Position numbers and translations under genes: made by a program
DNA from: Trichobilharzia szidati
Lineage: Eukaryota > Platyhelminthes > Trematoda > Strigeidida > Schistosomatidae
Direction of reading: 5' to 3'
Length of the DNA stretch: 64,000 nt
Assembly: GCA_944472155.2 (NCBI GenBank)
Contig: OX235277.1
Location: 29,274,804 to 29,338,803 of the forward strand
Shown: piece after piece, positions 1 to 64,000 of the stretch
Numbering within the stretch: the first letter of the stretch is position 1
Layout: the number at the start of each line of letters is the position of its first letter
The notes under the pieces: generated by a model
Databases searched by the model: none
What the model saw: only the letters and a program-made list of their open reading frames with translations
Told to the model about the DNA's origin: nothing

Positions 1-229
1 AAGCAAAGCAGTGAAAATGTTAAAATATAATCTAACGTGGACAAAAAATTCCCAACATACAAAACATATGAAAGTGAGGTAATGTCTTCAGGAGAGATTT
101 GTAAAACGGCAGAGTAAAAACTGAAGAATATATAAAGCTCCACAGTTAGGCTATTTAGACCTATACACAAGAGTATTTAGAGGATAGATAATTAGGAATT
201 CGTTAATTAAAGGGCATTAGGATTCAAGT
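1..229. other. AT-rich sequence, nothing recognised
   Basis: No coding stretch, splice-flanked exon or repeat family seen elsewhere in the window was recognised here. Confidence 0.4.
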
Positions 230-1087
230 TCGTATGTTTAATGTCATACATACTCGAAGACTTCCTTGCAGGCGAAAACCCATAAACTGGCAGAAGAGGC
301 CGACAGCGAAGATAGAACTCCATGTGAACATAGAGAAGACGGAGGTGGTGAAGATAACTAATCAACCAGCTAACAGCAACAACAACTAGAAACAGTCACC
401 ATCCATTGGAGAGATTTGACGGAGGCTACTTCCTTCACTTATCCAGCCAGGAAGCATCGTTTCAACCGCAGCTGGTGGAATGGATGAAGATGTCAAAGCC
501 AGCCATCAAGAATAGGAAAGGCAATATACGCCTCCATCAACCTGAAACCAGTTTGAAAATCTTCTGCACTGACTCAGCATAAAGGAGAAGATTCGGATTT
601 TAAAAGCAGATGTGAAGTCAGTTATTTCTTCTGTGCAGGTCAGAAACTTGCACTGAAGAATTTGCGATAGGCCACTGCAGGTTTTCATCAACAGCTGCAC
701 ACTTCACTGGCTCCATACTAAAGATGGAATAGCCAGCCAGAAAAAACTGTCAACAAGAAACTCTGACTGAGAACAAACTAACTGAGAGCTGATTGCCCAG
801 CAAACATGTAGGAGACAATGGAGATGGATTAGGCATACGCTGAGGAGGCCGTCGAGTGACATCATGCTATCATTAGGCCATTGCTCGAGTAGAATCCGAA
901 TGAGAAGCGACGACTTGGTCATCACTTGGTGGGTAACATGGAGGAGATAGCGTGGCGAGGAGGAGACGATAGATTATGGGCAGTCGTGAACCCAGCTGGA
1001 GAGGACAGAAGAAATAGAACAAAGTGTAGATGTGTTGTTGAAGCCCTATGTTCCACTCGGAACCCAAGGGAATAATAATAACAATAC
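230..1087 (+). mobile_element. RTE-like LINE, decayed 3' half
   Basis: This is a 5'-truncated, stop-riddled copy of the LINE better preserved at 32742-33889. It starts near the catalytic RT motif (a decayed LEDF around 250-265). It runs through the linker with CAA/CAG repeats (about 365-390) and the WRW motif region. It ends with the family 3' tail reading GAAGCCCTATGTTCCACTCG followed by an AAT-type microsatellite at 1069-1087. A short tandem-repeat tail instead of poly(A) is typical of the RTE clade. No intact ORF remains. Confidence 0.8.
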
Positions 1088-1295
1088 AGTAAGATTTAAG
1101 TCGAATCAGTTATCAGAGGATTGTCATAATGTTCGAATTTCATATTCTCTTCCTTCTTATCATCAATTTCGATTAAAGAGCCACTCGATACCACCATGGT
1201 TTATGTTTGAAACATTTTTTCTTTAACAATACACGCGTTTTCATGGATGAGTCCTTTTGAGAAGAAAGAAAAGTCTGATATGCTAATTGTCTTTA

Positions 1296-1935
1296 AGAAT
1301 AAAAAGGTTGCATAATCTAAGACAAAGCCAAGAGACTCAAGCAAGTCTTCATTGAAAATGGATATCCTACTAGATTCATCGACAAAAACATGGACCTGAA
1401 AGAATCTAAACGGTGCCGAAGAAATTGCTGTTTCTGAACAAGCGCTTATCCAAATCGCTAAGAAAAGCTTTCTTTCCTGCTGAGCTATGAGTCAATTTCT
1501 ACAGCCGGCAAATGATCAGTGGATATGTGATGGACAAACTGCTGCCTTGGGCTATTTCAGTGTGTGCTTATGAATTCACCTGTTCTTGTGGAGTTAGTTA
1601 TATTGGCCGTAGAAAGCGCACACTTTCCAAATGCATCTGCAAACATTATCCAACATAGTTAGTTAGTTAGTTGGCAAGGGGACGAGGTCAGACAATTACC
1701 GGCCTAATTCTCAAGCAGCTGGTGAACTCAGGCCACACGGTACCATTACAGTTATCTTTTTTAAGATTATCTGATAGGTGAGACAGAACGGTAAAAAAAG
1801 GATGTCAGGTTTCTGCATTTGTGTATGGCGGTGGAGCTGCGGATTTGTCAATACAACCCCTTACTCTGTGTATGGAAGAAGTTTGTTCAGTCTCTTGTTT
1901 TACCATGGTCTTATTCTCTTCCCTAATTGTCCGCT
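1296..1935 (+). pseudogene. Penelope-like element fragment (GIY-YIG end)
   Basis: In shifting frames the plus strand encodes pieces typical of the PLE RT-GIY-YIG linker and endonuclease. These are FIENGYPTRFIDKN (about 1345-1395), then FTCSCGVSYIGR (about 1576-1610), and near 1870-1925 the terminal signature LCVWKKFVQSLVLPWS. The catalytic region is broken by frameshifts and a GTTA repeat (1659-1673). No complete ORF remains. Confidence 0.75.
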
Positions 1936-1961
1936 CTAATTGATAGTAATTTTTTTCCTTC

Positions 1962-2082
1962 ACTTTCCCCAGTGGAACATAGGGCTTCAAACTAGTGGCT
2001 CGAAGTTTCTGTAGCAGTGTTTATTTTACAGGATAGGGTTGCTAGCCTCATGCCTAACATTTCCTCTTCACCGGCATTATTT
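1962..2082 (-). mobile_element. SINE-D 3' fragment
   Basis: The reverse complement matches the 3' half of SINE-D (19322-19562). It has the block with GCTAGCAACCC, then an ACTGCTAC(A/C)GAAA stretch, and ends with the CCTATGTTCCACT tail shared with the RTE-like LINE. The tRNA-like head is absent. Confidence 0.6.
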
Positions 2083-2242
2083 CTGGCCTAGCGAGGTAAA
2101 GGAGTGCGAGCAATTAATTCACTATTATCACACGTGTTTATTCTGTACATTTTCTACCCCTTCCTTTCTGTTTGTCTGGCCATCATTAGTTTGGCTGTTT
2201 TATTTCAGTCGACTTCTCTCTAACTTTTGTACTGAACTTGAC

Positions 2243-3773
2243 TGAGTGACTTTTCGACAACACAATAAGAAGACGTAGTTTATCTGAAACGTGTAATGTA
2301 TTGGCGCAACACATTTCGGACATTCTGATCACACACGTACTTGTCATACACAGTTTTTATATAATGCAAGAAGACATGAATAATTACAATACAGGTCAAG
2401 GTCACAAATGATGGGTAGGGAGACACAAAAGGTGAGGGTAAGAAAGACAAAAGGAGAGAAAACAAGGCAAAGAAGGGGTTGAAAATATTAGGAAGTAAAT
2501 TAGTCCTCGGTTCTAAATTGAATTACCAAGGCAGGTTTAAGGTGATAACAAATAATTTTTGTACACACAAGACAGGTTTAAGTCTTTTTATGGCTAAGGC
2601 TTCAATGAATTTAAGTATGTGGCCCGACCTCGTTTTATATATCGGCTTAAAGGCACTGTTGAAATCAACCTTATGACCCATCTCTATAATATGCTTGGCT
2701 ATAGATGATGTTGGACATCTATTTCCGGGTTCAATTGTGTCTGGTGATTTCATTTGTTGCTGCAGCCACTTGGGAATGTGTTCTGTAGCCCTAACCTGCA
2801 GAGACCGATGGGTCCTCCCTATGTACGTGTCTCCACACATACATGTAAATTGATAAACACAATGGGATGTGACACTATCGTTCGGATGATGTGAGGGTTT
2901 ACAGAACAGCATAGTCCTCGTTTTCTCTATGAAGATAAGTTTAGCTGCGTAATAGGTTCTATTGATTGCGGCCTTAAGTCTTTGTCTGGTGACTAAACTT
3001 TGTTGATCACCTCTGAACGGTAAGGATATGTAAACATCCTTTTTGGGAGCTGATTGGATTGGCAAAGCTCTATGGTTGACACTTCCGTAACGTCTAATAA
3101 ATCTCAGTGGGTAATTGTTGTCTAGCAATATTTCAGTAAGGTGTTGTCTTTCTTCTTCAATTGTATCGGCAGTACATATACGGTGAATGCGCTTAAACAG
3201 ACATTTAACCAACGCCTTCTTATACTGTAGTGGACAGAAACTATGATAATTTAGGTACTGTCCCGTCCATGTGGACTTTCTGTAGACTGATCGTTTTACT
3301 GACCCATCTTCTCGGCGGGTTATTAGTACATCTAAAAATGGCAGGCAACCATTATTCTCTTTAACATATGTTAGTGATATACTGTTTTGTGCTCTATTGA
3401 TCCGGTTCAGGATTTCTACGGCGTCTGTCGGTTTATCACAAATGACTATTATGTCATCTACATATCTTTTATAAAAATAAGCTTTTCCAATTTCTTTATC
3501 CACTAGGTTCTCGACATGCGACATATATATATCAGCTAACAATGGACCTAGGGGGCTTCCCATGGCAACACCATCGATCTGGCGATAATGCTCGCCCTCG
3601 AATGTGAACTTAACATTCTTAGTACAAAGAAGCAGTAACTCTTTTAAGTAGGAAATGGGTACTGGTAATAGGAAATCATTGTCAGGGATGTAATCGCATA
3701 AAATGTCAACCGTCTGTAAAAGAGGTACATTCGTAAATAAACTACGTCTTCTTATTGTGTTGAGTGACTTTTC
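2243..3773 (-). mobile_element. Penelope-like element with inverted tail and 13-bp TSD
   Basis: The element is flanked by the perfect direct repeat TGAGTGACTTTTC (2243-2255 and 3761-3773), read as the target-site duplication. The minus-strand body is 5'-truncated inside the RT at the FTNVP motif. Beyond the truncation, the last 22 bp of the element's own 3' end occur again in inverted orientation (2261-2282 versus 3738-3759). The insertion therefore has terminal inverted repeats although it is a retroelement. The same plan recurs at 26123-26721 and 32553-34545. Confidence 0.85.
2523..3737 (-). CDS. Penelope-like RT/GIY-YIG endonuclease, 5'-truncated but open
   Basis: About 404 codons are uninterrupted from the 5' truncation junction to the stop. 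No genuine start codon survives; the first Met (3563) lies inside the RT. In order: FTNVP (RT motif A region), MGSPLGPLLADIYM (motif B), the catalytic YVDD in RYVDDIIVI, then FLDVLITR and STWTGQYLNYHSFCP (thumb region). The C-terminal GIY-YIG module has CVYQFTCMCGDTYIGRTHRS with the conserved Tyr/Gly, Arg and EH residues. RT copies the element RNA and GIY-YIG nicks the target. Both catalytic motifs look intact, so the copy is young, but it lacks its N-terminal part and cannot be autonomous. Confidence 0.9.
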   Translation of the reverse strand, partial: FTNVPLLQTVDILCDYIPDNDFLLPVPISYLKELLLLCTKNVKFTFEGEHYRQIDGVAMGSPLGPLLADIYMSHVENLVDKEIGKAYFYKRYVDDIIVICDKPTDAVEILNRINRAQNSISLTYVKENNGCLPFLDVLITRREDGSVKRSVYRKSTWTGQYLNYHSFCPLQYKKALVKCLFKRIHRICTADTIEEERQHLTEILLDNNYPLRFIRRYGSVNHRALPIQSAPKKDVYISLPFRGDQQSLVTRQRLKAAINRTYYAAKLIFIEKTRTMLFCKPSHHPNDSVTSHCVYQFTCMCGDTYIGRTHRSLQVRATEHIPKWLQQQMKSPDTIEPGNRCPTSSIAKHIIEMGHKVDFNSAFKPIYKTRSGHILKFIEALAIKRLKPVLCVQKLFVITLNLPW

Positions 3774-3927
3774 ACATTAGTACTTTACAGTAACGTATGC
3801 TATCTCTACGTTAGCTAGTCTAAGAATCTCCTACATTTCGTACACCCTGCCTGTGTTGACCGGATGAAGAGTTCAGGGGATAAATACACATGGGTCTCCT
3901 TTTCATTTCCCACAGTAGTCCCGTACA

Positions 3928-4480
3928 ATTATTATTATTATTATTCCCTTGGGTTCCAAGTGAGACATAGGGCTCAAACAGCACATCTCAATTTCATTCT
4001 GTTCTCCACAGACCTCTTTATCTTGTTCCACAATTTTCCATAAGCTGTCATTTCCTCTTCACATAATCTCCTTCATGCCTCCAACTCACCGTTTTCCAAA
4101 CGCGTTCTGCTCGATGACCTGGCACTCACTGTCACTCAACGCTCCCCTCGGGGTGTGTTCGATCTATCTCTATATCCTTTGGCATATTTGTTGGTCAGCG
4201 GCTTATAGGTTTGTCAGCTCTCAGAGATCCCTTTCGCTGGTTTTTTTCTGGCCATCTGATTTTCATATGTACTGAACGTGATGGGTGTTGATAAAACTCT
4301 ACAGTTTACTTAAAATGCTCCTCATCACACTCGTGCCAATTGTTTGCGTCGTATAGAAGCACTGACGTTACATTAGTGCTGAAAATCCGAATCTCGTTCT
4401 TTATGCTTAGTATAGCAGACTTTCACAGTGATTTTAGAGTAGTGAATGTGTGTTTTGTTTTCCCAAATCGATTCTGGCTT
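3928..4480 (-). mobile_element. RTE-like LINE 3' end, decayed
   Basis: Read on the minus strand, the copy ends (left) in the family tail CCCAAGGGAATAATAATAAT. Upstream it carries the WRR..EEE..., IGHS and WP(E/D)RI-like segments in broken frames. It is strongly diverged; right of about 4480 the similarity is lost. Confidence 0.7.
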
Positions 4481-5211
4481 GATTACACATCCTCATTCAT
4501 GATAACTAGGTTTTTATCTCCACCTTTCATTGGGTTCATCTTTTTTTATCTTTCCTCGAATAACGACCTGGTTATCTGACATAATGTTCTGAGGTTTCTT
4601 TTGTCTGCTGTCCGTTCTGCTTTATTTGTGTGTTTGTCGTGGAATTACCTCTTGTCTTTCCTAGCACTCATCTTCTCTACTTTATTCAGTCAGTTTTAGA
4701 CTGAACTACGATTCTTCTTTCGTTGTCCACCATTTTTGTTGGTTCATATTCAGTTCCGCCATCTTCATTTCCCCAATTAGCCTTCACGTGTCCATAGAAA
4801 GTAATCCCTTGACTTGAGTGTCCTTTTTTGTTAGACGTCTCCTTCGACGTCACTCTTAGAAGGTCCCAGTATTCTTCTTCACAGGTTTCTTCGGTGTCTA
4901 ACTAATGTCATGACCAAACATGTAGTCAGTCAAATTCCTGTGAACCAACGCTTGAAAACATTAGAGTATGCAAATATCAATTGAAGAAATATCCATTATA
5001 ATTATTTAGTGACTTACCGATCAAGTAGATATCCAAGTTCCGTTTGCTTTCACAAATGAAAAAAACCAACAATAATGAGAGTTAATATGATTATTTAACT
5101 AATTTACACTATTTTAGGTGAAAAAAATGATTCGATAAAATGTAAAATAAAACAGATACTTCAAGTGAAATTTGATTCACATCACTAATGTACAAGTTAC
5201 CAGTGCAGTAG
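4481..5211. other. No gene seen; AT-rich
   Basis: T-rich sequence follows the decayed LINE, with no ORF of family character and no splice-flanked exon that I could support. Confidence 0.4.
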
Positions 5212-5561
5212 TGTAACGATAGAAGACATGGGCCAGGCAACACATCGTTAATTGAGAAAATCAACAGATATTTATAGATTTTTATGTACATTATTATTAG
5301 CTTTATTGTAAACAGAAAACCAACGTCTTCTGATTGGTTGTTTTCTTGCTCAAGGTTATTCTGTCATCTATTTGTGGCCGTTTCTTAGAAAGTTAGGCTA
5401 TATATCTGCGAATCGTATTTGCACACGTTAAGTCTGCTGTGATTGGTTGGTGAGTTCCTCAAGGTTGAGCTTCGTTATTGTTTATTCTCATGACTCCGAT
5501 TCCGGACGTAAACGTTGACGTAAATTGTTGTCTACAAGCCATTGTAGACGCTCTCACCACA
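5212..5561. repeat. Solo-LTR-like repeat, copy 1
   Basis: About 350 bp, starting TGTAACGATAGAAGAC and ending CTCTCACCACA, so it has the TG...CA ends of an LTR. It matches 21111-21463 over its whole length with scattered substitutions. The flanks are GTAG and GAAG, an imperfect 4-bp duplication. No internal LTR-retrotransposon coding sequence is next to it. The orientation is arbitrary. Confidence 0.65.
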
Positions 5562-6344
5562 GAAGTATTTACTGTATAAGGTTAGTTGTGTCACTCAAAT
5601 ACTGTCCGGATTTTCATTTGACCATCACGAATTCTGTCCAGCTGTTGTGTAAGTGGAGGACAACTGACTGTATAGGTTAATTATCAATAGATTAGCTTTC
5701 CAGATTGATAATCTTATCCTTAATTTTGTGTGATATAAAATAACAGTATGTGAGTGCAACGATATGCTTATGAGCAGAGATAAATTATTTTCAGGACATC
5801 ATCCAGCAAACGATACTATGCTTCCATTTGATACATTTATTCTATAATGGAATTATACTCTACCACACTGACCAACGGTATATATACAATGCTTACATCT
5901 CTCACGAAAAGAAAAGCAATGAACAGCAAAAGCAGATCAAATTAGGTGAAAGTGAAACCAAGATTTCAGTTGAGAAAAATCTCTACCCGTGATTCTGTAC
6001 AGCCATATTTATATATGAATTACAATAGACAATAACAGTTAGTTTTCTTGTGTATGTCTATATGTGTGATTGTGACTTGTAAGCATGTACACCAATACAG
6101 TTTCTTTAGCATTTCCGATCAGTGTCAATCTTTAACATACTCAAACACACACACAAACACACACACAAAAAAAAATTGTCAATGTTCCTTGTACTTCACA
6201 TATAAATATGGTGGTGCAGCAACACAGGAAAATGAAGTCGTCGAAAAGAAAATGTTTCATGCCAGAAATATTTGTATTATCTCATTGGGGACTATTAATT
6301 TAACTCTTTAGTTGATTAAAAGTGCCTATACAGAATTTCAAAAG
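5562..6344. other. No gene seen
   Basis: AT-rich, with a short CA-rich microsatellite near 6140-6175. Small ORFs here show no family signature or splice context. Confidence 0.4.
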
Positions 6345-7715
6345 ATTTATTGGTGAACAAAGCATATTCTTTTCGATAACCTCTTCTTCATCAGGTACCA
6401 CAGATACATTCCATAATAATGAAAGAATGATTGTTATTACTGACAACATCTGTGGTTTCTAATAAAGAGTAACATCGAATCATTTATATCAGAATTCAAA
6501 AGGTCATCTGCAATAAGAATGCTTAAATAGATTATAGTCCAAAATATATAATGTATGTGGTAATGTGTATAATTGTAATACTAAATTGAACACCAGTATT
6601 ACAAAGTAAATGATTAGGAATGACAATGAATGTATAGTAATAAATTCGCCTGAGTTATGTTCACATCAGATTCTATTCATATTGGTTATAAACTTCAGAT
6701 GGATTAATGATCATGTCAAGGACGGAGGTAAAGAAAAAGGATTTTTGTGGTAGCATTTTATGTGCGTTGTGTGCATGTGTGTGTGTGTCAAAACTGTAAG
6801 TTTACTTCTTCGTTTTAACAGATAAACAAAAGGTCAGTTAATGCAAGCGTAATGACAGGGGGTAGTGTAATTTATATGTGCAGAATGGAGGGCCATATGT
6901 TCCAAAATGGTTGAGCTAATAAGGTATTTGTGAATTTGCAGACTCCACAGAGGGCCAGGGTAGTAATAGTGGTTGGAGCTGTTTCTTCTGTACACAGACC
7001 ACCGGTTGTCTCAGGAGGATCGCAACAGTCTCCACTTTTTTGGCGTATTCGGTACTTGAATGCCTTTTGCAGTTCCTTAGGTAGCCGATAGATGATGAAG
7101 AAGGATTCTACAATGCTTTGTGGTCAGTTTGGACCAGAAGGTCTAATATCGAACTGTTGATGTTTTTCACTGCACCTTTATTTAGCCACACTGGTAGGTG
7201 TTCCTGAGCTAGCTCGACAAATCAAGTTCCTAGAGCAGCGGCCAACACAACTCGCCCCACTAGCGCAGTTGAATTGGTAGATACAAGAAGAGGTAGCTAA
7301 TCTAGTCTAGGTACTTCATCTTTCAGTTGAGGAATCATAACGGGTCGTGTAGAAAGTGTCACTTGTAGTTCACTAGCACTAAAAGTTCTTTGAATAGATC
7401 TTCTCAACCTGTTAGTAGTTATTTCACTCGGTACACCATCCCTGAACTGCAGCCGTATATGTAAAGGCTCCTTATTTACAGATAGAGAACAGTCCTTTTC
7501 TACTTTCTTGCTGATGTGTTTCCTGATGAACTGATCTGCATAGCTATTTTCAATTAACTTGTCATATACAATGCTAAGTTCATCTTCAGTTATATCTTCT
7601 GAGCATTGAGCTCTGACTATGTAGCTGAGTGTCCTTAATGAATTCCTTTTGTACTGGAGAGGAAAAAAGTTATGAAAATATGTGTATTGTCCTGTTCATG
7701 TGCTTTTACTATGCT
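6345..7715 (-). pseudogene. PLE-1 family Penelope-like element, 3' half
   Basis: The minus strand encodes, with several stops, the RT thumb to GIY-YIG region. It includes QYTYFHNFFPLQYKRNSL (about 7655-7710), the linker KEPLHIRLQFRDGVPSEITT, then the terminal VCVQKKQLQPLLLPWPS (about 6945-7000). A long 3' UTR down to 6345 matches the reverse complement of 18165-18895 almost throughout. The GIY-YIG core has partly decayed. The body is joined on the right to an inverted tail of the same family (7716-8215). Confidence 0.85.
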
Positions 7716-8043
7716 ATCCGCCTAAAACGACCGTTGCTCTGTGTGCAGAAGAAACAGATCCAACCACTACTACTGACTACCCCGGCCTTCTGTGGAGTTT
7801 ATAAATTCATGAATTCTGTATTATTATCATTTTTCCTAATTTGTCTGACATTCAGTGTGTAGTGTTATGCTGTTGCCGATTATCACGCCTACAAATGCTG
7901 CTGACCTGCAATCTATTGATATTATTATTGATTCAATGTTATTTAAACAGCATTAATGTTGTTAATAACCCTAATCTCTTTCATTATTATGGATGGATAT
8001 ATATAAAGCTGTAGAGCCTGATGAAAAAGAAGTTATTGAAATG

Positions 8044-8178
8044 TTGGTATTAGATGATTGGAGGCAATCGGCAGGAAGCCTTGGACCTAGGTTTCGTGCT
8101 AGTTGGCACTCATCAGCAAGGCGTATCTGCAACCTTGAAGGAACTGATGTCTATTCTGAGATTTGAACCCGCGTCACC
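8044..8178 (-). mobile_element. SINE-B copy, clean insertion with 13-bp TSD
   Basis: A 135-bp minus-strand insertion sits inside the PLE-1 tail and is bounded by the perfect 13-bp duplication AGTTATTGAAATG (8031-8043, 8179-8191). From its 5' end it holds the B-box-like GGGTTCAAATCTC (part of a tRNA-like head, 5'-truncated), a spacer, a complete hammerhead motif (8078-8122), and a tail ending CTAATACCAA. Other copies are at 38298-38404 and 56486-56680; the last keeps the full tRNA-like head. Confidence 0.85.
8078..8122 (-). ncRNA. Hammerhead ribozyme motif, intact core (SINE-B)
   Basis: Read on the minus strand: stem I 5' strand GCCTTG, core CTGATGA, stem II GTGC-CAACTA-GCAC, core GAAA. Then comes a very short palindromic stem III (A)CCTAGGT, the cleavage triplet GTC, and stem I 3' strand CAAGGC. 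All six stem I pairs and all four stem II pairs are perfect and every catalytic core residue is consensus. The minimal stem III resembles hammerheads described in PLEs and other retroelements, which are thought to work better as dimers. Confidence 0.85.
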
Positions 8179-8599
8179 AGTTATTGAAATGAATATTCTT
8201 TGTTCAGTAATCAGTCTTCTAGTTATTTAGAATAATTAAACCTAAAAATAAACCAAACTGGGGATTAGCAGAATTTGAGTAAATTTAGGAAATCATAATA
8301 AAGGTAAAAATTATGTTACTTAATTATGAGCAAGTTGAAATTATTCCTTTATGTAGCAAAAATTTCGCAGTGTACTCATCAATTACATTTCTAAACTTTG
8401 GAAATACTCTGAATGGCAAAACTAGGATGGAACTTTTGAACACTATAGTGTGAATCTCTAAGTGATGTCATTTCGTCACCCTACAACTAAAAGCTAATCT
8501 CAGCTCAAATCCGTAATCATAGTCTACATAGGAAAATGTGTCCACCAGGCTATTAACACTTTGATGATATTTCATTCTTAAAAATTTAACAATCTGATC

Positions 8600-10245
8600 C
8601 ACCCGAAAAATTTCAGGTGGAAAAAACTAAGAAGGATGCAACAACGTCATTTGAAAATTAAGTAAATAAATGCCTCAAAGAACTCCTCATCAAGAAATTG
8701 ATTGACAACAAAACTTACAACGAACTCAGGTCAAAAGGTGGCTGCCTCCCATAAGGCTAATGTGCTCTTAAGACCTATATTACTGATGATAAATTCACCA
8801 TACCACAAGCTAGCTCAATGGCTAGCTCATTCATTGAAGCCAATTCAACAGAAATTTGCAAATCATAGCTTGGATGACACCTTCCAATTTTCTAGAGAAA
8901 TCGATCATGTTGACATATCAAATAAACTAATAGTGTCATGCGACGTGACTGCCTTATTTACAAATGTACCAGTAATGAAAACAATAGACATCATTTGTAA
9001 ACAAACAGATCTATTGCCATTACCAGAAACAGAAATGAAGTGCCTACTAATTCTTCGCACAAAAGACATCCAATTCAAATTCAACAAACGACTCAACCGA
9101 CAAATTGCTTGAGTCTCCATTGGTTCACCTCTAGGAACTATTCTAGCCGACATCTTCATGGGTTATCTCGAACAGACACGACTGAATGACGCTTTCAATG
9201 AAACAACATACTATCGTCAATACGTTCAGGATGCGTTTTTTGTTTGTAACAACATGAGTCAGGCATCCGTATTATTTGACCGCCTTAATGAGATCCACCC
9301 AAGCACTTAATTCACCATGGAATATGAACACAACGACGATTTCAATTTCCTGGACCTAAATGTAAAAAGAAGAAACGATGGAACGGTTGAAAAGTTCATC
9401 TACAGAAAAGAAACCTGGAATGGACAATATCTTCACTACAACAGCTTTTGACCTATAAGCTGTAAGCGGGGATTAGTAAGGACACTATACGACAGAGCCA
9501 GGAAGTAATGTTCGCCTAACAAGGTAGAAGAAGAATTAGGCTTTGTTGAAAAATGCCTTAGGGAAAACAGGTATCCAAAAGGATTTATCCTAAAGTACAG
9601 CAAAGAAAGAGAAGATAAAGCGAAGTATCCAACAGTTGAAATGAAGAAAGTGTTCACTTGCCTCCCATACAAAGGAGAAACAGTATCACAAAAGATTGAC
9701 AAGAGGATGAAAGGAGCAATGAAGAGATGCCTCCCTGAAGCTAAGCTGGTGACACTATACAGCACTACGTGCTCTATAAGCCAGTCAAAACTTGATAAGT
9801 ACCCTGCTGATGTTACCTCCAACTGCATTTATAAATTTACGTGCACCTGCGGTAGCTCAGCTCGCTAAGCAAGTTTTCAGCTTGATGAACTTTAACCTTC
9901 TTGAGTTGTCATGTTGACGTACAAGCTAACACTGTTCATTAAATTTTCCTGTTTTTATCTTCTCTCACCCCCCTTTTTTATAGTTTGGAAGCATATAAAT
10001 TGGTGGTAACTTTCACTAAAAATTGTAATACTTATATTCCGTATGCATTCATCTTATAATGTTTTCTGTATTATCTTTCAAACATTGAAGTATGAAATGT
10101 TATTATTTATAACCATTGTAATTTCAGGTAGTTTGCAGCTGATGAGGACCCGTGAAGTATAATGATATCGTTTTATACTGCAAATCTGGTCTTTATTTCT
10201 CTATCGAAACCTGAAGAGAAAGAACGATAAGGATATTCTTTATTC
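8600..10245 (+). pseudogene. Longest Penelope-like element copy (RT-linker), decayed
   Basis: This is the fullest PLE in the window. It carries the region before the RT fingers (NKLIVSCDVTALFTNVP around 8920-8975), the decayed motif B (VSIGSPLGTILADIFM, about 9115-9160), then Y-V-Q-D in place of YVDD (9217-9230). Then come FNFLDLNVKRRNDGTVEKF, YRKETWNGQYLHYNSF and the linker through NCIYKFTCTCGSS (9820-9855), where the GIY-YIG domain is cut off. A 3' UTR ends with a decayed family terminus near 10210-10245. The Asp-to-Gln change at the catalytic pair plus stops make it inactive. Confidence 0.85.
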
Positions 10246-10259
10246 AGACCAAATTTGAA

Positions 10260-11330
10260 ATCATGGTATGTAAATCTCAAAAAGATGACAGTTAAGAAAA
10301 ATACTTATTATAAATACTTCATAAAATCACAAACTTAGTTCATTATGGGCACCAGGAGATATGCTACACAAAGTTTCATAGTTTGTGCAAGGGCTTAGGT
10401 GCTGCCTAGACGGCCAGACTGAAGGAGGTGGTTATCTTAAGCAGCCACCCTTCTGTGAGCCTTTGACTTGAAGTCTCATCCATAAGACAGCGTCCGTAGA
10501 TACGTACCCATGGTTTCCGGTGACCAAAACAAGTTCATGTGCTGTCCTATCCTCTTGGATTCCGGAGCCCATATACATTATATAGGTTTGGAATCATGGT
10601 TTTCCCACTTCCCTAAGTTGACCTCTTTGTCTACCAGTCCGGCTATAAAAGCTGCAATAGCCCATTGATTTTTTTGAGGAACATCCCCGCAGAGTGAGGA
10701 TAGTGAATAAGACACCCGACAGAGACTACAAACACTTGGTCACATGATAACATTTCGAGACCGAAGACCGAAATCTACCCACCCTCAGCCCTATCAAGTT
10801 ATATATTCAATTCCTCATAAATAGCTTTACATCAATATAGATTAGTCGATAAGTTCTCTTGTTGTCTGTGAGAAAAATTACGGAAACAAAATAGAAATTT
10901 TTCGTGATAAGAAAATTATTATAATCTATATTATTTGTGATAAATAGTGACAAGTATTTACTGATCGAAGTAGACTATGACATGAATGCAAAAATGATTG
11001 AGTTTAGTTACGGCGATTGAAATTATGGCAACTACTCAGGCGTTACCAATTCTTTTAAAATGTTTATATACTACTTTATGAATGATCGATTTTCATAGTT
11101 TTGATCGCTTTCATAACGTCTGTTCCATACGATACAAGTATTGTCAATTTAATCAGTGATAGTCTGCAAAGCCAAGGTTATCCAGCGTACATTTGTTAAT
11201 AATTAACAGTCTGTCCCAGCCCTTCTGGCTTATTATGATTATAATTAGGTAGAATATGGGTAGCTTGTGTGACTAGCAGTGGAATCAAGAGTACTGACTA
11301 ACTGACTGCCTGACTAACTGATTCCACCGT
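10260..11330. other. Unrecognised intergenic/intronic-type sequence
   Basis: 10320-10810 is less AT-rich than its surroundings and looks like an old repeat, but it matches no other family in the window. 10811-11330 is AT-rich. No ORF or RNA gene was recognised. Confidence 0.35.
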
Positions 11331-11334
11331 AGAA

Positions 11335-11690
11335 CTCTTCACAGATGTGCAACAGTTTGAGTTGCTTCACTCCATATACCACACAGAGCAAGAGTAGAGA
11401 TTAAAGAGAAATTCAAAAGACAGAGAGAGAGAGAGAGATAATAAACAGAAGTGTGAGTGAGGTAAAGGGAATAGTAATATTGAAGAACAGTGGATTTTTA
11501 TGGGATCTGATGAATCACAAAGAGTGAATGCATCTGCACCAGCCATCACCAAGAACAATTCTGAGCTAGCCATATTGCCAATTGTCTCCAGCCTTCATTG
11601 GTTCTTACCATCCCGAGGACCCCAGCCAGATAGCAGTTTACACTTCTCTACGTGGCTGACTTAAACTAACTAACTGCTGTGTATTTCATT
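11335..11690 (-). repeat. Dispersed repeat E, copy 1
   Basis: The reverse complement aligns with 53960-54215: a block with GGCTGGAGACAATTGGC, then TGGTGCAGATGCATTCA, then TTCTTTGTG...ATGGAGTG. A GA microsatellite (11423-11440) sits inside. The short ORF in it is a by-product. Class unknown. Confidence 0.55.
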
Positions 11691-11749
11691 GACTGATGAA
11701 GCCATGTTTTCATTTGACAACCACTAGTTCTTTTTCAATCTGATTCATC

Positions 11750-11930
11750 CTATGTCAATCAGCTAACATCGCCCATCGAGGTAGGTATACATGCGTAACG
11801 CATGTCCTAACAGACCAATCAAGGGTATACACTTTGATCCCACTGGTATACAGGCACATCTAGTTGGCATGACCCAAACAGGATGAAACGCGAACATCCT
11901 GGATTCTAATGTTATATTCAGTACTGACCA
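11750..11930 (+). mobile_element. Highly diverged Sm-alpha-like SINE remnant
   Basis: 11853-11912 aligns with the hammerhead part of the Sm-alpha-like SINE: CACATCTAG, CCCAAACAGGATGAAACGCG and CATCCTGGATTC. The CTGATGA box is lost (TTGGCAT), so no active ribozyme is possible. Confidence 0.4.
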
Positions 11931-12029
11931 CATTATCATGTTGATCTTTAGACACCGTTGAAGTGTCATGCTAGTAGCCGACATGTAAACGCAGACCAAG
12001 CATTTCAATCCAACATAATCGATCAACTG

Positions 12030-13059
12030 GAAATATAAATTGACCCTAAAACAACAAACAGTCTTCTATTCCTAAGTGACTGACTGATGAGGAGTCGTGA
12101 ATATCGGAGTCCACCAAGTCGATTGAGAGCAGGAAACATCCTCAAAGACTGTGACTAGCAGTTAGTCCATATGATACAAGCTAACAGAAGTTAAAATTCA
12201 CACAATATTAGATTCCACCTCACTGGCTGAATGATAAAATGATCTCCGAATGCCATACAGGACCTTGGTTCTATCTCTAGTTCAGTCATGAGTGAATTCT
12301 GCAGAAGATTGCGAAAGCTGTGCAGTGATCTTTTGTTTTCAGTAGGTATGAAAGTATGATATATAGACCTAATTTTCTACATGACCTTGTTACATGTCTG
12401 TTTGTATTTCCCTCACCCCAGTAATGACCTTTGCAATCCTATTGGTTGTTGACTGTTTTAATTAATCAATGTCATTAGCATCTCTCGCGGTCATTTTAAA
12501 GCATATAGATACGGAGACTCTGTGAATCATTTTCGCTGTTGATACGAGACAGTAGAGGTTCTCCACGTCAACAGTCAGTCTTGTCTTCTTGTGTCGCGTT
12601 TTCGATGGTATCATCTTTCGTTGTTGTCGTTGTCTTTTCTTTTAATGTTTAGGAAAATAGGCTCGCGAATCGACTAGGTAGGAAATGCTTTAGTGCAGCT
12701 ACCAAGTTTATTAACAGTTATATCAAAGTGAAATCTATTCATGACAAAATATACCTTGAAATCAATGATATACCAAAAAACAAAGAGGAAAAATCCGACA
12801 ATTAGTCATCTTATGTCTTCTTTCATTCAATTAGAAGCAGACAAAGACAAAAAGGTCGTTTGAAAACAATATGAACTGTTCAACTTTTATGCAAATCTAT
12901 GCAGACAGATGTGTGGAGACACACACATACACACACACACTCACATAAACTTACACGTATACATACATACATACATACTCATATGACGGTGTGCAAATGA
13001 ATGAAACATTTAAACACATAACGACTGTTAGGTAAAATTAGTGATTCATATTGGAATTT
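12030..13059. other. No gene seen; microsatellites
   Basis: Includes CA-rich repeats (12920-12945) and a TACA run (12957-12977). No coding or repeat family recognised. Confidence 0.4.
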
Positions 13060-14595
13060 AATAATAATACTAATAACAAGAGCTTTATTCCAAACAGTAC
13101 TTGTAGTACAAAAATGGAATTTTCAGCATGCAGTAGTACACTATTGCATCTAATTTTCTCATTACATGGGTAAGAATTAAAAGCAAGGCGTTTACACTGA
13201 TTATATTGTTCAATAAGAATATGAATATAAGATTAAAATAAGTGAAAATATTAACGACAATGTAACAAAGAAATTGGTAATTTCCTGTCTTACACTTTTC
13301 TCATCATATAGGCATGCTAAATAGGGCATTGTAGAGATTTTGTACTCAGTCGTTCGAGCATACATACAGTCTTCTATAGTTGTTTCTAGTTCTATCTGAT
13401 AAGATGCAGCAAGGAGAGAGTTGTGTATAGAGACGATGCTCACACAGAGTCTGACAAGATAATGTTTGCTAATTTCTTTCAGGAGTCCATGTGCCTATCT
13501 ATCTACAACAGTATTATCGAGTTGGTTTAGTAACCCTTCACTTGCCTTACTGACGGCTTTTAGTGCCTTACTCAGTATGAAAAAGTATTTTTTAAGTAAC
13601 CCGGGAAAGACTAAGGGGGAAAAGTGAAGAAGTATAGCCAGAAGACAAGAATTAACAAATTGTAACAGTAGACGCGGAATGATACTAGATCGTCTTAACA
13701 TCCTTACGTAGAACGTTATACGAAATATCTTTCTGGAAATTAACATGATGTGAGAGGACCAAGAAAGTTGATCAGAGGAAATACACAGTACAAGGTAGTT
13801 AACATTCAATTTGGTTTCAACTTCAGTGCCACCTACGACAGTTGACCCATGAAAACCAATCTGTTCACGTAAGTCGTGCTTGCATCTGGAAGTGAAACTA
13901 ACCACTTGACATTTGTAGGGATTAAGCTTAAGACCATTTGACGAGGACCACTGACCAATTTCTGATAAGAAGTTATTCATTTTGGAACAGTCCGACCAAG
14001 ACTGTGCGTCGGTGGCACAGTGGTTAGGACTCTCGCCGACCATGCACATGGTCCGGGGTTCGATCCCCTGCCGGCGCACACCCGATATCTATGGTCGGCC
14101 TGAATTTGGGCTACCGATATCCATGCTGAAAATTCCATACTTGTACTGAAAATACGGTGTGGAATCAAGCTATAAATCAAAAAAAATAAATAAAAAAGAC
14201 GTAACAGGCATAGAAACAGTCAGATCATCGGCATACTCAACAAATTTGGCTTTGTCAGAATGGGACAAGTCATGTGAGAAGGAAAACAGAAGAGGAGAAA
14301 GAACAGCTCTTTGAGGAACATCAGCTAGAGTAAGTGGAGCAGTGGAGCACTTCCCATTATAAACAGTGTACTGCTTTCTACCAGAAAAATAGGAATGCAA
14401 CTACTTAGTAATTCAGTACTGTGCTTGTGTCGTGGCAAGCTTGTTTAACAAAAGAGGCTTAGGTACAGAGTCGAAGTCAGATGTGTAACCTAGGAAGGCA
14501 CACCAAACATTTTTGGCACCTCTGTCTAGACTAGAAACAATATTGTGATATAAGATGACAATAGATAAGAATAGTTTTATGAATACAGTCACCAT
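13060..14595 (-). pseudogene. Jockey/CR1-type LINE, RT to 3' end, split by SINE-C
   Basis: On the minus strand the order is a decayed RT finger region (FLGYTSDFDSVPKPLLLNKL), HSYFSGRKQYTVYNG, then DVPQRAVLSPLLFSF (motif B, Gly replaced by Arg). Next is the catalytic EYADDLTVSMPVTS with an intact YADD. After the SINE-C insertion it continues SWSDCSKMNNFLSEIGQWSS, NGLKLNPYKCQVVSF, VNYLVLCISS and a C-terminal LSKALKAVSKASEGLL. A 3' UTR follows, with a GGAATAAAGC polyadenylation-like signal near 13085 and an AAT-rich end. SINE-C removal restores the reading frame. A second copy is at 35337-36225. Confidence 0.8.
14003..14195 (+). mobile_element. SINE-C inserted in the Jockey/CR1-type LINE
   Basis: tRNA-like head with an A-box-like GTGGCACAGTGGTTAGGAC and B box GGGTTCGATCCCC, then a unique body (GATATCTATGGTCGGCC...) and an ATAAA-rich tail. 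It is flanked by AAGAC (13998-14002 and 14196-14200), a short target duplication. Removing it joins PVTS to WSDC in frame in the host LINE. It has no hammerhead. Other copies are at 23938-24139 and 48467-48660. Confidence 0.85.
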
Positions 14596-14643
14596 AACTA
14601 TAACTGAAACTAACTAGTATATCACCATTTCACTACTATATTG

Positions 14644-14850
14644 TACGTTGGTGGTTGGTTTAGTGGTCTAATACTCGCCAATGACGTCTCACATGGCACA
14701 AGGTTCGATCGCCACTCGACAAACTCACTTAGTCGCTAAGTAAGCCAGGTAAAGTGAGAAGGTTGGATGTGAGGCTGGCAAATTCTGAAACTTCAAAAGC
14801 TCAAGATTCAGGTCTAATGTTCCACTGCGAATGCAAAGAAATAAAATAAA
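14644..14850 (+). mobile_element. SINE-D copy
   Basis: tRNA-like head (TGGTTTAGTGGTCTAATACTC; B box AGGTTCGATCGCC), body with CTAAGTAAGCCAGGTAAAGT, and a 3' end with AATGTTCCACT leading into AAATAAAATAAATG. The tail resembles the RTE-like LINE tail, which suggests RTE-driven mobilisation. It matches 19322-19562. Confidence 0.75.
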
Positions 14851-14855
14851 TGATA

Positions 14856-15287
14856 ACAATCACTACCAGATCTAACATTGTCGTTGTGAAGTAGAAAGAA
14901 AATTCGATCTTTTTCGCCTAATTCTTTTCAAAAGGTTTTATTGTTTCTCCACTCATGACATGGGAGGTTACTTTCGCGTCCAAGTTTTCCTCCCAACAGA
15001 ACTCGGGTCGTAACTATGACTCTGAAATTTTGAATACCTTATACCAAAATCCGTTATATTTTTAATTATGAAACGTTATGGGTTTTTAGAGATTTGATCG
15101 ATTTAAGGTTAGGTCGCAGACTGTGGTCAGTTACAAAACCATTGAAAATCAAAGAGTGCTAGATAGTTGTTTCGTTGTTATATTTCTAGTTGGCAGAAGT
15201 TAGGGTACATTATTCAAATGAACTGTCGTCAAGATTTGACCGAATAGTTCTAAAATATTTGGGCGCCGAGTGAGAAGTAGACATTTG
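14856..15287. other. No gene seen
   Basis: Ordinary AT-rich sequence between SINE-D and the palindromic element; nothing recognised. Confidence 0.4.
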
Positions 15288-15328
15288 TAAAAATTATATT
15301 TGTAATATCTCAGCGATACTGAAATGAG

Positions 15329-15379
15329 TAATTCCAACGTTTCGTTCGGCAATTTGGTCCGAACTTCTTCAGGGAAATT
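15329..15379 (-). ncRNA. Hammerhead-like fold in left arm
   Basis: This is the mirror copy of 16157-16207, with the same sequence on the minus strand. See the right-arm entry for the pairing. Confidence 0.5.
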
Positions 15380-15573
15380 AATCAAAATTAACATAACAGA
15401 GGTTTTATATATAAAAGGCATATCTTTTGTTTTTTAAAAAAACCTTGTCCAATCATGATTCATAAACACAAGTATCAACAAGTATAATAAACAAAATTGT
15501 ATGAGCTGTGATCAAAATTTGACCTCGGACTTACAAATATTGGTCTACCTTTGTTAAACACTTTAAACAGAGT

Positions 15574-15828
15574 GTGCATGCGTGTGTGTGTGAACAGTTG
15601 GAACAAAATGCACATCCGAAATCCGTAGCTGTCGAGTCACCTGACAACTCCAGTAGGTCGAATAAAGCAAGTCAACATTTAGAAAGAAGACATTGTAATA
15701 AGTTCGACAGGGTGCTTAAACTAAACTCTAATCGTAAACACCATAATTTTGAAAATACGTCTAATCATAAAATTCTAGATACTAGTAGTTTGAACAGACA
15801 TGCAGGCGAGATGTTAACTGAAGCATAG
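15574..15828 (+). CDS. Small unknown ORF in the palindromic element core
   Basis: 84 codons, hydrophilic, rich in Asn, His, Ser, Lys and Arg (ESPDNSSRSNKASQ, NSNRKHHNFENTSNH). The first codons lie in the left inverted arm and the rest in the unique core. I recognise no domain, membrane segment or signal peptide. Composition is compatible with a chance ORF or a decayed fragment of a larger protein. Confidence 0.2.
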   Translation: MHACVCEQLEQNAHPKSVAVESPDNSSRSNKASQHLERRHCNKFDRVLKLNSNRKHHNFENTSNHKILDTSSLNRHAGEMLTEA

Positions 15829-16156
15829 GAAATCCTGATTAATAAATAAAAATGGATATGTATCACTAATTAATAATACTTGGTCAAATTCCTGACTGTC
15901 TATATCTTCCTATGGAGACGTTAAGAAATGTTTTACAATTGTTTACACACACACGCATGCACACTCTGTTTAAAGTGTTTAACAAAGGTAGACCAATATT
16001 TGTAAGTCCGAGGTCAAATTTTGATCACAGCTCATACAATTTTGTTTATTATACTTGTTGATACTTGTGTTTATGAATCATGATTGGACAAGGTTTTTTT
16101 AAAAAACAAAAGATATGCCTTTTATATATAAAACCTCTGTTATGTTAATTTTGATT

Positions 16157-16207
16157 AATTTCCCTGAAGAAGTTCGGACCAAATTGCCGAACGAAACGTT
16201 GGAATTA
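16157..16207 (+). ncRNA. Hammerhead-like fold in right arm
   Basis: Stem I 5' strand AATTTCC, core CTGAAGA (fits CUGANGA), one extra A, stem II GTTCGG...CCGAAC with a 9-nt loop, core GAAA. Then a minimal stem III ACGT, U at the cleavage position, and stem I 3' strand GGAATT. All elements are present; the unpaired A before stem II is non-canonical, so activity is uncertain. Confidence 0.55.
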
Positions 16208-16273
16208 CTCATTTCAGTATCGCTGAGATATTACAAATATAATTTTTTAGAGTACATTAGTTGGCTAATACAT

Positions 16274-16400
16274 TCTGTCTCAGTGACTTAATGGCCAGAG
16301 GGCTAGCCTCATGACTTCCACGTCATGTCTTCGATCCAGGGAGTACACGGAAGAAGATTCCCTAATCCGGACGAAACAGCTGTCCAGTACTCTCTTACTT
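16274..16400 (+). mobile_element. Diverged SINE-A copy
   Basis: tRNA-like head with CAGTGACTTAATGG and TCTTCGATCCAGG, then the ribozyme region with CGGACGAAACAGCTGTCC followed by AGTAC. The CUGANGA box reads CGGAAGA and stem II is mismatched, so the ribozyme is broken. The tail is missing. Confidence 0.6.
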
Positions 16401-16440
16401 TTAGGAATGAATAATTTTCAAAAAAACATTTGACTTACAA

Positions 16441-17179
16441 TTTCCTAATAATATCAGTCTAGGTGTGAATAATTGTTAATGAATAAAACATACAACTTTC
16501 ATTTCATATGCTAATTTGTTTCTGTATGTTTTCTCAACATACATTTCCCAACATTAATGCTATCAGACAAAGCAATATCACCAAAATAATATTAATGACT
16601 GTAAGTATATATATATACGAAACAACAGTTATTTCACTTAGCTAATAATTAATTGACTGCGATACTCTCTAAGGGTTGGGAAGACTACCAGTGATGTAAC
16701 AGGTGGTGCATCAGAATCATTCCAGACAGTCACACCATCAATTAATAACATTTTATGGAATAATAAGCAACCAGTTTATGCATCATTCATATGAAAGTTG
16801 GGCGTTAACTATGATGACTGCATTGAAAAGATGGCCTGATTAGCATTTGCGTCAGTTCGGTAGCCGTAGGGAGGCTGACTGACTGATTCATCTCCCCTTC
16901 ACTCATTCATTGGATTAATTCGTGAAATATTGAAGTCGGCAATTGTTTTCTTATAAATGTATATTAGAATGCATGATGTGAAATTCCCTCCTAGGTAGTT
17001 TACACTTAGCTAAATACTTCTGCTAGTTTTGTTATATATTGCCTCTGTATTGTACCCGTCTTCCTTTGGCTTAATCCTTTTCCAATTTGTTTTTGTTTTT
17101 GATTAATTCTTATCCTTAATACTCCTTTTTGGTATTGTGTGATGCTCATCCATTGCAAATAAGGTCTTGTTGTACATTT
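16441..17179. other. No gene seen
   Basis: AT-rich, with a TA run near 16607-16617. No supported exon, RNA or repeat copy. Confidence 0.4.
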
Positions 17180-17187
17180 GTCGGTAT

Positions 17188-17392
17188 AGGATCTCATCAT
17201 GAGCTGATATCGGTTAGAGAAACATTGGATAACCTGGCAGTACTGCACAGTTATTTTGTCCTAGTTTGGGACTCTTCAGCAGCTGTCCAATGCTTCAAGG
17301 TTTTCCACCAGTTCTCTAGCCGATGTCAGCTCATGACAAGTTCCTGTAGCCAACCAAATCATAGCAAACCAACACTTGAATCGTCGGTATTT
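17188..17392. mobile_element. SINE-A inverted dimer with 8-bp TSD
   Basis: A minus-strand 3' part (17188-17278, including the hammerhead region) is joined directly to a plus-strand 3' part (17279-17392). The unit is flanked by GTCGGTAT (17180-17187, 17393-17400). In the minus copy the ribozyme keeps CTGAAGA and stem II, but GAAA has become AAAA and the cleavage-side stem is changed, so it is probably inactive. Confidence 0.75.
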
Positions 17393-17756
17393 TCTCTGAC
17401 CTCCGGATCTTTGATTGTCTGCTTAAAAATATTTATTGTTCTGTTCGATTACATTTTGATGAAAATATTCTCAGGTGTTTGACATTTGCGTTTAGATAAC
17501 TATTTTTTGTTCTATAGTACGTATTACCGTACCGGCCTAACAAGTAAATCCTTGTTTGATTGTGCCGAAAATTTCATCAAATTAGGTCGAAAATCATCTT
17601 TGCCCGTGTATGACTCAAGGACACTTTAGTCAAATATGCTGATAACGTAGGAAGTCATGTGACGGATCACATCAACTTGGTTACGTTTATTTATTCCCTC
17701 TGTTCCTCAGTTCAAATCGAAATACTCTGGCTTCAGTCGATACAATTGTAAACTGT

Positions 17757-17918
17757 ATTATTATTATTGTTCCTTGGGTTACTAGTGGAATATAGGGCTC
17801 CAACCGCACGTCTCCACTTGCTTCTGTCTTCTGCTGTACTTTTCACCTTCATCCATGTTAATCCATACTGTCTCAACTCCTCTTCACATGATCTCCTCTA
17901 TGTCACCCTTGGAGGAGT
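17757..17918 (-). mobile_element. RTE-like LINE 3' terminal fragment
   Basis: About 160 bp of the RTE 3' end on the minus strand, with the AAT tail at left and the coding remnant WRRSCEEEL..YGLTWM in broken frames. It resembles 32750-32900 closely. Confidence 0.75.
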
Positions 17919-18164
17919 TAAATAATCAATACAAACTGACAAATATGACTTATTTCCAAAAGATTAGTGGTCCACATTCACTTCCCAAATGACACACTTT
18001 TAGAAGTCACATAGTTTAATAGTCGATAGTAACCCCTAGAAGAAGAGGAAGGTCAGGTGTGTTTATTCAAGCAACCCGATGCCGTATAAAATAGACAACA
18101 CATCTACATTCAAATTAAAATGCACGAAAATGAAAAAGAAACCACAAAATAAGGGTACTAAATA

Positions 18165-18895
18165 AATTATCAAAAGCATCCAGGTACCGAATACTCCAAA
18201 CAGCAGAGGCTATCACGATCCACCTAAATCAACTGGTGCTTTGTGTACAGAAGAAACAGGTACAACCACTGTTACTAACCTGGCCCTCTGTGGAGTCTGC
18301 AAATTCACAAATACCTTATTACGTCAGCCTTTATTGATATGGCCCTACATCCTGTACATACAAAATCCCCTATCCCCTGTCATTAAACCTGCACTAAGTG
18401 ACCTTTGTTTTCTTATTGAAACGTAGTCATTAACTCACACACTGACACACACAACTCACATAAAATTCAACGCCGAAAGTCTCTTTCCCCTACCTCTGTC
18501 CTTGACATGATCATTTATCCATCTGAAGTTTATAATCAATGTGAATAGAATCTGATGTGAATAAGACTCAGGCGAATTTATTACTCTACATTCCCTGTTC
18601 ATGATCATTTACTTTGTAATATTGGTGTTCAATTTAGTATGATACGTACAATTATACATATTACCACATGCATTATATATTTTAGATTGTTCTCTATTAA
18701 AACAATCTATTTGCGAATAACTCTTGGAGTTCTGATCTAAATGGTTCGATGTTACTCTTTTTAAAAACCACTAATGCTGTCAACACCAATCATTCTTTCA
18801 TTATTGTGAATGTTTAACTGTAGAGCTTGATGAAGAGGGAGGTTATCGAAAAGAATATTCTTTGTTCAGTAACCAATCCACCAAAAAGGGTCAAA
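18165..18895 (+). pseudogene. PLE-1 3' end and UTR
   Basis: The plus strand carries a frame-disturbed C-terminus (LCTEETGTTTVTNLALCGVC, about 18239-18300). The whole family 3' UTR follows, ending in GAATATTCTTTGTTCAGTAA at about 18857-18876. It is the best reference for the PLE-1 tail; 6345-6850 matches it in reverse complement. Confidence 0.8.
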
Positions 18896-19320
18896 AAAAA
18901 TTTTGGTTTCAAAATGCAGTTAATTAACCTTCTAATTAAGTATTTCTTATCATAAATTTTAAAATTAGGAATGAGAACTATTCACTAATTAGTTGAAGCT
19001 TTTTAAAACGTCAGAATTCTTGCTGATATAAGCAGTTGGATGGTTGGTATCTATCTAACTGCCTGATACATGTAAATGGAATGAAGTTTCACAAGGATAT
19101 TAAAATTTGCACATCACGCTTTTTGAAATATCACGAAAGAGAAGAAATGGAGAGATGCAGGAAAGAAATCGGCATTTTCCGAGGAAGGAGAGATAACGAC
19201 TGTGTAAGACATTGAGTTTACATAAGGAATAACTTTTGAAAAATGTTTTAGAACTGATTTCACATCATACTGTCCAAACACGATGGCGTGTCAGTTATAT
19301 ACTACTTATTGATATATACA
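18896..19320. other. No gene seen
   Basis: AT-rich sequence with no recognised content. Confidence 0.4.
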
Positions 19321-19321
19321 T

Positions 19322-19562
19322 GTACGTCGGTAGTTTAGATGTTGAACGCTCGCCAACCATGCACATGGTTTGGAATTCGATCTCCTACAGATGCATTCCT
19401 AAACGTCGCTAAGCCGGTAAGTAAGGCTGGTAAAGAGGGAAGACTGGACGTGAGACTAGCAACCCCAACCCGCAAAAATAAAACCACTGCTACCGAAAAT
19501 TGAAAGTTCTAGCCTGAATTCCTATGTTCCACTCGGCACGTTAAGGAACAAAATAAAGTGAT
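19322..19562 (+). mobile_element. SINE-D copy, most complete
   Basis: Head with GGTAGTTTAGATGTTGAACGC and B-box-like GAATTCGATCTCC, a body with CTAAGCCGGTAAGTAAGG, the block GACTAGCAACCCC, and the tail CCTATGTTCCACTCGG. The same 16 bases close the RTE-like LINE (for example 1047-1062). Sharing of a 3' end fits SINE mobilisation by the RTE machinery. Confidence 0.75.
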
Positions 19563-19569
19563 AATACTA

Positions 19570-19810
19570 ATATTGATATGAGTAGTTGGGAATGACTCAG
19601 ATGAAGCAGAAGTGATTGCTAGCTAGATCAAAGTTATCTGGATGGATGTTTGGCTTGTTTGGACTTGACCAGTTGAACTAGGTCAGCTTCGAAGACCGAA
19701 GCTGCTAAGAGCACCCGAATTTCGGATAGCTACTTGGATGAATTGGTAATGCATAGAATGAGATTTGTCACTTTACAATCAGGGCAAGCTGCTAATCAGC
19801 GCATAACCGA
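19570..19810. repeat. Dispersed repeat G, copy 1
   Basis: Resembles 31905-32110: AGTAGTTG..., then a TTTGGCTTGTTTGGA-like block and GGATGAATTGGTAATGCATAGAAT. Class unknown; in both places it lies beside a SINE-A copy. Confidence 0.45.
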
Positions 19811-19828
19811 ACCAACAAAATGTTAGTC

Positions 19829-20314
19829 CCCTAGTTTTGGTTTACAGGGATTTGATTTGATTGGTTACAGGATTTCATCATGAACTGACATCGGCTAGAC
19901 AACCATTGGACAGCCAGCTGTGTCGTCCTAGTCTCTTGAGACTCTGCTTCAGCAGTACGCACCTAACCCACAGCAAGGGTTCGAACGCACAAACTACCAT
20001 TTACAAGGCGAGCAAGCTCGCAGATCAGCACGTATCCACTGGGGCTCTCTAGAGGTAGTGCTACATCGTGAATTAGCAGAAGTAGGAAATCACAGGTTGG
20101 TAACTGGATCGAGTCCCAGTGGATAACGAATGGTCTACGAGCGTGCTCCCCTTGTAACCGGAAGGTCGTGAGTGTAGAACCCTAGTTGTGGGGTGGGTGC
20201 GTACTGCTGAAACAGATTTCCAAGAAACTAGGACGAAACAGCTGGCTGTCCAGTATTCCCAGATACTTTTCCAATAGCTGTCTCTAGCCCATGTCAGTTC
20301 ATGATGAAATCCTG
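19829..20314. mobile_element. SINE-A inverted dimer with perfect 12-bp TSD
   Basis: Minus copy 19829-20052 and plus copy about 20075-20314 lie head to head, with 3' tails outward. The pair as a whole is flanked by AAAATGTTAGTC (19817-19828 and 20315-20326). Each copy has the tRNA-like head (plus copy: CAGTGGATAACGAATGGTCTA), a ribozyme region with small insertions, and the 3' sequence CAGTTCATGATGAAATCCTG. Both ribozymes are disrupted. The single TSD shows that the dimer entered as one unit. Confidence 0.9.
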
Positions 20315-20326
20315 AAAATGTTAGTC

Positions 20327-20921
20327 TTTTATTTATATCAATTTGATCTGGCTAACAAGTACCGCTGCTTGACGTAAAGGATTTGTAACTACTAATTTAA
20401 ATCAATCAGTACTATATACCTCCACTCTACTCCACTTGTTTACTTGATTCATGTTTATGCTATCAAGGAAGTTGTGACAAATTCTCACGTTAGTTTGAGT
20501 AATTTGTAAATATCGAATTCAATTGTACAAGGAGCATACCTGAAATGTTTCAAAAATGATTTCAAAACACATGTCACTCCAATCAACATGTGCAGCACCA
20601 TCTAGAGACATTCATAAACCATATCATCGGAAAGTATGATTACATCGACTATTTTTTTGCCTTTAGGTCTGTTTGTACTTCCTGGAACAATATTGGACTT
20701 CATTTAGCCTATCGGTTGATGAAGAGGGAAGGTTAGATATGACGCTAGCAACCCTATTCAGTGCAGACAGCTCCACTGGTGACAAAACTGCAATTCTATG
20801 AGACATCGTCTGTGAGTTGATGTATTCAATGGTCATCAGATAAAGGAAATGGTATTCGAAAATATTCATAAACAACAAAATTTCTTCTGATGAATTCAAA
20901 TATTAAAAAAAGGAAACTTAC
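20327..20921. other. No gene seen apart from SINE-D scraps
   Basis: Around 20727-20765 there is a short GCTAGCAACCC match to SINE-D. The rest is unrecognised AT-rich sequence. Confidence 0.35.
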
Positions 20922-20990
20922 TGTACTCTTTGATGCTGTAGCACGGAATGCTGGAGGTGTTCGATTCGCATTAGAACCATCTGATTCGAT
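20922..20990 (-). CDS. Host gene exon: short Ser/Thr/Pro-rich segment
   Basis: A 69-nt exon on the minus strand. The acceptor follows a pyrimidine-rich tract and TTGAATAG; the donor is ACA|GTAAGT. It encodes IESDGSNANRTPPAFRATAS plus KST, phase 0 at both ends. The preceding exon (22966-23191) also ends in phase 0, so the reading frame is continuous. No domain. Its shortness keeps confidence moderate; the gene should continue to the left, but I could not identify the next exon. Confidence 0.6.
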
Positions 20991-21110
20991 CTATTCAAGG
21001 GAAGGAAGTTAAGAGAAGAATAATGCATAAAGTCTAGTGATATAGACTTAAGAGTATTTACTGAATCTACTAAGCGGATTCAGAATATTGAAAAAGCACC
21101 CAATAAGTAT

Positions 21111-21463
21111 TGTAACGACAGAAGACAAGGGCCAGATAACACATCGTTTATTGAGAAAATCAATAGATATTTATGCATTTTTATGTACATTATTATTAGC
21201 GTTATTGTTAGCGGAGAAGCAAAATCCTATGATTGATTGTTTTCTGGCTGGAGGTTATTCTGTACTGCTTGCGGCCGTTTCTTAGAAAGTTAAGCCATAT
21301 ATCTGCGAATCATATTTACACACGTTAATTCTGCTGTGATTGGTTGGTGCGTTCCACAAAGTTAAGCTTTGTTATTGTTTATTTCTCATTACACCAATTC
21401 GGGACATAAACATTGACGTAAACTGTTGTCTGCAATTCTGGCTTGCAAAGAGCTGTCACCACA
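21111..21463. repeat. Solo-LTR-like repeat, copy 2, with 4-bp TSD
   Basis: TGTAACGACAG...GTCACCACA, 353 bp, matching 5212-5561 throughout. It is flanked by GTAT (21107-21110 and 21464-21467), the duplication size expected of an LTR retrotransposon integrase. No internal region remains, which fits LTR-LTR recombination. Confidence 0.7.
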
Positions 21464-21501
21464 GTATGACTATATGAAGCACTATGATGAATTTTTTTCA
21501 G

Positions 21502-21569
21502 GAAGTAATCTTTAGAATATTTCGCCTGACCTGCATTGCCTGCGTTCTAGGACTCAATCAACAAGACAG
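21502..21569 (+). other. Possible small plus-strand exon
   Basis: ATTTTTTTCAG precedes and GACAG|GTAAGTAG follows a 68-nt stretch that is open as EVIFRIFRLTCIACVLGLNQ plus QD. The splice signals are good, but no partner exon or homology was recognised. It may be chance. Confidence 0.2.
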
Positions 21570-21884
21570 GTAAGTAGATAACTTTTCTTGAAATCATGGA
21601 CGAATTCATATCACGTTCAGAATTCTGATTTGTAGAACTTATCCTGAGGCTTTTATTCATAAATTCCTCAAAATTAGTACTTTAGAAACCCTCAGATGAA
21701 TTCCAATTAGTAAAGACTTAATCAAGAGGAGCCGACTGACGTCTAGTTCTACCTCAGCCTTTATTCTAATAACAACGATTACAATGATAGTAATAATAAG
21801 TGATAATTATATTGCTCTTAGATTATGGGCGGTCACCGCTACTTATCACTTATCCAAGTAACTTCACGATAATTATTAAAAAGG

Positions 21885-22395
21885 AGGATGCAGTGAAGTA
21901 AATTTTCTTTTCGACGAAGTCATCAACAGAGGATGTACATTCGTGTATTTATAGTAAATTCATGAAAAACTTCCAGAATTATTTCCGGTCAAAGGTTAAA
22001 TTAATAAAATTACAAAGTGTAATAATCAGGAAGATCAGGTAGAAGAGACATAATGAGATCATAATTACTGAATTACTGTTTGTACAATTACGGATTAAGG
22101 ATGTAGTAATAACAAAATAGGTGAGGAGTTCAGACATAAAAAACAAACTCACAAATCTAGTAATGCAGATAGGAATTAAAAACGTCAAAATAACAGGAAT
22201 GAACAGGAAAACTGAATAAGAAAGGTAATAAGACAATCATTATTGATGGGACTGACTTTTCATGATGGTCACGATAGGGACAACGGTTGGAAGTATTTCT
22301 TTTGAACACATAGTGCGGGCTTAAGCTTTGGGATCACCAGTGCCTCAGCTATTCCTAGATGCCTGATAGGTTTGATCGGATGTTGTATATTACTT
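21885..22395 (-). pseudogene. Penelope-like element 3' end
   Basis: The minus strand encodes the typical PLE C-terminus LGIAEALVIPKLKPALCVQK then KYFQPLSLS (about 22258-22360). A T-rich 3' UTR follows, ending at left with GAAAAGAAAATTT. It belongs with the 41490-42400 family by its terminus. Confidence 0.7.
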
Positions 22396-22920
22396 TGAAG
22401 GACTTTTCATCAAATGGAGTTGAATGTCCTGAATTCACCAGTTGTTCTGTTACTGAACTGTATTTTGTGTCTGTTAACATTACACCGCTCTAAAAGTATG
22501 GGAATGATGTGAAGCATGATGTGACGCCATCTCGGCCGGGGTAACCTGTAATGGGCATGTTATGAGAGACTCCGCATATGTATGCAGAGGAGTGTATTAT
22601 GTTTGTAACGAAAGCTTGAATGGAACGCTGTTGTGGTACGTCTGTCTCTCTGTGGGGCCGCCTCGCGGAACCATACAGTCTGACCTATTGTTCATACTTT
22701 GTCTGTCCTTCAACTTTATGGGGGTCCGGGGTCCCGAGCAGGCATGAGTAGATGTAGCGGCAAAGGTTGGAGGCCGTAGTATATATGCGGATTAAATGAC
22801 GGCTAGTATGGGTCATACTATCTTGGCTACCCTAACGGGGCAGATTCGTAAGGGCATACGCTGTCCACTAAGGTAATATGATGAAGCGGGGTTGTGTGAA
22901 TTATGGATTGGACGTGGGTT
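22396..22920. other. GC-richer unclassified repeat-like segment
   Basis: Clearly richer in G and C than the surroundings (for example GGGGCCGCCTCGCGGAACC near 22654). It has no supported ORF or known motif. It is probably an unclassified repeat. Confidence 0.3.
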
Positions 22921-22965
22921 TCACAACCTTTTCATCAATAATTGCGAATGTAATATGATACTTAC

Positions 22966-23191
22966 AAGTTTTGATAGCATATTCAACTGTGATCTTAAAT
23001 GTTGTATTTCATTCATTGAATCATAAAGTTGTGGAACTTCTACAGGATTAATACTGCCTCGTCTATTTCTTGTATTTTGATCATGATAACTTGATTTAGT
23101 ATTGCGTGGTAAAGAAGATGTACTCGAGGGATAATAACCACGTGGAAGTGCTGATCTTATATTGATTGGTGCTGTTGAAATAGACGATTCT
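22966..23191 (-). CDS. Host gene exon: Ser/Pro/Arg-rich then coiled coil
   Basis: A 226-nt exon. The acceptor is the strong pyrimidine tract ending TTATTTTACAG and the donor is CTT|GTAAGTATC. It encodes ESSISTAPINIRSALPRGYY, a Ser/Pro/Asn/Arg stretch, then VPQLYDSMNEIQHLRSQLNM and LSKL, a heptad-like leucine pattern typical of a coiled coil. It begins with one base completing a split codon. That fits the preceding exon (44202-44792), which ends with two bases. It continues in phase 0 into 20922-20990. Confidence 0.75.
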
Positions 23192-23438
23192 CTGTAAAAT
23201 AAGAAGAAAAATGAAACAAGAAATATATACAAATCATGAATTCCATGCTGTCTTTCACAAACTATAGTATAAGATATTATTGAAAGAGAAGGCGTTCAAC
23301 GAAGAGATATTCTTTTCGGAGATAGCACTCGCAAGTTGTACAATAGTACACATATATAGTAAATTATCTTAGCAACAAAGGCAATATTTCTGAAGATGTT
23401 TCATCAGGAGTGTAAATTTTAGTTGGAAATCACGTAAT

Positions 23439-23714
23439 GTTCAAGAATTAGTTTGTAAGGATTCAATTTCTTTCAGGTTAAACCACGGATTGATATCAGT
23501 TAGAAAATCATTGAAAACCAGCACTGGAGAACTGGACAGCCAGCTGTTTCATCCTAGTTTTGAACTCATCGGTCGTATGCACCCACTGGGTTTCGACCAG
23601 GAACTTCCTGTTACAAGTTGAGTGGGCTCGTATACCATTCAGCCACTGGGACCCGATTCAATGGCCCATGGCTTTCAATGGTTCTCTAAATGACATCGAT
23701 CTTTAGTCTAACCT
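23439..23714. mobile_element. SINE-A inverted dimer (long minus, short plus) with 13-bp TSD
   Basis: A near-full minus copy (about 23439-23668) is joined to the last about 45 bp of a plus copy (TTTCAATGGTTCTCTAAATG onwards). The unit is flanked by the perfect 13-bp direct repeat GAAATCACGTAAT (23426-23438, 23715-23727). It lies immediately upstream of the exon at 22966-23191, in the large intron. The ribozyme in the minus copy has lost its CUGANGA box. Confidence 0.9.
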
Positions 23715-23937
23715 GAAATCACGTAATTTAGAAAGCGTTAATCGAGTAGAAATTAAAATTAAATTTAATCAGTAAGTTGAGTGGCGTCATATAATTGACG
23801 CAGTTGAGTAGAATTCAACTAAAACTTCGAGGAGAGTCAAGTTAACAATAGTGGTAATAAGCGGTAGAGATTTAATAGGGTGTGGAATAAGAATGTAATA
23901 CAATTAAGAAACAAAAACCAAAAAATTACGTATTTGG

Positions 23938-24139
23938 TGTGCGTCGGTGGCACAGTGGTTATGACTCTTGCCGATCATGCACACGGTCCGGGGTTCGATC
24001 CCCTGCCGGCGCACACCCGATATCTATGGTCGGCCTGAATTCGGGCTACCGATATCCATGCTGAAAGTTCCACACTTGTACTGAATATACGGTGTGGAAT
24101 TAAGCTGTAAATCAAAATAATAAATAAATAAAATAAATA
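23938..24139 (+). mobile_element. SINE-C copy
   Basis: Nearly identical to 14003-14195: GTGGCACAGTGGTTATGACT head, GGGTTCGATCCCC, body, and an (ATAA)n tail. Few differences suggest recent activity. Confidence 0.85.
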
Positions 24140-24149
24140 GATCAGGTCT

Positions 24150-24690
24150 GTTGTAGGTTTATTGACTGAACAAACTTCCTCGTGTGTATGCAGAGTTCAG
24201 GATTTAACATGTGAGTCGACATTGCTTCTGCAGTTTGAAGGAGTTTGATTAGTACTATTCCAGTGAGATCGCCAAGTATTCTGTAGACAACCTTGAAGTT
24301 TCTTTGGGGGTTAGCTTGTTGTTCAGATTGGATCAGGTGTTCCAGTATAAATCTGCTGTGGCAGGGGAATCTTTTCCTCCTTTGTGAAACTTTGGGTACG
24401 TGTTCGATGATACATTTTGATAGCGAACGCTGGGTACGGCCGACACACGAGCAGGTTGATTGGTAGCTGCACAGTGATGTGGCTGGCCAACAGTGGAAGC
24501 ATATCCTACGCTCTCATGCGAGTCATTGATTTCGTAGGGAAAGTTAGTCGAAGTTCAGCCGCGAAGGAGGCTTTCTTCAGTAAGCGAGACAGGCAGTTTT
24601 TCAGCATTTTCGCTAATGAGTCTCCGTTGAATTTTAGATTCATGCAGAGACGCTTTTTGGGAGTAGAAAGTGTGGGTAGTTATCATTATT
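24150..24690 (-). pseudogene. Penelope-like element linker/GIY-YIG fragment
   Basis: The minus strand reads KKRLCMNLKFNGDSLAKML, then SRLLKKASFAAELRLTFPTK. After a frameshift it reads TNQPARVSAVPSVRYQNVSS, which corresponds to the PLE pattern C-C...YIGRTQRSLSK. It is strongly decayed; the plus-strand ORF over it is a shadow. Confidence 0.6.
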
Positions 24691-24714
24691 ATTATTAACA
24701 TTATTATTAAGATG

Positions 24715-24930
24715 CCTTTAAACATGAACCACTTGGCAGTTACTTATAGCCAGATTAAAGAGGTGTAAATTCATTTTCATGAGGTTGATTTCTCTCATTC
24801 AACTGTGCAGCTTGCATTGTCTATCTAGACAACATCAATTCAGCACAAACTTCAGTCTGAAACGAACTTATATGAGTTCTTCATGAATTATATAGTTATA
24901 TCTCCTGAAAACTGTCGTTGTGATTGAATG
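24715..24930 (-). repeat. Dispersed repeat H (PLE-type tail), copy 1
   Basis: The reverse complement matches 38990-39165: TTTTCAGGAGATA, CATGAAGAA, and the fold TTGTC-TAGATA-GACAA. 63410-63460 has a related block with a fuller GTTGTC/GACGAC-GAAA. Probably the 3' terminus of a PLE family. Confidence 0.5.
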
Positions 24931-24989
24931 TTAATTCGCATCATTATTGATTGTGTTTATTGACTTGGAATTTAATGTTTCTTTTGTCA

Positions 24990-25625
24990 TATGGCCTATT
25001 CTTTATTTGTTGGTAAATTTGGTCGAACAAACATCTCGAGAAATCCAATTCATAAGAAACGAACACTGTACAGCCACCTCTATTCAACCGCTGAGAAATC
25101 CAGTTGAACTAGAAAAGTTTGAAAAATCATCAGCCATAGCTCCTCTACACGTTAAAGTATCAGGCAACAATTTTGATTTTGATAAAATTGAAATAATCCA
25201 GAAAAGGCATTTCAGAAATCACAAAGAACGTCTAATATCATCAGAAGCACTTCATACGAAAGGGAATCCAAATTGTCTTAACTGAATAGGAATGATAGGC
25301 TAAAACAGAATTTGACTTGGTTACAACACCTTCACCACTCCCCCATGGAATGACAAAATCAACACGAATGTCATAAGCAGTTTCCCTATGTAAACACTCA
25401 CTGCGTTTATAATTTTACACACTTATCAAATCCAACAATCTACACCTGGTTTTGTTATCTGTACCAATTGGCCAACTTGACAACGCAGAAATGACCGCAT
25501 GCTAAGGAACGATGATTAAGTTGTTGTATATAAGCTGAGATTTTGTAAATTCTGGTTTAATGATACTTACATAAAGCTGTTAGCATTAAGTAGCTAAACG
25601 TCAGTAAAAACAACGACAATATCTT
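24990..25625 (+). pseudogene. Penelope-like element, GIY-YIG C-terminal part
   Basis: The plus frame 24947-25285 contains the C-terminal half of the endonuclease region: RNPVELEKFEKSSAIAPLHV and IEIIQKRHFRNHKERLISSE followed by ALHTKGNPNCLN. The YIG segment itself is lost. The 3' UTR includes TAGCTAAACGTCAG near 25600. Same family as the minus copy at 50580-51060. Confidence 0.75.
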
Positions 25626-26135
25626 TTTGTTTTTCATTCACATTGGGAAATACAGAAAACCTTTATTATGATGAATATCATATACCCAATGACCAAGACT
25701 TAACTTGGTTTGGAAATATATAACTTATAAAATGACAGATATAAATTAATTAATTATTGATTTCTTATGAAATAAGGTTAGACAGTTGTCATCAGTAAGA
25801 AGTTTAATTAGGTTTAAAGAATTTCAAATAAGCCGCAGCATTTTACAAGAATTAAATTAATGAACGATAATTGACAGAAATATTCTTCGTAATAGTCGGT
25901 CAGTGAAGAAAATAGGTTATAAATCAGCAGGTTGGTCTTGACGTCAGTAGACTGAAGTCTGCCAGTCAGATAAAGTGTATGTAGGCTATGCTAGATTACA
26001 AGCATGACACGTTTACGACACCCTGTACCGCGTTCTCCACGTCCTCTGACTGATAGTTTACTGTATGATAATATTAGGGTTAATCAGCTGGTTAATACAT
26101 TTTTAGGTACCACCGATTAGACAAAACTAGATGCT

Positions 26136-26708
26136 TCCATATTAGTTTATTTAATAAGATGTATCATACAGTGAAGAAACAGTATTATTATTTACTGGTT
26201 GACACTGTTTCGAACAAAGTTTATTGTTCATAATCATACCAGCTATAATCACACGACTTCGAAACTTGAGTTTCATAGTTTTCTTTGTTCTCTCCTATAT
26301 GTCGTCGTAGGGGTAGTAGAATTTTCCATATGTCCTGCTGGACAGGTGTTGAATCATTCCAATTACACACGCATTTTCAGTTGATTCGATAAACAAGGCT
26401 TCCGTTATCAATCTCTCCCTATACCCGGTGACATTAGATTTTAAAACTGTCATCTTATCTCATCCCAGCCCATTTTATGGTTGTGTGTAATTGCATGTAG
26501 TGCTACAGCTGAACTATTCTCTAGATTTCTTATCTTATTTGGGTCAACTAATCTGAATTTTGTTTATAATTGATATGATTATGAACAATAAATTTTGTTC
26601 GAAACCGTGTCATCCAGTAAATAATAATATTATTTCACTGTGTGACACATCTAATAAACAAACTAATATGGAATTACTACCACAGTGCCCAAGTTTTACA
26701 CATATATT
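26136..26708 (-). mobile_element. Penelope-like element (PLE-B) with inverted tail and 13-bp TSD
   Basis: A 5'-truncated minus body (26136-about 26565) carries the GIY-YIG downstream remnant and 3' UTR. It is joined to about 140 bp of the same 3' end in plus orientation (about 26570-26708). The whole is flanked by the perfect 13-bp duplication AAAACTAGATGCT (26123-26135, 26709-26721). Shared end sequences include GATTATGAACAATAAA and ACACATCTAATAAAC. Same layout as 2243-3773. Confidence 0.85.
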
Positions 26709-26721
26709 AAAACTAGATGCT

Positions 26722-28252
26722 GTCATTTGCAAGACTTAATTGAATATTACTCATTTGAACTTAACACTTAAACATAAGAAATAAAACAGATTATCGAAAA
26801 AAGTAGTAATCGATACGACTAGATCAGATTAGATTCGGTTAGAATTATCAATCATAAATCATAAAAGTTTTCAAATATTTTCATCTTTAAATGAGGTCAT
26901 ATTAACAGTAAAGGATATCCACAATGAAGTAGATGGTAAAGGTGAGAGAACTAAATCGAATCGATCGTTTAAAAGGGGGATAAAAGCTTTGATGAATTAC
27001 TAGTTCTTAATATTATGAATGAACTCTTGCCTTCTTGTTGAGCATAATGATAGTAAAGGAATTATCATCAAAGGCATTAGAATTTAATATGACATATATT
27101 CTATTAAATCATGGATTCGAACAGTTAGAAACCGATTTTGTCGAACAATGAAACTTGTCAGCTATAATCAGATGACCATTTCCCTATTCTGAAGGAAGGG
27201 GGCTAAAGTTATCACTAAAATTCCCAGAGAAACTCACCTCAGACGTCTGAATCAGCTAAACCATCTGAATTTAGACTAACTACTTTACCCAACAGTTGAT
27301 GCATAGAATTAATAGATTGATTGATGAACAGTATCATGAGTTAATCCTCTGTGTTGGTTCTGAAATGCGCTGGACAAGTATACCTTTTTCTGACATCAGA
27401 TAGTCGAAGGTAAATGGTAGGATACCCTAGATGGAACTATCGTGCTTAGTGGAATTTGTCAACGTGGTATCATTTACACAGTAGAAGTAACTGACCTCTC
27501 CTTGAAGATTAAAACCCCCTTCACCCACTTCTGAAGTCAGGTAGGTTATCATTGAGGCTATTCAAAGCGTAAAGGGGTTCTCGGCTTTGTTGAGATTACA
27601 TTCCCTCACCTGACAACACACTGATATTATGCTAAACAAGTATATTGTTTTATTTAAAAAAACTTTACATCGTCTAGCTAAACTAGTGTCTCTAGGTAGG
27701 CGTTTCTATTCAACCATTACTGATATATACACATTTTTTTCTTCATTATTTAATGAGACGAATTTTATAAGTTTTCAAGTCGATAGAAAAATTTAAAAAA
27801 AAAAGTGTAATGACAGCAAGTTTATCACAGGCAATGATGTAAATATTGTTGACAGTTAGTCAGCTATGAATATTGACTGAAGTTTATTCACCCGTTAGAT
27901 TCCCAATGAAAGCAAATAGTTAATCGTCATCAGAACTGTCAGGATGTTTCTGTTTTGATCGAGAGAAAATAAATCTACGACACGTAAAAGTGTTATTTTC
28001 GTAATTCTGTCTCTCTTATTGAGCAGTAAAATGAGATTTAAAATTATAGGGAATAATACAAGACAGAAAGACATTGTAAGTTTCAAGACTGTGTAGATTT
28101 TACGAATTACCTGAAACAATCTTAGCATTGTAAATTATTTAAAATAATTCCAGAATATTTTAGAATAACTCAAAACACGATTCTTCTGAAAGTTTCGCTG
28201 TATAAGCCACAGCTTCTCCAGCAGCAGAATTATTCGGATTTTATTAACCAAC
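26722..28252. other. No gene seen
   Basis: AT-rich intron-like sequence of the host gene. No repeat copy or exon was recognised, apart from A-rich runs near 27795. Confidence 0.4.
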
Positions 28253-28264
28253 ATCAAATTATAT

Positions 28265-28877
28265 GTTAACGAGTTTGACCACGGATTGATATCAGTTAGA
28301 GAACCATTGAAAACCAGCTAAGGAGTACCGGAAAGCCGTTTCATCCTAGTTTGCGAATAATCAGAAGTACGCACCCATTGACAGGGTTCGAACCCAGGAC
28401 CTTCTGCTCACAAGGCAAGCTCGTATATCATTCAGCCACTGGGACCCTACTCCTCAATCTCCAGTCGATGAATTCTAACTTCTACCAATACTTGATTTAG
28501 CGCAACCACCAACCAATGTCATCGGTGGGAAATCCATCCTCACACTTGACTGGATGGACCTCACTGGTCACGACTTCTCAACAGTACTCCAGGAAACTCC
28601 ATCTTGCAGCAAGTCACTAGCGAGCATCAGATTGATTGGTACAGTCGGCCATTGAATCGGGTCCCAATGGCTGACTGGTACACGAACTTGCCTTGTAACC
28701 TGAAGGTACTGGGTTCGAACCTTGGTGGTGGGTGCGTACTGCCGATGATTCCCAAACTAGGCTGACGAAACAGCTGTCCAGTACTTCCGAGCCGGTTTTC
28801 AATGGTTTTCTAACTGATATCAATTCGCGGTCATACTGGTAAATACAAATTTAATCCTTACCGACCAACCCTTGAAT
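28265..28877. mobile_element. SINE-A inverted dimer
   Basis: Minus copy 28265-28478 and plus copy 28610-28877, head to head, with about 130 bp between that also occurs inverted at 39580-39650. Flanks ATCAAATTATAT (28253-28264) and ATCAAAATATAT (28878-28889) form an imperfect duplication (11 of 12). The plus copy has head CAATGGCTGACTGGTACACG, B box GGGTTCGAACC and ribozyme stem I GTACTG/CAGTAC. Its core reads CCGATGA (U to C) and stem II is weakened. Confidence 0.8.
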
Positions 28878-29099
28878 ATCAAAATATATAGCCAGAAAAA
28901 ATTACATAAACTGAAGTCAGTTCATTTGAAGGTCACTTGTTGGTAGACATTTGTACTAATAGGAAAATGTAAACAGTCATCACATGTGTGTAATGGGAAT
29001 AATGTCAAATTTTCATGTATGCATATTTGTCTGTATGACTGGGTGTGTGTATGTTGGTCGTTAGGAGGAAAACACGTCAAAACAAGATAATATTTCAAA

Positions 29100-29585
29100 G
29101 GGGTTTGCACTCTTGTTCTCTCATCTGTTTTGTTTCATTACAGTCTGCCATATACGTGATAAGTCTATCCCTTCTCTCTTATTCACTGAATTCAATGTGG
29201 TAAAAATATGCAGGGCTTCAGAGGTCAACCTTTCTTTATGTGAATGAAAGCCTCTCCCTAGAATTTCAACGTTGTCTAAATCGATCTTATGTTTGCTGTC
29301 TATTGCATGCATTGCTATAGCCAATCTTTTTTCTAGACTTTTTAATTCTACTGCGTTTCTAGGTGGACGTTCCGTACATAGTCTATGTTCATTCACTCTT
29401 ACGTTCACCAGTCTACTGCTTTCCCCTATATAACAAGCTTCACATTCTAAGCACTTTATCCCATAGACACAGTTGTTTTGTGTCATTTTGGGAACCATAT
29501 CTCTGACATTCATCAAAGGTTTCAACAGTTCCATAGTAGATCACCTCGTCCAAACAGGTCACAAAGCTGGTTAACACTGAAGAAT
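29100..29585 (-). mobile_element. Penelope-like element (PLE-D), 3' part
   Basis: Body of the copy whose ORF is listed at 29121-29534. At the right it abuts a plus-strand PLE-1 fragment starting about 29607, again tails outward. Confidence 0.7.
29121..29534 (-). CDS. GIY-YIG endonuclease domain of a Penelope-like element
   Basis: 137 uninterrupted codons. NCVYGIKCLECEACYIGESS contains the G/V-Y...Y-I-G core and the two Cys of PLE-type GIY-YIG domains. R-L-V-N-V-R-V-N-EH supplies the catalytic Arg and the EH pair. AMHAIDSKHKIDLDNVEILG and HKERLTSEALHI follow. In PLEs this domain nicks the insertion site. The RT part upstream is gone, so this is an open remnant and the Met start is not the native one. 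Confidence 0.8.
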   Translation of the reverse strand: MELLKPLMNVRDMVPKMTQNNCVYGIKCLECEACYIGESSRLVNVRVNEHRLCTERPPRNAVELKSLEKRLAIAMHAIDSKHKIDLDNVEILGRGFHSHKERLTSEALHIFTTLNSVNKREGIDLSRIWQTVMKQNR

Positions 29586-29606
29586 CTTTTTTTATATCTT
29601 TTGTTG

Positions 29607-29885
29607 AATAGGGAATAAATTACCAAAGGCCTCCAAACACCGAACACTCCAAACAACAGAGGCTTTTGTAATTCCCTCCGTGTTCAAAAGAAATAGGTCC
29701 AGCCACTAGTCATAACACAGGCCGCTGTTGAATCTATAAATTCATAAATTCTCCATTATATTCTTGATTTACCCGGTGTCACTTTGATGTCACATTTTTA
29801 TACATACTGCCGTTGACATTTGCTTTCGGACTGTAATCCATGGATATTATTGGTTTGATTAAAAAAATTTATTGATAGTGAGGCT
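29607..29885 (+). pseudogene. PLE-1 fragment
   Basis: Matches 18150-18350: AATAAATTACCAAAGGC, then CCAAACAACAGAGGC and the C-terminal remnant. It breaks up near 29885. Confidence 0.6.
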
Positions 29886-30559
29886 ATCTGAGATAGAATG
29901 GGATTGGCTGATTTTTACTGGTCTTCATTCACCACCCACCCCACCAGAAGCAGCCTTCCAAGTCAAAGCTACCTCAGATAGTTATATCATCATCATCATC
30001 GGTATGTAGCACCCTGCTCCTCTGCCTCCAATTCAGTATTTTGATAGGATTAACAAGGGAAGACCTAGTTGTGCAGTTAATATGATGACAGCGTGACTGC
30101 GACAGAGAAATAATGACCTGTTTAATGGTTGGTTATCACAGTTCAGCTGGTGTTCCTTTTATCGTGATGTAACTCATCAGATAAAACAGTCAACTTTGAG
30201 CCAATAAGAATAGGAGTTCAAATCCCATCCCACTTAATTCAGCCCTGGCAACTGGGTAGTATCATCAGTATTCATTTCGAAAGTGCAGTGTAACATACAT
30301 GAAATCAGCCTCAGGTAAATGAGTTCAAATGAATCAAGATAAAGCCTACTTGACCATGGTTAAAATGTTAAGAATGCTGTCACTATTGAAAGCTCTGTAT
30401 CTTTCCATCTTTTAGTTAGCATTAACTCAGAGTGAAACGCTTAACTCAGCACTCACATACTTAAATGATAATGTCTCTTATCATTACAAATTGTCATGGT
30501 GGAAGAATTAAGTTCCTGGAGAAAGCGCCAATGTAGCTGGTCGCACATGATCATGACAG
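29886..30559. other. No gene seen
   Basis: Unrecognised sequence with a TCA run (29985-30001). No ORF of family character. Confidence 0.35.
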
Positions 30560-30705
30560 AAAAACAAATAGGTGGCTAACTTAGATAATTCATCTTTCAT
30601 TTGGGTAATCGTAACTTGTCGTTTGCGAAATATAAGTTGCAGCTTCATAGTGTTAAAAGTCCTTCGAATCGATTTTGTTATAAGACTGAATAGAGAATAT
30701 TCTTA
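30560..30705 (-). pseudogene. PLE-1 linker fragment
   Basis: The minus strand resembles 7330-7440 (the linker FSASELQVTLSTRP region). It ends at a SINE-A dimer; a related piece in opposite orientation lies just right of the dimer at 34558-35112. Confidence 0.5.
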
Positions 30706-30710
30706 TACAT

Positions 30711-31065
30711 ATTCAAGTTTTGTTTTGCATGGATTTGATTTGATTGGTTACAGGATTTCATCATGAGGTGACATCGGTTAGAGAACCATTGGAAAACAAG
30801 CTGGCAGAACTGGACAGACAGCTGTTCCGTCAGACTGGTTTGTGGCTCTTCAGCAGTACGTACGCAACGGGTATCGGGCTCTGGTAGTTTAATGGTTTGA
30901 AAGTTCGCCTATTAACAGAACTGTCCTAGAGTCGAGCCCTGTTTGTGGGGCGGGTGCGTACTGCTGAAACAGAGTCCGAGACTAGGCTGACGAAACAGCT
31001 GGATTTCCAGTACTCCCAGCTTGTTTTCCAACGGTTCTCTAACCGATGTCAACTCATGACAAAAT
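30711..31065. mobile_element. SINE-A inverted dimer
   Basis: A minus 3' part (30711-about 30865) and a plus copy (about 30880-31065). The plus copy has a B-box-like GAGTCGAGCCC and ribozyme segments GACGAAACAGCTG. Small insertions break stem II, so the ribozyme is degenerate. No clear TSD. Confidence 0.7.
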
Positions 31066-31576
31066 TATTTTCCATAATCTGTTCCTTCTACTCTACAAAT
31101 ATATACATATGTATATATATCCACAGTAGTAAAGCGAATAATTGTCACTGATATCACTGATTATGCTAAAAAGAATTACATCGAATCAAGAAGATCAATA
31201 GATTACAGCTTATGTATATATATATATATATGTACATATACATTCGAATAGTTCAAAGCATTTCATGCATCGATAAATCATCTGACAGTTTTGAAAGGTA
31301 ATGTCATTGCATCAAATTATGACATTTTAATGCATAATGAATGAATGAATGAATAATTCAATTCCCTCCTATGATTATTATTACTCCAGTGAATATTCTA
31401 ATAAGTTAGAAAATGACGATTGAATTTCGATCAATACACTCTGCATTCAACTATTCCATTCAGTGTCATCAGATCACAGATTTCGCATACATTTACAGCC
31501 TAAAACGAATTCAAAATGACTGAAAAACTATTCAGTAACACTGTTTTTTTTTCTAACACGGAAACTAGTTGAATAT

Positions 31577-31850
31577 ATATATTTTCAAGTATTGGTTTTC
31601 GTAGGGATTTATTTTGATTGGTTGGAGGATTTCATCATGAACTGACATCAGTTAGAGAACCTTTGGAGAACCTGGGAGTACTGGACAGCTGTTTCGTCGT
31701 AGTTTGGGAATCACTGGCAGTACGCACCCACCGTCAGGGTTCGAACCCAGCACCTTCTGGTTACAAGGCGAGCTAGCTTGCCGATCATTCATCAGCCACT
31801 GGGACCCGATCCAATGGGCAGCCCATGAATTCTAACTTCTGCCAATATAT
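31577..31850 (-). mobile_element. SINE-A copy inside the fold-back
   Basis: Near-full minus copy: head with CAGTGGCTGATGAATGATC, B box GGGTTCGAACCC, ribozyme stem I GTACTG/CAGTAC and GACGAAACAGCTGTCC intact. The first core box reads CCAGTGA and stem II has mismatches. The 3' tail is ...AAATCCTCCAACCAATCAAA then CCAATACTTGAA. Confidence 0.75.
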
Positions 31851-31904
31851 TTTACAAACACCTTTCTGAATAATGGTACACACTACTGATTAGTTGTTAT
31901 GAGT

Positions 31905-32110
31905 AGTTGAAAGTCACTTACATCAACTGGTAGTGCTTGTTAGCCATATCGAAGTGATCTGAACACTCCACACTGGTTTCGTTTGTTTGGAGCTGGTCTC
32001 ACATAAGTGGTGTTCCCAGCTAGACTTAGCTCAATGAATTGAAACAGTCCAGATCGTCTGATATCTGGTTGGCTACATGGGTGAACTGATAATGTATTGA
32101 ATTCAACTGA
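31905..32110. repeat. Dispersed repeat G, copy 2
   Basis: Resembles 19570-19810 (blocks GTTTGTTTGGA and TGGGTGAACTGATAATGTATTGAAT). Class unknown. Confidence 0.4.
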
Positions 32111-32474
32111 CAATTCGTATATTACACAGTTCGGAGGGGGTGGGGGCGAGATTTCACTACGCCTTCATTTTGTACTGTCTTGTTTGCAATATGGCGGGTC
32201 GTATTGACTTTCGAAAAAAAAAACGCTATACGTATGCGAAATCTGTGATCTGATGACACTGAAGGGAATAGGTTTTTGCAGAATGTATTGATCAAAATCC
32301 AATCGTCATTTTCTAATATATTAGAATATTCAGTATAATAATAATGATAATAATCATAGGAAGCAGATGAATCATTCATCTAAGCATTGATTATGCATTA
32401 AAATGACATAATTTGATGTATAGAGATTACTGTTAGGTGATTTATCGATGCATAAAATGCTATGAACTTTTCAA

Positions 32475-32510
<36 letters not shown>

Positions 32511-32741
32511 CGAATATATTCATTTAGGCATCTATAAAACACAAAATAAATGAGCAAAGAATATCCTTCTCGATAATTTCCTCTTCTGGCTCTACAACTA
32601 TATGTATATATATATATATTTTTACATACATAGAATATTCTAGATTAGTAGTCAATCACAATATTAGTGTTTTTTTTTAATAATATCCATATCCATTTGT
32701 AAAGTAAGATCAATGGAATTACAGTTCATAAAGGTGCTTAA

Positions 32742-33889
32742 ATTATTATTATTGTTCCCTTGGGTTCCTAGTGGAACATAGGGCTTCACCTGCACGCCTC
32801 CACTTGCTTCTGTCTTCTGCTGTACTTTTCACTTGCATCCATGTTAGTCCATACTGTTTCAACTCTTCTTCACACAATCTCCTCCATGTCACCCGTGGAC
32901 GTCCCACTCGCCGCTTCCCTTTCGGGTTCCACTCGAGCACTGGCCTGATGCGCGATGTCACCCAGCGGCCCCTTCATCGAATGTCCAATCCATCTCCACT
33001 TTCTCCTGCATATTTGTTGGGCGATTGGTTCCTGTTTCGTTTGTTCCCATAGTTTCCTGTTGGTGATTCTTTCCGGCCATATGATCTTGAGTATAGAGCG
33101 AAGACAGTTGTTGATAAAGGTGTGCAACCTAATGGAAATATTCTTTGTGACCCTCCACGTTTGTGATCCGTATAGCAAAACTGACTTGACGTTTGTATTG
33201 AAAATCCGGATTTTGTTGTTGATGCTGAGTGACGAAGATTTCCAGATTGGTTTCAGGTTGATGAATGTGTTTCTCGCCTTCTCGATTCTCGATTTGGCAT
33301 CCTCGCCCGTTCCTTCTGTAGTTGAGAAAATGCTCCCTAGATAAGTGAATGAAGTAACCTCTTTCAAATCCCTTCCGTTGATGGTGATTGGCGCTGGATG
33401 TTGCTGCTGCTGTTGTTGTTGTTGGTTGGTTATTTTCATAACCTCCGTCTTGTCTATGTTCACCTGGAGTCCTGTCTTTGCTGCTTCTTCGACCAGTTTG
33501 TCGGTTTTCGCGTGTAAGTCTTCTGCGAAATCCAGGTCTTCTAGGTTCTTCACATCGGTCCAGGATATCCCTGTCTTCTCGTTTCCCACTGCCTGACGCA
33601 TAATCCAGTCCACCACAATTAGGAATATCATTGGTGATAATAAGCACCCTTGTCTGACTCCTGTGTTTACTCGAAACTCCTCGCTGAGTTTTCCGTTGTG
33701 GATCACTTGACATGTGCCGTTGTCGTACAGTTGTTGAATAAGGTTGATGAATATTTGGGGTACGCCATAGTACTTTAATAGTTTCCAGATTACTTCGCGG
33801 TCAACGCTGTCGAAGGCCTTCTCAAAGTCTATAAAGTTGAGGTGGAGGTTTGATTGCCATTCCATGCTTTGTTCGATGATGATGCGTAG
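32742..33889 (-). mobile_element. RTE-like LINE, best copy, nested in the PLE-2 palindrome
   Basis: Minus orientation, 5'-truncated, with an AAT-type tail at the left (32742-32755). It sits inside the left arm of the PLE-2 palindrome. Flanking arm sequence GTGCTTAA (ending 32741) and CTTGCATAAAAATG (about 33890) are adjacent in the uninterrupted right arm apart from a few bases. It carries the coding remnant given separately. Confidence 0.85.
32749..33886 (-). pseudogene. RTE-type reverse transcriptase, frameshifted
   Basis: The minus strand encodes HLNFIDFEKAFDSVDREVIW (RT motif A), VRQGCLLSPMIFLIVVDWIM (motif B), then DLDFAEDL where the catalytic FADD has become FAED. Then comes a Gln repeat (CAA/CAG, about 33398-33428), TSFTYLGSIFS, LYGSQTW and RRKWRWIGHS. 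After a frameshift near 32900-32960 it continues as RVGRPRVTWRRLCEEELKQY and ends ALCSTRNPRE. The main frame is open for about 340 codons. The Asp-to-Glu change at the catalytic pair and the frameshift should abolish activity. Confidence 0.85.
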
Positions 33890-34557
33890 ACTTGCATAAA
33901 AATGTAATATTGAAGTGAATATCAACTAAAATTAGGAAATTTCCACTGAAATTCAGGATCATTCGAACCTAGATGGCCAAGGTAAGGTCAATGTCAGAAC
34001 TAGCTTCTTTCGGACACATAAATTAGGCTTCTTAATGTTGATCCCAACAGCCTAAGAAATATTTGGTAATCGAACTGTTAAGGATAGAGAACACAAGACT
34101 GATGTCAACGAGGCTTTCGGAGTCATGTGCCGCATACCAACAAATTTTAACTTCGCTTTAAGAGTTCGATTCCTAAATATTTCTTAGGCTGTTGGGATCC
34201 ACATTAAGAAGCCTAATTTATGTGTCCGAAAGAAGCTAGTTCTGACATTGTCCTTACCTTGGCCATCTAGGTTCGAATGATCCTGAATATTTGTGGAAAT
34301 TTCCTAATTTTAGTTGATATTCACTTCACTATTACATTTTTATGCTTGTTATAACTTAAGCATCTTTAATGAACTGTTATTCTATAGTGATCTTACTGAA
34401 CAAATCGATATTATTAAAAAAACACTAATATTGTTATTGGCTACTAATCTAGAATATTTAATGTGTATAAACATATATATAGCTGTAGAGCCAGAAGAGG
34501 AAATTATCGAAAAGGATATTCTTTGCTCAATTATTTTGTTATATATATATATATATA

Positions 34558-35112
34558 TGAGCTGACATCCGTTAGAAGACTATTGGAAAACCAGCCAAGA
34601 GAACTGGACAGCTGTCTATTTCGTCCTAGTCCTTTAGCAGTACGCACTCACCTCACAGACAGGGTTGGACCACACGACCTTCAGGTTACAAGGCCAGGGA
34701 GCTTATTGACCATTCATCAACTGCTAAGACCCAAACCAGTGGATAACCCATGAATTCCAGCTTCTGGAAAGTTGTGAACAGTGAGCTACAGCAGGTTGGT
34801 TGTGAAGAGAAATACTCGACATTGGCTAGTTCCAGTCACGATATATAGTGAACTGACAGCAGGCGGAATTCATGGGCTAGCCATTGGATTGGGTCCCAGT
34901 GGCTTAATGGTCTACTAGCTAGCTCGCCTTGTAACCGGATTGTTTTGGGTTCGAACCCCATCTGTGGGGTGCGTGCGTACTACTGAAGCAGAGTCCTAAA
35001 CTAGGTTGATGAAACAACTGGCTGTCCAGTACTCCTAGGTTTTTAAATGGCTCTCTAATCGATATCAGTTCATGATGAAATCCTGTAACCAATCAAATCA
35101 CATCCCTGAAAA
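34558..35112. mobile_element. SINE-A inverted dimer
   Basis: Minus copy 34558-34770 (3' tail truncated in a TA microsatellite) and plus copy about 34862-35112 with head CAGTGGCTTAATGGTCTAC, B box GGGTTCGAACCCC and tail ATCCTGTAACCAATCAAATC. Both ribozymes are disrupted; the plus copy reads ACTGAAGCAGAGTCC with a 2-nt insertion. Confidence 0.8.
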
Positions 35113-35336
35113 CCAGCACTTTAATATGTATAAGAATGTTCTCTTTTCAGTCTTATAACAGTAACAAATGGCTTAGTTCTAAACAGTACTTCTAAGAGAG
35201 TGCGAAATTCTCCACATATAGGATTTCTGTTTGTTTATTGCATAATAAGGTAAAAAAGTAGCTGATGAGGCATTTACATTCATTGTAATTTCAGTAGAAA
35301 TACAAATATAGGACTAAAATTCAACAGAAATAGTGA

Positions 35337-36225
35337 TAACAATATGATAATATGACAGGAAGAATAAAAAGTACCGTTTATTAAGTGCTTTGCAGTAAGT
35401 TATTAGTCTCATTCCCAAAAATCAGTTTTTAAATGTAGCCATCAGAGCAAAGACACTATTATAACTGCTTCTAGTTTTATCTGATGAGATGCAAGGGGAC
35501 AGTTGTGTATAGAGTGTGGTGCAGGGGGGGCTTCAGAGTCTGAAATGCTGATGATATTCGCCAGTTTCATGCATGCACTCGAGTGTCTATCCATAACAAC
35601 ATTAACGAGTTGGTTTAGCTACACCCTACTCGTTCTAGCAACAGTTTTTAGTGCCCTTCTCAGTATAAGGAAGATTTTTCTTGTTAAATAAAACAGGAAG
35701 GAATAAAGACAGAAAGAGTAAAGAAGAATCAGTGGAATACAAGAATTAACAAACGGTAAAAGTAGACATTGAATGATACCAGATTATCTTAACTTTCTTA
35801 CACAGAAGGTTAGATGAAATGTCGTTCTAGGATGTCGGAAAGCTAGGAGAAATCAGAGGAAATACATAATCTAAGGTATTTAATATTCAGCTTTGATACA
35901 GAAATAATGTCGACAAATCGGTTCATGTAAATCACCCATGTGTCTGAAAGGGGTTTAGCTAAGCACCACTCAACCAGGAACACTGACTTATTTTTGATTT
36001 AAAAAAATGTATTCATTTAGTAACAGTGTGATTAGGAGGTAACCGAGAAAAGATAAGTCACGTCACCAACATGCTTAACACAACTGCCTTCATGAGAATG
36101 AGATAAGTCATATAAGAAGAAAGGAAACAGAGAAGGAGAGACAACAGCATGTTGAGAGATACCGACTTCAGTAAACAAAGCAGTTGGAGATTTTCCTTCA
36201 TGTTCAGTGTACCATATCCTCTCTT
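35337..36225 (-). pseudogene. Jockey/CR1-type LINE copy 2, decayed
   Basis: Runs parallel to 13060-14380: TTTTATCTGATGAGATGC and GGTTTAGC..CACCC blocks, then decayed C-terminal coding and RT sequence, ending at right near GTTCAGTGTACCATA. Many stops. A plus-strand PLE-B copy begins right where it ends (about 36228). Confidence 0.7.
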
Positions 36226-36227
36226 GT

Positions 36228-37010
36228 CTAACATGCTCAAGACAACACCAACAATAAGGAATCCAAAATCATCAGTAGTAATTCCATACAAGGAAGGAAC
36301 CTCGGAAGCCTTACGCAGAATTCTTACCAAGGCAGGAATAAAAGTGGCATTCAAACCCACAAACTCAATTAGAAACAAGCTCTGTCGCTTAAAGTATCCT
36401 GTGGAGCCTTTAAAACAAAACAATTTAGCTTATCTGATACCTTGCAATGATTGTCAGGTCTAATACATAGATCAAAGTAGTAGAATAGGGGCAGTTAGTT
36501 AGACAAGCGTAACACAAAACCTAGTTAAATCTAGATTCGTTGACCCGAATAAGATAAGAAATTTAGAGAATAGTTCAGCTATAGCACTACATGCAATTGC
36601 ACACAACGATACAATAGGATGGGATGGGATAAGATGACAGTTTTAAAATCTAATGTCACCGGGTGTAGGGAGAGATTGATAACGGAAGCTTTGTTTATCG
36701 AATCAACTGGAAATACGTGTGTAATTGGAATGATTCAACACCTGTCCACCAGGACATCTGGAAAATTCTACTACCCCTACGACGACATATAGGAGAGAAC
36801 AAAGAAAACTATGAAACTCAAGTTTCGAAGTCGAGTGATTATAGCTGGTATGATTATGAACAATAAATTTTGTTCGAAATTGTGTCATCTAGTAAATAAT
36901 AACACTGTTTCTTCACTGTGTGACACATCTAATAAACAAACTAATTTGGAATTACTTACTAACACAGTGCCTAAGGTTTACACATATATTAGTTCAGCAG
37001 GGTATGTTTA
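36228..37010 (+). pseudogene. PLE-B copy, GIY-YIG region and tail
   Basis: The plus frame encodes VVIPYKEGTSEALRRILTKA, GIKVAFKPTNSIRNKLCRLK and NNLAYLIPCNDCQV, then a broken YI..SSRIGAVS and SAIALHAIAHND. The 3' UTR matches 26136-26708. Lost Tyr and stops disable the nuclease. Confidence 0.8.
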
Positions 37011-37959
37011 GCAACCAGCGGGGATTCAAGACCATAACTCTTTGTACTGGAATCAGAGATATTCAGCCTCACTGAGCCCCTGTGAATTCAATAATTCTTG
37101 CTGACGAGTGCCTATAGGCACGATAACTAAGTCCAGAGATCTCAATTCACTGCTATCCAACCATCAAACCTTTTCTTATATTATTTTTACATAGCTAAAG
37201 GCTTTGTGTATTCATTCAATTTTAAACTGAGATTACACAGGAACATAAATGTGACTTCAATAGTAAACCTGAAATTACATCATTTCAGTATCACAGTAGG
37301 ACTTACCGAAATCCGCAATAATTATCCAAATAGTTGTAATAAATTGTGTTGAACTTAAAATTAAAGTCTCAACATAAAAATGATGTGCAACTAATTGTAC
37401 AAGTGAAAATCGCACACTGATTCACCAATTTATTATTTACTCTACACATAACTCACTTCACATTATTCATATTGACTAGGGGGAATCAGAAAACGCGTTT
37501 CTCACTTTAAATATCCGTTCACTGTGTAATTATTCTAAGGCAATATGCATCATACCTAAACAAATGGCATGATCGTAAGTCTACCACAGTGACCACACTT
37601 TGTAGTTTGATAAAAGTAATTTGTGTGTGTGGTGGTGGTGGGGGGGGGGTTGAGAATGTCAAATCTTAATCATTTGTTAAACTAGAAAACCACCATAGAA
37701 ACTGAAAGTATTACGATAAAAGAGCTTTATGCATTCTACGATCTGTGTAATGTTTAAATGAAAAAGGATAATTTCAATTTTTGTAATATTTGTAATATTA
37801 TAATAGCTTACTGATAGTTTATGATGAAAATTAGAAGCTGGAATTTAAGTCATATGTACATAATCAATAAAACTGTCGAGATTATTTTTTTCAGCAGTCA
37901 GATCTTCTCCCACTCTCAGTGTCGAAATTCAGACGCTTACTACTAATGTACGATTGGTG
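37011..37959. other. No gene seen
   Basis: AT-rich, with a GTG/GGTG/G run (37623-37651). No recognised feature. Confidence 0.4.
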
Positions 37960-38297
37960 TACAATTCCAGTTTGACAACACTATTTACCGATAAATGGAT
38001 GATGTAGCTGTGGACAGTCCACTTAGCCCTGTTTTAGCAGATATCTTCAAGTTCAACCTTGAGAAAACAAAGTTCAAGCATGCAGCTGACGAAACAATTT
38101 CCTACTGTCGATGTGTGTGTGTAATAAAGAAAGTCACGCTTCCTACCTACTCGGACTATTCAACGACGCACATACAAATATTGAATTTACTATGGAACAT
38201 GAAAATGATGGAAAGTTCCATTTCCTTGACATTACCATGCAACGCCTAGAGGATGGTAGCATCCAGAGGTCTCGCCATCACGGTGCACTGTGAATCG

Positions 38298-38404
38298 TTG
38301 GTATTAGATAGTTGGAGGCAATCAGCTACAGGAAGCCTTGACAAGACCCAGGTTTCGTGCTAGTTGGCACTCATCAGTAAGGCGTATCTCCAACCTCAAA
38401 GGAG
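38298..38404 (-). mobile_element. SINE-B copy, 5'-truncated
   Basis: Minus strand: spacer, hammerhead (38335-38384) and the tail ending CTAATACCAACG. The tRNA-like head is absent. No convincing TSD. Confidence 0.75.
38335..38384 (-). ncRNA. Hammerhead ribozyme motif (SINE-B), near intact
   Basis: CTGATGA, stem II GTGC-CAACTA-GCAC and GAAA are all intact. Stem III is (A)CCTGGGT with GTC. Stem I GCCTT/AAGGC is kept, but a short insertion (TTGT type) lies on the 3' side of the cleavage site, so folding may be impaired. Confidence 0.7.
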
Positions 38405-38989
38405 GCTCTACCAGTTTTTTTTCATTTTGTCTATTCAATTTTTCTACTCTCTCTTTATTACATCAATTGTTACTGTTACTATTACTATTCTCACTATGAA
38501 CTGTCACAGGTATTATTTCACTCGTTCCACTTGTCATTCTTAATCAGTTCTGTTTTGCAACGTTAAATTCTATGTTATCAAATTTCATACAATGTTACGC
38601 AACGTCTTTATTTTTTATTCTATTTGCCTACCAATCCTATAATTGCACACCCCGTCCAAGTTCTTTACATTACTTTGAATTATTCTACATATGACATTAA
38701 TTGCTTTGCCACTTGACGTTTAACTATGATTATAATCACAAACATTTTAATTGCATTTCATACTATTGTTATTTTATGCATTCACACCTATGATTCAATT
38801 CCCTCATTGGGTATAAAAACCCAAATATATACGATTGTACAGCTTGAAAATAAGTTCGTTGAAAAGAGTCTCTTCGCTGAATTACTTGTTTTGATTTTCT
38901 GTATGTTACAATGGGAATTTTCAATGAAATAAAGAATAGGTCATATGACAAGAAGTTCAAATTCAAAATCAATAATAACGATCAATACT

Positions 38990-39165
38990 GGCGCAAATTA
39001 ACATTTAATCACAATAAAGATTTTCAGGAGATAGGATTATATCATTCATGAAGAATTCAAGTAAGTTCATCACTTTTTATTAAAGCTTCCACTGGAGTGA
39101 TGTTGTCCAGATAGACAATGGAAACTTCTGCAACTAAATCACCATTCAGCTAAGAGAACGCACCC
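38990..39165 (+). repeat. Dispersed repeat H, copy 2
   Basis: Matches the reverse complement of 24715-24930, including the fold GTTGTC-CAGATA-GACAA. Probably the end of a PLE family. Confidence 0.5.
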
Positions 39166-39477
39166 AAATCAAAATCATTCACCTGAGCTACAAATTATTA
39201 TTATTATTTCAAAAAGCATCCACATCTATTTAATATATCCTCTGTTTACCTATAATATTGATTATATTCGTAGGTATCCGTGTGTGTGTATGTGTGTATG
39301 TATATATACACTTATGTCCATAAATGAAGTGTTTACGCATTTCTAATTGGAAGATAAAAACATTTTCGACTCTTGTTTATATTTACAAATTTAAATTAAG
39401 TTGTATTTGTATTTAAATTGAAAACCTAATTAAGAATAATAATAATAATGAAAATCAGTTAGGAAAAAAACTATTTT

Positions 39478-39955
39478 AACCCAGGGTGTACTGGACAGCT
39501 GTTTCGTTATAGCCTATTTTGCGACTCATTGGTAGTACGCACCCGCTGGGTTTCCAACCTTTGAAAATTAAAATGATGCTCGCTAGTGACTTGCTAAAGG
39601 ATGGAGTTTCCTTGAGTTCTAGAGAGAAGTAGTGACCAATGAGGTACATTCTGTCAGGAGTGGAGATGGAGTTCGCGTTAAAAATCACGATATGGTAGAA
39701 GCTAGAATTCGTGGGCTGGCCATTGAATCGGGTCTCACTGGCTGAGCTACGAGCTTACCTTGTAACGGGAAGGTCCTGGGTCTGAACCCTGACTGTGGGT
39801 TAGATGCGTGCTGTTGAAGCAGAGTCCCAGACTAGGCTGATGAAACGGCTCTCTGTCCAGTACTCCCTAGACGGTTTTTAATGGGTCTCTAACCGATATC
39901 ACTCCGTGGTCAAACTCCAAAAACAAATCAAACCCTTACAAGATAACTCTTCAAA
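39478..39955. mobile_element. SINE-A inverted dimer
   Basis: A truncated minus copy (39478-39560, ribozyme region), a middle block also found inverted at 28550-28625, and a full plus copy (about 39690-39955) with head CACTGGCTGAGCTACG and tail CCGTGGTCAAACTCC. The ribozymes carry insertions. Confidence 0.75.
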
Positions 39956-40135
39956 AATAATGAAAATAATAAAGTGGAAATTGAAGGAAAAAATCTTGTT
40001 TCCTCTATGAATTACTCAACTTTTATTGCAGCTGTGTTCTCTGAGCTGGGTGGTTTACTTGCGTAGCTTTCGTTGCCTTACTAGCCAACATCTTCAGCAC
40101 ATACTTCAGTTTTTTCAAGTAAGCTTCTAAATTTC

Positions 40136-40584
40136 CAAGTATTGGTTTTGTAGGGATTTTTGTTTTGTTTGATTGGTTGGAGGACTTCATCATGATCTGA
40201 CATCAGTTAGAGAAGCATTGGTAAACCACCAAGCAGTACTGGACAGCTGTTTCCGCCGTTCCAGTTTGGGACACTTCAGCAGTGCGCACCCACTGGGGTT
40301 CAAACCCAGGACCTTCTGGTTACAAGGCAAGCTCGTAGAACAATAAGCCATTGGGACCTAGGGTTCTGGTGGGAAGCAGTGGCCAGTATGGCACAGCAGG
40401 TTGAAGGTGAGGCAATAACTCATCGAAGGAGACATGGCGAAGTAGTCACGCTATATTGTGAATTGGCAGAAGTTGGAATTCATGAGCTGGCCATTAGACT
40501 GGGTCCCAGTGGCTTAATGGCCCGCGAGATAGCCTCGTAACCGGAAGGCTCTGGATTCGAACCCCGGCGGCTGCGTACAACTTT
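40136..40584. mobile_element. SINE-A inverted dimer with 8-bp TSD
   Basis: A full minus copy (40136-40360) and the 5' part of a plus copy (about 40450-40584) that stops just after its tRNA-like head. Flanked by TAAATTTC (40128-40135, 40585-40592), part of an imperfect 13-bp match. Confidence 0.75.
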
Positions 40585-40592
40585 TAAATTTC

Positions 40593-41489
40593 TCCATTAC
40601 TTTATTAGTCATCTCCTCTGATGGCCTTGAGCGTGACTGGTTGCTTTTGTCTGTCTTCACGTTCTCTAGTCTATTTCTATGGGTATTGGTTATTTCCTTG
40701 CCCTGAAGTTTGACTTTTTTGTATGTGATTTTTCTCTCATGTATGAATAAATTTTACCTACGTCAGTGTGCACTTTAAAGAAACACGACGACGCCAAAAA
40801 TCATCCAACTGAGCTACAAATACTCTTCATTATGCCTTAATCTTATGACATACTCTGCTATTCGAACAAATCTTCGAATCTTTATGAAGAAAAAATCAAT
40901 ACTAACTAGATAGAACATAGTGAAAAAATGACAGTACAGAAAAACTCTTTCCTGCAAAAATTATTAATTCCTTGACAGATTTTTGTACGTAATATTAATA
41001 AGAAGAAATCAAGATGCGTCAAAGGAAAAATGAGCGGATTTACAGCCAGTGCTACCGACAATGCTAAGTGTAGCGTCACAACCTGTTACTATATTCATGT
41101 CATAGTATGAATCATGAGGATGAAAAATTTTTATTATGGTATTTCTTTGGATAATTTCAGAGTATATTGCTGCTGTTGGTCACAGTAAATGTTGTTTCAT
41201 AGAGTCATATTTAGGCCTCAGGTTTCAAAATGAAAATTGCATTCCCCCGGATTTTCAATGCTACTCTACGTAGCCTGTTGCATCAGGATTGCTTCGTTTT
41301 CACTTGTGTTCTAGTTCTGCTTATTCAAAAACTGCGGTATTTCAGAGTGCCTATCGTTTGTGAGCACTCACAAAGTGAGTATATTTAATAGAAGATTAAA
41401 CAAGACTGTTAAAGTATTAACTGGGATACTATTTTTTAATATGTTACATTACAAACGAAATATTCCTAAAGTGAGTCATAAGAAAAAGA
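40593..41489. other. No gene seen
   Basis: AT-rich with no recognised element. Confidence 0.35.
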
Positions 41490-42400
41490 CGTAAACAGCG
41501 AAGAAAATTTTCTTTTCGATGATTCATTTTCAAATACGGTACAATCGCAACTATACTTAACAAAGAATTCATAAGACCATTCAAATACTAGTGAAATATG
41601 TCCCCGTAAACGCATTACGTAATCTAAGCTGTAGTCTAGAAAGTGTGACTAATTGGAAATTAGAAAACGGGCAGAGGTTGTATTTATCAGTCTACTTGTT
41701 CGTAAGGAGCAATGTAAATCGGCCGTACGCAACGTCAAGTCCACAAATGTATTCTGGAACACTGTCCAACTTGGCTAGCCAGGAGAGAAACGAAGAATAC
41801 TAGCATCTCCATCCTTGAACACCTTGTCAACTCTGGACATCAAGCACCCCCATCTGCATGAATACCTCGCAGTGCTACACATATTGTCTCAATATAGCAC
41901 GAAAGGACTTCGAATACTCCATCTGTACATAACTGAATCATTGGCTATTCGGGATCTGGTATCGGACCTCAGCATTCAAAAGCACCACATACATCCCTTT
42001 GCCCTACAGTGGCCAGAATAACGTTCTCACTATAACTTTGTTTCTTCTTATTACGTAAGTTTATTATTATTATTATTCTCATCATCCTTATTTTATTATG
42101 ATTATTTGTGAATAACATTTCGTTTTCACACAGTTTTTATGTAAAAATACTTTATCGTCTTTCCGCTAGTTCTTGTCCATTGTACACTTGTTGCGTCATG
42201 CCAACTTCTGCCTCTTTTCTAACTTCCAGTTAGTTACCACTTTTAGGTTACATTACGTTATGCATTTCCAGGGCCAAATTTTACCAGTATCTGATTTGTC
42301 TTATGAATTCTTTGGTAAATATAATTATGATTGTACAGCAGTTTATGAAAATAAATCACCGAAAAGAAAATTTTCTTCACTGTTTATGCCTTTTTCTTAT
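41490..42400 (+). pseudogene. Penelope-like element with inverted tail
   Basis: A minus-oriented terminus (41490-41590) is followed by a plus body: RSNVNRPYATSSPQMYSGTL region, SISILEHLVNSGHQ in frame-shifted pieces, and the C-terminus IQKHHIHPFALQWPE (about 41976-42021). The plus 3' UTR and terminus (CACCGAAAAGAAAATTTTC, 42358-42376) follow. The terminus at 41500-41530 is its reverse complement. Same head-to-head layout as the other PLE insertions. Confidence 0.7.
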
Positions 42401-42479
42401 GTGTTACATTGTGTTTCCCATTGATTCAAATAACCATTATTTAGGGTTAGGGCTAGGAGTTACCGTCATTTTTTTTTCT

Positions 42480-44190
42480 GAATAAATTCTACTTCATTAA
42501 CAGCTTGAACAGCATTTATTTCGCTCTACTGTTTACGCGATATCTGACCAGCCGCCTCAAGGTCATTTGTGATATAGTCTTACCTTTCTTTGCCTATGTG
42601 TTAAATCATAGATAATATAAACTGTCAGATTTTCATGTGACTCTTATTGATTGAATTTTGAATTCAGTCAGAGGCGAAAGTGTTTGAATATTTTTTTTAA
42701 TCAGGCATTCAACAACTTATTAGTGCTTCAATTAGTTTCAGTCTGACTTTATTTTAAAGCCTACTTGTATAATACACATAAACTAATTTTATTCTCATGA
42801 ACGAAATCAGTTACAGTGAAACTAAAAGACAAGGTGTGGTAGATACAGGTAGGTTGCATCTTTGTTTTGACTCGCCACCCACTCCGGCATACAATCACAT
42901 GATAGATCTACTACAAAGATAGTTATTTCTCTACAGGTGAGTTTAATCAATCAGATATTAAGTGAAAGTTTTGTAACTGATTGGTTTTAGATTTTGTTAG
43001 CTTATTCAACCCACAGAATAGTTGTTATAGAAGAGCATTGGCTAAGTTAAATAATAGCGTCTCATGGGTGAGATTAATCCAGTGACCTTGAACGCATGCT
43101 AGTCTTATGGCTAACGACACCCGTCATTACTGTAGAGCGAATATGAACGCTATTCCCCGACTAAAAAGCAAATTTCACCCAGATCACGTTTTTTTTAATT
43201 ACAGTATGGACAATGAGTTAATAATCGTTAGGGTTTGTATTAGGGTTAGGAATTTAAGGTTAGAGATACGATTAAGGATAGATTTAGAGTTGATGTCACA
43301 TTTTCCTAGTAAGTAGTCGTTGATCCTTTTATTACTGGAAACCATAGTAATTGAATCGAGAGCTTTTAGGGAAGACTGCGAAACAGGATAAGAGCCATAA
43401 ATGGGTCAGAAAAAGAGCTCACCCTAAGTCACCTCGGTGAATACGTGTACAGAAACTGGTCTAACTTAAAAACTGATACTCCTCACCATAATTGCGACAT
43501 ATTTCTAAGTCATGTCACAGAAAGATACCCTGTTTTGTGTGTTCTCATGCATTATCTTGTAAATTAACGTTATTTTTGTGTGCAAAAATCACTTATTTTT
43601 ATGGTTGGTTGGTTGACTCATGGTCAATTGTGCGTTCGCATCCCTTGGGACGCTATTGTTTAACTTTGCTGAGCATCATGTGATGAGAAGGATAAACGAA
43701 AATCAAGCTTCAACTGAAGACTCGATGAGAAGATGGTGTTTTAGAACTTAATACTTCTGAGATCTTACAGGAGATAACTGGTGCATGCTGGAAATGTAAA
43801 GGTAATTATTTCCACTGTGTTATTAATTCCTAACGGTGAGTCGAATGTTTATTCTGGAAACAGACCAATCAAAATTTACTCTAAGATAACATTGATTAAT
43901 AGTTAGACTGACAGAACCAGTATATTTCAATATACTTTTTTTCAATATATCTACTGTTTGAGTAAGAGTTATGTACTCTTCTCCGTGTTTTTTTCTCCAT
44001 TGATTATCAAACTCCAGGAATCACGATGGCGATGGCATACAATCGATATTCGTGCATAACTATAACTATCAAAGCAACAAACTAGAAGCATTCTCAAACC
44101 TAGCCTACTTTACCACCACAAGCCAGGAGAACATAATCAATATTAAATCACACAGTTAATCACCACTAGGCAAACTATGAAAGTAGATGG
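42480..44190. other. No gene seen; telomere-like scraps
   Basis: Contains GTTAGGGTTTGTATTAGGG around 43228-43246 (similar AGGGTTAGGG at 42441-42450), degenerate TTAGGG units. Otherwise unrecognised intron-like sequence. Confidence 0.35.
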
Positions 44191-44201
44191 GGTTAACTTA
44201 C

Positions 44202-44792
44202 ACTGGACAATTTGTTTTCAAAGTAAGATAATGCGATGATTTAAACAAGTGACGTGTTAAATAGACATAAAATCGTCGCATTTCCGTTAAACAAACATTT
44301 TTTCCGTGAGATGATTTGTATAAAGAGGAATTATGCATAATATGATCCAGAGTACAGTCATTATTCACATGTCGATTATTCTGACTAATCTCATTGCTAT
44401 CGTGATAATAATAGCTATCATGTGTGCAATTCTGATCATAACATCTTTCAATGTCAAAATGAATCGATGAATCAGTGTTATGTACAGATGAACTATAATT
44501 ACAGGGATTCGGTGAACAGACAGAATACAAATTGTTTTCTGTTTCACTGTGATCTAAACAGTCCGGAGAATAATTTGTTTCAGTTATTTTGTCATATCTA
44601 ACAGTGCCATTAAAATATGTTTTACATTTATCGCTTTTCTTGGCCTCATTTTCTTGAATTTTCTTTTCAGTTGCATTTACACAAATATCATCATATTCCT
44701 GTAGTGTACTAAAGCGATTATTTGAATTCCCCATTCTTTCTTTCCCTTCAATTTTTCTGTGAAACTTGTTCTTAACTCTGTTTTTTTCTCTT
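44202..44792 (-). CDS. Host gene exon: long Asn/Ser/His-rich segment
   Basis: A 591-nt minus exon between acceptor TTTTATTATTCAG and donor CCAGT|GTAAGTTAAC. It is open throughout, starting with one base that completes a split codon and ending with two, which matches both neighbours (52004-52374 and 22966-23191). The protein begins with a basic stretch (RENKNRVKNKFHRKIEGKER), then low-complexity Asn/Ser/Asp/His/Cys-rich sequence (DRCYDQNCTHDSYYYH-like) and ends LTLKTNCPV. No domain recognised; the internal Met at 44734 need not be a start. Confidence 0.65.
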
Positions 44793-45572
44793 CTGAATAA
44801 TAAAACTGTTGTTTAAAAAATCAATTACATCCTTTCTGTGACTCTGGTGGGGCGGTTTTGTAATCCTAAGGATTTAGAAAATGTTCAATTCCCTGGACAT
44901 TTGTTTAAATGTCCAAACACTGGATAAAGATAGGGAGACATTATTTGTCTATGCCCTTCAAGATGTTTATCCAATAGCAGAAGAGCAATATAATTTGTAT
45001 CAATGAATTAGCCAATCATGTTTTGATTGACTAGATGAAATCGATGAGTTGATAAAACTTCAACCAATCACATCAACGCCATTATCCTTGGCCGTAAATT
45101 AATAATTACAGTTAATGAAATTCTCAATTTGCAATTTACGCAATTCGAAAAGGTTAAATTTCCCTACCGTTTCCTTCGGAAACAGAAGTTGTGTACAGGA
45201 ACTCCGTTTCGCTCGTTTTCGAATGGTGTACCCAGTTTGACTGAAGTCAGAGAACCAAATCAGTTGAAGCCAACTGATCAAGGTAAAAACCACTACTGTT
45301 TGACGCGAGCAATAAACTCCTGATCATCTCAGTCAATTAATAGTATGTAATAGGCTTAGTAATCAGAAAATCAATTTTAGAAAAAGGCTAACATACTAAG
45401 CAAGTAATTCAAGTACTTGGAGAGATGAAACTTATCAAAATGAGAGTGCCGAACATTTTAAATATATCTCAGCTCAGTGTAAACTGTTTGGGATTTCTGG
45501 TTTAATTTCAGTGTAAATTTCATCAAGAATCGATTACAGAGTTAGAAAATTACTGAAAATCAAGAAGCACTG
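44793..45572. other. No gene seen
   Basis: Intron sequence just upstream of the long exon; nothing recognised. Confidence 0.35.
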
Positions 45573-45581
45573 GGCAGTTGT

Positions 45582-46078
45582 TTGAGGATCTCATCATGAG
45601 CTGACATCAGTTAGAGAACCATTGGGAAACCAGATGGGAGTACTGGACAGCTAACTGTTTCGTCCCAGCTTAGTACTCTTCATCAGTACGCACCAACACC
45701 ACAGGGATCGAACTTAGGACCTTCTGGTTACAAGGCAAGCTCATGGACCATTGAGCCACTGGTGAGGACGCTTACTCATCGAAGAAGACATTGCAAAGTA
45801 GTCGTGCTGTGTCATGAATTGGCAGAAGTGAGAATTCATGAGCTGGCCATTGGATCGCGTCCCAGTGGCCTAGTGGTCTACGGAAGGTCCTTGGTTTGAA
45901 CTCTGGTGTGGTGGGTGCCTAATGCAGAAGAGACCCAGGAGACTAGGACGAAACAGCCAGCTGTCCAGAATTGCTTGATGATTTTCCAATGGTTCTCTTA
46001 ATGATGTCAGCACATGATGAAATCCTCCAACCAATCAAAGAAAACAAAAATCCCTACAAAACCAATACTTGAAGAATA
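45582..46078. mobile_element. SINE-A inverted dimer with 9-bp TSD
   Basis: Minus copy (45582-about 45770, tail truncated) and plus copy (about 45815-46078, complete tail ATCCCTACAAAACCAATACT). The unit is flanked by GGCAGTTGT (45573-45581, 46079-46087). In the minus copy the first core box reads ATGAAGA, and an insertion lies in stem III. Confidence 0.85.
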
Positions 46079-46437
46079 GGCAGTTGTCTCTGGTAATCCT
46101 AGTTTACGTCTTATCAGAAAAACATACTCACGAGAGACTTAGAATTCCCCTGTTATTTTCCTCATAGTGAAGTTTATATTATATGCAGTAAATTTGTAGA
46201 AAGCATTATTCAGATAAAGAGGAAACAACTTTCCTATCGTTCAAAAAAAGGATAAACTGTCATTAATCATTTTGCCCCTAAATTGTTCATCAGCTGTATG
46301 TCGAACAGGTAGGTAGGCGTCTAGACTGGTCGCATGGTTTGACCTAAAGTCAGATATAAGTCAGCCAACCAATAGAAATTAGAACCATAAATTGATTTCA
46401 CTAATTATCGATTACCTGGATAAGTCAGTATGATGTT

Positions 46438-46862
46438 TAATTGGTGGATGGTGACTAGCAGGGGAATCCAGCCAAGATGTGCATTTTGTCCTATTTGGGA
46501 CTGGTCAGCTGGATGTACCTGCATTTCTCAGTGAGTGATGATGTTCCCACCAAGGCTCGAACCCAGCGCCCATAGTTTCAAAAGCCAAAGCGTTATCCAG
46601 TAAACTTCTAGGGCCACGAGACGAGAAAATCTAAAATTCAATTAAATCAATATGACCCATCGCACAAGAGGTGGCTCTCGTGGTCCAAGTCGTCTAGTGG
46701 ATAACGCTTTGGCGTTTGAAACTATGGGCGCTGGGTTCGAGACTCGGTGGGAACATCATCACTTACTGGGGAATGCAGGTAAATCCAACTGATGAGTCCC
46801 AAACAGGACAAAACGCACACCTTGGCTGGATTCCCCTGCTAGTCACCATCCACCAATTAACT
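46438..46862. mobile_element. Sm-alpha-like SINE inverted dimer
   Basis: The minus copy (46438-46621) is fused directly to a full plus copy (46622-46862). The plus copy has the leader AAATTCAATTAAATCAATAT, tRNA-like head (GTGGTCCAAGTCGTCTAGTGG; B box GGGTTCGAGACTC), the hammerhead region, and the end ACCATCCACCAATTAA. The layout matches my knowledge of schistosome Sm-alpha repeats. No TSD found. Confidence 0.85.
46780..46855 (+). ncRNA. Degenerate hammerhead (Sm-alpha-like)
   Basis: CTGATGA (46789-46795) and stem II GTCC/GGAC are intact, but GAAA has become AAAA (46810-46813) and the cleavage site is altered. Stem I segments ATCCA / TGGAT remain. Predicted inactive. The minus partner reads CTGACCA and is also broken. 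Confidence 0.75.
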
Positions 46863-47514
46863 ACCACAGTACTAATCTGTCATCAAGAGCGTTTACAGTA
46901 AGCTATACCAGACTTCAGTTAGCAGCAACCTTCGTTCAATAGTGCGGATGAGATGACCGAATGAACAACATAAGCAATAAGGAATCCTGGTAATGAACTA
47001 GTCAAGAACCGATTACCCAACAAATAAAAAGAAGGATGGTTAGTTCGAACATGATTGCCTAGTGCCTGACTATGCGCCCTACTTATTGTTTTATGGTTGC
47101 CCAGGAAAGAGCTAGGTGTGGTTTCTATTGGCTGAAAATCGACTGCTTAAGCCAATGAGTCACATGCCCACGATATGGAAATAAAGATGAGTTGGATATA
47201 TGGTTCACCTAAAGAATCCTTCTAATGATGGGTTAGGGTGTTCGAAGGTGATATGGATAAGATCATGTGAAGACGGATGAAAATAATGGAAGACAACAAG
47301 GTGGAATGGAGACGTGCACCTAATGCGCCACAATCCATTCAGAATGCCAGGTAAGATAGATGAAAATAAGAATGGGAGGTTTATTTTTAACATTCCTACA
47401 ATACACCTTTTTGAGAAACAGACACTGTAATATATCAATTAAGAAAAAAATAAGTCCTCAAAATCCCCCCCTTAACCCACAGTTATGAAAAAACAGAAGT
47501 ACACTAAAAATCAT
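46863..47514. other. No gene seen
   Basis: Unrecognised sequence, possibly old repeat; ends in a C run at 47465. Confidence 0.35.
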
Positions 47515-47523
47515 ACTAATATA

Positions 47524-48830
47524 AATGTAAAACTTGGGCACTATGGTAGCAGATAACTCCGTACTAATTTGTTTATTAGATATACCACACAGTAAAACAG
47601 CATTATTTACTGGATGATGAAGTTTCAAACACAATTGATTCTTGTTCATGATCATATCAATTGTAACCACACAACATCGAAGCTTGAGTTTCACAGTTTT
47701 CTTTATTCATTACTATTTGTCGTCATAGGGATAGTAGAATTTCTCACATGTCCGAGTGGAAAAGTATTGAGTCATTCCTATTACACACGTTTTTTCAGTT
47801 TATTCGATAAACAAACCTTCCGTCATCAATGTCAACAACGCCAAGAACTTGAACTTAGAACAAAAGTGCCACAATAGGACATAATGCCAGGAGTGAAGCT
47901 ATGCCTGACTTCCACAGTATTTAGATTCCAAGGCAAAACGCACAAACTATCTGAAGTAGTTGCTATGGGCATTCAAGCCCACAAACTCATTTAGAAACAA
48001 GCTTTGTCGGTTAAAGGATCAGCTGGTGGACCCAGTTAAAGAAAACAATTTAGTTTATCTAATACTCCGTCTGCAATGATTGTCAGGTCAAATACATAGG
48101 TCAAAGTAGTAGAACAGGGGCAGTTAGTCAGACTAGCAAAGCACAAAATACTAGTAAAATGTAGATTAGTTGACCCGAATAAGATAGAAATCTAGAGGAT
48201 AGCGAAGTTATAGCACTACATGCAATTACACACAACTACACAAAAGGATGGGATGGGATAAGATAACAGCTTTAAAATCTAATGTAAAAGGGTAGAAGGA
48301 GAGATTGATAACGGAAGCTTTGTTTATCGAATCAACTGACAGGGAATACGTGTGATAGGAATGATTCAACACTTGTCCACTGGGACATCTGAGAAATTCT
48401 GCTTTCTCTACGATGAATAGGAAAGAGTAAAGAAAACTACAAAGTGGAAGTTATGAAGTTGTATGGTGGCGTCGGTGGCAGAGCGGTTAGGACTCTCACC
48501 GACCATGAACATGGTCTGGGGTTCGATCCCCAGCCGATGCACATCTGATATCAATTGGTCAGCCTGCAAAATTTGAGCTAGCGATATCACATGCTGAAAA
48601 TTCCATACTTGTACTAATAATATGGTGTGGAATCAAGCTATAATAAAAAAAATCAAAATAATTGATTTTATGATTATGAACAATAAATAAATTGTGGCTG
48701 GGGCTTCGTCATCCAGTAAATATTACTGTTTCACTGTGTGATATTTCTGATAAGCACATTACTGTGGAATTACCCTCAAAATCACATTATAGACTAATAT
48801 ATTAGGCTGTACAATATACAAAACCCTGTT
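47524..48830 (+). pseudogene. PLE-B inverted dimer, interrupted by SINE-C
   Basis: A minus PLE-B tail (47524-about 47840) is joined to a longer plus body (about 47845-48466). The body has the remnant FKPTNSFRNKLCRLK-like sequence and QSSRTGAVS. The plus tail resumes after SINE-C (about 48661-48830). Highly decayed. Confidence 0.7.
48467..48660 (+). mobile_element. SINE-C copy in PLE-B
   Basis: Head GTCGGTGGCAGAGCGGTTAG, B box GGGTTCGATCCCC, body and A-rich tail. It lies within the PLE-B 3' UTR, whose sequence continues on the right (TATGATTATGAACAATAAA). Confidence 0.85.
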
Positions 48831-49031
48831 GAAAGGTATTCAGTGTGTTGATGAGCCTAAAATTGCTGCTGAAATTAGATTGTTTGTATTAAATGACTGA
48901 AAGAATGAAGGATCTCTTGAACAAATGCAATAAATTACCAAAGAGAATGGCAGAAATGTTTTAACCAATGGCACACAAACTTGGTTTTGCTCAATTTATC
49001 TGTCTAATTTTTCCAATAAAACTGGTACCTT

Positions 49032-49290
49032 CAAGAGTTAGTTTGTAGGCAATTGGTTTGTTTTAAGTTGGTTGATCGCGCTAAAATCGAGAATTGAAAA
49101 AAGTTAGAATTCGCAGATCATTGAATTCCTGCCCAGTTGGCTGAATAGTCAATGAGCATGGCCTCGTAACCTGATTACGCTTTGGGTGCGTACTGCTGAA
49201 GAGACCCAAACTAGGGCAAAGCAGCTGTTCAGTACTGTCTGGTTTTCAAGCATTCTCTAATTGATATCAGTATGTCATCGAGCTCAAAAG
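49032..49290. mobile_element. SINE-A inverted dimer, small left arm
   Basis: A minus tail piece (49032-about 49085) then a plus copy (about 49103-49290). The ribozyme keeps GTACTG-CTGAAGA and stem I, but the second core box reads AAAG in place of GAAA. Confidence 0.7.
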
Positions 49291-49599
49291 GCTAAGGTTT
49301 GATTCCCAGCCAGTGAGATTTGCACACTTTCTGAGGATATTAGCACTATCACTCAGTCAATATTTAAAATGGAGGATTTTTTAAAATCAATACAAATAAC
49401 GCATCTTACGGGTGAATGAACACATGACAGGTAAAGCTTCACGTATAAGATTTTGTATTTCACAATGGACGGAAAACAAAAGGACATTGTTTTTACTCAC
49501 GTTTCACTATTTAATGTTGCTGCTAATAGCTTTATCAAAGAATTATTAAACTGGAATTTAAAAAATCCCGCCTATAATACTCCAACTTATTCATTTTTC

Positions 49600-51060
49600 C
49601 TCAGCATGAGGTAGTTTTTACGTTGTGAAGCTGGTCACCTGGTAAAGATGACGAAACTAAGTGTAGATTGTTGGATTTGATAAGCGTATAAAACTGTAAA
49701 AGCAGCATGCGTTTACATAATGAAATTGTTTATCACATTCGTGTTGATTTTATCATTTCATGGGGGAGGGGGGGCTGTTTTAACTAGGTCGAATTCTCCA
49801 TTATGGATAAAATTTTATTCTGATAAAATCACACAGTGTTATACAGTAATATTTACTAATAACCACGTTCCGAGCACAATTTATTATCGCCCATAATCAT
49901 ATCAAGTCACTCACACAACTTCCTTGCTTCATTTATATACATAAGTAAAGATTGGTGATTAGACATTTAAGTAAAATCACTATAAGATAATGTACATTCA
50001 GAAATAATAATATGAGTGTTATCAATCAAATACAATCAGATGGGAAATAAGACGAGTGTTTTTATTGTCAAAATAAATAAGTAACTTGTTTGAATGTTAT
50101 GATGTAAATTGAATACATTTTAACGTCATTTATCATTCTCCGACTTGACTTGTAATAATATCTTCCATACATATCTCTGATATTTGCGTTGAGCCATTTC
50201 TGTTGCATGTGTTGTGTTGTATGTAAACTCGATGAACCAGGCAGGATTCAGTAATCAATCTCTGTCTCCATCAACCTATAATACTTTTTAGAATTTTGAC
50301 TCTGTCTCACCCACCTTATTGTGTGGTTGTGTGTTAATGCGAGTTAATGCATACAGTGTGATTGCTGAGTTCCTCTTTCTAAATGACTTGTCTCCATGCA
50401 GTCAATCATTCTAAATTTAGCTAAATTCTTATGTTCTGATAATCTCACTACCCCCACCATATCTTCTAGTTTAACCTATGTAGTTGACCTCATTCACAGT
50501 CACTGCAAGGTATTTTCTAAATTATATTATTTTGTTTAATCGGGTCCACCATGCCCTTTAGCCTACAGAGCTTGTCCTGACTGAGTGAGTTTGTAGGTTT
50601 ATCCTAATATCAGCTTAAATTCTGTTTTAGTCCATCATTCCAATTCAGACAATTCGGATTCCATTTGATATGAAGTGCTTCTGATGATATCAGACGTTCT
50701 TTGTGATTTCTGAAATTTTTTTGGATTATTTCAGTGTTGTCAAAATAAATTTTGTGACCTGATTCTATAGCGTGTAGACGAGCTACGACTGATGGTTTCC
50801 CAATTCTTTCTAATTCATCTGGATTTCTCAGTGGTCGAATAGAGGCATCTCCTTGGCGTTCATTTCTTCTGATTTTGATTTCCCCTGGCGAGGTTTGTCC
50901 GATGTATATCGCATCATATTTCAAGCACTTTATTTTACAGACACAATGTATGCGGTATGTAACTCAGGTGACTGTTATTCCAAAATAAATATCATTTCCT
51001 CTTTATCATTCTTTGAGTGCCATGTAGAACATAAGATGACAAGCTTCAGTCTTTGAAGTT
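49600..51060 (-). pseudogene. Mosaic of decayed minus-strand Penelope-like elements
   Basis: 49600-49790 is the tail of the 24990-25625 family. 49795-49925 and about 50210-50480 are PLE-B pieces. 50610-50924 is an open frame of the first family with DAIYIGQTSPGEIKIRRNER, HAIESGHKIYFDNTEIIQKN and HKERLISSEALHIKWNPN. This GIY-YIG segment keeps YIG, Arg and the C-terminal block, but the EH pair is ER. Confidence 0.7.
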
Positions 51061-51439
51061 TCAGTGACTGTGATGTCGCTGTTTTTACGGGGTGAATTTT
51101 GTAGCTTCAGGCTCAACCTTCTGTCTTTTCCAAGTTAACCACTAGCTAGACAAGATTAAGCGGAATACATCCTCCGAGAGTCAAGCCTGCCACTCTCGCG
51201 TAGTTAACCCACTGACGCATTATCAATTCTCAGTGGATTCTATCGAAAAAGCCATCTACCTTGTCAGTCTACGTGTAAGCTATAAACACACATTATAAAT
51301 TTATTTAACGTATTTATCAAATATATTTCCTGTGTGTTGAAGTTTCTCTGGCTTTTTGAAAGATTTATTAGTGTGAGGTTGCTAGCCCCACACACAATTC
51401 TCCGTCTTTACCCAGGGTGGGACCGTCTAGAAAACTAGC

Positions 51440-51955
51440 GAGGCAGTTAACAAGGCACAGCATAAGTAACAGGATTCGCATTTTCAACACATATGTGTAG
51501 CTGGTTCTTCTATACGGCTCGGAAACTCGGCCAGCGTGTAACAGAAAGGATTTCCAACAGGTTGAAGAATTTCATCAACAGCTGCCCACTTCGCCGGCTC
51601 CATACTGAAGATCAAATGGCCAGAAAGAATAAGCAACAAAAAATTAATGGAACAAACCAACGAAGAGTAGATCGCTCAACGAATATGTAAGAGAAAATGG
51701 AGATGGACTGATTGGACATACATTGAGGAGGCCGTCAAATGACATCTCACGCCAGACATTCGAGTGGGATCTAAACGGGAAGCGACGAGTGTGTAGTCCT
51801 GGGGTGACATGGAGGAGATCGTGTGAAGAAGAGATGAAAGAGTTTGTTCAATCGTGGACCGAGCTGAAGAGGACGGCAGAAAACAGGACAAAGTGGAGAT
51901 GTGTTGTTGAAGCCCTATGTTCCATTCGGAACGCAAGGGAATAATAATAATAATT
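51440..51955 (+). mobile_element. RTE-like LINE 3' end
   Basis: Plus strand: RIFNTNVKSVLLYGS-type region in decayed form (51478-51530), FINSCPLRRL, then ETFEWDLNGKRRVCSPGVTW and RSCEEEMKEFVQSWTELKRT (51745-51880). It ends with ALCSIRNARE, the family tail and an AAT microsatellite. Confidence 0.85.
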
Positions 51956-52003
51956 TAATAAATATCTGTAATAAATACTGCACAGAATGTAGTTAAAGCC
52001 TAC

Positions 52004-52374
52004 CTCTTCACCATTGAAGATCTAGGTGATAATGGATATGATTTTGTCCTGTATACTGTGCATCTTGCTCTGGGATTTATTGATTCAGACATTTCTGATG
52101 GTGTTGGTGTTACAACTAATGACTGATTAGAGGATGTTTTATGCGTATCAATAAGATTATCATTTGAGTCTGACCATTGTGTATCACTGGTGTGCATGGT
52201 GTTGATACCATTTGTTGAATGTAATAAATTCTTTTGTGATTCATAGCTCATTATTATTCCGTTCTCATTATGACCATTTGTAGTAGTCACGGTAGTAGTA
52301 GTGATGAACTGTGATCGATTGATTGGTGTAGTACAGGCTGTTGAACCATTCATAGCACTCCATACTGATGTACG
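52004..52374 (-). CDS. Host gene exon: Ser/Thr/Asn-rich segment
   Basis: A 371-nt minus exon with acceptor TTGATCCTAACAG (including a CTAAC branch-like site) and donor AAGAG|GTAGGC. Open: RTSVWSAMNGSTACTTPINR, a Thr-rich stretch, then TPTPSEMSESINPRARCTVY and YPLSPRSSMVK. It starts in phase 0, joining the preceding exon (58855-58985, also ending in phase 0). It ends two bases into a codon, joining 44202-44792. Several SP sites suggest a disordered, phosphorylated linker. Confidence 0.75.
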
Positions 52375-52449
52375 CTGTTAGGATCAATTTGAATATTTTT
52401 ATCAAAATTAAAAATCAATTAATTTATAATTACAAAATAATGATAATAC

Positions 52450-52754
52450 TAATATTTTCAAGAGTTCGGTTTGTAAGGATTAGATTTGTTTATACGAGTT
52501 TGACCATGGATTGATATCAGTTAGAGAACCACTGAAAACCAGCACTGGAGTACTGGACAGCTGTTTCATCCTGGTTCGGGAATCGTCATCAGTACGCACT
52601 GGACCCAGGGCATTTCAGTTACAAGGCAAGCTCGAACCCCAGGGTGTGCGTACTGCAGATGATTCCCAAACTAGGATGAAACAGCTGTTCATTACTTCCT
52701 GATTTTCAATGGTTCTCTAACTGATATCATCCCGTGGTCAAACTCGTATAAACA
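52450..52754. mobile_element. SINE-A inverted dimer with 8-bp TSD
   Basis: Minus copy about 52457-52635 and plus copy about 52636-52754, sharing the tail CCATGGTCAAACTCGTATAA-type sequence. Flanked by GATAATAC (52442-52449, 52755-52762). The ribozyme stem I and GAAACAGCTGTCC remain, but the first core box is altered in both. Confidence 0.8.
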
Positions 52755-53183
52755 GATAATACAAGTAATAAACTTCATAATAAACAGCATCAATGGTTTA
52801 CAAGCCTGTAATTATTCTACATTTTGATGAAATCAGTAATTAAATATCAGTTCTTGTCATTGATAGCCAGTATTTGTACACCTTCAGCAAATATTCAAAC
52901 ATGCGAAATATATTCCCAGTTCTTATCAGGAATAAAAACTCTGTACCATTGTCCCTATTACTGCTATGACGAAGTGTTACTGGTTTGTGGTTGTCGTTTA
53001 ACCTGACCAGTCACGGCACAATAATCAACTAATTACTTGAAAGTATTCCCAACACTGAGATAGACAGAGGTCAGATTTAACTGTGACAACAACGACATCA
53101 AATCAACAACGTTTATATATGTATATACATTAACAAATCTTAAGAAATTAAGCCATGAATAAATAGGGGAATCTAATTGCATG

Positions 53184-53284
53184 GAGGATTTCATCATGAG
53201 CTGACATCAGTTAGAGAACCATTGGAAAACCAGCTGGGAGTACTGGACAGCTGTTTCGTCCTAGTTTGGGACTCTTCAGCAGTA
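53184..53284 (-). mobile_element. SINE-A 3' fragment starting at its hammerhead
   Basis: A minus copy whose 5' end coincides with the first base pairs of ribozyme stem I; the tRNA-like head is absent. It runs from the intact hammerhead through CAGTTAG.. to ATCCTCCATGCAA. It may result from RT stopping at the structured ribozyme. Confidence 0.8.
53240..53284 (-). ncRNA. Hammerhead ribozyme motif, intact core (SINE-A)
   Basis: Read on the minus strand: stem I TACTG, core CTGAAGA (fits CUGANGA), stem II GTCC-CAAACTA-GGAC and core GAAA. Then a palindromic minimal stem III (A)CAGCTGT, cleavage triplet GTC, and stem I CAGTAC. All pairs are Watson-Crick and all core residues are consensus. It is the only SINE-A copy here with a fully canonical core. 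Confidence 0.85.
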
Positions 53285-53959
53285 AGCTAAAAAATAAACC
53301 AATCAAAACGTCCAGTCTGATTTTTGTGTTATTGCCTGTTTAAATCATGACTCCACAGCTAACAAAGAAACTGATGCGCCCTGGCAATTTATATTTTAAA
53401 ACCACTAACTTATTTGTCAAGCTAAACGTTGTAACGCTGCTTCGTCTTTCTAAACTACGAGGAAGTTTAATAAATAAATCACCTTGTGTTTCTTCACAAA
53501 AACTTTAATCATTCCTTTCAATCCCAGGGGAATACATAGGACTTCAAGTTTTGAGATTTGAAGTTTTTCGGTAGCCGTGTTGGTATGGCATAACCATACC
53601 CAACCTCCAGTTGAGGTTTGCACGTGCAACGACCGACAATTGAACTCCGACCACATGCGCAATTAGTGAGCATTCTTCTATTGATCTACGGATGCAAATA
53701 GATTCGTAGATCTGTTGAATTGAATGTGAAAGAATATTTTTTACTCGAAAATTATCTTCTAACAAACGTTTACCAGCTGAGAAGTATTGAGGTTAGGCAA
53801 AGATTGCTAGTAAAGCAAGGGAGTCAACCGATGAGGTAGCGAACCTATACTGACTGAGATGACTAAGAGATGTGTTGCCCATGGCAGGCAATCGTGGCTG
53901 ACATAGGATTAGGTTGGAACAGAGTTTCTGGAAGTCAAACCAAAACCTGGAGCAAATCC
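53285..53959. other. No gene seen
   Basis: Unrecognised sequence; no splice-flanked exon found. Confidence 0.35.
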
Positions 53960-54215
53960 ATGAAGTCACTAGTAGCTAGTCTGAGCCACTTAGGGAGGTG
54001 TAAGCTGCCTGGCTGGAGTCTTCCAGATGCCAAGAACCAGTGACTGGAGACTATTGGTGATATGGCTCAAATTTGTTCTCACTGATGCAAATACATTCAT
54101 TCTTTGTAATTCGCCATATCCATTAAACCCTCGGGTTTTCCCTTGCTGCTATTTTCTCCCTCTTATGTCTTTCTTTGTGTGCCACATGGAGTGTGGTATT
54201 TTGAAATGATGCACT
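53960..54215 (+). repeat. Dispersed repeat E, copy 2
   Basis: Matches the reverse complement of 11335-11690 (GAGACTATTGGTGATATGGC, GATGCAAATACATTCATTCT). The ORF in it is incidental. Confidence 0.55.
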
Positions 54216-54591
54216 TCTGTGGAAAGTTATATATTGTTGAGCAGACCTCTATTTGACCACTTTCCAGCTAAATTACTTGGCCTTTTACGTAAGAAAATTG
54301 TTTCTTTTACGCCTTTATTCAACATGCGACATTCATTCGTACTTTCAGAATATCTCTTAATTATTTCTACAGATAACAAGGAACTTAACAACTGCTTTAT
54401 TCTTCTACATTATGCAACTTAATCACGCAATATAAATATCCATCATCTTTATGATCAATGTTACTGAAGTATTTGAATGTTCCGCATCCAAATGTTGACT
54501 GTTTTGTGGTTATATGAATCTGACAAGAACCGAACAAATATAATGACATAATTTTTTCTAGCTGAAAATGTTATTTTCGCTTTGTTGAAGT

Positions 54592-54645
54592 TTTCAAGTA
54601 TCTGTTTTGTAGGGATTTTTGTTTGATTGCATGGAGGATTTCAAG
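54592..54645 (-). mobile_element. SINE-A tail fragment
   Basis: Minus-strand 3' end only (TCAAGTATCTGTTTTGTAGG at the left edge). Heavily truncated. Confidence 0.55.
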
Positions 54646-54831
54646 TTTACCAAAGGAAATTGATAATGTGGACATATTGCATACATAGTTATTTTATCCA
54701 AACACAGTTAATTACTTTAAAGTAGTTATAAGTAGTTAGATAGGTATTGGAAGAAAATGCGAGGGAGGCAGACTAGTAGGCTATAGAATATAATGTTCGT
54801 TCCTCAAAATCTCTCTTGTCTTCTAGATCAT

Positions 54832-55650
54832 TGTTACTTATTCTTGGGTTCCGAGTGCAGCATATGGCTTTAACAACACATCTCCACTTTCTTCTATTTT
54901 CTCCTGGCCTCTTTAGTTGGCAAGCTCTGAGACTGCTCATAATCTGTCATCCCCTCCTTACACGATCTCTTCCATGTCACCCTCGAAGTGACGACTCACT
55001 CTTCCCTTCCCATTAGGATTCCACTCAGACGTTGACTTGCATTGTATGCGATATCATTCGATAGTCTCCTCAGCATACGCCCAGTCTATCTCCATTTTCT
55101 TTTACTTGGTTTTGATCAATCGACTCTTGGTTGGGGTCTTCCCGGAGTTTCTTGCCACTAATTCTCTCTGGCCGGCTATCTGATCTTCACTATGTAGCCA
55201 TAGTAGTGGACAGCTGTTGATAAAAGTTTGTAATCTGTGGCAAATACTGTCTTGGAGTGCCGAATTTCTGATCCACATATGAGAACTGACCGAATTCACA
55301 TTTGTGTTGAAAATCCAAGTCTTGTCCTTTACACTGAGTGCGGAAGATTTCCAAACGGATTTCAGAGTGTTGAATGTCTGTCTTGCCTTTTCGATTCTGT
55401 CTGGCCTTGACATCTTCATCGGTGCCAACTGTCTGTGGTTGAAACGCCGCTCCCTAGGTAGGTGAAGGAAGTAACCTCTGTCAAATTCCCCCCTTTGATG
55501 GTAATTGGTGCTGGTTGTTGCTGCTCTTGGTTGGTTGGTTACCTTAATCATCTTCGTCTTCTCTAGGTTTACCTGGAGTCCTGTCTTCTCTGTCCGCCTC
55601 TTCTGCCAGTTCGTTGGTTTTCGCTAGCAAGTTTTTGAGTTTGTGTGACA
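54832..55650 (-). pseudogene. RTE-like LINE 3' half, decayed
   Basis: The minus strand encodes RIEKARQTFNTLKSVWKSSA, then LSVKDKTWIFNTNVNSV and HRLQTFINSCPLLWL (55150-55400), with the Gln-type linker and EKTKMIKVTNQPRA upstream. The 3' end shows the family tail in altered form. Frameshifts throughout. Confidence 0.8.
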
Positions 55651-56254
55651 TTAAACAGATCATCCTTACTCAGTTTAATCGAAAGTCCTTTTGTAATTTT
55701 CATTTAAGCAGTGATAGAATTGCAACACCTAGTAATACCATGTGAATTACTAACATTGTGGACTGAAACAAAATGTAACGCAGTAGTAGTTAGTGTGATA
55801 TCATGTAGATGAGTCATCATGTTGAAATTGCAGTTGATGAACTTGTGTCTTCACTGAAGCAAGTGAAATACCCCTCAGAGATTGATTGAGGCAAGGGGAG
55901 GATACTAATTTCATCAATACTTCTGACATGCTTTACTGATGAGTGGTAGTAACAAAAAAATCTGGGCACAGGGTTCCTTTCCAGTTACCTACACACTGTG
56001 ACAGTGAGTTTTCAAGCTTGGTTACCTATTGCAAAAGTGGCTGAGTGAGTTCAGCTCGCACCAGTCCTAAAGACTAGACACATAATGCTGGTTAATCCTA
56101 AGTAAACAGTCGATATAATTATTTGATCTTCTTGACAATTTATAAGTGTATTAGTAAAGCTTGTTTAAGAATGTAACGGACAGATTACTCATTTGTGATC
56201 CAGAAAATATTTTTTATCTATTAGTGAACTAATCTGATACGCATGCCACATGTT
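55651..56254. other. No gene seen
   Basis: Unrecognised AT-rich sequence. Confidence 0.35.
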
Positions 56255-56485
56255 CTTCCTTGATCACCTTAGACAAATCAAGAAGTTTTTACAGCACTAG
56301 TTGTGCACTCTATCGATCGAAAGTGGACAAGTTTCTGTCTGAAGTCATTTCCAAATGTGTTAATAAATTCACATGTATGTGTCACAGTAAGTACATTGAT
56401 TTTCCCCAACACATTCCAAAAGATGTATGTTCTTCTCTTGTTAATACTATGGATCCAGTAAAGTCTTCCATTAGGTCAACCGAGA
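56255..56485 (+). pseudogene. Penelope-like linker/GIY-YIG fragment
   Basis: SRSFYSTSCALYRSKVDKFL then SEVISKCVNKFTCMCHSKYI aligns with LYSTTCSISQSKLDKYPADV of the 8600-10245 copy. It is cut by SINE-B. Confidence 0.7.
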
Positions 56486-56680
56486 GCCTGATTGGCTCAG
56501 TGGTAAAGTCTCTGATTACAACACTGGGTGACGCAGTTTCGAATCTCAGAATGGCCATGAGTTCCTTCGAGACTACATATACGCCTTGCTGGCGAGTGAA
56601 TGCTAACGAGTACGAAACCAAGGTCTAGCTAAGGCTTCCTGTGGCCGATCTCCTACAGCCAACTCATATATTTTGGGCTG
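56486..56680 (+). mobile_element. SINE-B copy with full tRNA-like head
   Basis: Head TGATTGGCTCAGTGGTAAAG and B-box-like GTTTCGAATCTC, spacer, degenerate hammerhead (56583-56635: CTGGCGA, stem II GTGA...GTAC, GAAA, CCAAGGTC) and tail CCTACAGCCAACTCATAT. It shows that the SINE-B 5' part is tRNA-derived. Confidence 0.8.
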
Positions 56681-56849
56681 TCTTCAACCAAAAATAATAG
56701 TCAAAATAAAATGCGCACATTTTATACTGTGCATTTTGATTCATATCTAGAAATCTGGAGACTAAAGTAAACACACTTCCTTAGCTTTGTATCAATGAAA
56801 TACAAATGTAATCTGATCAGGTGCTTAGCATTTAAAGCGAGGTCCATTT

Positions 56850-57500
56850 GTTCCGAAGACTGAGTAGAGAAAGAACTCCAGGTCATCCAAGACATTCTAA
56901 GCGAGAACGGATATCCAGAGAAGTTCATTAAAGCCAACATAGGTTACACTAGTCGTAAACATGAACTGGCAATGGTGGAGAAAAAGCTTCTATTTTTACC
57001 TCTGCAATTCAGGGGGGATATGCCAGCGGAGATTCTATCGCAACGTTTTACCAGGGCGATCAAGAAAACTTTCTACTTTGCACGTCTGTGTCTATCCTTC
57101 GGTAGCCATCCAATGTTCACCCAGTAACTCAAAGATGTCTTACCTAACCTTAGCTCTTCGTCATGCATATACCATTTCAACTGTTCTTGTGGTTCAAGTT
57201 ATATAGGGTGCACGATTAGATTGGTTCGTCTACGGGTTCGAGAACGCTTACCAGCTTGGTTCAGTAAGAGGGAAATGAAGTGCACAAAAAGCTCGATCCG
57301 GTCACACTTGGTCGATACTGGACATCGCATCGATGTCAACACAGCTTTCACGGTTATATACCGAATTCCGAAGTCGTTATCAGGTACAGTCTGCTTACGT
57401 CTCCTACACATATCTGAAGCTGTTGCAATAAGATCCACTAAACTGGAACTTTGTACCCAAAAAGAACACGTCCAGACGCTGTTCCTACCGTAGCCAAACT
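56850..57500 (+). pseudogene. PLE-2 Penelope-like linker and GIY-YIG domain, nearly open
   Basis: The plus strand encodes QDILSENGYPEKFIKANIGY, LPLQFRGDMPAEILSQRFTR and AIKKTFYFARLCLSFGSHPM. After one stop it gives CIYHFNCSCGSSYIGCTIRL, RLRVRERLPAWF, then SHLVDTGHRIDVNTAFTVIY and the C-terminus LELCTQKEHVQTLFLP. Apart from one stop near 57124 and ER in place of EH, the domain is complete. Confidence 0.85.
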
Positions 57501-57637
57501 TGGATTGATGATTCTTCTTCTCACCAAGAGTGCTTCTTCCCCTTAACCCGCTTGGGTTTTTCCCTTTGCTTAATATTACAATTACTATTATTATTCGTCA
57601 TAATTTATACACTTCATGCAAACATTCTCTCAATACT

Positions 57638-57900
57638 TAATTGGTGGATGGTGACTAGCAGTGGAATCCAAGATGCGCATTTCGTCCTATTTGGGACTCG
57701 TCATCTGGATGCACCCGCATTTCTCAGTGAGTGATGATGTTCCCACCGAGGCTCGAACCCAGTGCCCATAGTTTCCAACGCCAAGGCGTTATCCACTAGA
57801 CCACTTGGGCCACGAGAGCCACCTCTTGTGCAACGGGTCATATTGATTTAATTGAATTTTAGATTTTTTTCCCGTCGATTGATTGGACCGAAGTGCTAGG
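57638..57900 (-). mobile_element. Sm-alpha-like SINE, single copy with 12-bp TSD
   Basis: A complete 263-bp minus copy flanked by the perfect TCTCTCAATACT duplication (57626-57637, 57901-57912). It has tRNA-like head (GGCCCAAGTGGTCTAGTGG; B box GGGTTCGAGCCTC), hammerhead region and the end CCATCCACCAATTAAG. The hammerhead keeps stem II GTCC/GGAC, GAAA and an ATC cleavage site, but the first core base is changed (ATGACGA). It is the one clearly single, full-length insertion. Confidence 0.9.
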
Positions 57901-57912
57901 TCTCTCAATACT

Positions 57913-58435
57913 ATCAAATTTTCTATTTGTACTATCCGGACTTATTATTAGTGACATTATCTCTTTTCTTTATATATGCCCTCACCTGTTTCATTTCACA
58001 GATTGGTTATTTCATGATGAATCTCTCATTGCAGTTTTACTATCTCCTGTTTAACACAGACCACTTTGTACTAGCCACTCACCTGACACCTTTTATAACC
58101 TTCAACTGACTTGTCAATTTTCCTACCCCACACTCTACAAATCTATTATGACTAATCACCACCATTGTCCCCATTTTACAATATTTTGTAATCGATTTCA
58201 GCCTATCACGACGTTTGTCACACAAATACGACCATTTATTTTCACACTCCATATCTAATCTGTTATTCTACGCTAAAAATGCATCCGCCTCATAGCTGGC
58301 CATCATTCTAACGACAACAAATATTATATTTTATAATTGTAAGAACCTGAAGAGAAATTATTGAAAAGAATATTCTTCGTTCCGATTGACTTTGAATTTA
58401 TGATATGGGAATATTTCACACTATTAAATCTTATA
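57913..58435. other. Mostly unrecognised; PLE-type terminus near 58345-58380
   Basis: 58336-58380 (GAACCTGAAGAGAAATTATT, GAAAAGAATATTCTTCG) is the plus-oriented terminus of a Penelope-like element whose body I cannot identify. Confidence 0.45.
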
Positions 58436-58448
58436 AAGGCAAGCTCGT

Positions 58449-58739
58449 ATACCCTTCAGCCACTGGGATCCGGTTCAGTGGCCAGTCCATGAATTCTAAC
58501 TACTACCAATTCGTGATTCATTTAGAATTCATGGGACATTAAATCGGGTCCCAGTGGCTAAATGGTATACGAGCTTGCCTTGTAACCCGAAGGTCCTGGG
58601 TTCGAATCCCAGTAGATGATTCCCAAACTCGGATGAAACAGCTGTCCAGTACTCCCTGGGTTTCAATGGTTCTCTAACTGGTATCAATCCATGGTCAAAC
58701 TCGTAAAAACAAAACTAATCCTTACAAACCAACTATAGA
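58449..58739. mobile_element. SINE-A inverted dimer with perfect 13-bp TSD
   Basis: Short minus head piece (58449-about 58530) and full plus copy (about 58531-58739). The plus copy has CAGTGGCTAAATGGTATACG, B box GGGTTCGAATCCC, and ribozyme GATGAAACAGCTGTCC with stem I lost on its 5' side. Flanked by AAATCTTATAAAG (58436-58448, 58740-58752). Confidence 0.9.
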
Positions 58740-58854
58740 AAATCTTATAAAGTTACCACTAAACTCTTGCAAATATTGTCTCATAAATGCATAAATAAAC
58801 AAGAATACAAAATGAGATAGAAGAATCATACAAACTTGCGGAAGATTAACTTAC

Positions 58855-58985
58855 CCCACTAGAATCAATTTTATAATCACTTTCATGACTTAGAAAGTGT
58901 TTACGACATTTGGCTTTCGGTGTAAAATGGTCATTAATAGCAATAAGCAATTGAAGTACTGTATCCTTATCACCACCCATTATTT
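58855..58985 (-). CDS. Host gene exon: end of calponin-homology domain
   Basis: A 131-nt minus exon with acceptor CATCGTCCTGGAACAG and donor GGG|GTAAGTTAATC. It encodes EIMGGDKDTVLQLLIAINDH then FTPKAKCRKHFLSHESD and ends IDSSG. Joined to 63589-63714, whose last codon it completes, it gives the pattern I-x-G...V-L-x-L-L-x-A-I-x-x-HF-x-P of the last helix of a CH domain, closest in feel to dixin or parvin CH domains. CH domains bind actin or act as signalling scaffolds; which applies here is not shown. Confidence 0.8.
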
Positions 58986-59399
58986 CTGTTCCAGGACGAT
59001 GATGGTTGCGGTGGGGAGAGGGGGGAGAGGATTCATGCGTTATTGAAGAAAAAAGCAAATTGGCAAATATTTTCAATATTCAGTTGTGAAATTTATATGT
59101 GTATAAATGAATTAACACATAATAGTAACTTCAGGTGGAATGTTGAACTTTTAGAGGAATATCAAAGTCCTATTGGGTAAAGTAGTTGATATGTAAGACT
59201 CAAGTTGCCTGTTCGAGTACGTCCTTGTTATCTACGGATAATTATCCCTCTACTGTGATATTTCTATCAAGTAAAATGGATAAATGACGATGAAAAAATC
59301 GATATTGGGGAATAAAAATCAAGTGTCTAGAAGCAAGTGAATGTTTGAATTATCAAGGTCAAAAGGTATAGTGAATAGATTTACACCCGTCTATTATTC
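58986..59399. other. Intron sequence
   Basis: Immediately upstream of the exon; C/T-rich at 58990-59040 (minus), then AT-rich. Nothing else seen. Confidence 0.4.
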
Positions 59400-59935
59400 A
59401 CATTATTAACCTTATCAATAATAGAGAGAAGACCAGTATTTCAGCGAAGAGTCTATTTTCGGCGGCGAATTCATTTCCAAGGCTGTACAATCGTAAATAT
59501 ATATACATTGTTTTGCATATGTGTGTGTACATTAAATTTGTCAAACGAAAATACAATTAGTAAGTTTTTGGTGGAGTTACGTAATACAAAACGTCTCCTC
59601 CGAAATAATCTACAAAGCGAAGAACAACCTAACAAAGACAATACGTTTCCATCTTCTTTGCATTGCAGAAGCACTAGCCATTCAGCTAGAAGAACCAGAA
59701 CTATACGTACAAAAGAAAATTATTCAACCACTTCTACTATCATGGTAAAAACTTTGTTGATTTGACTTAAATTTGTCCTGTTTGCTTGTTTTTTCTAACT
59801 ACTTAAAACTCTTACGTAATTCCGTAATTTATTTTATTTCCATATAAACCCTGAGCACAACTCTTTCATCAAACTCTTCGTGTTATTATGTGACTCTTCT
59901 TTAACAATCATTTGTGTCAACTCATCACTTTTGTT
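59400..59935 (+). pseudogene. Penelope-like element C-terminus with inverted tail
   Basis: A minus-oriented terminus (about 59425-59495, ending in a GTACAGCC-type block) precedes a plus body encoding LLCIAEALAIQLEEPELYVQ then KKIIQPLLLSW (about 59655-59758), the standard PLE C-terminus, and a 3' UTR. 59535-59605 recurs inverted at 60455-60520. Confidence 0.7.
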
Positions 59936-59944
59936 ACCGCTGTC

Positions 59945-60060
59945 TTATTATTAATATTTCCTTTAATTCCTAGAGGAACATAGGACTTCAGCCGCACGTC
60001 TTCATTGCGTTCGGTTCTCTGACAATATTTTCACCTGACTCCAGGTATGCCCACATGTTT
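59945..60060 (-). mobile_element. RTE-like LINE 3' terminal fragment
   Basis: Minus strand: decayed tail (CCTCTAGGAATTAAAGG) and the ACATAGGACTTCAGC block. About 110 bp. Confidence 0.6.
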
Positions 60061-60179
60061 TCCTGTTGGGATATTTTTTGACGTTGTTGTTGTGATTGCT
60101 TTATTTCCTATTTTCCTGATTCTAAATGGAGCAACCCAAAAAGACGCTCCTCTGTGACCTATATATTCAAGTAACAACC

Positions 60180-60255
60180 ACCTTCTCATGAGTGAGGCTA
60201 GCAACCCAACCCTGTAAACAAAGTTGCTACATAAACTTCAGTACGATGAGTCTCC
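60180..60255 (+). mobile_element. SINE-D fragment
   Basis: GTGAGGCTAGCAACCCAACC and the following 40 bp match the body of SINE-D. Head and tail are absent. Confidence 0.45.
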
Positions 60256-60271
60256 TTGCGACAAAATAAAA

Positions 60272-60430
60272 AGTATGTATGGGGACATGGAACGTCCACA
60301 ACATGTATGAGGCTGGCAAAACTGCCTAGATTGCAAATGAGATGAAACGATATGGTATTCAAGTACTGGGAGCGGACTCACAAAACTGTCAGTGGGAGAG
60401 TCAGTGGACTACTCAGGTCACCGAGAAGAC
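60272..60430 (+). pseudogene. RTE-like LINE endonuclease N-terminus fragment
   Basis: The plus frame reads GTWNVHNMYEAGKTA, a stop, then IANEMKRYGIQVLGADS. This is the start of the exonuclease-endonuclease-phosphatase-type domain of RTE LINEs (usually G-T-W-N-V-R-T-M-Y...LGISE). It is the only piece in the window from the 5' part of that LINE. Confidence 0.8.
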
Positions 60431-60454
60431 TACCTTTTTATATCAAAATCTAAT

Positions 60455-61235
60455 TCCTCTGAACGCCTTTTGTATTACATAACTCCACCAAAAATTCACA
60501 AATTGTATTTTCATCTAAGTGCCTGGTGCTGAATTACTCTGTGCCTTCAAAAGCACCCACCTCCATTTTGTGTTCAGAAGTAAAAGATAAACTGCCTAAT
60601 TTCGCCTCTTCCATGTGTATCTACCAATTTAACTGCTCCTGTGGAGTGAGGCAGTTACATAGGTCGTACAATTAGGCGTGTTTCTCGTCGAATTTCCGAA
60701 CATCACCCTGCTTGGTTAAGTAAAGGACTAACAAAATCCATTCGTATAGCTATTTCTATGTCATCCCATGGATACAGAACACAAGATTGATGTCAACGAG
60801 GCTTTCGGAATCATTTACCACATACCAACAAATCTTATCTTCGCCTTAAGAGTTCGACTATTAAATATTGCTGAGGCTGTTGGGATCCACATTAAGAAGT
60901 CTAACTTATGTGTCCGAACGAAGGTAGTCCAGACACTGTCCTTACCTTGGCCATCTAGGTTCGAATGATCCTCAGTGTTTTGCAGAAATTTCCTTCATTT
61001 TAGTTGATGTTCTATTCGCTAATATATCTTTGTTATTATTATAATTGAGGCATCTTTAATGAACTGTGATTCCATGGTGATCTTACTCTCTAAATCGATA
61101 TTATTTAGAAAACCCTAATATTGTTATTGACTACTAATTTAGAATATTTTATGTATATAAATGTATATATAATTGTAGAGCCAGAAGAGTAAATTATCGA
61201 AAAGGATATCCTTTGCTCAATAATTTGAGTAGTCG
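60455..61235 (+). pseudogene. PLE-2 Penelope-like element, GIY-YIG and complete tail
   Basis: CIYQFNCSCGV (60618-60650) begins the GIY-YIG domain; frameshifts follow. Then TEHKIDVNEAFGIIYHIPTN and LCVRTKVVQTLSLPWPSRFE are open at 60768-60968. The UTR ends with GAGCCAGAAGAGTAAATTAT and GAAAAGGATATCC. It is the reference for both arms of the palindrome at 32553-34545. Confidence 0.85.
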
Positions 61236-61989
61236 TATTAGTTGTGCCAGTAGTTGATGTGGCTTAACTAACTGTGTTAGCTGTTTTTGTACAATTTGTT
61301 ATAGTACTTAAATTAGTTTTTTCAGTAGTAATACTGTGTCACCTAAAAGAGTTTGACTAACACTAGCAATATATATCATGATACTAGTAGACATCATTGA
61401 GTTTTAAGCATATTTTTGTCGCAAAATATTTACTACTTATATTGAACGTTTCAGTAGAATAATAAGGATGATAAAGATGACACTTGATGTCATTTTATAC
61501 ACAACATAAAACTCATTTAATTCTTTTTGTTATTGTATTTTCCTCTGAATTCATTCAAAAGCTCATGAGGGTCGACTGAAGATTGTTTGGAATGAAGTAA
61601 ACTTGACGTTGCAACATGAACAGGAAATCAGGTAGCCCACAAATGTCAACAAGTCACTGATGGAGAATTAGTATTCGTAGTGTGGGTGATATGTTTATTT
61701 AATAACAACTGAAATAATATAAAGATTATGTAGATGATGACAGGAAACCAGCAGTGAGGTAAATGAATTTTATTCAGTACACATATTTGGCTCTTCTTGG
61801 CATGATTTTGGATCAGCTTTGCTGCATGTAAATGTCAGAATTGTAGTGAATGTGAAAAGTTAGATGGAACATGTTACATAACTTTGAGAGCTCTATTAAT
61901 GTTGACTTGGTATCATGCATCGATGTGGTATACCTAATTTAACATTCTTTATGCTTATATGCCAGTTTAACTTTCCCTAAAGAGCTAGT
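61236..61989. other. No gene seen
   Basis: Intron-like sequence with no recognised repeat or exon. Confidence 0.35.
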
Positions 61990-63470
61990 AACATTCGATG
62001 TATGCTTAGGTGAATCTGTCACCAAGTTTCTAAACATTATCATCATGTGACCATTCCATCAGTGAGCCAATCAAATTTTTAGAGAAGGTCAAAAACATTC
62101 AACTGGTGGAAGACAATGAAATAATGGTGTTCTTGCATGATTTCACAGCATTATACACTTCAGTTGGTTCAAAACTGGTAAAAGAAACTAGGCAACCGAT
62201 ACTCTATAATGATGAAATCACAAAAAACAATGTTCAACTTGGATGGAACTCATCGAATTACTTCCTACAACATACTTCCAGTTCAATACTCAAATATAAG
62301 AAAAGATAAAAGGAACACCAATGGGATCGCCCGTATCAGGATTAATAGGTGAAGTCGTTTTGTAAAGATTAGAATTAATAGCTCTACCTATAATTAAACC
62401 ACTAATCCAGGTACGTTATGTTAATGATGCATTTGCAATAATTAGAAGTGATTTGGAATACACCTACAGCATTAAATTCAAAAGAGAAGAAGAATCAGAC
62501 AGCGAAATTCCATTCTTAGATGTCTCAATGAAGAGAACTAACACAGGAAATTTGAGAACACAAGTATACGGAAAATCAACGCATCTAGACCAAATACTCA
62601 ACTGTAGTAGTAATAAACCAATTACCCACAAAAGAAACTGCGTGCAGACATTGTTTAAAAGAGTTGTAACACGCACTGTAGTATTCCGGTGTTGAAGAGA
62701 GTGGAGGAGAAATGCCCACTAACCGTCTTCAAAAAGAATGCATATCCTTACAATTTCATCAAAAAGTGTTTAAAGTCGAGTCAAAACACAAACAAGAAAC
62801 CATCGTCAAAGACCACAAGAAAATTCATCCTACCATATATAAAAAATATCTCTGAAATAACAGCTAGAATATTGAGACCGTTTCAAAAGGATGTGGCACA
62901 CAAATCAGTCAGCACAATCACTTCATTCGATATTGTGCAAACAGGGAGATCCGGCAGGAAAAGAAGATAAAATCATTACCATTTACAAAATAAATTGCAT
63001 GTATGAACTACAATAAACACTATATCGGTCAAAGTGGGAGTCCCCACCGAATCCAAGAACACAAATTGGCTGTAAACAGACATGATATATATTCTTTCTT
63101 ATAAATGCATGTGGATGATTACGGACACTAATTCGATTGGGATAGACGAAATGCGAAAAATGCCGTCAGGGAATTTCGAGAAGCCTGCTTGGTACTCAAG
63201 TGCATCTGTCAGAGATTAACAAACACATTACTATAAACCAAACTTACCAGCTAATAAAAAGTAAATCACTTGACAAGAAAGTCTGAATTCCGAGTCAATA
63301 AAAATGATCGATAGAGACGTAAATCAACAACCAGTCACGGAAATGGTTGTCAGGAGATTTAATTATATCACCATTTCTCGAGAAAGCAAATAAGCTCATT
63401 TTATACTAAAGCCTGCTCTGAAGGTGTTGTCTAGATAAGGGACGACGAAAGCTTCTCAATTAAATCAACC
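61990..63470 (+). pseudogene. Divergent Penelope-like element (RT to tail)
   Basis: In broken frames: MVFLHDFTALYTSV (motif A), GTPMGSPVSGLIGEVVL (motif B, about 62311-62362), RYVNDAFAIIRSDL (catalytic YVDD changed to YVND), IPFLDVSMKRTNTGNLRTQV, and VAHKSVSTITS. The GIY-YIG piece is YIGQSGSP...IQEHKLAV-like (63020-63080, frameshifted). A tail follows with a fold GTTGTC/GACGAC-GAAA (63422-63452). Not close to PLE-1 or PLE-2; it belongs to another PLE lineage. Confidence 0.8.
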
Positions 63471-63588
63471 AGCTGCTCAGAGAACACAACTAATTCAATA
63501 AACACCACCTATCTTAGTCAGGTAAAAGACCCCCAAATTAATGATAATAGCAATAATAAAAATATTTGTAAAAATGCTCAAAATATAC

Positions 63589-63714
63589 CTTCTGGTTGAA
63601 TATTATTAAGCTTCACATTCAGCTGTCTTAACACACTGAAAACTTCATGAATATTATGTAATCGTTCAACAATAGTAATCGGTTGTAAGAGGAGACCTTC
63701 AATTTTGATTCCAC
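63589..63714 (-). CDS. Host gene exon: calponin-homology domain, middle part
   Basis: A 126-nt minus exon with acceptor TTTCTTTCCAATTTAG and donor CCAGAAG|GTATATTTTG. It encodes GIKIEGLLLQPITIVERLHN then IHEVFSVLRQLNVKLNNIQP and E. The pattern N-I-x-x-V-F-x-x-L...V-x-L...I-x-P-E-(E/D)-I matches the second half of CH domains. It joins 58855-58985 with a shared split codon. The domain's start must lie in exons beyond the right edge of the window. Confidence 0.85.
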
Positions 63715-63975
63715 CTAAATTGGAAAGAAATAACAATAAAGTTGACATTAAGAGATATATTTATGAGTCAACACATAAATTACAGTGGAACAAACTTGCC
63801 TATTTGAATAAGCAGAACATAGGCAGTCAATCACGATTTGAATTTCCTCAGGTACTTGGTTTTATGTGATTTTGTATTACATGTTATGTTAGGCGGTTTA
63901 TTTTAATATACTGATGCACAAAAACACCTCGCGACTACTTTTATTCTAACCCTATACATGTATATGTATATAGAT

Positions 63976-64000
63976 CACAAATTGGCAGAAGTTGGAATTC
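63976..64000 (+). mobile_element. Start of a SINE-A plus copy at the window edge
   Basis: ATTGGCAGAAGTTGGAATTC is the leader found at 40458-40480 and 45820-45840 just before the SINE-A tRNA-like head. The copy continues outside the window. Confidence 0.6.

Follow-up and report, generated by a model that had tools for sequence, protein, structure and literature searches.

Hammerhead SINEs in the genome of the bird blood fluke Trichobilharzia szidati occur as mirrored pairs, and this is confirmed here both in the window, a 64,000-nt stretch of the genome that carries two such families (A and B), and in a comparison sample of 20 stretches of 10 kb each, taken at regular steps along contigs C1-C3 with their SINE content ignored. 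The outer ends of the family-A copies (SINE-A) cluster at two sites, a short one (S) and one 38-45 nt farther downstream (L), and a pair normally has one of each. The pairs have recurrent ends, one prevailing orientation, target site duplications (TSDs) outside, paralogous sites that lack the pair, varied junctions and an architecture matching that of Penelope-like elements (PLEs). We consider it likely that SINE-A insertions are products of PLE-type integration, in which two-ended target-primed reverse transcription takes place on SINE RNA. What is new is the one-S-one-L rule in hammerhead SINE pairs; the inverted pLTRs and TSDs of PLEs have already been published, as parts of PMC3846280 describe. 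The pairs of the window are as follows.

17180..17390: SINE-A dimer; minus S arm ~17188-17282, plus L arm ~17280-17382; TSD GTCGGTAT at 17180-17187 and 17383-17390
19817..20326: SINE-A dimer with an L end on the minus arm (~19829-20047) and an S end on the plus arm (20049-20314); TSD AAAATGTTAGTC at 19817 and 20315
23426..23727: SINE-A dimer with an L end on the minus arm (23439-23677); the plus arm, with its S end at 23714, is very short; TSD GAAATCACGTAAT at 23426 and 23715
28254..28879: SINE-A dimer with an S end on the minus arm, which is complete up to the 5' start, and an L end on the plus arm; no clear TSD
30709..31065: SINE-A dimer with an L end on the minus arm and an S end on the plus arm; no TSD directly at the ends
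34557..35127: SINE-A dimer with an S end on the minus arm and an L end on the plus arm; no clear TSD
39444..39967: SINE-A dimer whose minus arm stops ~23 nt inside S and whose full-length plus arm has an L end; both outer ends carry AATAATGAAAAT
40128..40592: SINE-A dimer with an L end on the minus arm and a plus arm that stops ~93 nt inside S; TSD TAAATTTC at 40128 and 40585
45573..46087: SINE-A dimer with an S end on the minus arm (45580-45762) and an L end on the plus arm (45722-46077); TSD GGCAGTTGT at 45573 and 46079
46438..46859: head-to-head dimer of hammerhead family B, for which no TSD was found
52442..52762: SINE-A dimer with an L end on the minus arm and an S end on the plus arm; TSD GATAATAC at 52442 and 52755
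58426..58752: SINE-A dimer whose minus arm (58436-58520) stops ~143 nt inside S and whose plus arm (58521-58739) has an L end; TSD AAATCTTATAAAG at 58426 and 58740

An earlier note on this DNA had described a minus copy followed by a plus copy, with 5' ends facing and tails outward, and this excess is seen in the window as well as in the sample chosen blind to SINEs. When the two families are pooled, 11 of the 14 window neighbours within 300 bp of each other are minus-then-plus with heads facing, as opposed to 2 of the 19 that lie farther apart (Fisher p = 1.6e-4); the corresponding figures for the sample are 15/19 and 5/31 (Fisher p = 1.6e-5; binomial p = 1.2e-6 for 15/19 against an expected 0.25). 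The claim that nearly every SINE-A locus is paired was too broad: pairing is real, but the window holds 8 lone family-A arms beside its 11 family-A pairs, or 3 lone arms (31582-31849, 49073-49288 and 53168-53287) beside 10 pairs when only loci with an arm of at least 100 bits are counted. A convincing partner was absent in 8 of the 10 apparent single copies inspected; in five of the 10 the outer flank and the upstream stretch share words of 8-9 nt, none of which abuts the lone arm.

The strongest regularity lies in the outer ends. Together with 6 further pairs fetched by likeness to the whole 17180 dimer and 18 fetched by junction queries, 41 pairs could be classed at both ends, and 40 of these are mixed (8/8 in the window, 8/9 in the sample, 6/6 by likeness to the dimer and 18/18 by junction query), with a single SS pair (L023) and none that is LL. 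Two loci, L031 and L034, have common flanks, which leaves 39 of 40 independent pairs mixed (p = 4e-11 if S or L were drawn at random with probability 0.5 per end) and excludes that the two ends take S or L independently of each other. Unclassed outer ends, found in 11 of the 28 family-A pairs of window and sample and in 9 of the 27 junction-query loci, were never counted as mixed. Exceptions among them are the window pairs at 39444, 40128 and 58426, which combine one L end with one end 23-143 nt inside S (two carry TSDs given in the earlier note, and one a 12-bp common word), and L032, with one S end and one internal end; at least four pairs with an end inside the unit thus stand beyond the 41 classed. 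The SINE-A tail is 74-80% A+C, compared with 49% in the A1 unit. The one-S-one-L rule was not seen in family B.

The seven TSDs previously proposed are all exact direct repeats and all lie outside the pairs, and the absence of a TSD at the junction also holds, since in none of 26 TSD-bearing pairs does the TSD recur inside. A word of at least 8 nt is common to the left and right flanks in 19 of 38 minus-plus pairs, as against 12.2% of 1406 mismatched flank pairs, and one of at least 10 nt in 10 of the 38, as against 0.9%. TSDs are 8-15 bp long in the 27 cases listed and richer in AT than the flanks (0.77 vs 0.66). The 12-bp word common to both outer ends of the 39444 pair was absent from the earlier list; no TSD abuts both ends of the head-to-head family-A pairs at 28254, 30709 and 34557, and the longest word common to the flanks of the B pair is 6 nt. 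Paralogous empty sites were tried at six loci (8 alignments) and are contiguous through a single TSD in four, L002, L043, L047 and L048; two are clean. The empty site of L002 is represented by two targets, where 2 nt next to the TSD differ, and the alignments for L047 and L048 have an identity of just 70-71%. At L005 and the window pair at 23426, the aligned paralogous site is not contiguous through a single TSD.

These observations are consistent with the following scheme. A PLE-type reverse transcriptase/endonuclease, probably a dimer, would cut AT-rich DNA with a stagger of 8-15 bp. Both freed 3' ends would prime internally on SINE RNA; S would usually serve one of them, and L, 38-45 nt downstream, the other. 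The two cDNAs would extend toward each other, one often reaching the 5' start of the unit or its vicinity and the other halting sooner, and joining of their 3' ends would leave heads facing and tails outward, one tail short and one long, with the TSD outside. We infer a trans action of PLE protein on SINE RNA, a template that consists either of two RNAs or of one tandem or circular RNA, and a mode of joining the cDNA ends. A placement of both primers on one RNA, which predicts S arms exceeding L arms, was considered and rejected, as both orders are seen by eye among the listed pairs. The one-event integration of the pair and the two-ended priming suggested in the earlier note are upheld by TSDs that lie outside and never inside, by some paralogous empty sites and by varied junctions. 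The mechanism is not a wholly unknown one, because the architecture matches that of published PLEs (PMC11167929, and parts of PMC3846280), and a tie to ribozyme-processed RNA is unsupported because the ends cluster at S and L, away from the hammerhead cleavage site, and the PLE ribozyme is dispensable for insertion in vitro (PMC11167929).

The closest published parallel is Penelope of Adineta vaga which, according to parts of PMC3846280, has inverted pLTRs with heads facing, outer TSDs of 8-10 bp and an optional 31-bp tail on one inverted pLTR; the inverted pLTR is shorter than the direct ones, a trait that we liken to the SINE-A pairs. That Penelope is autonomous and of low copy number, whereas SINE-A is short, has no PLE ORF, carries a full hammerhead and is S+L in 40 of 41 classed pairs. 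For Poseidon of Anolis carolinensis, the PLE enzyme cuts and extends both target strands in vitro, and two internal RNA start sites bound a tail of 30-40 nt, with an AC-rich start region (PMC11167929), to which the A+C-rich tail of SINE-A compares. The two internal start sites that delimit a tail, the AT-rich target and the hammerhead in the element are all as in SINE-A, although the main text of PMC11167929 describes no SINE RNA. The in vitro start site is the same on both strands, whereas SINE-A pairs as a rule have one S and one L end, a difference that counts against the PLE reading. More tentatively, and with somewhat less than even confidence, we suggest that PLE integration may itself be a paired reaction that couples one target-primed reverse transcription to another, each with its own RNA template, normally one started from S and one from L; both strands of the insert would be started by reverse transcription from opposite target ends with no ordinary second-strand synthesis, and hammerhead SINEs would be parasites that record this genome-wide.

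Self-priming, in which a fold-back of the first cDNA (or of an antisense RNA) is copied, and the resulting hairpin opens as an inverted dimer, was put forward for A. vaga Penelope from inverted repeats with palindromic junctions (parts of PMC3846280). Partner arms are somewhat closer than chance: for 6 of 50 arms, where 0.6 would be expected, no other copy is as close as the partner, and the mean rank fraction is 0.29. This rank-based measure is noisy, since it pools subfamilies and the hammerhead region is nearly a palindrome. Arm identity is 97% in L014 and 93% in L004. However, divergence between the two arms, scaled to that from the consensus, averages 0.73 over 27 dimers, near the 0.79 (sd 0.12) of random same-subfamily pairs, so that in most dimers neither arm is a copy of its partner. 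The S arm also lacks the tail, and in L012 and L024 the L arm is scarcely more than tail and the S arm is of full length, so neither could have served as the source of the other. We therefore regard self-priming as improbable.

In L1 twin priming, the two target ends prime reverse transcription and leave the TSD outside, and one RNA gives two non-overlapping pieces. Such two-ended priming with outer TSDs is the usual account of L1 5' inversions, and a LINE might act likewise on a single SINE RNA; this we find very unlikely for SINE-A, whose arms, unlike the L1 pieces, in many cases share a large part of the unit, so that one monomer RNA cannot yield both. Further, no abutting head-to-head pair was seen by eye among the 116 best-scoring LINE matches, and the S and L ends of SINE-A resemble a PLE tail. 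A preformed inverted dimer that is transcribed and spreads as a unit is likewise judged very unlikely. L002-L007, fetched by likeness to the 17180 dimer, do have a common junction inside the hammerhead, and 28 junctions (2 queries and 26 fetched by likeness to them) show 17 distinct aligned partner breakpoints, so some recur; yet the junction queries mostly match loci with different breakpoints, and S ends cluster near S where 5'-truncated RNA ends would scatter. A foldback DNA transposon or MITE with the SINE inside its terminal inverted repeats looks similar at first glance in its inverted repeats and outer TSDs, but is hardly credible given TSDs that vary from 8 to 15 bp, two termini that are usually unlike (S vs L), and varying junctions and arm lengths.

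Returning to PLE-type integration, the genome contains PLEs, including one in the window:

2526..3776, minus strand: PLE open frame of 417 aa, RVT_1 by Pfam, with a GIY-YIG-like tail by eye

Over 61% of its length, this frame is 99% identical to a protein of T. szidati. The PLE family P0013 has three abutting head-to-head ORF pairs among its best-scoring 73 matches, one of them a palindrome. Both ends were seen in five PLE dimers: three combine an S end with an L end, and two are S/S palindromes with inverted flanks. The S-L tail of P0013 is 24 nt and has no convincing sequence likeness to the SINE-A tail, and no hammerhead was found up to E 1 in six P0013 loci (L058-L063). Among the PLE candidates, which like those for LINEs are the best-scoring ones, none has SINE-A-like S and L sequences as a SINE-A helper might. 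A Pfam search for GIY-YIG gave two matches, at least one of which (L029) adjoins a LINE-like RT frame. Separately, family B was considered as a PLE pLTR, as a B pair adjoins a PLE endonuclease ORF in L014; by eye the B copy there seemingly runs on into a tandem B unit, and the link was dropped.

Type I hammerheads score above the gathering score of Rfam RF00163 in the window and at other loci, the best of the 7 Rfam hammerhead matches in the window being:

57666..57710, minus strand: type I hammerhead within an unpaired B copy, 62.5 bits

The SINE-A unit is ~400 nt long, too short for a PLE ORF, and so we do not file it as a PLE. A minority of loci hold tandem copies, with the L end joined to the 5' start in L003, L006, L018 and L022, and a B tandem is present in L007. 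SINE-A resembles the metazoan non-LTR retrozymes described in parts of PMC7229834 and PMC7761336 in its type I hammerhead, tandem copies, TSDs and size (150-450 bp for retrozymes). These are described there as direct tandem repeats, unlike the inverted SINE-A pairs, and the word 'inverted' is absent from the main text of PMC7229834. The same parts of both papers include PLEs among candidate movers of retrozymes, and PMC7229834 names them a strong candidate for moving animal hammerhead repeats on the basis of co-occurrence and common traits. The signature common to SINE-A and Penelope-type retrotransposons points to the machinery that moves ribozyme repeats; the S/L pair signature adds direct genomic evidence for PLEs in this role, can be searched for in any genome, and the one-S-one-L pattern narrows the models of the poorly known PLE cycle.

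As candidate Pol III promoter elements of tRNA origin, a putative B box (GGTTCGAACCC) and an A-box-like stretch were read by eye; ARAGORN, run on the window, returned one tRNA-Asp and no SINE. By eye, an open frame runs through the A1 tail and is broken in A2.

The head-to-head dimers of the hammerhead SINEs probably arise by a mechanism that belongs to a known kind, two-ended target-primed reverse transcription of the type used by Penelope-like elements (PLEs). The earlier note had inferred a distinct mechanism for them; the mechanism is indeed distinct, but it is not of an unknown kind. We sampled the surrounding 1.11-Gb genome of Trichobilharzia szidati, a schistosome of birds, in 20 stretches of 10 kb, taken at regular steps and fixed before inspection, on contigs C1 (10), C2 (6) and C3 (4). 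To these were added loci resembling window 17180-17800 (seven, or six once L008 is recognized as the opposite strand of L004), 27 short loci selected with two queries that span a junction (7 from the 43 matches to the first, 20 from the 48 to the second), and an additional set of PLE loci. The junction queries reached only ~60 bases to either side of the junction and therefore imposed no selection on the outer ends; the 17180 query covered the entire dimer and may have selected on them. Two of the 20 sampled stretches also contain Rfam matches to 18S rRNA (L009:7956-8813 and L024:9435-10000).

Family A is ~400 nt long and falls into two subfamilies (A1 and A2). Its 5' region is followed by a tRNA-like stretch that carries a B box, then by a type I hammerhead and by a 3' region ending at site S, beyond which an A+C-rich tail of 38-45 nt extends to site L. 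Family B, which is similar to the Sm-alpha hammerhead repeats of schistosomes, has a tandem unit of ~330 bp as judged by eye. The hammerheads exceed the Rfam gathering threshold both in the window and at other loci. An old B pair lies at L014:1588-2974, with a fragment of a PLE endonuclease ORF directly downstream.

With both families pooled, SINE neighbours at most 300 bp apart are arranged minus-plus in 15 of 19 cases in the sample and 11 of 14 in the window, against 5 of 31 and 2 of 19, respectively, for neighbours farther apart. Since this excess among close neighbours is present in the sample as well as in the window, the pairing is real and no peculiarity of the latter. Its frequency was nevertheless overstated in the claim that nearly every SINE-A locus is paired: in the window, 11 family-A loci are pairs and 8 are lone arms.

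All seven direct repeats previously reported outside the pairs were recovered, and the view that target-site duplications (TSDs) surround the pair, with none at the junction, holds more widely. Flank words of length at least 8 are common to both sides in 19 of 38 pairs (A and B) versus 12% of 1406 mismatched pairings, and in 16 of 18 junction-selected pairs versus 34 of 306, the 16 including simple repeats in L045 and L056 and a word that does not abut the end in L034. The TSDs in a hand-made list (n = 27) are 8-15 long, and none recurs inside the pair (0/26). Joined flanks match paralogous uninterrupted copies well for L002 (130/151, at two targets within a LINE-like frame) and L043 (124/153) and more weakly for L047 and L048; those of L005 and window 23426 gave no match to such copies.

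The outer ends follow a pattern of their own. When they are classed by presence or absence of the distal tail, using the 99th percentile of 3000 random segments as threshold, pairs with both ends classed are mixed, with one S and one L end, in 8 of 8 cases in the window, 6 of 6 in the likeness-selected set (where two S ends score 20, just below the threshold of 24) and 18 of 18 in the junction-selected set (the right end of L054 is S); the sample holds eight mixed pairs and one SS pair (L023). No LL pair was found among the classed pairs of these sets. As L031 and L034 have common flanks, 39 of 40 independent classed pairs are mixed. Outside this count are 3 window pairs, 8 sample pairs, 9 of the 27 junction-selected loci and the B pairs, and among these unclassed pairs are true exceptions: window pairs 39444, 40128 and 58426 have one L end and another 23, 93 and 143 nt inside S, respectively, with shared words abutting the ends, and L032 has one S end and one internal end.

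Both arms belong to one subfamily in all 27 dimers with sufficient overlap; among five with short overlap, one is discordant, old and ambiguous. Expressed relative to consensus, divergence between the two arms averages 0.73, versus 0.79 for random same-subfamily pairs, with much closer arms in a few dimers (L004, 0.20; L014, 0.39). In 6 of 50 arms, against 0.6 expected, no other copy is closer than the partner, and the partner's rank fraction averages 0.29, so some pairs have a close common source. Overall, the arm sequences fit two RNAs of one active subfamily rather than an arm copied from its partner. Seventeen distinct aligned partner breakpoints occur among 28 junctions (the two queries counted in), and arms in L036, L037, L050, L051, L056, L018 and L022 continue past the 5' start and into the tail of a preceding unit, which requires a tandem or circular template. 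The S arms of L036 and L037 cross that tail to about the S site, which amounts to almost a complete turn of a circular unit. Dimers L002-L007 and window 17180-17390 are joined within or close to the hammerhead (palindrome ACAGCTGT), and their longer arm is the S arm; either this site is a hot spot or these dimers form a small copied lineage.

A PLE enzyme is reported to cut both strands and to extend them, with start sites alike on the two, and the two internal RNA sites at which it starts delimit the tail (PMC11167929). In PMC3846280 the inverted pLTRs have TSDs, and one of them may carry a tail; the paper gives head-to-head as the commonest arrangement and suggests self-priming; in A. vaga the first 12 codons lie within the pLTR, or 22 with the tail. 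Excerpts of other papers mention PLE inverted pLTRs with 3' extensions (PMC8969392), call PLEs a strong candidate for mobilizing retrozymes (PMC7229834) and propose that metazoan retrozymes could count as a novel SINE family (PMC7761336), and the accessible part of PMC4465651 reports T. szidati PLE RT sequences and names no hammerhead. Nothing relevant came from PMC12910113. We found no prior account of such head-to-head SINE dimers in the open-access literature searched; within it, three things are new: the probable use of a PLE-type mechanism by a hammerhead SINE, the spread of such dimers across the genome as sampled here, and the one-S-one-L pattern.

PLE loci of T. szidati compared with the SINE dimers:

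Window 2526-3776: PLE open frame
L063 (by eye), L064/L065 and L066/L067: mixed S/L PLE dimers, the shared word of L066/L067 being a TA repeat
C1:120738200-120742280: L068/L069, PLE palindrome, one of three abutting P0013 pairs

A search with P0013, a query for one PLE family, gave three pairs abutting head-to-head among the best 73 of 136,721 candidates, while a LINE control (351-aa frame, same search) showed no such pair by eye among the best 116 of 255,737. Both ends could be seen in five PLE dimers. Three of these are mixed, with an S end opposite an L end, and their shared words are 11-12 bp long. The P0013 reading frame continues across the S and L sites, which, assuming that translation begins at the first methionine, lie shortly after the ORF start; the pLTR and its tail likewise reach into the beginning of the ORF in A. 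vaga (PMC3846280). The remaining two, L062 and L068/L069, are S/S palindromes in which the inversion extends into the flanking DNA; they are either hairpin-type duplications or assembly artefacts and were set aside. On either side of the PLE frame in the window are 74-nt inverted repeats (1013-1086 and 3930-4003; 82% complementary), which may represent ends related to the PLE or else a different repeat.
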